Positions 1-64,000 of a stretch of DNA of 64,000 nucleotides are shown piece after piece (the stretch's first letter is position 1; each line of letters starts with the position of its first letter). The translations under genes were made by a program, and so were the position numbers. The notes under the pieces are model-generated. The model was not told the DNA's origin, searched no databases, and was given only the letters and a program-made list of their open reading frames with translations. Source of the stretch: Antedon mediterranea. Taxonomy: Eukaryota > Echinodermata > Crinoidea > Comatulida > Antedonidae. The stretch is from assembly GCF_964355755.1 (NCBI RefSeq), contig NC_092673.1, positions 34,543,648-34,607,647 of the forward strand. The letters run 5' to 3'.

Positions 1-909
<909 letters not shown>

Positions 910-1029
910 TAATTTCCAAAGTATATTGTAAAAATCAGAGACATTTAGTACAGTAACTATACTGTGCATTATTATATCAATGTGTGTATAATGATTTTAG
1001 AGTAATTTAAGTTTATTTGTTATTGATAG

Positions 1030-1766
1030 GTCGTAGTGCAGCTATTGTGGCAAAGGATCAAGAGAATATGCGTGCAGGCTTGATAACGCTGACACCTTCT
1101 ACAACTCCAAAAGAGAATGGTGATAGTATCTCAAAAAGTGCTCCCTCTAGTGGTCGAGGCACACCAGTGCATCAGGCCATGCGAGCTTCACCGCAGCTGT
1201 ACAGTGACACCGACAGCCTTATTTCATTGGATGATTTTGACCTATTAGCTTCTGGTGATGATAATGATTCAGAGACCAGTAGCCTGAATAGCATCAACAT
1301 CTCCAGAGCACTTCTTGCAAAGGCCAACACTTTGGAGTCATTTAGAAGAGGTGGACAACTAAAACTCAGCAATCTTGGTAAATCTAAGAGTCTACCAGAA
1401 AGAACAGCTGGTCTACTTGCAGGTGGCAGTGAAAAAGCATCCAAAGAATCTACTGAAAAAACTGAAGATATCGTCGAAGTTGCAGAAGAAAATGGATACC
1501 ATGAACATTCACAGCTTCTGAAGAGTTTTTCTGAAACTGATGAAGCATCTTTTGAGGAAGATGACAGTATGATTAAACTTGAAGACATCATTGATAACAT
1601 CACAGACAAATTAACAAAAGAACGAATAGATGAAGTGCAATCAAATGGCAGTCCGAAAGCAACAGATCCACTGTTGTCTAAGAATGGTAACAATCAGAAT
1701 AATCAGAAGGATGAAACAGAAGAAGACGACCTTGATTCTTCTGAAAATCTCCAATGCCCAGTGTAA
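1030..1766 (+). CDS. Terminal exon of the same gene; acidic, disordered C-terminal tail
   Basis: The exon follows an acceptor (ttattgatag, ending at 1029) and stays open to TAA at 1764-1766, about 245 residues. Coding bias is clear compared with the flanks. The protein is rich in Ser, Glu, Asp and Lys, with patches such as SDTDSLISLDDFDLL, many potential phosphorylation sites and a final acidic stretch (EEDDLDSSENLQCPV). It looks intrinsically disordered; I see no catalytic motif or membrane segment. An ATG at about 1017 lies inside the intron and is not the true start. Function not recognised. Confidence 0.65.
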
Positions 1767-2070
1767 TATGATTCAATTGTATAACTTATTCTGTTTATAT
1801 CTGGACTTAATTCTGTACACCTTGCAGTGAACACAAATCACATCAAACCTACAGTACATTCAATTATGTAAATGTTTTAAACTGATTAGTACAGTATTTA
1901 TACTGTTGACATTATTATTAAACTCCAACAGAATCAGTTCTGTCAAAACCAATTCTGTTTAACAGTAGTAACACATTTGAGAGTATATTCTGGATATTCT
2001 ATTTATTCAATTCCTCTTCTCAGTGTATCCTAACCAAATGTGTTGCAGTTATTATACAGTATACTTTACT

Positions 2071-2076
2071 AATAAA
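2071..2076 (+). promoter_or_regulatory. Candidate polyadenylation signal (AATAAA)
   Basis: AATAAA lies about 305 bases after the stop codon of the plus-strand terminal exon, in AT-rich DNA that fits a 3' UTR. Other AATAAA-like words occur further on (for example near 2,525), so the choice of this site is tentative. Confidence 0.35.
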
Positions 2077-2099
2077 CTACTACTACTACTATTCAGTTC

Positions 2100-4083
2100 T
2101 ATAGCAATAACTTAATGTACCAAATGCAAGAGAAAAGGGGAATTTACCAAATGCATGTAAATAAAAAGAAAACATTGTGGAGATAAAAAAACTTTTGAAA
2201 ATTTGGTGCTTACAGTATAGAAACTTTGTAAAATTGCTATAAGGTCTACTTCCCTTAGCCTAAAAACTATGTACAGTATTTAAGAAGTTCTGATTATTAA
2301 ACCATATACCATGTAGGTTTTGTACAGAGTGTATCCAATGCCAAGAAATGTACTAACAACAAAATGATAGCTTTCATGATGACACCAAATTATCTGGGAA
2401 GATAATTCATTTACTGTATTTTGTATGTAAATGAACTTAAAATTAAATTTATTTTATATTTATTTTAATAGGGAATACTTGTATTTCTATCGGTGCAATT
2501 AAATTCCAATTAATTTCATTCCAAAATAAACATATCTACATATCTGTATTCTATTTTTAAATGTATATATTATCTATGTTTGTGGTTATTTAAGGTTAAA
2601 TGATAAATATTAACTTATGTTGTATATTTCTCTAAACTGTGAACACAATTTGTAAAAATATATTTATTTCAATTAAAAAATGTATTTAGTTTCAATGAAT
2701 ACCAGAGGATCCACTGAATAATTTCAGATAATTAATTTTAATTCATCATAATTCCATAAAACTGTGCAATACAATATAATAAATTCAATAAATGTTTACA
2801 TATTTATATAATACAATTAACATTCTAACATGTATTTAATTATGTATTATATTTTACTGAATTATGTATTTTAGCTTGCAAGTTCAGGAAATTTAAAGGT
2901 GTACAATAAAACAATAAATTAATAATAATTTTAGTTTGTTTCTGCAGATGACAAAACAAAGAGTAATATGTGTATTGTTTATTAAACTACAAGTTTGATA
3001 AAATAATAGTTAAGTAATTATTAAATTCAAAACTCAGGTTGATAAAAATGAAATGCACTCTAACAATGATCAATTCTTGTGCTTTATTTGTGTACTGTTT
3101 AGAATTTCTGTTGTTACATTAATAACATAATCAAATGGGAAAATATTAAAATTTCCCTTTACAAACATATAAAAAAAACACCAATTTCTCTAAAGTTCTG
3201 TCTACACTATCAAACTAGTTTGACAAAAAAAGTTTGTGCCCAAATATGGCAGTGATATACCCATATATGGGTACATCATTTTTTTTGTGTCACATAAAGT
3301 TTTATAATGTAAAGGATTTATAGTAATATGCCCAGCACATAAATTCAAAACATGGTGAAAATTATGGTAGTACGCCTATGTATACACAGTATTCAAAGCA
3401 TCAAGATTTTTTGTATATAATGCACTAGGCCTAGATAGAAACCTAAGATTTGATAAAATAGTTGTTGTACAGAGAAAGAGTAGTCCTAAAATACTTAAAT
3501 GCAAGTTCTTTTATAGTTCTAAAATAGTATTCATTCCACATGTGAACAACGGAACGCGACTTGGCCTAGGCTAAGAACAGAAACGTTTGTTGTAAGATCA
3601 AGCCTCTGTCAGAGAGGGTCGAGTTGAGTAGCCTACAGGCTACCTGCGTCGAAAAAATAGGACAACTTGGGCCTAGTTTAAATTCACTTTTAAACTAGTT
3701 TATTTAACTAAATCTACTGTTCATATCTACATACCTTTAACAATGCTATTCCAAGATGTGTATTATTAGCCTATATGCCTTCAAAATAATACTTTTAAGT
3801 TTTATTCAAGTTTTTGGCCTAAATCGTTTGATGGTGATTCTCGTTTGATGATCGTAAAGCGGTAAACGTCACTGATTGTCTTGAACCAATGCAGTAATCT
3901 GATTGGTCAAATGTCTTCTAGTAGTGATTCGTTAAGTGAGTAGTCATTTTTGAATGAGGTGGAGTCAGCGCGGAAGCAACACGTTTACTCATGATTTAAT
4001 TAGTGCGATTTGTGCGTATATGTAGAGGCCTAGCTATAGCACGTCACAATCGAAGACGGATTATTTTATGTGAATTAATAACG
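2100..4083. other. Intergenic DNA between two convergent genes
   Basis: This stretch separates the 3' end of the plus-strand gene from the 3' end of the minus-strand prominin gene. It is AT-rich to about 3,180. It then holds a possible mobile-element remnant near 3,195-3,310 and a less AT-rich part (3,540-4,030) with two ATTGG/CCAAT words near 3,883-3,907. I find no exon. Confidence 0.5.
3195..3310. mobile_element. Possible MITE-like remnant with internal palindromes
   Basis: The segment contains the palindromes aaactagttt and cccatatatggg close together, with runs such as gtttgacaaaaaaagtttg. Short non-coding DNA elements of marine invertebrates often look like this. I could not find a convincing matching terminal repeat on the other side, so it may be truncated. 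A search against a repeat library of the host would decide it. Confidence 0.25.
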
Positions 4084-4089
4084 TTTATT
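4084..4089 (-). promoter_or_regulatory. Candidate polyadenylation signal of the prominin-like gene
   Basis: Read on the minus strand this is AATAAA, about 58 bases beyond the stop codon of the terminal exon. Position and strand fit a short 3' UTR. Confidence 0.45.
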
Positions 4090-4146
4090 AAACGCCAAAT
4101 TCGAAATTCAAAGGACAAAACTTGTGCACTGACAGGCCTACATTAC

Positions 4147-4372
4147 TTAGATTGAATATATAGGTGATGTGTTGTTTGTAGTTGAGCAGGTTGACACCAC
4201 TCCAGAGTCCCAAGTTCCTTGGAAGTCATTTGGATTGAAATTGGTGTAAGTTGGTTCAGTATCTGCGATATCCTCCTGAGAACCGATAACAGAGTTTGTC
4301 CAAGACCACGCATCGTTCGACACGTAGGTATTACGCTTTGCCGTATTCCTACTCTGATTATGGCTTTTCAAG
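4147..4372 (-). CDS. PROM: Prominin-like terminal exon (cytoplasmic tail)
   Basis: After an acceptor (tattacag) the exon encodes 74 residues and TAA. It is polar and Ser/Thr/Asn-rich with several Tyr residues (ending SPIYSI), as expected for a prominin cytoplasmic tail. It begins with the third base of a codon, while the previous exon found (6634-6723) ends on a complete codon. At least one exon with length 2 modulo 3 must therefore lie between them. The assignment to prominin rests on position and strand, not on tail similarity. Confidence 0.55.
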
Positions 4373-7300
4373 CTGTAATAAAAATAAAAATAATTTACTT
4401 ATGGATGGGCTGTGACAATGTGAAAATGTGGTGTATTTTTTTAGTGCAATTCGACGACGGTGACAACAATCACGACAAGTGAGGACAATAATGATGACAT
4501 GCCAATGGTGATTATGACTGCACTCAAAAATACATAACTAACATATATCACTGTGATGATCGTGATTATGACAATGATAGCATCGTTTCTGATAGCGATA
4601 AGATAATGATGAATCAATAATGATGATAATGATGATAACGATTATGATATTAACGACTATGCTCATGATAATAAGGATGATAATGATATTAATAACGATA
4701 AAATGATAATCAAGATTAATAGCGATGACGATTTTATGATGGTTATTTGTTGTTGAGACGGCATGAGGATGAAAGTTGAGGATTGTATGACATAAAGAAC
4801 AAGTAGGCATGTCTAACAATGTACATCAAACAAAACACATGATGAAGTGAGATACCACACACCATGGCCTACGTTTCAATCCATATATACAATAATATAA
4901 TAATAAACAAACTATTAAAGATTGCATTTTCTTACCATTGCATTAAATGTATCCAGCTTATACGTTTATAATTTAAAAACCAACATTGTCTGTTTAGTAT
5001 TTATTGTGCTATTACTCCTCATAATGGACAGAAAGAGGGATGGGGCAGCGATACGACACACACACACGTCAGCACTCCTCATAATGGACAGAAAGAGGGG
5101 GTGGGGCAGCGATACGACACACACACACACGTCAGCACTCCTCATAATGGACAGAAAGAGGGGATGGGGCAGCGATACGGCACACACACGTCAGCACTCC
5201 TCATAATGGACAGAAAGAGGGGGTGGGGCAGCAATACGACACACACACACGTCAGCACTCCTCATAATGGACAGAAAGAAGGGGTGGGGCAGCGACACAC
5301 ACACGCATGTCAACACTCCTCATAATGGACAGAAAGAGGGGGTGGGGCAGCGATACGACACACACACACACACGTCAGCACTCCTCATAATGGACAGAAA
5401 GAGGGGGTGGGGCAGTGATACGACACACACACACGTCAGCACTCCTCATAATGGACAGAAAGAGGGGGTGGGGCAGCGATACGACACACAAACACACGTC
5501 AGCACTCCTCATAATGGACAGAAAGAGGGGTGGGGCAGCGATACGACACACACACACGTCAGCACTCTTCATAATGGACAGAAAGAGGGGGTGGGGCAGC
5601 GATACGACACACACACACGTCAGCACTCCTCATAAAGGACAGAAAGATGGGGGTGGGGCAGCGATACGACACACACACGTCAGAACTCCTCATAATGGAC
5701 AGAAAGAGGGGGTGGGGCAGCGATACGACACACACACACCTCAGCACTCCTCATAATGGACAGAAAGAGGGGGTGGGGCAGCGATACGACACACACGCCA
5801 GCAACGTTAGTGGTGAATTCATAAGGGCCAGCAGAGAAATAGGTTTGAGACGTGTTACGAAAACATTAGCCATTTTTTAGCCAATTTTTTTCTGTCTTGA
5901 ATATAAGACAGGGGATAATAGGATTCTATCACATCTACCTCCTTTTAAAAATCAGTTCGCAATTTTAAAAACTAAACTATTAAAATAGTTTTAATTTGTT
6001 TTTAGTGATGTTTTAAAATAATTATAATTCATCATTGTCTACAGTAACCATAGTTACGTACACTATATCTTCATTGTCATTATCAGAGGGCACAGACGAT
6101 GAGCTAGGTGATCTTTTCAGGTATTTCTCGAGTGAGAAACTTAATGTAATGATGGCAACTGACAGAAAACTTAAGGCAGCTATTGACAGCATAAATACAT
6201 TCTGGAATAAAAGGAAAGAAATAAAATAAGCTGGGAGGTTGTGCTAAATCTAACTGTAATAGTTAGTTTTTATACAATGGGTAAGTTTAAGCGGTGCAAA
6301 CTATTCTAATATATAAAAAGTGCATATCCTAACAGTTCAGCCTTTGTAAAATGTGGGTTTGAAAATTCTAAGATGAAGTCCTCCTTGGCTACACCCTCGA
6401 AATCTTAAAAAATAAAAGCTACTCTGATGTAAACAATTAGATATACTTATTAAATCGATTAGGCCTAAATAGTGAAATTGATTCCACTCTGACCATAGAG
6501 GAAGTGGAAGTTCTAGGGCCTGATCAGGCTCAGACATATCTAGCCGAGAGTAAGTTAGTCTCATAGGCATAGTAAATAGCTAAGCCTGAACGGGTTCATA
6601 GTTTCCAATTAATAAAGGCTGCTGGTAACTTACCAATGCACCATGGCAATATTCACAAGGAGCTGCTATGCTTGAATCGTACGCGACGCTGATTGGTTTA
6701 CAGTAACCGACGTCATTTTCCATCTAAAAGAAAACATGAGTTTACATGATTCTGTATGTTGTAGCCCAACACCAGTTATGATTCACGATTTTGAATATGA
6801 GGAGGAGGCCCAGGATTAAATGGTTTGCAGAATGGGTTCTTCATTGCATGGAGGGGCTTTAAAAAAGACTATAAAATACGAATAAGCCTACCTTGTTTCT
6901 TGTAAAGCTCGTATATTCATGTGCATATGACGTCACTCGGCTGGTACACGACTTAAAGGACTAACAATGAAAATATCATTATTAAGTAAAATATATATGA
7001 ATACATTCTAAAGGTCTTGTATTATTCTTATATAAGAAAAAGAACTGATTTGACAAAAATGATCCTAATAAGCGTATAGTACGGCAACATCAAACTTACC
7101 TTTCTGAACGTCGGAGTTGCATCGTTTACTATGTATTTCAGGAGGACATCTAAGTTTTCATACAGCGTTACTGTTGAGTCCTTAAAAGACAACAAGGTTA
7201 CCAACATAATGTGACGATCCCTATTGTTATTACTTGTGTATACGTACGGGTCGTTATGATAGAAAGTTATACCGTTCTCTCTGAGAAAAGTCCGAGTAAA

Positions 7301-10300
7301 AAGCCTTGAGAGAGAAAGTATCATTCCTACCATACATGAATACATGCGACTATACATATTGTGTTACAATTGTCATTCTTACCCCAATAATATCGACATT
7401 TACTTCCAGTTGTTCAATCTCTTGTATTAATCCTTCCTAAAATATTACACAAAAAGAACGAAAGAAAAATTATATATTGAGAGATAAATTACTATTGTCA
7501 GCAATATTAAAAATTATAACTTACTTACATACATACCGAATGTAGTAAAGTATAATTATTTAAGAACCAATTGTATATTATATTACTATTTATGTTAGTG
7601 GGGAGGAAACGTTTTAAATAAATAGAATTCGTAAATGACATACCGGTAATGTTATTAGCTATATGTTGAATAGTTTCCATTATTTATAATGGGTATTATA
7701 TTATATTATAATAAACTATGCTATGTAAACACTTGTTGTACTCGGTTTATTAACATCTTTTTGTTTCAAGCTTTTTTTGTTTTTTTAAGAAAAAAAAACA
7801 TTTGAAAAATTATTTTTTTTCTAGAAAATAAAACGTTTTAAAAAATTACAACAATTATTAAAATTTTATAATAATCTTATATAAAGATTAGGAAGAATTT
7901 AGACCCTATTCAAGTTTTGGGTTTGCTTACTGTCATGAGAAGAACGGGTTGTACGTGATGGCGATCTAAATCATCCAATCTGGTTGCCGTAGACCTTATT
8001 TCTCTGGCTAAATTCTGTAAAAGAAGTGTGTTTAATGCAAAGATAATTATTAATTTTACGTTTTTTAGAAAGGTTTTAAAACATATTTTATTTCGAAACT
8101 ATCGTGATATTTCTAATAAATTTAATTGATTGTTGTGCAGATAGCTTAGAATACGCCTTAAAGCCTTTCAGTTGAGCACCCGCTCTTAATATGCTGTAGC
8201 GTGTGATACTTAAAAAGGTGATATAGGCCTACACAATATCAAAAGGTCAGGCAACACGAATAAAGGACTGTAACTTGTGCGTTCAATAATTAATATCAAT
8301 AACTTCTGTGACCTCATACAAAGGGAGTATTATGTATGAATGTGGTGGTTGTGTTGATGTGTGAGTGCGAGGGGACACACAATACCTTAAATCACATGTT
8401 TTATATTGACTTTGTTGAATCGACTATTATGTATTTTATCCGTTTATTTTATATTGACACTGTTGATTCGTCTATTTGTTATTTAAATACTTTTATATAG
8501 TTTATTTTATATCATTGTTGTTACTTTGGGAGTACGGAACCTGAACTCTTGTTATAGTGATTAGGTTCACTTTTAGGTTCCTGCCTACTCCCTTAGTTTC
8601 TGTGTTTTTGTTTGTTTGTAACTGGTTTTTGGCAATAAATAATAATAATAATAATACTTACTGTATTTCCAGCGGCATCTAGTATATCTGCATCAATTTT
8701 CAATGCACTAATGTATTCCTTCAGCGGTAACGAATGCAACTCTGTTGCCACCTAAATAAAGAATTACAAATGTTTAAACATAATATAAAATTGGTTTCCA
8801 ACTAGAGACAACGGTTTAAAAACTAAATTAAAAACACAACAAACATTTTTTTAAATGTTAAATAGTCTTCCAAATAATACTTGATGAAGTGAATTGAAAT
8901 TGAAATGTAGGCCTATTGCAATGGTAAAAATAAAATACCGATTGAAGTTGATACAAAATTCGATAAACAGGTAGGCCTATAGGAATAGGTATGGGCCTTG
9001 TTGAATATCTCGTATTGGTTCCACTAATTGATACATCTAAAAGCTGAAACTTAAAAGACCACAAACCTCCTGGACAAAAGACATAAGGCCTAAGACCGAT
9101 GGACGTCCTTCTGGCAATTCATCAGGAAGAAACACGTTTGCATCTGTCCTCACGATCTCATCAACTGCACTTTGAACAGCATTCTCAATTATTCTCGTCT
9201 CTTTAAAATACTACATACACAAATTACTTTAGTATATTCCATCTATTTATATATATATATTCTCCTTTTTTTTTTCTTTCAATTATTTTTAACACTTAAC
9301 TAGACTCGTTTCTAGATGACTTGCGATAGTCAGTTAGAATCTGTCTATTGAAAGCTGCAGAATCGAGTGAAATTGAAATTAAATATTGTTTAACATATTT
9401 CTTAAATCACGATATCTTAATAAAATTTATAAATTATATTCATGTAAAAGTGTAAACCTACCTATTTTTTTCTCCTTCTTCAAAAAATATTAAGAAAACT
9501 GTAACTATTGTATTAATAATTATATTACTAAAAATGCTACCTAATTATTTCTCCAATGATAAGACATACCTTCAATGTATTTATATCCGGATAAAGATCG
9601 TGGGTAATTTTCAAATTTATTGCTGTAAAAATATCTTGATTCAAATCACATGCTCTGTGTAAACAGAATTTTGAATAAATACATTTTAAAATTTATGAAA
9701 CAGAAAGTTATATTTTTATTGGCCACTTTATTAGTTTTAGATGCTGGAATGTTGCTTTTATATTCGATTATGTTTTACTAACTGAATAATAGATTTAGCC
9801 GTTGACGCATTGTTAAACTGCAGTATCTCTTTCATTGGTGTTATTCCATCTTTCCAATACTCGGGATTATCGAATACCTGAGAAAGATAAAGACACAATA
9901 GATGGATCAGCAATAGATTATTTAAAATATAGACGAATTTCTTGATTTTGCGTTCCTGATTCAATCAATGTCCTATCAATACGGCCTAAACCTCCTGCTT
10001 ATAGTTACATTACACAATAATTGATCTAAGAACTACATGATGTGTGCGTTCGTAGGTATTTTTAAGTGTACAAAATATAACGGACTCTCTGAATAGATAC
10101 AAGTCAATGATTACATTTTGTAAGCATGCAACGTCATACGCGTCACGTAAGTGAGTTGACCAAGTGACAGTTCGAGATGGTCTGTCTCGCGTCGTGATTG
10201 GTGCAGTTAGGGCCTTTTGCGTCGAAGTGGGACCCAAGATTTTGCGATTGCAATAGGTGCTTAAAATCAGCTCAATCATTGAGTATGAGAAAATAAACAA

Positions 10301-13300
10301 TATGAAAACGAAAAAATAAGACATTTCATTGCCATTTTAGACCTATTGGTTATTCGATACAGTTGAAAGAAAAAAGCGTTTTTTTTGTGTAAATCAACAC
10401 TAAAACTTTTTACGCATTTACCGTGTGTAGAAAAGACAAACTATGTCTGTGGCAAATTTAGATTAACGTGTGTCTCGTCTACAATAAATAATAATAAAAT
10501 CATTTATATGAACAATGTTTGGGAAGACTGGATTAATTGTAGTGGTTTGGTTTCTTTTTTTAAATAACAGTAGGCCTAACTCAAGTGGATTCTAGTATTG
10601 GCTTCTGTGATCATTGACAATAATCCGAACAGGATGCCAAGTAATTCCAAATCATAACTGGATAGTTATTATAGCTATTATTATAATTCATAAACAAATT
10701 AGAAACAATCATTCTATAGACTTCTGTCCTAGACATCACTTATGTTAGAAGGTCAGTTTTTTCGTATACGTATCTGTTTATTTTGTTTTTTTTATTTTAT
10801 TTTATTCAGTTCGTTAATAAATAGTATAAATAAACTAAGCGCTTATCATAAACTGAGCGAAATAATGTAAAATCTAGAGAGGGCACGCAATTTAATATTT
10901 CTGCCTATATTATAGATAACCCTCGAGATTTGTGACATCACCAATATATTGATTTATTGAAATCATGATAGGAATGTTCTATTGGTATATATCTAATACA
11001 CTAAGAAAACCTTATCGAACTAACCTTATCGAATATAGTTGAATCAGAAAACGGCTCACAAATATTGCTTACACTTGCCGAAACAAAAAACAGCAGAGAT
11101 AAAGAAATAAAGAAAATAACAGAAAAGAATACTGTACAGACACCAGTCCTGAAAAGTGGAGTATATATATTAACATTGTAAGCATTATTATTAAAATTGT
11201 AACCATTTTCATTTGTATAAATATGTAGGCCTACTAGTCTCGCCCTCTTACTACTTCAAACCTAGATCTGCTTCAGTTTATAGTTTCAAAATTCTGTTTT
11301 TGTAAAATTAGAACATTATTTGAAAATTATTCATTGATATGTCAAAGGCAATAATCAGGACTAGCGTATAACGTGGTGTAAGAAAGAAAAGCATATTTGG
11401 ATTTCCAAGCATTGTATAATCATAATATCTTTATTTATACTTACGCAACTATGAATTTGCTACCTCTATCTGAGGACTTACTGCGCATGCTCGGTATTGA
11501 TGCTGAATTGTAACCCTTTGCGCCAAGACATACTCCGCTACATCCTAAAACCACCAAGGTGATGACGCATATGAAAATAATTACTGTAACAACAACTCTA
11601 AAAACAGAATTTAATAAAGAAATTGTAACATTTGCATATTACTGTGTACAATCTGAAAATCTACAAAATTATTGCATTATTAATAGTAGCATGTAAAAAT
11701 AATAGATAGAAAATTTATAAATATATTAAAAAATATATGGATAGTAAATAATGATGGTATGTAATTCAGAATTCTGATTGTGATATGTTGATAGTTTACC
11801 TTAGTTTGTTATACATCTCCGCCTGCGGAGACGCATCATCTACTTTGTTAACATATGCCTCCGTGAACGTATTAAGCTTACTACGCGCCTGAAATAAAAT
11901 AAACACTTACATAACATTTTATGTTCATCACCAATAACACTACCGTCAGGTTGGTCGCGCACCTTCATGAACTTTTGTACGCGGTACGCGACCGTCGATT
12001 GTGTTACTTTCTTGACGTCACTGACAACAAACAACGATTTATAGATGAGGTAGTAAGATGTAACTTTTCATCAGTGAGATACAAATAAACAAATAACTTA
12101 CATTTATAATCACATGGGAAAGCTCCGATTCCGTTTTATTTATTATCTCATTCCAATCGTCAATCTCTACCATCATCGCTAAAAATAGAAATAAATGCAC
12201 GGTAATTAAATAAATATATTTGTACAATTCATTTCATTACATTCATCATGTGAACAAAATTTGTTTGTATTTAAAACTTAATTGACGATGTTTAATGTAA
12301 AGTAACACATAGCAGTGACGAATTATAAAGTACATGAGGCATTACCTTTTCTCTCCTCTTTTGTTTTATTATTGACGATACCTTCCATCTCGGACAACAT
12401 TCGGGCTTCCTTCAATAAATATAAAATTAGTACAATTAGGACTACAATTCAACTATTTTTAAACAAATATTTACATGACTTACATTTATAGATTTTTGTC
12501 AGATTGACTATGATAAGTTTTAAACGTTACTGAGTGGTTCTTACCGCGTTTGTAAGCCGTGTGACCAAATCCAACGTTTCGTCGGGAACCAGCATTCCAA
12601 CCAAAATCCCGAAAACTGTTACATCCGGTACCTATATCAATATAATGATTTATAATGTGTATATACCATAGGGTGCTGCATATAATAAAACATATAGGCC
12701 TACGGTAACAATTTAAACAAACAATTATGTAAGAAAATGCATAATTAAAGCTATCTTCACACTTAGCACACATTACGCCCCATTTTTCAAGATTTTTTAT
12801 CCGGCCGGACCACAAATCTGGCCTCAGTGTGAACATATATTTACTCTTAAATTAAACTAAAGTACAAATAGCATTAATAAAATAGGCCTCAGGTATATAT
12901 TACTTACTCATCATATATTACACTCTCTCTTACCTAAACCTCCCACACACACAACCATCAGCTCCGACGCGTTAGATCGTTCACCCTCCCCAAAGTCCGG
13001 ACACAACGCACAAAAAACTTCATTACTTTCCACGGAGTTTTCAATGATTGGTGAATGATCAGTAACTGAGTTATGATAAGCAAATTGTGAACCTCTATTG
13101 GTTTGTGTTACTGGATGTACTATGATGGCCATTGAAAGACTGATTTGTGGACTATGATATATTTTAGTATTACTTGTTTGGACTGTGTTATACTATGTGT
13201 TTACATATTTACTATTATATTTATGTCAACTTCATCACTGCTTACTTGATGCAATAAAGGAAATAAATAATAATAATAATAATAATAATACTTACGCCCG

Positions 13301-14707
13301 TTTCCGTATCTATTGGCACTGACAGTTCCCTGCCATCCGGTATATCCATGCACACTTTGACGTTTTCTTCAATGTGTATCACCTCATACACGCACTCTCT
13401 CTTTAATCGTTGTAAATCTAGCGTTAAGGTTCCGAGTTCGGTGCGCAAGTTGTTGACAACTCGGACTACGTCCTGTATATCCGTGCCTATCCTCACAACT
13501 AACATGTCAACACCCGTCAAAGCCTGGAATATTGCTGTAAGATTAATCAAATATGTCATTATAATGAAGAGGTGGGGATATAAAAGTTTGAAACCCACAC
13601 CTGATCACAAAAGTCAGCATATACGATAGTGTATGCTGTTTATTGTCACTATAGACCTACTGCTTAAAAAGTAAAATTTAACATATGATTAGTTAGTCGC
13701 GTGTATTTTACTGTGAAAGTGATAGATGAATGCTATGTTGTGATAAGAATGTCTGTATTTTTATAATAAGTTGCTGTTACAAAAAAGAAACTCAATAAAT
13801 ATAGGAATAGGAATACATTTAATACATAACCTCATTATTTTCGATCTACTCTAAACCAAGAAAGAGCTATGACCTCAATTCAAACAATATAGTCGACCTC
13901 TCATAGACTAAATTTCATGATCGGTACATTCTATTTCATATATTTAGTTAGGATTAATTAATACAATACATTGCCTGTGACAAAATGGGTGGGTGTACCT
14001 CTTTAAACTAGTTTTCTCGTTCACAATTAACACTAGACAAGGCAACGTATTGTAATACAAACATTTTCAGTTTCATAACGTTTAAACTTTTGAACTCAAT
14101 TGGATATACGGCGGCCGGAAACGGGTTTTAAAGACATTTTCTGATATATCCATTAAGAAATGTCATTTTCACCATACAACTGTATATACTTGTATTTATG
14201 TCACTGGAGGGCAACGAAAAAAGCCGAGACAAAAGAAAGCACACAACTCCAAACTTGATGGAATATGTCATTTATTGAATGACGGAAACGATTAGGAATA
14301 AAACAAATTGGGCAGCCACAACATAATCTGTACATACTTGTATTTAACTCTTTAACAACGTTCACTTCGAAATCTAAGTCAGCTGACACAGGCTGCGTCA
14401 CTTGGCTTCCAATATCTAATAAAAAATAATTTAAATAATCAAAGACAACAATACGATACAATAATAATATTAATAAACATAATAATAAATAAACAAATGA
14501 GAATTGTATTCTCATTTTTAAATGTTTTAATCACGTGAGACTGCATTGTATTGATTTACATATTTAAATGTTTTAATCACGTGAGGCTGCATTGTATTGA
14601 TTTACATATTTAAATGTTTTAATCACGTGAGGCTGCATTGTATTGATTTACATATTTAAATGTTTTAATCACGTGAGACTGCATTGTATTGATTTACATA
14701 TTTAAAT

Positions 14708-14743
<36 letters not shown>

Positions 14744-17700
14744 TTTTTATATCAAACCAACAGTGTAAAACACCAATAACAGGTTGAAAATAAAAGCTAA
14801 ACTATAAAATATGAGCCAATATAATATATACAAATGAAAAAGAAAATTTAAATAATTTCATTAATAATACATTTAAATTGAGAAAAATTACAGTTAAAAA
14901 TATCTAAAGAATATTAATCACGTGAGACTGCATTGTATTGATTTACATTTTTAAATGTTTTAATCACGTGAGACTGCATTGTATTGATTTACATATTTAA
15001 ATGTTTTAATCACGTGAGACTGCATTGTATTGATTTACATTTTTAAATGTTTTAATCACGTGAGACTGCATTGTATTGATTTACATATTTAAATGTTTTA
15101 ATCACGTGAGACTGCATTGTATTGATTTACATTTTTAAATGTTTTAATCACGTGAGACTGCATTGTATTGATTTACATTTTTAAATGTTTTAATCACGTG
15201 AGACTGCATTGTATTGATTTACATATTTAAATGTTTTAATCACGTGAGACTGCATTGTATTGATTTACATTTTTAAATGTTTTAATCACGTGAGACTGCA
15301 TTGTATTGATTTACATTTTTAAATGTTTTAATCACGTGAGACTGCATTGTATTGATTTACATTTTTAAATGTTTTAATCACGTGAGACTGCATTGTATTG
15401 ATTTACATTTTTAAATGTTTTAATCACGTGAGGCTGCATTGTATTGATTTACATATTTAAATGTTTTAATCACGTGAGACTGCATTGTATTGATTTACAT
15501 ATTTAAATGTTTTAATCACGTGAGACTGCATTGTATTGATTTACATTTTTAAATGTTTTAATCACGTGAGACTGCATTGTATTGATTTACATATTTAAAT
15601 GTTTTAATCACGTGAGACTGCATTGTATTGATTTACATTTTTAAATGTTTTAATCACGTGAGACTGCATTGTATTGATTTACATTTTTAAATGTTTTAAT
15701 CACGTGAGACTGCATTGTATTGATTTACATATTTAAATGTTTTAATCACGTGAGACTGCATTGTATTGATTTACATTTTTAAATGTTTTAATCACGTGAG
15801 ACTGCATTGTATTGATTTACATATTTAAATGTTTTAATCACGTGAGACTGCATTGTATTGATTTACATTTTTAAATGTTTTAATCACGTGAGACTGCATT
15901 GTATTGATTTACATTTTTAAATGTTTTAATCACGTGAGACTGCATTGTATTGATTTACATATTTAAATGTTTTAATCACGTGAGACTGCATTGTATTGAT
16001 TTACATTTTTAAATGTTTTAATCACGTGAGACTGCATTGTATTGATTTACATTTTTAAATGTTTTAATCACGTGAGACTGCATTGTATTGATTTACATTT
16101 TTAAATGTTTTAATCACGTGAGACTGCATTGTATTGATTTACATTTTTAAATGTTTTAATCACGTGAGACTGCATTGTATTGATTTACATTTTTAAATGT
16201 TTTAATCACGTGAGGCTGCATTGTATTGATTTACATATTTAAATGTTTTAATCACGTGAGACTGCATTGTATTGATTTACATATTTAAATGTTTTAATCA
16301 CGTGAGACTGCATTGTATTGATTTACATTTTTAAATGTTTTAATCACGTGAGACTGCATTGTATTGATTTACATATTTAAATGTTTTAATCACGTGAGAC
16401 TGCATTGTATTGATTTACATTTTTAAATGTTTTAATCACGTGAGACTGCATTGTATTGATTTACATATTTAAATGTTTTAATCACGTGAGACTGCATTGT
16501 ATTGATTTACATTTTTAAATGTTTTAATCACGTGAGACTGCATTGTATTGATTTACATTTTTAAATGTTTTAATCACGTGAGACTGCATTGTATTGATTT
16601 ACATTTTTAAATGTTTTAATCACGTGAGACTGCATTGTATTGATTTACATTTTTAAATGTTTTAATCACGTGAGACTGCATTGTATTGATTTACATTTTT
16701 AAATGTTTTAATCACGTGAGACTGCATTGTATTGATTTACATTTTTAAATGTTTTAATCACGTGAGGCTGCATTGCATTGATTTACATATTTAAATGTTT
16801 TAATCACGTGAGACTGCATTGTATTGATTTACATATTTAAATGTTTTAATCACGTGAGACTGCATTTTATTGATTTACATATTTAAATGTTTTAATCACG
16901 TGAGACTGCATTTTATTGATTTACATATTTAAATGTTTTAATCACGTGAGACTGCATTGTATTGATTTACATATTTAAATGTTTTAATCACGTGAGACTG
17001 CATTGTATTGATTTACATATTTAAATGTTTTAATCACGTGAGACTGCATTGCATTGATTTACATATTTATTTTAGTTTCTAATTTGAAGAATCTCTTAAA
17101 TCAAAGGTAAGAGGAGGAGATATATTAGGGAAAAAACAAATAAAAAGAAACAAAAACAGAAATTTCAGTTTTAGATACAATTTGTTATGAAATTTAATGA
17201 AATTAACATTAATTAAATAATATGATTAATATAACTGTAATCTTCATTAATATAGATTATGATGTAATTATAACGAAGATTATGATATATTGCAATAGAA
17301 GTAATATATGAGTAAATCTCACAAAAGACAAACCAACTTAATGTCAATACAGTAATACCTCAACAATCGCCAAATTGAAACGGAATTTATTTACAAAAAC
17401 AAACAATTTATTAAGCAGTAGATTAAAAACTCTAAAACAATATTTAATAAAATGTGGAAAATCATTTTGCATATAAAAAAATCGTTGATGGAAAAAAGGA
17501 AAGGCACTGCCCGGATTTGAACCGGGGATCTCCTGTTTACTAGACAGGCGCTTTAACCGCTAAGCCACAGCGCCACCTGATAAGACCACAAATTATATGC
17601 ATTGTAAACCGCTATACAACAGATATACAAAAGCTTAAATAAATCACTATTGTTAATTCAAGCGGAAAGGTAAAGTTTTGTAGCAAACATAAAAGTTTTG

Positions 17701-20700
17701 TAGTGATTCAAATACTTTATTGTTTAAATAATATTAGTCAAGAAACATGATATAATCATAGTAAAAAAGTGCTAAAACAATTTCAACATATTAATAGATA
17801 GTGGTGACGTAACAGGTGTTTTGTATTATCAATCGAAAGCCATATGTTTGGATATCGATCAGTTCCCGGTACACGTCAGCATTGATTGACGCGAATATGT
17901 ATACGTCATAATCTGTCAGCATAAGTAACAATGCTTTATTTATTTTCTAAAATGCTAGCAATAACAAATTAAGTACCTATTTAGGATGCACCAATGAGAT
18001 GAAACTAAGTCGAAATATATTTTCAACATTTATTTTATATCATGATTATGCAACTTATTAAAAAGTACTGTCATTGATTGTTTAAGTTTTATAACTTAAG
18101 AGATAAACACACTAAAATATGTTGACGAATAGTGTAACCAAGAAAAACAACATTCCAACACCAAAACCATGTGCGCGTATTACGTGACAAACAGGACGTA
18201 CCCGAGAATGTCAGTCATAAAAAAGTGACCCGCGTTTTACGCTTTGGCAATATTCATAATAAAAGTAAAGGTAAGGTCAAATCTTGTGCGCTGATATTTG
18301 TCAAAATTAAAGATTACGATTAGATATAACAGCGACTGTCGTACTTAAATCAACAAAAGCGAGAATTAAAAAGAAAGAAATGTTCCGGTCTGTTGGACAT
18401 TAGAACAATACTCAGTTCGCACTTTGGAAGAATGATCTTGTTTGTACATAAAATGTATGAAGATATAAAGATTGGCACTGTCATATTATAAAAATGGTTA
18501 GGCACTGACTGGATTTGAACCGGGGATCTCCTGTTTACTAGAGTACACTTACAGTAAAGCAATTAACAATTCTTTTAAAGTAATTATAATAAATAGCCAA
18601 AAAAAAAAGAAAAAAAAAGAGGCACTGCCCGGATTTGAACCGGGGATCTCCTGTTTACTAGACAGGCGCTTTAACCGCTAAGCCACAGCGCCAAGCTGTA
18701 TAATTAAGAAATTGGACTAATTCTAAAATAGAAAGAAAATGTTTAACTTATAATACAATCCTAAACAACAATTCCTTACTAAAATAAATATTTACTCGTG
18801 GGGTCCAAGCAACTCAGAAAGATAGCCACGAAAAAGCAAAGAAAAATCATAATTATTTAGTGAACATATTCATTTCAACGATTACAAATAATGCATATAA
18901 TAATGCCTGAAAATGAGTCCGGTTTTATTTAGATTTTACATGAAAATAAAATCAGGCGCTGAAGGTCAACTGTTTACCATCCAGCGACGATTAAAATGAA
19001 ATATTTCACGTAATAAATGTTCTTTACACGGTAAAGATGCAGTTTCATGAACAATGAAGAATGTTTTTAAAAAAGACTTTGAATAGGCCATTTCGCAGTT
19101 TTAATCAAGTTAATCAATTCCATAGAAAAAAAACTAAACTAACTATTAATGATTTCCAAATAAACGGTTCAATTCAACTAAAAACCCAGTCAATTTGATT
19201 TTTTTGCGTTAAATTACCGTTTTTCTGATAAAAGAACAAACATAATTTATATTTTCTATTCAATTTTTGGTCAAACTATTATGTAACATTAAAATGACAA
19301 ATTCAACAAACTGTTACAATTATTTCTAGGGAACAATATATATAGAATTCTACTGTATACTAACAGACAAACTTAAAAGTAGTAAAGATTATGCTTACCG
19401 TCGAGGAAGTTTTTTGTCAATTCAAACACAGTCTGACGATTTTCAAAACCTAACTCTTTAGTTGCCTAAAATAGAACAAACGAAATAATTAAAGAATGTT
19501 TTCTAATCATTATGACGACAATGATTATGATGCTCGCAATTACAGTTGTTTTGTGACGATAATAATGTTTACATTTTCGTAACAATAAATAAATTATATT
19601 TTATTTCACGTTTTAATTTTAAAGATTCTTCGTCAACCCATGACGAATTAAGTAACATGATTGGTAATGATTTAACGGTATGGTATAGACATAGGCCCAC
19701 TAATGACTCCATGCAATGAAAGAAACACACTATCGTAATACAAAAGAGATACAATTTGTGGTTACTTTTATTTTATGTCGTCATCATTATGATGTACTAA
19801 ATTTGATTACTCTTAAAGTGTTACAGGCCCTTATAAATAGTGTATTTAATTTCTGTATATATACAGTATTAATACAGTAGGCCAATTACCAATATTACAT
19901 ACGTCGCCTTACCAAAAATAAGTTGTCTGTAAATAGAGTGACATCATGATGTGTATTCTTCGCTGATTGGTCAATGTTGTCCCAACAAGCTCCTAAACGA
20001 TGGCTTGATATCACCATCATTAATGCCGATGCTCTATAATATTAACATAAGTGTCTCTTGTTAATTCAACCACTTAACCTATATAATCTGATAGGTTTGT
20101 TTAGAACAATTAAAATATGACCGCAGTATATGTCTTTTTTTTTTATCTCATACTCATCCAACAGCGAGTAACTCGCCAATTACAGGATGGATAAACTATT
20201 TAATAATTTATCGTGCTTATAAACTAAGTCTCATTTGAGGCTTAGGGAGTGGAGTTGAAAGAGTCATGAGTTACAACCCTGCACTAGGTCAGGATTGAAC
20301 CCGGGACCTTGGGATTGGAAGGCAAGCACGTTAACCACCAAGCTACAGCTCCACTTTTTGTTAACAAAAAAAAAAGTTTGTATAGATTTGTTCACAATAT
20401 TTATGAAATAGAATATATTATTGCCTGGTTGCAGTACACATTTTGCGTGAAAAAAGTAAAGAAAACATTTTATTTTCTGAGTATACCATATACAATGTCA
20501 GAAAATCCCCATCCCAGGGTTTTGGGGCAATTTTTTTTTGTACGTACGCGTCGTGATATTTTGCTCCCACACCCTTCCCATCTAGCATTGTGAAAACAAG
20601 CTATTTGCAATCAACCGAATTACGTTCGGGGTTTTTTCAAATCATTTTATTTTCTGTTATCTCGTTATCTAAATGTTTTGAAATGAAATTTAAAATAATA

Positions 20701-23700
20701 ATAGTTGAAATCACGACGCTTACAGTGTCATCAATGTGAAGATAAACAAACTGAGACCAATCATGACAGCATTCTTGTCGCTTAACGTCGCTACATGCTG
20801 CTCGCTTCGGCTTCCTCCACATTTCCCAAATAGACGACAGCAGCAGTAAATAAACGCTACTGTCGGGATGACAACAGCTAGTATGATACTAAAGCTGGAC
20901 AAGATTATTATGGGCTGCTCAAAAGCGACAACCTATAGAAGAAAAACATTAAAATAATTAATGAGTTTAAAATATGTTATTCATCTTTATGCAGGATTTA
21001 TCTATGATTAGAGGAAGTCACCATATTTCGTCTAGTCTGATTCTAGTAGCAGGCCTAGATTAGTTATAGTAGCCTAGTAGGCCTAAGCTATTAATAACTA
21101 AATGTTTTAGATTCATTCATTCATCTAGACAAAGATGACAATACATATGCATGTGAACTTAAAGGCAAATTGCCATCCCAACAATATCTCCTAAATTTAA
21201 TACAACAAACAATTGAATTTTCGTATGCATTTACATTTGTAACGAAAAAGTGAACACTTTACACAGTTTGTTTTGGACACTTACAGTTTAATGAACACTT
21301 GACCACCACGTTTTTGTGGTCAGTGAGCACCATTGGCCAAAGTGCTTTGTTAAAGGTCAAAGACAACAGATTTAGATGAAATTAAATGTTAGCATTACCT
21401 TCCTGAATATAGCAATTCAAAACAATAAGTAGGCTTATTGATAATAATAATTAGAATACCTACGATCAACACTTATTATTCTTTTATTTTTAACTTTATA
21501 TATTAATTTATTTTCTTTTAATTTTATATATTTGTTTATTTATCAATTTTCTTTTCTTTTATTATTTTATATTTGTTTATTTATCTATTTTCTTTTCTTT
21601 TATTATTATATATTTGTTTTTTTATTTATTTTCTTTCACTTATCTTTGTAAATGTAATGATCTCTTCAAAAAGAAATTAATACATAGGCCAGTATACTTA
21701 TTTAGTTATAAAAATTGGCTTGCTACTTTCTCACAAAAAAAAGTTCACCTTTATATCCATGAGTAATCCCCTAAAAGTAATAAATGTTATTTTAAAAGGA
21801 AACGATACAAACAATATTTGAAATCAATGCTTATTATATTAGTTCCTTATTTCTTTTCTTACAATGGTCTAACTTATGATCACGTCAACAACGTTTTATG
21901 ATCACGTCAACAACGTATTATGCCAATGGACCTTGCAATGACAATGTCAACACGAGGACAAGACCTTATACGCGTAGGCCGATTAAAACAATACACCATT
22001 CAATTAATATAGAGTACAAATTACTGTATAACTATTTATAATTTTTGCATATCATATTTGTTATCGTATGTTAAGTTAACGCACTTATTCATGAATACGT
22101 ATATTGTCACTGTTGGCATCTGAACATTTCAATATAAACCAACAAAGTTAAGATTAATTTTTAGAAATCATGGATTAACTAAAAGCTTCATATAAAGAGC
22201 GTATAACCGCTTTGAGAGTCGAGTACACATGAAAGCCAATATATGCGGATATGACTCCTTGAACTTTTTTTCATTTTCAAAATAAAAACTTATTTAGTTA
22301 ATTTGATTAATAAAGAAATCAAAATAAATACATACATTAAAGAGGCAGTTTATTTAAAAATTGTTCTAGATTTAGGATTAAAATTTATTTCTCAAATTAG
22401 ATGTAATAATTTGTATAAGTGGTTCTTTACGAATCTAACGAAATATGAAATGATTCTGCTTGCAAGTCATGATCCATAATTGTTATTAAGGTAACATTTT
22501 ATCCATAAAAACCACTGACATAGTTAACTTATAAAAAGCCAATCCTATATTAGTTCACCATCATTTTAAAAATGTTTGTATTTTAGTAAAAGATTACTTT
22601 CAATAAAAGTAGAAATCTTCACATTGATAGGTGTATTCAAACATTATACAATAACGACATATAACCTCAACTTAATAAATTATGCAAATTTGTTTATTTT
22701 TTTTGCTCTTTGCATAGAAAAGATATATAAGTATATAAGTTGTGGAACTGTTACCTTTTCAACAATTTTGTCTGATGACTCTCTCTGAAGTTCAAATGGT
22801 ATCAAATCTATCAAAATCAAAGAGAAATACTATTAAATAACAATGACAGAGATCTTAAATGGTTTAAATGTAATTTATTATAGTGTCGTTTTTACTACGG
22901 TTCAGTTCCATTTTTTTTCTCTCTTTCTGATTACTGTTTGTCTTGTTCCCTGCTTTCATTTTTATGAGAAAAATAATTTAAATAAAATGAAAAAAATGTT
23001 ATTAATCATTTAAATGAAAATCACAAGAAACTTTAAAACCATTTAAAAATTATAATTTTTCTAAATCTTTAACGAGGGAGTAAGAAGTATATCCAATTGT
23101 TCTTTTTTCTTCCTTTGAGCTAAAACGCACATGAAATAATTGTAGCGTGATTCCCGAGGGAATGATTGCATTAAGCGATTCGATTTTCCTGTCTAAGAAA
23201 CGGGAAGGAAAATCCAGTGGGCATACAGCAGTTGGGATGTACTACAATGCTGGCATTTATGCCATGAAAATAAGAACAGAAACTGTCCTTTCATACGGTT
23301 ATTAATTCATGTGGGAATTGTATCTAAATCCACGCAGTTCAACAGTAGTTATTCTGGTCTAATTCAGCGTTTGATATAATAAAAATATAATTATTGTTAT
23401 GATAATGTACAATACAAATTGATGAAAGGTTCGTGAGTTTTCCATGTAATGTCACTCTTCCATGGTACGATATACAAAATAAAGGGATGCAAAATGTATA
23501 AAATAGTGTTCAGACAACTTTATCTCGAGGTCGATATAACTATATCATATTGTATTTAATTGATTAATTATCTTAGGCATATTCATATCTATATATAATA
23601 TCTATTGTTGATAGATTTTTGTTACCAAAAAAAAAGCTCAACAACTTACCCAATGGGACGTTTTCGTCTTTCACAATAAGGCGGGAAAATATTGCGACGG

Positions 23701-23844
23701 CATCCGACAAAGGAGATGCATACCAGTTGTTGTCTGTCACATTTGACTCATAACTTCCACCATTTTCACTAAACATAAAGCTAATATTCCCATCGTTCAA
23801 TTGTAATTTTGACATCCTCGCGGTTTTAGATGGGCGCAAAACTG
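4147..23844 (-). CDS. PROM: Prominin (CD133)-like pentaspan membrane glycoprotein gene, 5' end missing
   Basis: Prominins are cholesterol-binding glycoproteins of plasma-membrane protrusions and cilia, with five membrane spans and two large extracellular loops. Exons in transcript order: 23650-23844, 22755-22807, 20724-20932, 19913-20033, 19399-19465, 14338-14415, 13296-13534, 12545-12631, 12346-12409, 12102-12178, 11800-11888, 11445-11597, 11025-11148, 9783-9877, 9570-9654, 9067-9210, 8662-8751, 7931-8014, 7383-7436, 7100-7180, 6892-6951, 6634-6723, then 4147-4372. All junctions up to 6634 keep frame with GT-AG sites. Landmarks: [12 protein letters not shown] after the first membrane segment, paired second and third-fourth segments, [12 protein letters not shown] after the third, and a Cys-containing second loop. 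About 850 residues are visible; known prominins are near 850-900. Missing: the start codon with signal peptide, and the fifth membrane segment. Confidence 0.85.
4540..4725. repeat. Degenerate GAT/TAA-rich simple repeat
   Basis: Dense gatgataa and gataat words form a low-complexity tract in the last intron region of the prominin-like gene. On the minus strand it reads as an Ile-rich hydrophobic stretch, which is a by-product of the repeat and not a membrane segment. Confidence 0.7.
5015..5802. repeat. 61-bp minisatellite, about 13 copies
   Basis: The unit contains ctcctcataatggacag, then gaaagagggggtggggcag, then cgatacga and a variable (ca)n run ending in cgtcagca. I count 13 copies; unit length varies by a few bases, mainly in the CA run. 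It lies between prominin-like exons 6634-6723 and 4147-4372, so it is intronic. Several frames on both strands stay open through it because the unit lacks stops in those frames. Confidence 0.9.
6634..6723 (-). CDS. PROM: Prominin-like exon: end of second extracellular loop
   Basis: This 30-codon exon reads [18 protein letters not shown] followed by a CEYC motif. The C-x-P-I/V-x-x-A-x-D pattern and following cysteines match the region just before the fifth membrane span in prominins. Donor gtaag and acceptor ttttag are clean. The internal ATG is not a start. Confidence 0.75.
8641..8661. repeat. (TAA)n tract touching a splice donor
   Basis: A (taa)n run directly abuts the minus-strand donor of exon 8662-8751, so the intron begins GTAAGTATTATTATT. 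On the plus strand the run follows ggcaataaa, like the 3' tail of a retroposon inserted in plus orientation. Confidence 0.7.
9067..9210 (-). CDS. PROM: Prominin-like exon in second extracellular loop
   Basis: This is a 48-codon phase-0 exon (starts [20 protein letters not shown]), helical and polar, with neighbours 9570-9654 and 8662-8751 in frame. The exon before it carries the [15 protein letters not shown] stretch, with the conserved Cys and Asn-x-(S/D) region typical of the family's second loop. Confidence 0.75.
11025..11148 (-). CDS. PROM: Prominin-like exon with fourth membrane segment
   Basis: This 124-nt exon encodes a strongly hydrophobic stretch ([20 protein letters not shown]) followed by SNICEPF, where the protein re-enters the extracellular side. 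It joins in frame to the third-segment exon at 11445-11597. Donor is gttagt. Confidence 0.8.
11445..11597 (-). CDS. PROM: Prominin-like exon with third membrane segment and Cys-rich cytoplasmic loop
   Basis: The 153-nt exon encodes [19 protein letters not shown], then [11 protein letters not shown] and a Pro/Arg/Ser-rich turn ending GSKFIVA. The hydrophobic span followed by a Gly/Cys loop and a short basic loop before the next span is characteristic of prominins. Confidence 0.85.
13262..13295. repeat. Second (TAA)n tract touching a splice donor
   Basis: As at 8,641, the tract abuts the minus-strand donor of exon 13296-13534 and the intron begins GTAAGTATTATTATT. On the plus strand it follows gcaataaaggaaataaa, again like a retroposon tail. 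Confidence 0.7.
13296..13534 (-). CDS. PROM: Prominin-like exon in first extracellular loop
   Basis: This is the largest internal exon, 239 nt (about 80 codons). It encodes a helical stretch ([20 protein letters not shown]) and a following CVYEV…VCMDIPDG part with two cysteines. The frame-keeping acceptor is ttacag at 13535-13540; a competing AG ten bases inside the exon would put a stop in frame. The donor side is immediately followed by an (ATT)n tract. Confidence 0.8.
14520..17065. repeat. 46-bp E-box minisatellite, 51 copies, with one insertion
   Basis: The unit holds aatcacgtgagactgcattg and then tattgatttacatatttaaa; total 46 bp. Four units lie at 14,520-14,707 and 47 units from about 14,913, with CACGTG at 14532, 14578, 14624, 14670 and then every 46 bp from 14919 to 17035. 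Variation is almost confined to gagactg/gaggctg and acatattt/acattttt. It lies in the prominin-like intron between exons 14338-14415 and 19399-19465. Confidence 0.95.
14708..14912 (-). mobile_element. Short poly(A)-tailed insertion in the minisatellite
   Basis: A run of over 30 T on the plus strand, then about 170 bp of unrelated AT-rich DNA, interrupts the 46-bp array, which resumes mid-unit at attaatcacgtg. On the minus strand this reads as a short sequence with a poly(A) tail, the shape of a SINE or processed retroposon. I do not recognise its body and no target duplication is obvious. Confidence 0.45.
17502..17574 (-). tRNA. tRNA-Thr-AGT: Solitary tRNA-Thr (anticodon AGT), intact
   Basis: The 73-nt minus-strand sequence starts GGCGCTGTGGCTTAGCGG and ends in GCCT. 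It folds as a full cloverleaf: 7-bp acceptor (one G-U), GCTT/AAGC D stem, CCTGT/ACAGG anticodon stem with loop CTAGTAA, and CCCGG/CCGGG T stem. The A box (TGGCTTAGCGG) and B box (GGTTCAAATCC) are good, and a T6 terminator follows within a few bases. It matches the eukaryotic tRNA-Thr(AGT) family. It lies in a prominin-like intron, same strand. Confidence 0.95.
18500..18542 (-). pseudogene. 3' half of a tRNA-Thr gene
   Basis: Only the 3' half survives: acceptor 3' strand (with the gactgg variant), T arm and the anticodon loop as far as ctaga on the plus strand, then unrelated sequence. The gactgg change is shared with an array unit at 24,724, which links this copy to the array family. Confidence 0.85.
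18620..18692 (-). tRNA. tRNA-Thr-AGT: Second solitary tRNA-Thr (AGT), intact
   Basis: The 73-nt gene body is identical to the copy at 17502-17574, but the flanks differ. A long T-rich run (plus-strand A8-A9) immediately follows the 3' end as terminator. All four stems and both internal promoter boxes are intact. Confidence 0.95.
20135..20352 (-). mobile_element. tRNA-derived SINE
   Basis: The minus-strand 5' part resembles a tRNA (starts GGAGCTGTAGCTTGGTGG, B-box-like GGGTTCAATCC), but the anticodon and T stems pair poorly. About 130 bp of unrelated body follows and the element ends in A10. A tRNA-like head with A and B boxes, body and A tail define a SINE. It is not related in sequence to the Thr array. 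It lies in the prominin-like intron between exons 20724-20932 and 19913-20033. Confidence 0.75.
20724..20932 (-). CDS. PROM: Prominin-like exon with first and second membrane segments
   Basis: This 209-nt exon is the strongest family evidence. It has a hydrophobic span ([17 protein letters not shown]), then the Cys cluster [11 protein letters not shown], a short polar loop, and a second span ([16 protein letters not shown]) completed by the next exon at 19913-20033 (ASALMMVIS). Prominins carry a Cys-rich motif exactly at this boundary. Confidence 0.9.
21480..21640. repeat. Imperfect AT-rich tandem repeat (about 60 bp unit)
   Basis: Roughly two and a half copies of a T-rich unit containing attttcttttcttttattatt and atatttgtttatttat. 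It is intronic in the prominin-like gene with no other signal. Confidence 0.6.
21877..21916. repeat. Two direct copies of a 21-bp word
   Basis: The word atgatcacgtcaacaacgt occurs twice in direct succession in intronic DNA. Function unknown. Confidence 0.5.
23650..23844 (-). CDS. PROM: Prominin-like N-terminal extracellular exon (most 5' exon visible)
   Basis: The 195-nt exon encodes about 65 residues of the N-terminal ectodomain, with N-glycosylation-type sequons (DGNIS, ESNVT). It begins in mid-codon after a ttttcag acceptor, so a first exon with ATG and signal peptide must lie upstream (higher coordinates). It continues in frame into 22755-22807, which leads to the first membrane segment. 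Confidence 0.75.
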
Positions 23845-24373
23845 CTGAAAAAAAAATGAATATACCTATATTCTAATTCAATTACGAATAGGCAATGCAC
23901 TTTATATGCGTGTGAAAGTCAGATTCATGTTATTATACGAATTGCCGATATAGAGTTTGGCAAGTGGATCAGACCATCTACCATGTACAAAGGCTTGTTG
24001 TGTAAATTCGCACGTCTTTTCTGCCGATCTCGTAATTAGCAGTGTTTATAGGCCTACACCGTCGTTGGTAAAGCGTTAAATAACCATATTGCGCCTGTTC
24101 TGGAAGAAACTAACTACCAACTCTCAGTTTAGCTCACTTCCGACTCAAAAGACATATACGGCACTGAGTGGATTAATATTATTGGCGTAGTCTACAAGGT
24201 CAGTAAATGGCATAATCCATAGGATGGTACACGAGCTTTAATTGACTTATGTCTTAAGTGCACCCACGGCACTCACATTTTCCCCAAACTTCCGTTATCA
24301 CCGGAATTATTTGTAATTAACAAAATATACAATAATTTAACTACAAAGTAAACTATAAGTAACAAACAATGAG
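23845..24373. other. Non-coding DNA between the last visible prominin exon and the array
   Basis: I checked minus-strand ATGs here for a signal-peptide exon. Each is followed by an early stop or a non-hydrophobic stretch. Nothing else stands out. Confidence 0.5.
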
Positions 24374-25390
24374 GAATTACTAACTAAAACATTTTGTATA
24401 TTAAAATAGTATACGATAAAAAAATAAGGTACTGCCCGGAATTGAACCGGGGATCAACTATTTAATAGACAGGCGCTTTAACTAGTAACCCACAGCGCCT
24501 TGCTGCAATGCTGAACTATAATAACTTAAAAACGTTTTTTTATATTAAAATGGTATACGATCCAAATTAAGGCACTGCCCGGATTTGAACCAGGGATCTC
24601 TTGTTTACTAGACAGGCGCTTTAACCGCTAAGCAACAGCGTCTTCCTGTATTGCTTAATTACGTTAAGAAAAATAGGAACTAAAAAACGTTTTGTATATT
24701 AAAATGGTATACGATGAATATTAAGGCACTGACTGGATTTGAACCGGAGATCTCCTGGCGCTTTAACCGCTAAACCACAGCGTCTTGCTGTAATTCTGAA
24801 TTACGTTTAAAAAAATAATAACCTAAAAAAGTTTTTGGTAAATTAAACTGGTATACGATCTAAATTAAGGCACTGCCCGGATTTGAACCAGGGATCTCTT
24901 GTTTACAAGACAGGCACTTTAAACGCTAAGCCACAGCGCCTTCATGTATTGCTTAATTACGTTAAATAAAATAATAAATTTAAAACGTTTTTGTATATTA
25001 AAATGGTGTACGATAAAAATTGATGCACTGCCCTGATTTGAACCAGGGATCTCCTGTTTACAAGACAGGCACTTTAACGGCTAAGCTACAGCGCCTTGCT
25101 GTAATTTTGAATTACGTTAAAAAAATAATAATTAAAAAACAGTTTGTATATTAAAATGGTATACGATAAAAATAAAGGCACTGCCCGGATTTGAACCGGG
25201 AATCTCCCGTTTACTAGACAGGCGCTTTAACCACTAAGCCACAGCACCTTGCTGTAGTTTTGAATTACGTTACCCAAATAATAATGAAAAAACATTTTGT
25301 ATATTAAAATGGTATACAATAAAAATAAAGGCACTGCCCGGAATTGAACCTGGGATCTCCTGTTTACAAGACAGGCGCTTTAACCGCCAA

Positions 25391-27074
25391 GCTTTGCTGT
25401 AATTTTGAATTACGTTAAAAAAATAATAATTAAAAAACATTTTGTATATTAAAATAATATACGATAAAAATAAAGGCACTGCCAGGATTTGAACCGGGGA
25501 CCTCCTGTTTACTAGACAGGCGCTTTAACCGCTAAGCCACAGCGCCTTACTGTAATGCTGAATAACGTTAAGAAAAATAATAACTTAAAAAGTTTTTATA
25601 TATTAAAATGGTATACGATAAAAATTAAGGCACTGGCTGGATTTGAACCAGGGATCTCTTGTTTACTAGACAGGCACTTTAACCGCTACGCCACAGCGCC
25701 TTGCTGTAATGCTGAATTACGTTTAAAAAAAAAATAACTTAAAAAAGTTTTGGTAAATTGAACTGGTATACGATCAAAATTAAGGCACTGCCCGGATTTG
25801 AACCAGGGATCTCCTGTTTACTAGACAGGCGCTGTAACCGCTAAGCCTCAGCACCTTGCTGTAATTTTGATTTACGTTAAAAAAAATAATAATAAAAAAA
25901 CATTTTGTATATTATAATGGTATACGATAAAAATGAAGGCACTTTCCAGATTTGAACCGGGGATCTCCTGTTTACAAGACAGGCACTTTAACCGCTAAGC
26001 CACAGCGCCTTGCTGTAATACTGACTACCTTAAAAAAAAAAATAACTGAAAAACGTTTTGTATATTAAAATGGTATACAATAAAAACCAAGGCACTGCCC
26101 GGATTTGAACCTGGGATCTCCTGTTTACAAGACAGGCGCTTTAACCGCTAAGCAACAGCGCCCTTCCTGTATTGCTTAATTACGTTAAAAAAAATAATAA
26201 TGAAAAAACATTTTGTATATTATAATGGTAGATGATAAAAATTAAGGCACCACCTGGATTTGAACTGGGGATCTCCTGTTTACTAGACAGGCACTTTAAC
26301 CGCTAAGCCACAGTGCCTTGCTACAACGCTGAACTACGTTAAAAAAATAATAACTAAAAAACGTTTTGTATATTCAAATGGTATACAATAAAAATTAAGG
26401 CACTGCCCGGATTTGAACCGGGGATCTCCTGTTTACAAGACAGGCGCTTTAACAGCTAAACCACAGCGCCTTCATGTATTGCTTAATTACGTTAAATAAA
26501 ATAATAAATTTAAAACGTTTTTGTACATTATAATGGTGTACGATAAAAATTGAGGCACTGCCCTGATTTGAACTAGGGATCTCCTGTTTACAAGACAGGC
26601 GCTTTAACCGCTAATCCACAGCGCCTTGCTGTAATTTTGAATTACGTTAAAAAAATAATAATTAAAAAACATTTTGTATATTAAAATGGTATACGATAAA
26701 AATGAAGGCAGCGCCCGGATTTGAACCGGGGATCTCTTGTTTACTAGACAGGCGCTTTAACCGCTAATCCACAGCGCCTTGCTGTAAGTTTGAATTACGT
26801 TAACAAAATAATAATAAAAAAACATTTTGTATATTAAAATGGTATACGATAAAAATGAAGGCACTGCCCGGATTTGAACCGGGAATCTCCTGTTTACAAG
26901 ACAGGCGCTTTAACCGCTGAGCCACAGCGCGTTGCTGTAATGCTGAATTACGTTAAAAAAATAAAAACTTAAAAAAGTTTTGGTAAATTAAACTGATATA
27001 CGATCAAAATTAAGGAACTGCCCGGATTTGAACCAGGGATCTCCTGTTTACTAGGCAGGCGCTTTAACCGCTAA
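25391..27074 (-). repeat. 1,684-bp higher-order repeat block, first copy
   Basis: The unusual junction gctttgctgtaa (a unit whose 5' tRNA end is lost) occurs at 25391 and again at 27075, 1,684 bp apart. About 1.3 kb after each point matches closely unit by unit, including shared oddities, before the copies diverge. Confidence 0.8.
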
Positions 27075-28543
27075 GCTTTGCTGTAATTTTGAATTACGTT
27101 AAAAAAATAATAATTAAAAAACATTTTGTATATTAAAATAATATACGATAAAAATAAAGGCACTGCCAGGATTTGAACCGGGGACCTCCTGTTTACTAGA
27201 CAGGCGCTTTAACCGCTAAGCCACAGCGCCTTACTGTAATGCTGAATAACGTTAAGAAAAATAATAACTTAAAAAGTTTTTATATATTAAAATGGTATAC
27301 GATAAAAATTAAGGCACTGGCTGGATTTGAACCAGGGATCTCTTGTTTACTAGACAGGCACTTTAACCGCTACGCCACAGCGCCTTGCTGTAATGCTGAA
27401 TTACGTTTAAAAAAAAATAACTTAAAAAAGTTTTGGTAAATTGAACTGGTATACGATCAAAATTAAGGCACTGCCCGGATTTGAACCAGGGATCTCCTGT
27501 TTACTAGACAGGCGCTGTAACCGCTAAGCCACAGCACCTTGCTGTAATTTTGATTTACGTTAAAAAAAATAATAATGAAAAAACATTTTGTATATTATAA
27601 TGGTATACGATAAAAATGAAGGCACTTCCCAGATTTGAACCGGGGATCTCCTGTTTACAAGACAGGCACTTTAACCGCTAAGCCACAGCGCCTTGCTGTA
27701 ATGCTGACTACCTTAAAAAAAAAATAACTGAAAAACGTTTTGTATATTAAAATGGTATACAATAAAAACCAAGGCACTGCCCGGATTTGAACCTGGGATC
27801 TCCTGTTTACAAGACAGGCGCTTTAACCGCTAAGCAACAGCGCCCTTCCTGTATTGCTTAATTACGTTAAAAAAAATAATAATGAAAAAACATTTTGTAT
27901 ATTATAATGGTATATGATAAAAATTAAGGCACCACCTGGATTTGAACTGGGGATCTCCTGTTTACTAGACAGGCACTTCAACCGCTAAGCCACAGTGCTT
28001 TGCTACAACGCTGAACTACGTTAAAAAAATAATAACTAAAAAACGTTTTGTATATTCAAATGGTATATAATAAAAATTAAGGCACTGCCCGGATTTGAAC
28101 CGGGGATCTCCTGTTTACAAGACAGGCGCTTTAACAGCTAAACCACAGGGCCTTCATGTATTGCTTAATTACGTTAAATAAAATAATAAATTTAAAACGT
28201 TTTTGTACATTATAATGGTGTACGATAAAAATTGAGGCACTGCCCTGATTTGAACTAGGGATCTCCTGTTTACAAGACAGGCGCTTTAACCGCTAACCCA
28301 CAGCGCCTTGCTGTAATTTTGAATTACGTTAAAAAAATAATAATTAAAAAACATTTTGTATATTAAAATGGTATACGATAAAAATGAAGGCACTGCCCGG
28401 ATTTGAACCGGGGATCTCCTGATTACTAGACAGGCGCTTTAACCGCTAAGCCACAGCGCCTTACTGTGGTTTTGAATTACGTTAACAAAATAATAATTAA
28501 AAAACATTAATTTGTATATTAAAATGGTATACGATAAAAATGA

Positions 28544-28616
28544 AGGCACTGCCCGGATTTGAACCGGGGATCTCCTGTTTACTAGACAGGCGCTTTAACC
28601 GCTAAGCCACAGCGCC
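28544..28616 (-). tRNA. tRNA-Thr-AGT: Array tRNA-Thr (AGT), representative intact copy
   Basis: The body is identical to the solitary genes at 17502 and 18620: full cloverleaf, loop CTAGTAA, A and B boxes intact. The spacer behind it has T5 as terminator. It shows that at least some array units keep a fully gene-like sequence. Confidence 0.9.
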
Positions 28617-28699
28617 TTACTGTAGTTTTGAATTACGTTAACAAAATAATAATGAAAAAACATTTTGTATATTAAAATGGTATACGATAAAAATGAAGG

Positions 28700-30110
28700 C
28701 ACTGCCCGGATTTGAACCGGGGATCTCCTGTTTACAAGACAGGCGCTTTAACCGCTAAACCACAGCGTCTTGCTGTAAATCTGAATTACGTTTAAAAAAA
28801 TAATATCTTAAAAAAGTTTTTGGTAATTTAACTGGTATACGATCTAAATTAAGGCACTGCCCGGATTTGAACCGGGGATCTCCTGTTTACAAGACAGGCA
28901 CTTTAACCGCTAAGCCACAGCGCCTTCATGTATTGCTTAATTACGTTAAATAAAATAATAAATTCAAAACGTTTTTGTATATTAAAATGGTGTACGATAA
29001 AAATTGAGGCACTGCCCTGATTTGAACCAGGGATCTCCTGTTTACAAGACAGGCACTTTAACGGCTAAGCTACAGCGCCTTGCTGTAATCTTGAATTACG
29101 TTAAAAAAATTAATAATTAAAAAACAGTTTGTATATTAAATTGGTATACGATAAAAATAAAGGCACTGCCCGGATTTGAACCGGGAATCTCACGTTTACT
29201 AGACAGGCGCTTTAACCACTAAGCCACAGCGCCTTGCTGTAGTTTTGAATTACGTTACCAAAAAAATAATGAAAAAACATTTTGTATATTAAAATGGTAT
29301 ACAATAAAAATAAAGGCACTGCCCGGAAGTGAACCTGGGATCTCCTGTTTACTAGACGCTAAGCCACAGCGCCTTACTGTAATGCTGAATTACGTTAAGA
29401 AAAATAATAACTTAAAAAGTTTTTGTATATTAAAATGGTATACAATAAAAATCAAGGCAGTGCCCGGATTTGAACCCGGGATCTCCTGTTTACAAGACAG
29501 GCGCTTTAACCGCTAAGCAACAGCGACCTGCTGTAATTTTGATTTACGTTAAAAAAAATAATAATGAAAAAAAATTTTGTATATTATAATGGTATATGAT
29601 AAAAATTAAGACAGCGCCCGGATTTGAACCGGGGATCTCCTGTTTACAAGACAGGCGCTTTAACCGCTAAGCAACAGTGCCTTCCTGTATTGCTTAATTA
29701 CGTTAAGAAAAATAATAACTAAAAAACGTTTTGTATATTAAAATGGTATACGATGGATATTAAGGCACTGATTGGATTTGAACCGGGGATCTCCTGTTTA
29801 CTAGACAGGAGCTTTAAGCTTGCTGTAATGATGAATTCGGTTAAAAAGATAGTAACTGAAAAAACGTTTTGTATATTAAAATGGTATACGATAAAAATGA
29901 AGGCACTGCCCGGATTTGAACCGGGGATCTCCTGTTTACAAGACAGGCGCTTTAACCGCTAAACCACAGCGCCTTGCTGTAATGCTGACTACCTTAAAAA
30001 AAAAATAACTGAAAAACGTTTTGTATATTAAAATGGTATACAATAAAAATAAAGGCACTGCCCGGATTTGAACCGGGGATCTCCTGTTTACTAGACAGGC
30101 ACTTTAACCG
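28700..30110 (-). repeat. Higher-order block repeated 3,510 bp later
   Basis: Unit order and diagnostic variants (for example the tgctgtaaat spacer at 28771 and 32281, and the cggaagtgaacc unit) recur at a constant 3,510-bp offset up to about 30,110 / 33,620. Confidence 0.8.
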
Positions 30111-33100
30111 CTACGCCACAGCGCCTTGCTGTAATGCTGAATTACGTTTAAAAAAAAATAACTTAAAAAAGTTTTGGTAAATTGAACTGGTATACGATCA
30201 AAATTAAGGCACTGCCCGGATTTGAACCAGGGATCTCCTGTTTACTAGACAGGCGCTGTAACCGCTAAGCCACAGCACCTTGCTGTAATTTTGATTTACG
30301 TTAAAAAAAATAATAATGAAAAAACATTTTGTATATTATAATGGTATACGATAAAAATGAAGGCACTTCCCAGATTTGAACCGGGGATCTCCTGTTTACA
30401 AGACAGGCACTTTAACCGCTAAGCCACAGCGCCTTGCTGTAATGCTGACTACCTTAAAAAAAAAATAACTGAAAAACGTTTTGTATATTAAAATGGTATA
30501 CAATAAAAACCAAGGCACTGCCCGGATTTGAACCTGGGATCTCCTGTTTACAAGACAGGCGCTTTAACCGCTAAGCAACAGCGCCCTTCCTGTATTGCTT
30601 AATTACGTTAAAAAAAATAATAATGAAAAAACATTTTGTATATTATAATGGTATATGATAAAAATTAAGGCACCACCTGGATTTGAACTGGGGATCTCCT
30701 GTTTACTAGACAGGCGCTTTAACCGCTAAGCCACAGTGCTTTGCTACAACGCTGAACTACGTTAAAAAAATAATAACTAAAAAACGTTTTGTATATTCAA
30801 ATGGTATACAATAAAAATTAAGGCACTGCCCGGATTTGAACCGGGGATCTCCTGTTTACAAGACAGGCGCTTTAACAGCTAAACCACAGGGCCTTCATGT
30901 ATTGCTTAATTACGTTAAATAAAATAATAAATTTAAAACGTTTTTGTACATTATAATGGTGTACGATAAAAATTGAGGCACTGCCCTGATTTGAACTAGG
31001 GATCTCCTGTTTACAAGACAGGCGCTTTAACCGCTAATCCACAGCGCCTTGCTGTAATTTTGAATTACGTTAAAAAAATAATAATTAAAAAACATTTTGT
31101 ATATTAAAATGGTATACGATAAAAATGAAGGCACTGCCCGGATTTGAACCGGGGATCTCCTGTTTACTAGACAGGCGCTTTAACCGCTAAGCCACAGCGC
31201 CTTACTGTGGTTTTGAATTACGTTAACAAAATAATAATGAAAAAACATTTTGTTTATTAAAATGGTATACGATAAAAATGAAGGCAGTGCCCGGATTTGA
31301 ACCGGGGATCTCTTGTTTACTAGACAGGCGCTTTAACCGCTAATCCACACCGCCTTGCTGTAAGTTTGAATTACGTTAAAAAAATAATAACTTAAAAAAG
31401 TTTTGGTAAATTAAACTGATATACGATCAAAATTAAGGAACTGCCCGGATTTGAACCAGGGATCTCCTGTTTACTAGGCAGGCGATTTAACCGCTACGCC
31501 ACAGCGCTTTGCTACATCGCTGAACTACGTTAAAAAAATAATAACTAAAAAACATTTTGTATATTCAAATGGTATACAATAAAAATTAAGGCACTGCCCG
31601 GATTTGAACCGGGGATCTCCTGTTCACAAGACAGGCGCTTTAACAGCTAAACCACAGCGCCTTCATGTATTGCTTAATTACGTTAAAGAAAATAATAAAT
31701 TTAAAACGTTTTTGTACATTATAATGGTGTACGATAAAAATTTAGGCACTGCCCTGATTTGAACTAGGGATCTCCTGTTTACAAGACAGGCGTTTTAACC
31801 GCTAATCCACAGCGCCTTGCTGTAATTTTGAATTACGTTAAAAAAATAATAATTAAAAAACATTAATTTGTATATTAAAATGGTATACGATAAAAATGAA
31901 GGCACTGCCCGGATTTGAACCGGGGATCTCCTGTTTACTAGACAGGCGCTTTAACCGCTAAACCACAGCGCCTTACTGTAGTTTTGAATTACGTTAACAA
32001 AATAATAATGAAAAAACATTTTGTATATTAAAATGGTATACGATAAAAATGAAGGCACTGCCCGGATTTGAACCGGGGATCTCCTGTTTACTAGACAGGC
32101 GCTTTAACCGCTAAGCCACAGCGCCTTACTGTAGTTTTGAATTACGTTAACAAAATAATAATGAAAAAACATTTTGTATATTAAAATGGTATACGATAAA
32201 AAATGAAGGCACTGACCGGATTTGAACCGGGAATCTCCTGTTTACAAGACAGGCGCTTTAACCGCTAAACCACAGCGTCTTGCTGTAAATCTGAATTACG
32301 TTTAAAAAAATAATATCTTAAAAAAGTTTTTGGTAATTTAACTGGTATACGATCTAAATTAAGGCACTGCCCGGATTTGAACCGGGGATCTCCTGTTTAC
32401 AAGACAGGCACTTTAACCGCTAAGCCACAGCGCCTTCATGTATTGCTTAATTACGTTAAATAAAATAATAAATTCAAAACGTTTTTGTATATTAAAATGG
32501 TGTACGATAAAAATTGAGGCACTGCCCTGTATTGAACCAGGGATCTCCTGTTTACAAGACAGGCACTTTAACGGCTAAGCTACAGCGCCTTGCTGTAATC
32601 TTGAATTACGTTAAAAAAATTAATAATTAAAAAACAGTTTGTATATTAAATTGGTATACGATAAAAATAAAGGCACTGCCCGGATTTGAACCGGGAATCT
32701 CACGTTTACTAGACAGGCGCTTTAACCACTAAGCCACAGCGCCTTGCTGTAGTTTTGAATTACGTTACCAAAAAAATAATGAAAAAACATTTTGTATATT
32801 AAAATGGTATACAATAAAAATAAAGGCACTGCCCGGAAGTGAACCTGGGATCTCCTGTTTACTAGACGCTAAGCCACAGCGCCTTACTGTAATGCTGAAT
32901 TACGTTAAGAAAAATAATAACTTAAAAAGTTTTTGTATATTAAAATGGTATACAATAAAAATCAAGGCAGTGCCCGGATTTGAACCCGGGATCTCCTGTT
33001 TACAAGACAGGCGCTTTAACCGCTAAGCAACAGCGACCTGCTGTAATTTTGATTTACGTTAAAAAAAATAATAATGAAAAAAAATTTTGTATATTATAAT

Positions 33101-35375
33101 GGTATATGATAAAAATTAAGACAGCGCCCGGATTTGAACCGGGGATCTCCTGTTTACAAGACAGGCGCTTTAACCGCTAAGCAACAGTGCCTTCCTGTAT
33201 TGCTTAATTACGTTAAGAAAAATAATAACTAAAAAACGTTTTGTATATTAAAATGGTATACGATGGATATTAAGGCACTGATTGGATTTGAACCGGGGAT
33301 CTCCTGTTTACTAGACAGGAGCTTTAAGCTTGCTGTAATGATGAATTCGGTTAAAAAGATAGTAACTGAAAAAACGTTTTGTATATTAAAATGGTATACG
33401 ATAAAAATGAAGGCACTGCCCGGATTTGAACCAAGAATCTCCTGTTTACAAGACAGGCGCTTTAACCGCTAAGCCACAGCGCCTTGCTGTAATGCTGACT
33501 ACCTTAAAAAAAAAATAACTGAAAAACGTTTTGTATATTAAAATGGTATACAATAAAAATAAAGGCACTGCCCGGATTTGAACCGGGGATCTCCTGTTTA
33601 CTAGACAGGCGCTTTAACCGCTAAGCCACAGCACCCTCCTGTATTTCTTAATTACGTTAAGAAAAATAATAACTGAAAAACATTTTGTTTAATAAAATGG
33701 TATACGATAAAAATTAAGGCACTGGCTGGAGTTGAACCGGGGATCTCTTGTTTACTAGACAGGCGCTTTAACCAATAAGCCACAGCGCCTTGCTGTAATT
33801 TTGAATTACGTTAAAAAAATAATGATTAAAAAACATTTTGTATATTAAAATGGTATACGATAAAAATGAAGGCACTGCCCGGATTTGAACCAGGGATCTC
33901 CTGTTTACTAGACAGGCTCTTTAACCGCTAAGCCAAAGCGCCTTGCTGTAATGCTGACTACCTTAAAAAAAAATAACTGAAAAACGTTTTGTATATTAAA
34001 ATGGTATACAATAAAAATAAAGGCACTGCCCGGATTTGAACCGGGGATCTCCTGTTTACTAGACGCTAAGCCACAGCGCCTTACTGTAATGCTGATTTAC
34101 GTTAAGAAAAATAATAACTTAAAAAGTTTTTGTATATTAAAATGGTATACAATAAAAATCAAGGCACTGCCCGGATTTGAACCGGGGATCTCCTGTTTAC
34201 AAGACAGGCGCTTTAACCGCTAAGCAATAGCGACTTGCTGTAATTTTGATTTACGTTAAAAAAAATAATAATGAAAAAACATTTTGTATATTATAATGGC
34301 ATATGATAAAAATTAAGACAGCGCCCGGATTTGAACCGGGGATCTCCTGTTTACAAGACAGGCGCTTTAACCGCTAAGCAACAGCTCCTTCCTGTATTGC
34401 TTAATTACGTTAAGAAAAATAATAACTAAAAAACGTTTTGTATATTAAAATGGTATACGATGGATATTAAGGCACTGATTGGATTTGAACCGGGGATCTC
34501 CTGTTTACTAGACAGGCGCTTTAACCTTCCTGTAATGATGAATTCGGTTAAAAAGATAGTAACTGAAAAAACGTTTTGTATATTAAAATGGTATACGATA
34601 AAAATGAAGGCACTGCCCGGATTTGAACCAAGAATCTTCTGTTTACAAGACAGGTGCTTTAACCGCTAAGCCACAGCTCCTTGCTGTTATGCTGACTACC
34701 TTAAAAAAAAAATAACTGAAAAACGTTTTGTATATTAAAATGGTATACAATAAAAATCAAGGCACTGCCCGGATTTGAACCAGGGATCTCCTGTTTACTA
34801 GAAAGGCACTTTAACCGTTAAACCACAATGCCTTCCTGTATTGCTTAATTACGTTAAGAAAAATAATAACTTAAAAAAGTTTTGGTAAATTGAACTGGTA
34901 TACGATCAAAATTAAGGCACTGCCCGGATTTGAACCGGGGATCTCCTGTTTACAAGACAGGCGCTTTAACCGCTAAGCAACAGCACCCTCCTGTATTGCT
35001 TAATTACGTTAAGAAAAATAATAACTGAAAAACATTTTGTTTAATAAAATGGTATACGATAAAAATTAAGGCACTGGCTGGAGTTGAACCGTGGATCTCT
35101 TGTTTACTAGACAGGCGCTTTAACCAATAAGCCACAGCACCTTGCTGTAATTTTGAATTACGTTAAAAAAAATGATAATTTAAAAACATTTTGTATATTA
35201 AAATGGTATACGATAAAAATGAAGGCACTGCCCGGATTTGAACCAGGGATCTCCTGTTTACTAGACAGGCGCTTTAACCGCTAAGCCACAGCACCTTACT
35301 GTAGTTTTGAATTACGTTAACAAAACAATAATGAAAAAACATTTTGTATATTAAAATGGTATACGATAAAAATAA

Positions 35376-35448
35376 AGGCCCTGCACGGATTTGAACCGGG
35401 GATCTCCTGTTTAGAAGACAGGCGCTTTAACCGCTAAGCAACAGCGCC
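35376..35448 (-). tRNA. Array unit with anticodon TCT (Arg) in a Thr backbone
   Basis: The anticodon loop reads CTTCTAA, so the anticodon is TCT, which would read Arg AGA. It differs from the TGT form by one base (G35 to C). The anticodon stem is intact; the acceptor stem has a G-G clash at pair 4-69 and the T stem one mismatch. It may be a pseudogene or a mis-decoding tRNA. Confidence 0.75.
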
Positions 35449-38400
35449 TTCCTGTATTGCTTAATTACGTTAAGAAAAATAATAACTAAAAAACGTTTTG
35501 TATATTAAAATGGTATACGATGGATATTAAGGCACTGATTGGATTTGAACCGGGGACCTCCTGTTTACTAGACAGGCACTTTAACCGCTACGCCACAGCG
35601 CCTTGCTGTAATGCTGAATTACGTTTAAAAAAAAATAACTTAAAAAAGTTTTGGTAAATTGAACTGGTATACGATCAAAATTAAGGCACTGCCCGGATTT
35701 GAACCAGGGATCTCCTGTTTACTAGACAGGCGCTGTAACCGCTAAGCCACAGCACCTTGCTGTAATTTTGATTTACGTTAAAAAAAATAATAATGAAAAA
35801 ACATTTTGTATATTATAATGGTATACGATAAAAATGAAGGCACTTCCCAGATTTGAACCGGGGATCTCCTGTTTACAAGACAGGCACTTTAACCGCTAAG
35901 CCACAGCGCCTTGCTGTAATGCTGACTACCTTAAAAAAAAAATAACTGAAAAACGTTTTGTATATTAAAATGGTATACAATAAAAACCAAGGCACTGCCC
36001 GGATTTGAACCTGGGATCTCCTGTTTACAAGACAGGCGCTTTAACCGCTAAGCAACAGCGCCCTTCCTGTATTGCTTAATTACGTTAAAAAAAATAATAA
36101 TGAAAAAACATTTTGTATATTATAATGGTATATGATAAAAATTAAGGCACCACCTGGATTTGAACTGGGGATCTCCTGTTTACTAGACAGGCGCTTTAAC
36201 CGCTAAGCCACAGTGCTTTGCTACAACGCTGAACTACGTTAAAAAAATAATAACTAAAAAACGTTTTGTATATTCAAATGGTATACAATAAAAATTAAGG
36301 CACTGCCCGGATTTGAACCGGGGATCTCCTGTTTACAAGACAGGCGCTTTAACAGCTAAACCACAGGGCCTTCATGTATTGCTTAATTACGTTAAATAAA
36401 ATAATAAATTTAAAACGTTTTTGTACATTATAATGGTGTACGATAAAAATTGAGGCACTGCCCTGATTTGAACTAGGGATCTCCTGTTTACAAGACAGGC
36501 GCTTTAACCGCTAATCCACAGCGCCTTGCTGTAATTTTGAATTACGTTAAAAAAATAATAATTAAAAAACATTTTGTATATTAAAATGGTATACGATAAA
36601 AATGAAGGCACTGCCCGGATTTGAACCGGGGATCTCCTGTTTACTAGACAGGCGCTTTAACCGCTAAGCCACAGCGCCTTACTGTGGTTTTGAATTACGT
36701 TAACAAAATAATAATGAAAAAACATTTTGTATATTAAAATGGTATACGATAAAAATGAAGGCAGTGCCCGGATTTGAACCGGGGATCTCTTGTTTACTAG
36801 ACAGGCGCTTTAACCGCTAATCCACACCGCCTTGCTGTAAGTTTGAATTACGTTAAAAAAATAATAACTTAAAAAAGTTTTGGTAAATTAAACTGATATA
36901 CGATCAAAATTAAGGAACTGCCCGGATTTGAACCAGGGATCTCCTGTTTACTAGGCAGGCGATTTAACCGCTACGCCACAGCGCTTTGCTACATCGCTGA
37001 ACTACGTTAAAAAAATAATAACTAAAAAACATTTTGTATATTCAAATGGTATACAATAAAAATTAAGGCACTGCCCGGATTTGAACCGGGGATCTCCTGT
37101 TCACAAGACAGGCGCTTTAACAGCTAAACCACAGCGCCTTCATGTATTGCTTAATTACGTTAAAGAAAATAATAAATTTAAAACGTTTTTGTACATTATA
37201 ATGGTGTACGATAAAAATTTAGGCACTGCCCTGATTTGAACTAGGGATCTCCTGTTTACAAGACAGGCGTTTTAACCGCTAATCCACAGCGCCTTGCTGT
37301 AATTTTGAATTACGTTAAAAAAATAATAATTAAAAAACATTAATTTGTATATTAAAATGGTATACGATAAAAATGAAGGCACTGCCCGGATTTGAACCGG
37401 GGATCTCCTGTTTACTAGACAGGCGCTTTAACCGCTAAACCACAGCGCCTTACTGTAGTTTTGAATTACGTTAACAAAATAATAATGAAAAACATTTTGT
37501 ATATTAAAATGGTATACGATAAAAATGAAGGCACTGCCCGGATTTGAACCGGGGATCTCCTGTTTACTAGACAGGCGCTTTAACCGCTAAGCCACAGCGC
37601 CTTACTGTAGTTTTGAATTACGTTAACAAAATAATAATGAAAAAACATTTTGTATATTAAAATGGTATACGATAAAAAATGAAGGCACTGACCGGATTTG
37701 AACCGGGAATCTCCTGTTTACAAGACAGGCGCTTTAACCGCTAAACCACAGCGTCTTGCTGTAAATCTGAATTACGTTTAAAAAAATAATATCTTAAAAA
37801 AGTTTTTGGTAATTTAACTGGTATACGATCTAAATTAAGGCACTGCCCGGATTTGAACCGGGGATCTCCTGTTTACAAGACAGGCACTTTAACCGCTAAG
37901 CCACAGCGCCTTCATGTATTGCTTAATTACGTTAAATAAAATAATAAATTCAAAACGTTTTTGTATATTAAAATGGTGTACGATAAAAATTGAGGCACTG
38001 CCCTGTATTGAACCAGGGATCTCCTGTTTACAAGACAGGCACTTTAACGGCTAAGCTACAGCGCCTTGCTGTAATCTTGAATTACGTTAAAAAAATTAAT
38101 AATTAAAAAACAGTTTGTATATTAAATTGGTATACGATAAAAATAAAGGCACTGCCCGGATTTGAACCGGGAATCTCACGTTTACTAGACAGGCGCTTTA
38201 ACCACTAAGCCACAGCGCCTTGCTGTAGTTTTGAATTACGTTACCAAAAAAATAATGAAAAAACATTTTGTATATTAAAATGGTATACAATAAAAATAAA
38301 GGCACTGCCCGGAAGTGAACCTGGGATCTCCTGTTTACTAGACGCTAAGCCACAGCGCCTTACTGTAATGCTGAATTACGTTAAGAAAAATAATAACTTA

Positions 38401-40851
38401 AAAAGTTTTTGTATATTAAAATGGTATACAATAAAAATCAAGGCAGTGCCCGGATTTGAACCCGGGATCTCCTGTTTACAAGACAGGCGCTTTAACCGCT
38501 AAGCAACAGCGACCTGCTGTAATTTTGATTTACGTTAAAAAAAATAATAATGAAAAAAAATTTTGTATATTATAATGGTATATGATAAAAATTAAGACAG
38601 CGCCCGGATTTGAACCGGGGATCTCCTGTTTACAAGACAGGCGCTTTAACCGCTAAGCAACAGTGCCTTCCTGTATTGCTTAATTACGTTAAGAAAAATA
38701 ATAACTAAAAAACGTTTTGTATATTAAAATGGTATACGATGGATATTAAGGCACTGATTGGATTTGAACCGGGGATCTCCTGTTTACTAGACAGGAGCTT
38801 TAAGCTTGCTGTAATGATGAATTCGGTTAAAAAGATAGTAACTGAAAAAACGTTTTGTATATTAAAATGGTATACGATAAAAATGAAGGCACTGCCCGGA
38901 TTTGAACCAAGAATCTCCTGTTTACAAGACAGGCGCTTTAACCGCTAAGCCACAGCGCCTTGCTGTAATGCTGACTACCTTAAAAAAAAAATAACTGAAA
39001 AACGTTTTGTATATTAAAATGGTATACAATAAAAATAAAGGCACTGCCCGGATTTGAACCGGGGATCTCCTGTTTACTAGACAGGCGCTTTAACCGCTAA
39101 GCCACAGCACCCTCCTGTATTTCTTAATTACGTTAAGAAAAATAATAACTGAAAAACATTTTGTTTAATAAAATGGTATACGATAAAAATTAAGGCACTG
39201 GCTGGAGTTGAACCGGGGATCTCTTGTTTACTAGACAGGCGCTTTAACCAATAAGCCACAGCGCCTTGCTGTAATTTTGAATTACGTTAAAAAAATAATG
39301 ATTAAAAAACATTTTGTATATTAAAATGGTATACGATAAAAATGAAGGCACTGCCCGGATTTGAACCAGGGATCTCCTGTTTACTAGACAGGCTCTTTAA
39401 CCGCTAAGCCAAAGCGCCTTGCTGTAATGCTGACTACCTTAAAAAAAAATAACTGAAAAACGTTTTGTATATTAAAATGGTATACAATAAAAATAAAGGC
39501 ACTGCCCGGATTTGAACCGGGGATCTCCTGTTTACTAGACGCTAAGCCACAGCGCCTTACTGTAATGCTGATTTACGTTAAGAAAAATAATAACTTAAAA
39601 AGTTTTTGTATATTAAAATGGTATACAATAAAAATCAAGGCACTGCCCGGATTTGAACCGGGGATCTCCTGTTTACAAGACAGGCGCTTTAACCGCTAAG
39701 CAATAGCGACTTGCTGTAATTTTGATTTACGTTAAAAAAAATAATAATGAAAAAACATTTTGTATATTATAATGGTATATGATAAAAATTAAGACAGCGC
39801 CCGGATTTGAACCGGGGATCTCCTGTTTACAAGACAGGCGCTTTAACCGCTAAGCAACAGCTCCTTCCTGTATTGCTTAATTACGTTAAGAAAAATAATA
39901 ACTAAAAAACGTTTTGTATATTAAAATGGTATACGATGGATATTAAGGCACTGATTGGATTTGAACCGGGGATCTCCTGTTTACTAGACAGGCGCTTTAA
40001 CCTTCCTGTAATGATGAATTCGGTTAAAAAGATAGTAACTGAAAAAACGTTTTGTATATTAAAATGGTATACGATAAAAATGAAGGCACTGCCCGGATTT
40101 GAACCAAGAATCTTCTGTTTACAAGACAGGTGCTTTAACCGCTAAGCCACAGCTCCTTGCTGTTATGCTGACTACCTTAAAAAAAAAATAACTGAAAAAC
40201 GTTTTGTATATTAAAATGGTATACAATAAAAATCAAGGCACTGCCCGGATTTGAACCAGGGATCTCCTGTTTACTAGAAAGGCACTTTAACCGTTAAACC
40301 ACAACGCCTTCCTGTATTGCTTAATTACGTTAAGAAAAATAATAACTTAAAAAAGTTTTGGTAAATTGAACTGGTATACGATCAAAATTAAGGCACTGCC
40401 CGGATTTGAACCGGGGATCTCCTGTTTACAAGACAGGCGCTTTAACCGCTAAGCAACAGCACCCTCCTGTATTGCTTAATTACGTTAAGAAAAATAATAA
40501 CTGAAAAACATTTTGTTTAATAAAATGGTATACGATAAAAATTAAGGCACTGGCTGGAGTTGAACCGTGGATCTCTTGTTTACTAGACAGGCGCTTTAAC
40601 CAATAAGCCACAGCACCTTGCTGTAATTTTGAATTACGTTAAAAAAAATGATAATTTAAAAACATTTTGTATATTAAAATGGTATACGATAAAAATGAAG
40701 GCACTGCCCGGATTTGAACCAGGGATCTCCTGTTTACTAGACAGGCGCTTTAACCGCTAAGCCACAGCACCTTACTGTAGTTTTGAATTACGTTAACAAA
40801 ACAATAATGAAAAAACATTTTGTATATTAAAATGGTATACGATAAAAATAA

Positions 40852-40924
40852 AGGCCCTGCACGGATTTGAACCGGGGATCTCCTGTTTAGAAGACAGGCG
40901 CTTTAACCGCTAAGCAACAGCGCC
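40852..40924 (-). tRNA. Array unit with anticodon TCT, second copy
   Basis: Same body as 35376-35448, displaced by 5,476 bp. It is the counterpart in the second copy of a large tandem duplication. Confidence 0.75.
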
Positions 40925-42342
40925 TTCCTGTATTGCTTAATTACGTTAAGAAAAATAATAACTAAAAAACGTTTTGTATATTAAAATGGTATACGATGGA
41001 TATTAAGGCACTGATTGGATTTGAACCGGGGACCTCCTGTTTACTAGACAGGCGCTTTAACCTTCCTGTAATGATGAATTCGGTTAAAAAGATAGTAACT
41101 GAAAAAACGTTTTGTATATTAAAATGGTATACGATAAAAATGAAGGCACTGCCCGGATTTGAACCAAGAATCTCCTGTTTACAAGACAGGCGCTTTAACC
41201 GCTAATCCACAGCGCCTTGCTGTGATGCTGACTACCTTAAAAAAAAAATAACTGAAAAACCTTTTGTATATTAAAATGGTATACAATAAAAATAAAGGCA
41301 CTGCCCGGATTTGAACCGAGGATCTCCTGTTTACTAGACGCTAAGCCACAGCGCCTTACTGTAATGCTGAATTACGTTAAGAAAAATAATAACTAAAAAA
41401 CGTTTTGTATATTAAAATGGTATACGATGGATATTAAGGCACTGATTGGATTTGAACCGGGGATCTCCTGTTTACTAGACAGGCGCTTTAACCTTCCTGT
41501 AATGATGAATTCGGTTAAAAAGATAGTAACTGAAAAAACGTTTTGTATATTAAAATGGTATACGATAAAAATGAAGGCACTGCCCGGATTTGAACCAAGA
41601 ATCTTCTGTTTACAAGACAGGTGCTTTAACCGCTAAGCCACAGCTCCTTGCTGTAATGCTGACTACCTTAAAAAAAAAATAACTGAAAAACGTTTTGTAT
41701 ATTAAAATGGTATACAATAAAAATCAAGGCACTGCCCGGATTTGAACCAGGGATCTCCTGTTTACTAGAAAGGCACTTTAACCGTTAAACCACAACGCCT
41801 TCCTGTATTGCTTAATTACGTTAAGAAAAATAATAACTTAAAAAAGTTTTGGTAAATTGAACTGGTATACGATCAAAATTAAGGCACTGCCCGGATTTGA
41901 ACCGGGGATCTCCTGTTTACAAGACAGGCGCTTTAACCGCTAAGCAACAGCACCCTCCTGTATTGCTTAATTACGTTAAGAAAAATAATAACTGAAAAAC
42001 ATTTTGTTTAATAAAATGGTATACGATAAAAATTAAGGCACTGGCTGGAGTTGAACCGTGGATCTCTTGTTTACTAGACAGGCGCTTTAACCAATAAGCC
42101 ACAGCACCTTGCTGTAATTTTGAATTACGTTAAAAAAAATGATAATTTAAAAACATTTTGTATATTAAAATGGTATACGATAAAAATGAAGGCACTGCCC
42201 GGATTTGAACCAGGGATCTCCTGTTTACTAGACAGGCGCTTTAACCGCTAAGCCACAGCACCTTACTGTAGTTTTGAATTACGTTAACAAAACAATAATG
42301 AAAAAACATTTTGTATATTAAAATGGTATACGATAAAAATAA

Positions 42343-42415
42343 AGGCCCTGCACGGATTTGAACCGGGGATCTCCTGTTTAGAAGACAGGCGCTTTAACCG
42401 CTAAGCAACAGCGCC
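42343..42415 (-). tRNA. Array unit with anticodon TCT, third copy
   Basis: Same body again, 1,491 bp beyond the second copy, made by the 1,491-bp tandem duplication. Confidence 0.75.
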
Positions 42416-45400
42416 TTCCTGTATTGCTTAATTACGTTAAGAAAAATAATAACTAAAAAACGTTTTGTATATTAAAATGGTATACGATGGATATTAAGGC
42501 ACTGATTGGATTTGAACCGGGGACCTCCTGTTTACTAGACAGGCGCTTTAACCTTCCTGTAATGATGAATTCGGTTAAAAAGATAGTAACTGAAAAAACG
42601 TTTTGTATATTAAAATGGTATACGATAAAAATGAAGGCACTGCCCGGATTTGAACCAAGAATCTCCTGTTTACAAGACAGGCGCTTTAACCGCTAATCCA
42701 CAGCGCCTTGCTGTGATGCTGACTACCTTAAAAAAAAAATAACTGAAAAACCTTTTGTATATTAAAATGGTATACAATAAAAATAAAGGCACTGCCCGGA
42801 TTTGAACCGAGGATCTCCTGTTTACTAGACGCTAAGCCACAGCGCCTTACTGTAATGCTGAATTACGTTAAGAAAAATAATAACTTAAAAAGTTTTTGTA
42901 TATTAAAATGGTATACAATAAAAATCAAGGCAGTGCCCGGATTTGAACCCGGGATCTCCTGTTTACAAGACAGGCGCTTTAACCGCTAAGCCACAGCGCC
43001 TTGCTGTGATGCTGACTACCTTAAAAAAAAAATAACTGAAAAACCTTTTGTATATTAAAATGGTATACAATAAAAATAAAGGCACTGCCCGGATTTGAAC
43101 CGAGGATCTCCTGTTTACTAGACGCTAAGCCACAGCGCCTTACTGTAATGCGGAATTACGTTAAGAAAAATAATAACTTAAAAAGTTTTTGTATATTAAA
43201 ATGGTATACAATAAAAATCAAGGCACTGCCCGGATTTGAACCCGGGATCTCCTGTTTACTAGACAGGCGCTTTAACCGCTAAGCCACAGCGCCTTACTGT
43301 AGTTTTGAATTAGGTTAACAAAATAATAATGAAAAAACATTTTGTATATTAAAATGGTATACGATAAAAATGAAGGCCCTGCCCGGATTTGAACCGGGGA
43401 TCTCCTGTTTACAAGACAGGCGCTTTAACCGCTAAGCCACAGCGCCTTGCTGTAATGCTGAATTACGTTAAAAAAATAATAACTTAAAAAAGTTTTTGTA
43501 AATTAAACTGGTATACGATCAGAATTAAGGCACTGCCCGGATTTGAACCAGGGATCTCCTGTTTACTAGACAGGCACTTTAACCGCTAAACCACAACGCC
43601 TTCCTGTATTGCTTAATTACGTTAAGAAAAATAATAACTTAAAAAAGTTTTGGTAAATTGAACTGGTATACGATCAAAATCAAGGCACTGCCCGGATTTG
43701 AACCGGGGATCTCCTGTTTACAAGACAGGCGCTTTAACCGCTAAGCAACAGCACCCTCCTGTATTGCTTAATTACGTTATGAAAAATAATAACTGAAAAA
43801 CATTTTGTTTAATAAAATGGTATACGATAAAAATTAAGGCAGTGGCTGGAGTTGAACCGGGGATCTCTTGTTTACTAGACAGGCGCTTTAACCAATAAGC
43901 CACAGCGCCTTGCTGTAATTTTGAATTACGTTAAAAAAATAATAATTAAAAAACATTTTGTATATTAAAATGGTATACGATAAAAATGAAGGCACTGCCG
44001 GATTTGATCCAGGGATCTCCTGTTTACTAGACAGGCGCTTTAACCGCTAAGCCACAGCTCCTTAATGTAGTTTTGAATTACGTTAACCAAATAATAATGA
44101 AAAAACATTTTGTATATTAAAATGGTATACGATAAAAATAAAGGCCCTGCACGGATTTGAACCGGGGATCTCCTGTTCACAAGACAGGCGCTTTAACCGC
44201 TAAGCCACAGCGCCTTCCTGTATTGCTTAATTACGTTAAGAAAAATAATAACTAAAAAACGTTTTGTATATTAAAATGGTATACGATGGATATTAAGGCA
44301 CTGATTGGATTTGAACTGTTTACTAGACAGGCGCTTTAACCTTGCTGTAATGATGAATTCGGTTAAAAAGATAGTAACTGAAAAAACATTTTGTATATTA
44401 AAATGGTATACGATAAAAATAGAGGCCCTGCACAGATTTGAACCGGGGATCTCCTGTTTACAAGACAGGCGCTTTAACCGCTAAGCCACAGCGCCATGCT
44501 GTAATGCTGACTACCTTAAAAAAAAATAACTGAAAAACGTTTTGTATATTAAAATGGTATACAATAAAAATAAAGGCACTCCCCGGATTTGAACCGGGGA
44601 TCTCCTGTTTACTAGACGCTAAGCCACAGCGCCTTACTGTAATGCTGAATTACGTTAAGAAAAATAATAACTTAAAAAGTTTTTGTATATTAAAATGGTA
44701 TACAATAAAAATCAAGGCACTGCCCGGATTTGAATCGGGGATCTCCTGTTTACAAGACAGGCGCTTTAACCGCTGAGCAACAGCGACTTGCTGTAATTTT
44801 GATTTACGTTAAAAAAAATAATAATGAAAAAACATTTTGTATATTATAATGGTATATGATAAAAATTAAGACAGCGCCCGGATTTGAACCGGGGATATCC
44901 TGTTTACAAGACAGACGCTTTAACCGCTAAGCAACAGCGCCTTCCTGTATTGCTTAATTACGTTAAGAAAAATAATAACTAAAAAACGTTTTGTATATTA
45001 AAATGGTATACGATGGATATTAAGGCACTGATTGGATTTGAACCGGGGATCTCCTGTTTACTAGACAGGCGCTTTAACCTTGCTCGAATGATGAATTCGG
45101 TTAAAAAGATAGTAACTGAAAAAACGTTTTGTATATTAAAATGGTATACGATAAAAATGAAGGCACTGCCCGGATTTGAACCAAGAATCTCCTGTTTACA
45201 AGACAGGCGCTTTAACCGCTAAGCCACAGCGCCTTGCTGTAATGCTGACTACCTTAAAAAAAAAATAACTGAAAAACGTTTTGTATATTAAAATGGTATA
45301 CAATAAAAATAAAGGCACTGCCCGGATTTGAACCGGGGATCTCCTGTTTACTAGACAGACGCTTTAACCGCTAAGCCACAGCGCCTTACTGTAGTTTTGA

Positions 45401-46066
45401 ATTACGTTAACAAAATAATAATGAAAAAACATTTTGTATATTAAAATGGTATACGATAAAAAGAAGGCCCTGCCCGGATTTGAACCGGGGATCTCCTGTT
45501 TACAAGACAGGCGCTTTAACCGCTAAGCCACAGCGCCTTGCTGTAATGCTGAATTACGTTAAAAAAATAATAATGAAAAAACATTTTGTATATTAAAATG
45601 GTATACGATAAAAATGAAGGCCCTGCCCGGATTTGAACCGAGGATCTCCTGTTTACTAGACGCTAAGCCACAGCGCCTTACTGTAATGCTGAATTACGTT
45701 AAGAAAAATAATAACTTAAAAAGTTTTTGTATATTAAAATGGTATACAATAAAAATCAAGGCAGTGCCCGGATTTGAACCCGGGATCTCCTGTTTACAAG
45801 ACAGGCGCTTTAACCGCTAAGCAACAGCGACTTGCAGTAATTTTGATTTACGTTAAAAAAAATAATAATGTAAAAACATTTTGTATATTATAATGGTATA
45901 TGATAAAAATTAAGACAGCGCCCGGATTTGAACCGGGGATCTCCTGTTTACAAGACAGGCGCTTTAACCGCTAAGCAACAGCGCCATCCTGTATTGCTTA
46001 ATTACGTTAAGAAAAATAATAACTAAAAAACGTTTTGTATATTAAAATGGTATACGATGGATATTA

Positions 46067-46119
46067 AGGCACTGATTGGATTTGAACCGGGGATCTCCTG
46101 TTTACTAGACAGGCGCTTT
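46067..46119 (-). pseudogene. tRNA-Thr-like unit split by the LINE (3' part)
   Basis: This is a degenerate unit of the ggcactgattgg subtype, which already lacks the acceptor 5' strand. The sequence stops at gcgcttt where the LINE tail begins. It resumes at 51128 as gctttaagcttgctg, exactly as in uninterrupted units of this subtype (for example near 53,060). Confidence 0.85.
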
Positions 46120-46299
46120 CATTTCATTTTTTTTTCATTTTCATTTATTCCACATTTATTTAGTCATCAATTACAGTACATCATAATTACAGTACAACTG
46201 AGAACAGGGATCCTGCATAAAAAAGCTATAGCTTCGTTTTTTTGTAGGACCCTTTTACATAAGAACAAGTATATAGAACTTAAATAAACAAAGGTGTTG

Positions 46300-49200
46300 T
46301 TAATCAGCATATAGTGATAAAAAGTATTTTTTAACCTGTTTTTTTATACATTTATTTTGTTTCTTTAAGATAACCGGTTTATTACCACCATTACAAGTGA
46401 ATTCTTTCCACAATTTTGGTCCATATATGTGTATAAACTGTTGACTGCAAGTTAGTCTTGTGAAGGGAATTTCGAATTCAGTTTCTGTTCTGAGGTTATG
46501 AGTAGGCCTAATACTGTCACAGTAATTAAAAATATTTAAAATGTGATGTGGTAATTCATTGAATTTTACGTTTGCCATAAATCCTATGACGTTTACTTTG
46601 TAAATATCATAAACGTTTAATATTTTTAGTTTCTTAAACAGTGGCTCTGAGGCTTGTCTGGATTTAGAGAAGGTAATGCATTTTACAGCTCTCTTTTGGA
46701 GTTTTAGTATTACTTCTAACGTGCTCTTGTATGTATTTCCCCATATTAAGTTACCATACTGAAGGTGAGGTAATACTAAGGTGTTATAAAGACTAATACG
46801 GACTTTATGAGGAAAGAATTCTCTTACTTTTAAAAGTATACCAATTGCCCTAGACATTTTTTTCCTAATAAGCTGTATGTGATGTTTCCAGTTAAGATTT
46901 TCGTTTAACATTACACCTAGAAATGTCACATTTTCTTTTCTATGTAATAACACATTATTCATTTTTATTTTAAACTGGTTTTTGTCAAAGTTCTTTTGGC
47001 TAGTTCTAAAAACAACGTAATTAGTTTTGCTGACATTCAGTAACAGTTTATTTGCTTTAAGCCATACGTTTATTTTTTCTAGTTCAATATTCATAGTATG
47101 GTTTAACATTGTAGGGTCATCTCCCCTTGTTATACAAGTTGTGTCGTCAGCAAAACTAATTATATCTATTTTACTACTTGCTCGACTTATATCATTGATG
47201 TAAATTAAAAACAAAAGTGGTCCTAAAACAGAACCCTGTGGCACCCCTATATTGGTGTCTTTTAAACATGATGATCTACCGTTGGCATAAACATATTGTT
47301 TGCGGCCACTTAAATAGTTTCTAAACCACATTAAAACGATGCCTCTTATACCATAATGCGCCAATTTGCTCAACAGAATACTGTGATCGATAATGTCAAA
47401 CGCTTTTGACAAATCCATAAAGGTAGTAAGTGCATATTCCTTTTTTTCAAATGCATTTAATATTTTATGGACCAAGTCGATCATAGCATGAGAAGTTGAG
47501 TGTTTGTTTCTAAATCCATATTGATTGTTGCTTAACACTTTACATTTTGTAAGATAATTGTATAATTGATTATGGATAATCTTTTCAAAAACTTTCGAAA
47601 AAATGGGCAACAGCGATATGGGACGATAGTTTGAGGCCAAATGGCGGTCCCCTTTTTTATGTATGGGAACTACTTTGGAAATTTTCAACTTCCCTGGTAT
47701 TAGTCCAGTTTGAAGTGATAAATTAAAAATATATGTCAGCGGCTTTAAAATATTGTATTTTACTTCCTTTACAACTTTAGCTGAAATGTCATCAAATCCG
47801 GAGGCTTTGTTTGAATCGAGAGATTCAATAACTTTTATTACCTCCTCCTCATCAACATAGCAAAAAAACATTGAGTTACGTTGTTTGTTTGTGAGGTATT
47901 CAGAATATTTTGTCGTAGTAGACTCAATATTGTCTTGAACCTTACAACCTACATTAATAAAATAATCATTAATATGATTTACAACATTTTCGCAACCATG
48001 TATAGTTTCATTGCTATGTGTAAAAGAAGATGGAACTTTAGTTTTTCCTTTATTCGGATCAATTACATCATTTATAACATTCCATGTTTTTTTAATATTA
48101 CCATTTGTTCGATTGAAAAGATTTTCATAATACATCTTTTTGGCGATTTTGCACGTGCGTGCAAAAGCTTTTTTAAATTCTTTATACGTATTTTTGTTTT
48201 TTACAGTAGGGTTTTTTATGAACCTTTTATACAGTACATGCTTTCTTTTACTTGACCTTAGTAACCCAAAACTCATCCAGGGCTGCTTGAATTTGTCATA
48301 CTGTTTTGATGACTTTACAGTTTTTTTAAGGTGTTTGTTATATAGAAACTTAAAATTATCCAGAAAATCATTATAAGCGATTTCTGGATCAGTCGCTTCA
48401 TATACTCCAAGCCACTCTGCACTTAATAAATCACTATTTAGTTTCATAATATTTCTATTGTTAACTATATACGTGTCACATGAGACTGAGGTGCCTTTAT
48501 TCATGTGCGTGTTTACGTGGGAAGACGAAGCAGAGTGAGTTATTTGATATACTGGTAAATGGTCGGAAATGTCCGAGATTAGTATACCAGATAGAACTTT
48601 TTCGGAAATTGTATTTGAAAATATGTTGTCAATTAGTGTTACTGACTGATCTTGTATTCTAGTTGGTCTAGATATAGATGGATAAAACGAGTGAGATATC
48701 ATTATTTCAATAAAATCATTTACATCACTGCATGTTACATGTTTAAGCAGATTGATATTAAAATCTCCCATGATATAACATGGTTTACCTTCTTTGTCTA
48801 TAGCAGTGAGGACATCTTCAAGTGAATCATTAAAAACATCTATTTTCATGTCTGGTGGTCTGTAGACAGTACCAACAATTGCATTTTTACACTTTTTTTC
48901 AATTATCTCAATAAACAGACATTCACAGAACTTAATTTTCAAATCGGTTCTTGTTTTGACCTCTATAGTATTTGAAATAAACAAGCCAACACCACCTCCT
49001 TTTCGATTTTCCCTGTCTAGAGCATGGAAATCGTAGTTTGGTAAGTATGGTCTAGGTGATGTTTCTTTAAGCCATGTTTCTGATAAGCCAATTACAGTGA
49101 ATGGGTGTTTAATGCCGTTTAAACAAGTAATTAATTCATCTAAGTGTTTGTTAATACTTCTGATATTATAGTGTAAAAATGAGTAGCTGATATTATTTAT

Positions 49201-49416
49201 TTTATTAACCGAGTCATTTAACTGGTCTGTGCTCATATACGAGCATGTCTCTATCGTACATATTTTATTGCTAAGACTATGATCAGTTAGTTCATCCTGT
49301 TCGTCAAAGTTGTTACATAGAGTAATAGGATTGAATAATATATCAGTTTGATTTGATAGATTGTCATTGTTTATACTTGTTGCGCTTTCAGGGTTTGCTT
49401 GAGTAGACTTTTCCAT
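46300..49416 (-). CDS. LINE ORF2: endonuclease and reverse transcriptase, 1,038 aa
   Basis: ORF2p nicks target DNA and copies element RNA at the nick. N-terminal AP-like (EEP) endonuclease, about residues 75-290: HYNIRS with Asn84, SETW with Glu113, YRPP near 185, GDFN at 217-220, and SDISDHLPV with the Asp285-His286 pair. The middle is basic. Reverse transcriptase, about 560-800: VVPIHKKGD, NYRPISLL, QYGFR, FMDLSKAFD with Asp668, GVPQGSVLGPLLF at 724-736, and FADD at 755-758 with the catalytic Asp pair. The C-terminal domain (840-1038) has no RNase H. All catalytic motifs seen are intact. The ATG follows the ORF1 stop by 10 nt in another frame. Confidence 0.95.
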   Translation of the reverse strand: MEKSTQANPESATSINNDNLSNQTDILFNPITLCNNFDEQDELTDHSLSNKICTIETCSYMSTDQLNDSVNKINNISYSFLHYNIRSINKHLDELITCLNGIKHPFTVIGLSETWLKETSPRPYLPNYDFHALDRENRKGGGVGLFISNTIEVKTRTDLKIKFCECLFIEIIEKKCKNAIVGTVYRPPDMKIDVFNDSLEDVLTAIDKEGKPCYIMGDFNINLLKHVTCSDVNDFIEIMISHSFYPSISRPTRIQDQSVTLIDNIFSNTISEKVLSGILISDISDHLPVYQITHSASSSHVNTHMNKGTSVSCDTYIVNNRNIMKLNSDLLSAEWLGVYEATDPEIAYNDFLDNFKFLYNKHLKKTVKSSKQYDKFKQPWMSFGLLRSSKRKHVLYKRFIKNPTVKNKNTYKEFKKAFARTCKIAKKMYYENLFNRTNGNIKKTWNVINDVIDPNKGKTKVPSSFTHSNETIHGCENVVNHINDYFINVGCKVQDNIESTTTKYSEYLTNKQRNSMFFCYVDEEEVIKVIESLDSNKASGFDDISAKVVKEVKYNILKPLTYIFNLSLQTGLIPGKLKISKVVPIHKKGDRHLASNYRPISLLPIFSKVFEKIIHNQLYNYLTKCKVLSNNQYGFRNKHSTSHAMIDLVHKILNAFEKKEYALTTFMDLSKAFDIIDHSILLSKLAHYGIRGIVLMWFRNYLSGRKQYVYANGRSSCLKDTNIGVPQGSVLGPLLFLIYINDISRASSKIDIISFADDTTCITRGDDPTMLNHTMNIELEKINVWLKANKLLLNVSKTNYVVFRTSQKNFDKNQFKIKMNNVLLHRKENVTFLGVMLNENLNWKHHIQLIRKKMSRAIGILLKVREFFPHKVRISLYNTLVLPHLQYGNLIWGNTYKSTLEVILKLQKRAVKCITFSKSRQASEPLFKKLKILNVYDIYKVNVIGFMANVKFNELPHHILNIFNYCDSIRPTHNLRTETEFEIPFTRLTCSQQFIHIYGPKLWKEFTCNGGNKPVILKKQNKCIKKQVKKYFLSLYAD

Positions 49417-49426
49417 GTTACTTTGG

Positions 49427-51037
49427 TTATTTCGGTTTTAACTTCTGTCTCTTGTACGATGTACTCGGGCGTTGTAACTTGAGGGTTAACTGGACTTTGC
49501 ATCGAATGTTGCTAGCAAGTAGACTTGTTCCATTTTGAGATAGGTGATATCCGTCTTGGGCCAATAAATTGTAGATAATGTTACCATTTCTAAGAAAATT
49601 GCTGTTGTCACAGAATGACAAGTTGTGTATATTGTCAAGTCTCATTGCGTGCTTGATTTCTGCGTTTACCATCTCAATTTTGTAATTTAGTTCCCCTACT
49701 CTCGGTAGACCCAGTGAGATGATAAAGTGGGTATTTGGGAATTCAATGGCATAACTTTTTATCATACTGTAGAGGGCGTTTGCACACTCCTCTGCGCTCA
49801 TATTTTTTATAGTGTTTGTGATTTCATGTATCACGATGCAGTCCGGGTCTTCCTGGAGGTTTTCTAGCGCGTCGCTAATGTCCGATAGGGTATACGCTTG
49901 TATTATTGTTGTATTTGCCATTGGAAGGAGACGATGAGCATCTATATTTTTTAGATGCGAGTTTCCTATTACCGTTATTGATGTTTTTTTTGATTGGCCC
50001 CTTTTTGGTCCGCCTACGCTGGTACTCCTACGATTTTCATGTTGATGTATCGGTAGACTTTTTATAGCATCTGCGTATGTTTGTTGTTTTTTTGCTTTCT
50101 GAACTATGTTGTAGTCAGAGGTATCAACAGCTATTTGTGTTCTTTTTATTTCATATGTTTCATCTTTTGCTTTAGATAGTTTTCGTTCTGTTTCAGTAAT
50201 CTTGTTTTGTAACGTCGTTATTTGATCTTCTTTAGTAGCTATTAGTTTTTCATATGATTTTATTGATTGTAAGTCGGATTGTAGTTTTCTGTTGTCTGTC
50301 TCTAATTGTTTTATTCTTTCAGTTGATTTATCGACATCTTTTCTTAGTTTGGTGTTTTCTTCGGATTTTTTTGGACAGCTTGGTGTGTTTCGAATTTGTT
50401 TTAATGATTCTATTTCTGACATAAGTTTTTTGTTTTCTGTCTGAAGTCTGCTGTTTTCGCCTGTGATCATCTTCACTTTTAGATCACAGTTCTCTTTGAT
50501 TACATTAAGCAGCGTGTCGGCGAAAAAACTTTCTAACTTTTTGATAGCATGTTTACAATCTATATGGGATTTAGATTGTGTGCTTTTACCAATCGTGTTT
50601 CCAGTGTCCGATGCTTTTATCGGTGTAGGTAGCCCTAGTAGTAGTTGTTGAGCTACACTATCAATGTAGTTTTCAGTTTCAGTGATGATGTCAATATCAG
50701 GGGTGATTTGGTCTTGATGATGTGTTGGATATTCCTTATTCAATATCGGTGGTAAGTCAAGTGATATTCCATCTGTATCAATAGCCTCGTTTATATTGCT
50801 ATTTGCGGGCACATCTTTTTCTTTATCAGTATTGTGATTGCTTATATCAGTTACCACGTTATCAATGTGCACATCATTTGCCTTTAGGTAATTAAGGGCT
50901 TTTTCCATATTGTAGAAAGACTGGAATTGGGCCCCATGAACGCTATCTGTGTTTTCTTGGCATTCAAGCCAGGACTTATATATTCCAGGATTTCTTCCCA
51001 CGGCGACTGCATAGATTTTTTTCTTTCTACACGCCAT
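49427..51037 (-). CDS. LINE ORF1: RNase H1-type hybrid-binding domain, coiled coil and SGNH-esterase-like domain, 536 aa
   Basis: I start at the ATG at 51035-51037 (MACRKK): the open frame extends upstream to 51262, but that part translates array DNA outside the element. Residues 7-51 resemble the RNase H1 N-terminal hybrid-binding (cauli_VI) fold: IYAVAVGRNPGIYKSW, EC, then GAQFQSF with Trp23 and Phe38. About 160-300 is a Lys/Glu/Leu coiled coil, likely for multimerisation. About 353-520 looks like an SGNH hydrolase: ITVIGNSHLKN with Ser360 in the block I position (Asn359 replaces the usual Asp), and DGYHLSQNG with Asp495 and His498. Esterase-type ORF1 proteins are known in CR1-like LINEs; the N-terminal domain is the unusual part. 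The stop TAA is at 49427-49429. Confidence 0.85.
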   Translation of the reverse strand: MACRKKKIYAVAVGRNPGIYKSWLECQENTDSVHGAQFQSFYNMEKALNYLKANDVHIDNVVTDISNHNTDKEKDVPANSNINEAIDTDGISLDLPPILNKEYPTHHQDQITPDIDIITETENYIDSVAQQLLLGLPTPIKASDTGNTIGKSTQSKSHIDCKHAIKKLESFFADTLLNVIKENCDLKVKMITGENSRLQTENKKLMSEIESLKQIRNTPSCPKKSEENTKLRKDVDKSTERIKQLETDNRKLQSDLQSIKSYEKLIATKEDQITTLQNKITETERKLSKAKDETYEIKRTQIAVDTSDYNIVQKAKKQQTYADAIKSLPIHQHENRRSTSVGGPKRGQSKKTSITVIGNSHLKNIDAHRLLPMANTTIIQAYTLSDISDALENLQEDPDCIVIHEITNTIKNMSAEECANALYSMIKSYAIEFPNTHFIISLGLPRVGELNYKIEMVNAEIKHAMRLDNIHNLSFCDNSNFLRNGNIIYNLLAQDGYHLSQNGTSLLASNIRCKVQLTLKLQRPSTSYKRQKLKPK

Positions 51038-54000
51038 AACGTTATCGTGCTTGTGTTTGTATTTGCATATGAACGAAATGGTACGATTTTGTTTGTGACA
51101 GAAACAATAGACAATACTGTTGCCAAGCTTTAAGCTTGCTGTAATGATAAATTCGGTTAAAAAGATAGTAACTGAAAAAACGTTTTGTATATTAAAATGG
51201 TATACGATAAAAATGAAGGCACTGCCCGGATTTGAACCATGAATCTCCTGTTTACAAGACAAGTGCTTTAACCACTAAGCCACAGCGCCTTGCTGTAATG
51301 CTGACTACCTTAAAAAAAAAATAACTGAAAAACCTTTTGTATATTAAAATGGTATACAATAAAAATAAAGGCACTGCCCGGATTTGAACCGGGGATCTCC
51401 TGTTTACTAGACGCTAAGCCACAGCGCCTTACTGTAATGCTGAATTACGTTAAGAAAAATAATAACTTAAAAAGTTTTTGTATATTAAAATGGTATACAA
51501 TAAAAATCAAGGCAGTGCCCGGATTTGAACCGGGGATCTCCTGTTTACTAGACAGGCGCTTTAACCGCTAAGCCACAGCGCCTTACTGTAGTTTTGAATT
51601 ACGTTAACAAAATAATAATGAAAAAACATTTTGTATATTAAAATGGTATACGATAGAAATGAAGGCCCTGCCCGGATTTGAACCGGGGATCTCTTGTTTA
51701 CAAGACAGGCGCTTTAACCGCAAAGCCACAGCGCCTTACTGTAGTTTTGAATTACGTTAACAAAATAATAATGAAAAAACATTTTGTATATTAAAATGGT
51801 ATACGATAAAAATGAAGGCCCTGCCCGGATTTGAACCAGGGATCTCCTGTTTACAAGACAGGCGCTTTAACCGCTAAGCCACAGCGCCTTACTGTAGTTT
51901 TGAATTACGTTAACAAAATAATAATGAAAAAAAATTTTGTATATTAAAATGGTATACGATAAAAATGAAGGCCCTGCCCGGATTTGAACCGGGGATCTCC
52001 TGTTTACAAGACAGGCGCTTTAACCGCTAAGCCACAGCGCCTTGCTGTAATGCTGAATTACGTTAAGAAAATAATAATGAAAAAACATTTTGTATATTAA
52101 AATGGTATACGATAAAAATGAAGGCCCTGCCCGGATTTGAACCGGGGATCTCCTGTTTACAAGACAGGCGCTTTAACCGCTAAGCCACAGCGGTTTTTAA
52201 AAAAAAAAAATAACTGAAAAACGTTTTGTATATTAAAATGGTATACAATAAAAATAAAGGCACTGCCCGGATTTGAACCGAGGATCTCCTGTTTACTAGA
52301 CGGCGCTTTAACCGCTAACCCACAGCGCCTTACTGTAGTTCTGAATTACGTTAACAAAATAATAATGAAAAAACATTTTGTATATTAAAATGGTATACGA
52401 TAAAAATAAAGGCCCTGCACGGATTTGAAGCGGGGATCTCCTGTTTACAAGACAGGCGCTTTAACCGCTAAGCCACAGCGCCTTGCTGTAATGCTGACTA
52501 CCTTAAAAAAAAATAACTGAAAAACGTTTTGTATATTAAAATGGTATACAATAAAAATAAAGGCACTGCCCGGATTTGAACCGGGGATCTCCTGTTTACT
52601 AGACGCTAAGCCACAGCACCTTACTGTAATGCTGAATTACGTTAAGAAAAATAATAACTTAAAAAGTTTTTGTATATTAAAATGGTATACAATAAAAATC
52701 AAGGCAGTGCCCGGATTTGAACCCGGGATCTCCTGTTTACAAGACAGGCGCTTTAACCGCTAAGCAACAGCGACTTGCTGTAATTTTGATTTACGTTAAA
52801 AAAAATAATAATGAAAAAACATTTTGTATATTATAATGGTATATGATAAAAATTAAGACAGCGCCCGGATTTGAACCGGGGATCTCCTGTTTACAAGACA
52901 GGCGCTTTAACCGCTAAGCAACAGCGCCTTCCTGTATTGCTTAATTACGTTAAGAAAAATAATAACTAAAAAACGTTTTGTATATTAAAATGGTATACGA
53001 TGGATATTAAGGCACTGATTGGATTTGAACCGGGGATCTCCTGTTTACTAGACAGGCGCTTTAAGCTTGCTGTAATGATGAATTCGGTTAAAAAGATAGT
53101 AACTGAAAAAACGTTTTGTATATTAAAATGGTATACGATAAAAATGAAGGCACTGCCCGGATTTGAACCAAGAATCTCCTGTTTACAAGACAGGCGCTTT
53201 AACCGCTAAGCCACAGTGCCTTGCTGTAATGCTGACTACCTTAAAAAAAAATAACTGAAAAACATTTTGTATATTAAAATGGTATACAATAAAAATAAAG
53301 GCACTGCCCGGATTTGAACCGGGGATCTCCTGTTTACTAGACAGGCGCTTTAACCGCTAAGCCACAGCGCCTTGCTGTAGTTTTGAATTACGTTAACAAA
53401 ATAATAATGAAAAAACATTTTGTATATTAAAATGGTATACGATAAAAATGAAGGCCCTGCCCGTATTTGAATCGGGGATCTCCTGTTTACAAGACAGGCG
53501 CTTTAACCGCTAAGCCACAGCGCCTTGCTGTAATGCTGAATTACGTTAAAAAAATAATAACTTAAAAAAGTTTTTGTAAATTAAACTGGTATACGATCAG
53601 AATTAAGGCACTACCCGGATTTGAACCAGGGATCTCCTGTTTACTAGACAGGCACTTTAACCGCTAAACCACAACGCCTTCCTGTATTGCTTAATTACGT
53701 TAAGAAAAATAATAACTTAAAAAAGTTTTGGTAAATTGAACTGGTATACGATCAAAATTAAGGCACTGCCCGGATTTGAACCGGGGATCTCCTGTTTACA
53801 AGACAGGCGCTTTAACCGCTAAGCAACAGCACCCTCCTGTATTGCTTAATTACGTTAAGAAAAATAATAACTGAAAAACATTTTGTTTAATAAAATGGTA
53901 TACGATAAAAATTAAGGCACTGGCTGGAGTTGAAGCGGGGATCTCTTGTTTACTAGACAGGGGCTTTAACCAATAAGCCACAGCGCCTTGCTGTAATTTT

Positions 54001-57000
54001 GAATTACGTTAAAAAAATAATAATTAAAAAACATTTTGTATATTAAAATGGTATACGATAAAAATGAAGGCACTGCCCGGATTTGAACCAGGGATCTCCT
54101 GTTTACTAGACGGCGCTTTAACCGCTAACCCACAGCGCCTTACTGTAGTTCTGAATTACGTTAACAAAATAATAATGAAAAAACATTTTGTATATTAAAA
54201 TGGTATACGATAAAAATAAAGGCCCTGCACGGATTTGAAGCGGGGATCTCCTGTTTACAAGACAGGCGCTTTAACCGCTAAGCCACAGCGCCTTGCTGTA
54301 ATGCTGACTACCTTAAAAAAAAATAACTGAAAAACGTTTTGTATATTAAAATGGTATACAATAAAAATAAAGGCACTGCCCGGATTTGAACCGGGGATCT
54401 CCTGTTTACTAGACGCTAAGCCACAGCACCTTACTGTAATGCTGAATTACGTTAAGAAAAATAATAACTTAAAAAGTTTTTGTATATTAAAATGGTATAC
54501 AATAAAAATCAAGGCAGTGCCCGGATTTGAACCGGGGATCTCCTGTTTACAAGACAGGCGCTTTAACCGCTAAGCAACAGCGACTTGCTGTAATTTTGAT
54601 TTACGTTAAAAAAAATAATAATGAAAAAACATTTTGTATATTATAATGGTATATGATAAAAATTAAGACAGCGCCCGGATTTGAACCGGGGATCTCCTGT
54701 TTACAAGACAGGCGCTTTAACCGCTAAGCAACAGCGCCTTCCTGTATTGCTTAATTACGTTAAGAAAAATAATAACTAAAAAACGTTTTGTATATTAAAA
54801 TGGTATACGATGGATATTAAGGCACTGATTGGATTTGAACCGGGGATCTCCTGTTTACTAGACAGGCGCTTTAACCTTGCTGTAATGATGAATTCGGTTA
54901 AAAAGATAGTAACTGAAAAAATATTTTGTATATTAAAATGGTATACGATAAAAATAAAGGCCCTGCACAGATTTGAACCGGGGATCTCCTGTTTACAAGA
55001 CAGGCGCTTTAACCGCTAAGCCACAGCGCCTTGCTGTAATGCTGACTACCTTAAAAAAAAATAACTGAAAAACGTTTTGTATATTAAAATGGTATACGAT
55101 GAAAATTAAGGCACTGGCTAGAGTTGAACAGGGGATCTCTTGTTTACTAGACAGGCACTTTAACCGCTAATCCACAGCGCCTTGCTGTGATTTTGATTTA
55201 CGTTAAAAAAAATAATAATTAAAAAACATTTTGTATATTATAATGGTATATGATAAAAATTAAGGCACCACCAGGATTTGAACTGGGATCTCCTGTTTAC
55301 TAGACAGGCGCTTTAACCGCTAAACCACACCGTCTTGCTGTAATTCTGAATTACGTTTAAAAAAATAATAACCTAAAAAAGTTTTTGGTAAATTAAACTG
55401 GTATACGATCTAAATTAAGGCACTGCCCGGATTTGAACCGGGGATCTCCTGTTTACAAGACAGGCGCTTTAACCGCTAAGCCACAGCACCTTCATGTATT
55501 GCTTAATTACGTTAAATAAAATAATAAATTCAAAACGTTTTTGTATATTAAAATGGTGTACGATAAAAATTGAGGCACTGCCCTGATTTGAACCAGGGAT
55601 CTCCTGTTTACAAGACAGGCACTTTAACGGCTAAAAATTATAATTAAAAAACATTTTGTATATTAAAATGGTATACGATAAAAATAAAGGCACTGCCCGG
55701 ATTTGAACCCGGGATCTCCTGTTTACTAGACAGGCGCTTTAACCGCTAAGCCACAGCGCCTTACTGTAATGCTGAATAACGTTAAGAAAAATAATAACTT
55801 AAAAAGTTTTTGTATATTAAAATGGTATACGATAAAAATTAAGGCACTGGCTGGATTTGAACCAGGGATCTCTTGTTTACTAGACAGGCACTTTAACCGC
55901 TACGCCACAGCACCTTGCTGTAATGCTGAATTACGTTTAAAAAGAAAATAACTTAAAAAAGTTTTGGTAAATTGAACTTGTATACGATCAAAATTAAGGC
56001 ACTGCCTAGATTTGAACCAGGGATCTCCTGTTTACTAGACAGGCGCTGTAACCGCTAAGCCACAGCGCCTTGCTGTAATTTTGATTTACGTTAAAAAAAA
56101 TAATAATGAAAAAACATTTTGTATATTATAATGGTATACGATAAAAATGAAGGCACTGCCCGGATTTGAACCGGGGATCTCCTATTTACAAGACAGGTGC
56201 TTTAACCGCTAAGCCACAGCGCCTTGCTGTAATGCTGACTACCTTAAAAAAAAAATAACTGAAAAACGTTTTGTATATTAAAATGGTATACATTAAAAAT
56301 CAAGGCACTGCCCGGATTTGAACCAGGGATCTCCTGTTTACTAGACAGGCACTTTAACCGCTAAACCACAACGCTTTCCTGTATTGCTTAATTACGTTAA
56401 GAAAAATAATAACTTAAAAAAGTTTTGGTAAATTGAACTGGTATACGATCAAAATTAAGGCACTGCCCGGATTTGAACCGGGGATCTCCTGTTTACAAGA
56501 CAGGCGCTTTAACCGCTATGCAACAGCACCCTCCTGTATTGCTTAATTACGTTAAGAAAAATAATAACTGAAAAACATTTTGTTTAATAAAATGGTATAC
56601 GATAAAAATTAAGGCTCTGGCTGGAGTTGAACCGGGGATCTCTTGTTTACTAGACAGGCGCTTTAACCGCTAAACCACAACGCCTTCCTGTATTGCTTAA
56701 TTACGTTAAGAAAAATAATAACTTAAAAAAGTTTTGGTAAATTGAACTGGTATACGATCAAAATTAAGGCACTGCCCGGATTTGAACCGGGGATCTCCTG
56801 TTTACAAGACAGGCGCTTTAACCTCTAAGCCACAGCGCCTTGCTGTAATGCTGAATTACGTTAAAAAAATAATAACTTAAAAAAGTTTTTGTAAATTAAA
56901 CTGGTATACGATCAGAATTAAGGCACTGCCCAGATTTGAACCAGGGATCTCCTGTTTACTAGACAGGCACTTTAACCGCTAAACCACAACGCCTTGCTGT

Positions 57001-58900
57001 AATGCTGACTACCTTAAAAAAAAAATAACTGAAAAACGTTTTGTATATTAAAATGGTATACAATAAAAATCAAGGCACTGCCCGGATTTGAACCGGGGAT
57101 GTCCTGTTTACAAGACAGGCGCTTTAACCGCTAAGCAACAGCGCCCTTCCTGTATTGCTTAATTACGTTAAGAAAAATAATAATTGAAAAACATTTTGTA
57201 TAATAAAATGGTATACGATAAAAATTAAGGCACTGGCTAGAGTTGAACCGGGGATCTCTTGTTTACTAGACAGACACTTTAACCGCTAATCCACAGCGCC
57301 TTGCTGTAATTTTGATTTACGTTAAAAAAAATAATAATTAAAAAACATTTTGTATATTATAATGGTATATGATAAAAATTAAGAAACCACCAGGATTTGA
57401 ACTGGGATCTCCTGTTTACTAGACAGGCGCTTTAACCGCTAAACCACACCGTCTTGCTGTAATTCTGAATTACGTTTAAAAAAATAATAACCTAAAAAAG
57501 TTTTTGGTAAATTAAACTGGTATACGAACTAAATTAAGGCACTGCCCGGATTTGAACCGAGGATCTCCTGTTTACAAGACAGGCGCTTTAACCGCTAAGC
57601 AACAGCGCCTTCCTGTATTGCTTAATTACGTTAAGAAAAATAATAACTAAAAAACGTTTTGTATATTAAAATGGTATACGATGGATATTAAGGCACTGAT
57701 TGGATTTGAACCGGGGATCTCCTGTTTACTAGACAGGCGCTTTAAGCTTGCTGTAATGATGAATTCGGTTAAAAAGATAGTAACTGAAAAAACGTTTTGT
57801 ATATTAAAATGGTATACGATAAAAATGAAGGCACTGCCGGATTTGAACCAAGAATCTCCTGTTTACAAGACAGGCGCTTTAACCGCTAAGCCACAGCGCC
57901 TTGCTGTAATGCTGACTACCTTAAAAAAAAATAACTGAAAAACATTTTGTATATTAAAATGGTATACAATAAAAATAAAGGCACTGCCCGGATTTGAACC
58001 GGGGATCTCCTGTTTACTAGACAGGCGCTTTAACCGCTAAGCCACAGCGCCTTACTGTAGTTTTGAATTACGTTAACAAAATAATAATGAAAAAACATTT
58101 TGTATATTAAAATGGTATACGATAAAAATGAAGGCCCTGCCCGTATTTGAATCGGGGATCTCCTGTTTACAAGACAGGCGCTTTAACCGCTAAGCCACAG
58201 CGCCTTGCTGTAATGCTGAATTACGTTAAAAAAATAATAACTTAAAAAAGTTTTTGTAAATTAAACTGGTATACGATCAGAATTAAGGCACTACCCGGAT
58301 TTGAACCAGGGATCTCCTGTTTACTAGACAGGCACTTTAACCGCTAAACCACAACGCCTTCCTGTATTGCTTAATTACGTTAAGAAAAATAATAACTTAA
58401 AAAAGTTTTGGTAAATTGAACTGGTATACGATCAAAATTAAGGCACTGCCCGGATTTGAACCGGGGATCTCCTGTTTACAAGACAGGCGCTTTAACCGCT
58501 AAGCAACAGCACCCTCCTGTATTGCTTAATTACGTTAAGAAAAATAATAACTGAAAAACATTTTGTTTAATAAAATGGTATACGATAAAAATTAAGGCAC
58601 TGGCTGGAGTTGAAGCGGGGATCTCTTGTTTACTAGACAGGGGCTTTAACCAATAAGCCACAGCGCCTTGCTGTAATTTTGAATTACGTTAAAAAAATAA
58701 TAATTAAAAAACATTTTGTATATTAAAATGGTATACGATAAAAATGAAGGCACTGCCCGGATTTGAACCAGGGATCTTCTGTTTACTAGACAGGCGCTTT
58801 AACCGCTAACCCACAGCGCCTTACTGTAATTTTGAATTACGTTAAAAAAATAATAATTAAAAAACATTTTGTATATTAAAATGGTATACGATAAAAATGA

Positions 58901-58973
58901 AGGCACTGCCCGGATTTGAACCAGGGATCTTCTGTTTACCAGACAGGCGCTTTAACCGCTAACCCACAGCGCC
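58901..58973 (-). tRNA. Array unit with anticodon GGT (Thr)
   Basis: The loop reads CTGGTAA, anticodon GGT, codon ACC, still threonine. It differs by one base from the AGT form (A34 to G). The stem bases flanking the loop match neighbouring AGT units apart from the shared tcttctg change. I saw only this one copy. Confidence 0.7.
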
Positions 58974-61629
58974 TTACTGTAGTTCTGAATTACGTTAACA
59001 AAATAATAATGAAAAAACATTTTGTATATTAAAATGGTATACGATAAAAATAAAGGCCCTGCACGGATTTGAAGCGGGGATCTCCTGTTTACAAGACAGG
59101 CGCTTTAACCGCTAAGCCACAGCGCCTTGCTGTAATGCTGACTACCTTAAAAAAAAATAACTGAAAAACGTTTTGTATATTAAAATGGTATACAATAAAA
59201 ATAAAGGCACTGCCCGGATTTGAACCGGGGATCTCCTGTTTACAAGACAGGCGCTTTAACCGCTAAGCAACAGCGACTTGCTGTAATTTTGATTTACGTT
59301 AAAAAAAATAATAATGAAAAAACATTTTGTATATTATAATGGTATATGATAAAAATTAAGACAGCGCCCGGATTTGAACCGGGGATCTCCTGTTTACAAG
59401 ACAGGCGCTTTAACCGCTAAGCAACAGCGCCTTCCTGTATTGCTTAATTACGTTAAGAAAAATAATAACTAAAAAACGTTTTGTATGTTAAAATGGTATA
59501 CGATGGATATTAAGGCACTGATTGAATTTGAACCGGGGATCTCCTGTTTACTAGACAGGCGCTTTAACCTTGCTGTAATGATGAATTCGGTTAAAAAGAT
59601 AGTAACTGAAAAAACATTTTGTATATTAAAATGGTATACGATAAAAATAAAGGCCCTGCACAGATTTGAACCGGGGATCTCCTGTTTACAAGACAGGCGC
59701 TTTAACCGCTAAGCCACAGCGCCTTGCTGTAATGCTGAATTACGTTAAAAAAATAATAACTTAAAAAAGTTTTTGTAATTTAAACTGGTATACGATCAGA
59801 ATTAAGGCACTACCCGGATTTGAACCAGGGATCTCCTGTTTACTAGACAGGCACTTTAACCGCTAAACCACAACGCCTTCCTGTATTGCTTAATTACGTT
59901 AAGAAAAATAATAACTTAAAAAAGTTTTGGTAAATTGAACTGGTATACGATCAAAATTAAGGCACTGCCCGGATTTGAACCGGGGATCTCCTGTTTACAA
60001 GACAGGCGCTTTAACCGCTAAGCAACAGCACCCTCCTGTATTGCTAAATTACGTTAAGAAAAATAATAACTGAAAAACATTTTGTTTAATAAAATGGTAT
60101 ACGATAAAAATTAAGGCACTGGCTGGAGTTGAAGCGGGGATCTCTTGTTTACTAGACAGGGGCTTTAACCAATAAGCCACAGCGCCTTGCTGTAATTTTG
60201 AATTACGTTAAAAAAATAATAATTAAAAAACATTTTGTATATTAAAATGGTATACGATAAAAATGAAGGCACTGCCCGGATTTGAACCAGGGATCTTCTG
60301 TTTACTAGACAGGCGCTTTAACCGCTAACCCACAGCGCCTTACTGTAATTTTGAATTACGTTAAAAAAATAATAATTAAAAAACATTTTGTATATTAAAA
60401 TGGTATACGATAAAAATGAAGGCACTGCCCGGATTTGAACCAGGGATCTTCTGTTTACTAGACAAGCGCTTTAACCGCTAACCCACAGCGCCTTACTGTA
60501 GTTCTGAATTACGTTAACAAAATAATAATGAAAAAACATTTTGTATATTAAAATGGTATACGATAAAAATAAAGGCCCTGCACGGATTTGAAGCGGGGAT
60601 CTCCTGTTTACAAGACAGGCGCTTTAACCGCTAAGCCACAGCGCCTTGCTGTAATGCTGACTACCTTAAAAAAAAATAACTGAAAAACGTTTTGTATATT
60701 AAAATGGTATACAATAAAAATAAAGGCACTGCCCGGATTTGAACCGGGGATCTCCTGTTTACAAGACAGGCGCTTTAACCGCTAAGCAACAGCGACTTGC
60801 TGTAATTTTGATTTACGTTAAAAAAAATAATAATGAAAAAACATTTTGTATATTATAATGGTATATGATAAAAATTAAGACAGCGCCCGGATTTGAACCG
60901 GGGATCTCCTGTTTACAAGACAGGCGCTTTAACCGCTAAGCAACAGCGCCTTCCTGTATTGCTTAATTACGTTAAGAAAAATAATAACTAAAAAACGTTT
61001 TGTATATTAAAATGGTATACGATGGATATTAAGGCACTGATTGGATTTGAACCGGGGATCTCCTGTTTACTAGACAGGCGCTTTAACCTTGCTGTAATGA
61101 TGAATTCGGTTAAAAAGATAGTAACTGAAAAAACATTTTGTATATTAAAATGGTATACGATAAAAATAAAGGCCCTGCACAGATTTGAACCGGGGATCTC
61201 CTGTTTACAAGACAGGCGCTTTAACCGCTAAGCCACAGCGCCTTGCTGTAATGCTGACTACCTTAAAAAAAAATAACTGAAAAACGTTTTGTATATTAAA
61301 ATGGTATACGATAAAAATTAAGGCACTGGCTAGAGTTGAACCGGGGATCTCTTGTTTACTAGACAGGCACTTTAACCGCTAATCCACAGCGCCTTGCTGT
61401 AATTTTGATTTACGTTAAAAAAAATAATAATTAAAAAACATTTTGTATATTATAATGGTATATGATAAAAATTAAGGCACCACCAGGATTTGAACTGGGA
61501 TCTCCTGTTTACTAGACAGGCGCTTTAACCGCTAAACCACACCGTCTTGCTGTAATTCTGAATTACGTTTAAAAAAATAATAACCTAAAAAAGTGTTTGG
61601 TAAATTAAACTGGTATACGATCTAAATTA

Positions 61630-61702
61630 AGGCACTGCCCGGATTTGAACCGGGGATCTCCTGTTTACAAGACAGGCGCTTTAACCGCTAAGCCACAGCG
61701 CC
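61630..61702 (-). tRNA. tRNA-Thr-TGT: Array tRNA-Thr (TGT), representative intact copy
   Basis: It differs from the AGT body at the first anticodon base, giving loop CTTGTAA (anticodon TGT, codon ACA). Acceptor, D, anticodon and T stems pair as in the AGT gene. Derivation from the AGT backbone by one substitution is the simplest reading. Confidence 0.9.
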
Positions 61703-64000
61703 TTCATGTATTGCTTAATTACGTTAAATAAAATAATAAATTCAAAACGTTTTTGTATATTAAAATGGTGTACGATAAAAATTGAGGCACTGCCCTGATT
61801 TGAACCAGGGATCTCCTGTTTACAAGACAGGCACTTTAACGGCTAAAAATTATAATTAAAAAACATTTTGTATATTAAAATGGTATACGATAAAAATAAA
61901 GGCACTGCCCGGATTTGAACCCGGGATCTCCTGTTTACTAGACAGGCGCTTTAACCGCTAAGCCACAGCGCCTTACTGTAATGCTGAATAACGTTAAGAA
62001 AAATAATAACTTAAAAAGTTTTTGTATATTAAAATGGTATACGATAAAAATTAAGGCACTGGCTGGATTTGAACCAGGGATCTCTTGTTTACTAGACAGG
62101 CACTTTAACCGCTACGCCACAGCACCTTGCTGTAATGCTGAATTACGTTTAAAAAGAAAATAACTTAAAGAAGTTTTGGTAAATTGAACTTGTATACGAT
62201 CAAAATTAAGGCACTGCCCAGATTTGAACCAGGGATCTCCTGTTTACTAGACAGGAGCTGTAACCGCTAAGCCACAGCGCCTTGCTGTAATTTTGAATTA
62301 CGTTAAAAAAAATAATAATGAAAAAACATTTTGTATATTAAAATGGTATACAATAAAAATAAAGGCACTGCCCGGATTTGAACCGAGGATCTCCTGTTTA
62401 CTAGACGCTAAGCCACAGCGCCTTACTGTAATGCTGAATTACGTTAAGAAAAATAATAACTTAAAAAGTTTTTGTATATTAAAATGGTATACAATAAAAA
62501 TCAAGGCAGTGCCCGGATTTGAACCCGGGATCTCCTGTTTACAAGACAGGCGCTTTAACCGCTAAGCAACAGCGACTTGCTGTAATTTTGATTTACGTTA
62601 AAAAAAATAATAATGAAAAAACATTTTGTATATTATAATGGTATATGATAAAAATTAAGACAGCGCCCGGATTTGAACCGGGGATCTCCTGTTTACAAGA
62701 CAGGCGCTTTAACCGCTAAGCAACAGCGCCTTCCTGTATTGCTTAATTACGTTAAGAAAAATAATAACTAAAAAACTTTTTGTATATTAAAATGGTATAC
62801 GATGGATATTAAGGCACTGATTGGATTTGAACCGGGGATCTCCTGTTTACTAGACAGGCGCTTTAAGCTTGCTGTAATGATGAATTCGGTTAAAAAGATA
62901 GTAACTGAAAAAACGTTTTGTATGTTAAAATGGTATACGATAAAAATGAAGGCACTGCCCGGATTTGAACCAAGAATCTCCTGTTTACAAGACAGGCGCT
63001 TTAACCGCTAAGCCACAGCGCCTTGCTGTAATGCTGACTACCTTAAAAAAAAATAACTGAAAAACATTTTGTATATTAAAATGGTATACAATAAAAATAA
63101 AGGCACTGCCCGGATTTGAACCGGGGATCTCCTGTTTACTAGACAGGCGCTTTAACCGCTAAGCCACAGCGCCTTACTGTAGTTTTGAATTACGTTAACA
63201 AAATAATAATGAAAAAACATTTTGTATATTAAAATGGTATACGATAAAAATGAAGGCCCTGCCCGTATTTGAATCAGGGATCTCCTGTTTACAAGACAGG
63301 CGCTTTAACCGCTAAGCCACAGCGCCTTGCTGTAATGCTGAATTACGTTAAAAAAATAATAACTTAAAAAAGTTTTTGTAAATTAAACTGGTATACGATC
63401 AGAATTAAGGCACTACCCGGATTTGAACCAGGGATCTCCTGTTTACTAGACAGGCACTTTAACCGCTAAACCACAACGCCTTCCTGTATTGCTTAATTAC
63501 GTTAAGAAAAATAATAACTTAAAAAAGTTTTGGTAAATTGAACTGGTATACGATCAAAATTAAGGCACTGCCCGGATTTGAACCGGGGATCTCCTGTTTA
63601 CAAGACAGGCGCTTTAACCGCTAAGCAACAGCACCCTCCTGTATTGCTTGATTACGTTAAGAAAAATAATAACTGAAAAACATTTTGTTTAATAAAATGG
63701 TATACGATAAAAATTAAGGCACTGGCTGGAGTTGAAGCGGGGATCTCTTGTTTACTAGACAGGGGCTTTAACCAATAAGCCACAGCGCCTTGCTGTAATT
63801 TTGAATTACGTTAAAAAAATAATAATTAAAAAACATTTTGTATATTAAAATGGTATACGATAAAAATGAAGGCACTGCCCGGATTTGAACCAGGGATCTT
63901 CTGTTTACTAGACAGGCGCTTTAACCGCTAACCCACAGCGCCTTACTGTAGTTCTGAATTACGTTAAGAAAAATAATAACTTAAAAAGTTTTTGTATATT

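Follow-up and report, generated by a model that had tools for sequence, protein, structure and literature searches.

The feather star Antedon mediterranea carries on contig C4 a tandem array of 304 tRNA-Thr units, one of at least seven arrays in its genome that are each given over to a single amino acid. The array is confirmed as real and lies far beyond chance. We lean, with some confidence but no great measure of it, towards an explanation in which such amino-acid-specific arrays are rebuilt by exchange and their intact units would supply tRNA. With at least seven arrays of one family each, this animal raises the question of whether they feed translation, are silenced, or are repeats in which tRNA genes happen to lie.

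Layout and identity of the tRNA-Thr array

The window, by which we mean the whole stretch of 64,000 nucleotides analysed (C4:34543648-34607647; genome 354 Mb), holds 229 units by nhmmer, running from about 24.4 kb to position 64000. Each unit, of about 154 bp, joins a 73-nt tRNA-Thr body to an AT-rich spacer of about 80 bp; unit-to-unit spacing is mainly 151-156 bp, with a deletion class at 137-140 bp. This agrees with the original prediction of 225-230 head-to-tail units of about 150 bp, and a tandem-repeat check with TRF recovered the same array with a period of 154 (row 24757-46119). The expected continuation past the window was also found: the array ends about 15.6 kb outside it, at extended coordinate 79625 (C4 ~34623272), and its 304 units bear out the high tRNA-Thr copy number that had been claimed. 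All 229 window units lie on one strand, as predicted, here the minus strand; one inverted unit occurs beyond the window. Being built of head-to-tail units that each hold a tRNA gene or its relic, the locus is a tandem tRNA gene array; it is not uniform in sequence, with a mean pairwise identity of 0.84 among the 229 units and 202 distinct units among the 304.

The picture of an unbroken array needs amendment. The unit matches fall into a first block (24374..46119, minus strand; TRF, nhmmer units and tRNA calls) and a second (51139..64000, minus strand; TRF and units) that leaves the window and ends near C4:34623272, and the one gap between them (46121-51138; 5,018 bp) is not array but an inserted LINE. 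This element (46120..51138, minus strand, ends approximate) interrupts a unit and was recognised from the unit gap, its ORFs, Pfam matches (RVT_1, Exo_endo_phos and Cauli_VI) and its junctions, at both of which we read by eye a short AAAGC repeat. Both of its ORFs are open; ORF1 has an RNase H1 N-terminal-like domain and ORF2 encodes reverse transcriptase and endonuclease, with only distant relatives (35-42% identical) among the protein matches listed. Two LINE-like insertions lie within the array, and a further LINE-like ORF (L015, judged by eye) lies outside it, within the 10 kb directly upstream of the window, so that no LINE enrichment can be claimed and we dropped the idea that LINEs target the tRNA units.

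Rfam RF00005 gave 195 matches above the gathering score in the window, including two single genes upstream of the array; the best (72.9 bits, E 5e-14) is an intact tRNA-Thr(TGT) at 61630..61702 on the minus strand by the Rfam alignment. ARAGORN made 186 tRNA calls, two of them the upstream singles, and only four array calls were other than Thr (one Asn-ATT, three Arg-TCT); its call at extended coordinate 92174 was judged spurious on reading. The predicted tRNA-Thr identity stands, with the addition that two anticodons occur, AGT in 152 and TGT in 144 units (296/304 together). The upstream singles, called by both ARAGORN and Rfam, are tRNA-Thr(AGT) genes on the minus strand at 17502..17574, which has its own flanks, and at 18619..18692, with a partial tRNA-Thr relic beside them (18478..18542, minus strand; a weak match to query positions 31-93). 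Both have the array-type D-loop, and the gene at 17502..17574 is likely of the founder type. Dispersed Thr genes were seen at two loci only, on C1 and C6; these matches cover essentially the tRNA body alone and their D-loop reads AGTTGG, against AGCGG in the array, and the array is therefore of local type. The spacer motif is likewise confined to the locus, with 267 of its 269 genome-wide matches there (control 4). Since the spacer is so confined and the C1 and C6 matches are essentially body-only, a SINE origin was rejected; the dispersed whole-unit copies of a tRNA-derived SINE are not seen.

Block duplication, proposed exchange and unit integrity

Duplicated blocks were found by a k-mer scan, self-BLAST having returned one pair, and all those placed below are on the minus strand. 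A multi-unit block of 5.5 kb at 30081..35577 recurs at 35558..41053 with 99.94-99.95% identity in two ungapped segments; a 1.5-kb block at 39879..41394 has a tandem copy at 41370-42885 (99.93%), and a 1.6-kb block at 58153..59738 has one at 59672-61257 (99.62%). In all, blocks of 1.4-1.6 kb stand at offsets of 1491, 1519, 6212 and 9802. Blocks of at least 1 kb share 99.4-99.95% identity, and pairs of at least 600 bp at 99% identity or more cover 58.8% of the array stretch. These near-identical blocks, up to 5.5 kb long at 99.9%, show recent nested duplication. Variants are also shuffled between units, all four combinations being present in 324 of 595 pairs of dimorphic columns (columns varying by gaps only excluded). 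The satellite-like higher-order structure that had been proposed survives as far as duplicated, near-identical multi-unit blocks are concerned, but no single regular period was found at lags of 1-59 units; at the best lag, 36 units, 18% of unit pairs are more than 97% identical.

We propose that the array started from a local tRNA-Thr(AGT) gene like the singles at 17.5 and 18.6 kb, which was duplicated together with a short spacer, and that unequal exchange, conversion and multi-unit block duplication would have built the array and may still rebuild it, as the near-identical nested blocks and shuffled variants suggest. The second isoacceptor (TGT), now about half of the units, would then have arisen when position 34 of the anticodon changed from A to T. 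The array also displays an isoacceptor change that involves a single anticodon base and has spread across repeat units. An origin from two founding subfamilies was rejected, because identity barely depends on the anticodon (AA 0.886, TT 0.882, AT 0.877) and the anticodon base must have changed at least 20 times along the unit tree (mean of 66 when shuffled).

Intact units keep the internal box A, box B and a T-run terminator, from which we predict Pol III transcription and a supply of tRNA-Thr; the many units with stem, box or deletion defects would be passengers. A run of at least four T lies within 25 nt downstream of 282/304 units, in 257 of these within 4 nt, and box B equals the consensus in 237/304. 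Gaps interrupt the tRNA body in 72 of the 304 units, and stems pair fully in 77 of 232 gapless bodies. All strict rules, a strict box-A rule among them, are passed by 40 of the 304 units (68 with one mismatch allowed), the remainder failing at least one.

Signs of constraint are mixed. The tRNA has fewer substitutions per site than the spacer (0.054 vs 0.096), the anticodon loop and T-loop hardly vary, and with position 34 set aside the anticodon loop shows 0.0055 substitutions per site where the spacer has 0.08-0.12. Some spacer parts vary as little as the tRNA loops; between tRNA and spacer, private variants occur at similar rates per site (0.0085 vs 0.0094) and column diversity differs weakly (p 0.22 for all columns, 0.02 for A/T columns). 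Stem pairing does not exceed column shuffles (2303/2478 cells vs 2303.4 expected), nor do double changes (4 vs 9.1 expected); rare stem variants keep pairing in 3/29 cases (4.9 expected), and perfect bodies make up 31 of 117 distinct ones, against 25.9 when shuffled (largest shuffle 36). The units would seem to evolve largely like a satellite, yet with what appear to be dozens of sound genes among them.

Sister arrays and competing explanations

Six further arrays, for Lys-TTT, Lys-CTT, Cys, Pro, Ile and Gly, bring those seen to seven on five contigs (C1, C2, C3, C4 and C8); with 63 of 35763 candidates scored in the genome-wide tRNA search, the count is to be read as at least seven. Tandem box-B pairs across the genome number 1008 against 28 in the control, and 342 against 2, in the two period classes covered. 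The Pro array mixes AGG, CGG and TGG units. A T4 lies close by in 1/19 units of the Cys array and, within 16 nt after each unit, in 0/11 units of the Pro array, so that some sister arrays do not resemble standard genes.

The suggestion of a satellite with a tRNA gene at its origin is upheld in part: decayed units are many and stem covariation is absent, yet the array still has dozens of apparently sound genes, terminators in the form of T-runs, and two isoacceptors that are both legitimate. That other amino acids have arrays too suggests a general habit of this genome and not one odd satellite, and the reading of a lone tRNA-derived satellite was dropped once they appeared. In its pure form, with a tRNA-gene origin but now an unconstrained and untranscribed repeat whose intact units are young or lucky, this explanation seems to us unlikely, if still a serious contender. 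It would account for the gapped bodies, the amplified deletion variants, the block duplication, and the absence of covariation or of pair-preserving bias in rare variants; CpG transitions in the tRNA body (313/2908, vs 247/9377 at other C/G sites) are as expected if methylated, but that excess is absent from the spacer (94/1200 vs 292/3118), the units in these counts not being independent events. Against it also stand the lower substitution of the tRNA, its nearly invariant loops, a position 34 with almost only two, sensible, states, and the three real isoacceptors of the Pro array.

Other explanations concern what the arrays are for, or whether they are truly there. That the arrays provide special isodecoders for the oocyte (maternal) or for secretory tissue, unlike the dispersed somatic genes, is improbable in our judgement: the array D-loop is unlike that of the C1 and C6 single genes, and the Arabidopsis SYY cluster is described as turned on in root-tip cells (PMC12308677), but dispersed Thr genes were seen at two loci only and the D-loop of the two window singles is that of the array. 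That TFIIIC sites here make up a chromatin boundary or insulator appears very improbable; the largely consensus box B, and the barrier activity attributed elsewhere to tRNA repeats (PMC4041453), would suit it, but there is no reason for its needing 300 units and no boundary is singled out by sequence. We give equally little credence to a mis-assembly that exaggerates the number of copies or the block duplications. Repeats of 5.5 kb at 99.9% identity are difficult for an assembler, and the locus is judged here from the assembled sequence; yet the 114-kb stretch contains no N, most units are distinct, the LINE and other insertions anchor the array, and other tRNA families have their arrays on different contigs.

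Our preferred reading of exchange-rebuilt arrays with tRNA-supplying intact units might be extended: a large share of nuclear tRNA genes could have moved into amino-acid arrays for a dedicated (e.g. oocyte) supply, some mixing isoacceptors and with isodecoders unlike the dispersed genes, unequal exchange setting copy number and isoacceptor ratio. This we offer tentatively, and consider doubtful. Any role in translation could lie in oocytes or in secretion, and tRNA sequencing could separate the array from the C1 and C6 Thr genes by the D-loop difference.

Comparison with known tRNA gene arrays

In Entamoeba, nearly all tRNA genes are described as arrayed, at many loci, in units of up to five tRNA genes and in mostly uniform copies (PMC2652664). 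Antedon resembles it in having many tRNA families in tandem arrays at many loci of one genome and differs in that each array seen is of one amino acid, its units have diverged from one another and are often decayed, and the genome is that of an animal. The Arabidopsis Ser-Tyr-Tyr (SYY) cluster is likewise a tandem nuclear tRNA cluster, with a major and several minor variants; it has fewer genes than the Antedon array (54 clustered Tyr genes by the counts in the source passage) and covers two amino acids, and it was found by experiment to be methylated and inactive in most tissues (PMC12308677).

Among animals, zebrafish, with its tRNA clusters on chromosome 4, is reported to have most of its tRNA genes in repetitive clusters (PMC11417395, PMC11075544), with neighbouring pairs mostly heterogeneous by one account (PMC2888827), unlike the single-family arrays seen in Antedon. 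The human 1q23.3 tRNA VNTR also consists of tandem units bearing tRNA genes, but these are 7.3 kb long, with tRNAs for four amino acids and a CTCF site, and vary demonstrably from 9 to 43 copies (PMC4041453), against 154-bp units with one tRNA each and 304 copies in one assembly. Hundreds of tRNA-Thr genes are not peculiar to Antedon among marine invertebrates, 339 being given for the flat oyster, where that account reports no specific clustering, and 791 for the hard clam (PMC9679248). Outside Entamoeba, tandem tRNA repeats of the homogeneous kind are described as uncommon (PMC4041453). Tandem tRNA arrays as such are already known, amoebae such as Entamoeba being the most familiar case, and occur in Arabidopsis, zebrafish and human as well; amino-acid-specific arrays at such a scale in a crinoid look new.

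Structure, growth and origin of the tRNA-Thr array

Within the window, which spans C4:34543648-34607647 of a genome of 354,431,138 bases in 18 contigs, we found a minus-strand array of 229 tandem units running from about 24.4 kb to the window's end at 64000. Each unit is made up of a 73-nt tRNA-Thr body and then an AT-rich spacer of about 80 bp, and the spacing is mostly 151-156 bp. In the window, 195 tRNAs pass the Rfam threshold and 186 are called by ARAGORN, two upstream single genes being included in both counts. The array extends past the window to about C4:34623272, reaching a total of 304 units, 202 of them distinct and one inverted; the 114-kb stretch around it contains no N. It is interrupted by a LINE (46120-51138) and, beyond the window, by a second LINE-like insertion (136-2939 of L010, a further stretch of contig C4) with a long RT-like ORF, as judged by eye. 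Four tRNA-Val(AAC)-like genes lie in a repeated stretch inserted in the array (7493-8355 of L009, another stretch of C4), and may be part of a mobile or duplicated element.

The array holds recurring ungapped blocks, 1.2-3.6 kb long (up to 5.5 kb where neighbouring ones are joined), that are 99.4-99.95% identical over offsets between 1.5 and 9.8 kb, shorter block pairs going down to 95.5%; pairs of at least 600 bp at 99% or more cover 58.8% of the array-stretch bases, with inserts counted in the denominator. No single higher-order period dominates in the array. Of 595 dimorphic column pairs, 324 include all four combinations, showing that variable sites have been shuffled. Thus the near-identical blocks and the shuffled sites together suggest that the array was shaped by unequal exchange, block duplication and conversion.

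Neither of the two single tRNA-Thr(AGT) genes upstream (17502-17574 and 18619-18692) has the array spacer; both have the array's D-loop, AGCGG, whereas the D-loop is AGTTGG in the two single tRNA-Thr genes located on C1 and C6. The spacer motif, at up to 3 mismatches, has 269 matches genome-wide (control 4), 267 of them inside the array; the anticodon-arm pattern has 275 (control 0), and among the matches listed just two lie off C4, one each on C1 and C6. Because the D-loop is common to the array and the window's single genes, and these matches are local, a local founder followed by local growth is the simplest account.

Two other repeats were seen in the window: a 46-bp minisatellite adjoining the single genes (14513-17069; given by TRF as rows with 4.3 and 46.9 copies, 98% matches) and a 61-bp tandem repeat at 5014-5796 (about 13 copies, several frames open).

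Constraint and decay among the units

Several features of the 304 units are those of tRNA genes. A run of at least four T lies within 25 nt downstream of the tRNA in 282 (within 4 nt in 257 of these), a consensus box B is present in 237 units and a consensus box A in 152, and the anticodon is AGT in 152 and TGT in 144, with 8 others or gaps. Mean divergence per site is 0.054 in the tRNA versus 0.096 in the spacer; variation is 0.0055 in the anticodon loop (without position 34) and 0.017 in the T-loop, versus 0.08-0.12 in the spacer. Spacer consensus columns 86-92 (the TATACCA region) are also nearly invariant across all units, which may reflect a regulatory element or chance.

Other results count against the units being genes. 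The body is gapped in 72 of 304 units, and full pairing is seen in 77 of the 232 bodies without gaps; only 40 units satisfy all our strict rules for a sound tRNA gene (including a strict box A), or 68 if one mismatch is allowed. Stem pairing shows no excess over column shuffles (2303 paired cells of 2478, versus 2303.4 when shuffled), compensatory double changes are fewer than in the shuffles (4 versus 9.1), and pairing survives in 3 of 29 rare stem variants versus 4.9 expected. Private variants per site are about equal in tRNA and spacer (0.0085 versus 0.0094); in A/T columns alone they are 0.0045 versus 0.0091. Variability in the T stem matches that of the spacer, the commonest T-stem transitions falling at CpG sites; counting units rather than events, the tRNA body has an excess of CpG transitions (313/2908 versus 247/9377 at other C/G sites) that the spacer does not show (94/1200 versus 292/3118). 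The pairing, private-variant and decay data, taken with the nearly invariant loops, therefore indicate that most units evolve nearly neutrally and that constraint is limited to the loops, where it is perhaps past rather than present.

Sister arrays elsewhere in the genome

Our genome-wide tRNA search scored 63 of 35,763 candidates, and 58 of its 62 matches fell in a second array, on C8. Genome-wide, 1008 tandem box-B pairs have a period of 142-171 bp (153 of them on C4; control 28) and 342 a period of 112-141 bp (control 2); the places listed for these pairs, on the earlier contigs, brought in the Pro, Ile and Gly arrays. Together these searches give at least seven tandem tRNA arrays in the genome, the Thr array included, and further ones are likely.

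The C8 array is tRNA-Lys(TTT) in 176-bp units (matches at C8:23582228-23675181); three of its ten 10-kb stretches were inspected (L029-L031), the first sparse and the other two dense. The tRNA-Cys(GCA) array (C2:14174780-14191209, part in L032) has 137-bp units, with 12 of 15 ARAGORN calls Cys in the 3 kb inspected, and the tRNA-Lys(CTT) array (C3:8098501-8102160, L033) has 146-bp units, with 19 of 21 calls Lys-CTT. The tRNA-Pro array (C1:30277430-30298574, part in L034) gave 11 calls in 2 kb: AGG 4, CGG 3 and TGG 4, the first six in rotation, with an altered D-loop by eye in several TGG units. All 12 calls were Ile(AAT) in the tRNA-Ile array (C1:41048526-41070306, part in L035), and 12 of 12 calls agreed in the 2 kb inspected of the tRNA-Gly(TCC) array, which has two opposed blocks (C2:25096658-25107580, part in L036). 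Each array inspected serves one amino acid, and each array compared has its own spacer.

Divergence of tRNA versus spacer is 0.025 versus 0.047 in Lys-CTT and 0.061 versus 0.059 in Cys; in Lys-TTT it is 0.047 versus 0.054 and 0.038 versus 0.054 in two stretches, and 0.046 versus 0.037 in a third of four units. A T4 run follows the tRNA in 23/23 Lys-CTT units and, by stretch, in 55/55, 27/29 and 4/4 Lys-TTT units, but follows closely in only 1/19 Cys units (L032) and occurs in 0/11 Pro units (L034) within the 16 nt 3′ of the tRNA.

Possible function and known tRNA arrays

We propose, as the best account, that this is a tRNA gene array specific for one amino acid, growing in the manner of a satellite and including a minority of units that are sound genes; these sound units, we infer, would supply tRNA. 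Function is hinted at most strongly by the Thr and Pro arrays, where real isoacceptors are mixed, and the strongest hints against it are the absent covariation and the missing terminators of the Cys and Pro arrays. That the arrays might provide a specialised tRNA supply, for example maternal or secretory, is an unlikely reading; a specialised supply is suggested for zebrafish maternal tRNAs (PMC11417395), and the authors on Arabidopsis SYY raise secretory-glycoprotein supply in animals as a perspective (PMC12308677). An insulator role, to which none of our results lends support, is very improbable.

Among the titles and abstract openings listed from the open-access literature, none dealt with tRNA arrays in crinoids. 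Tandem tRNA arrays are described in Entamoeba (PMC2652664), and they recur across eukaryotes (PMC2888827).
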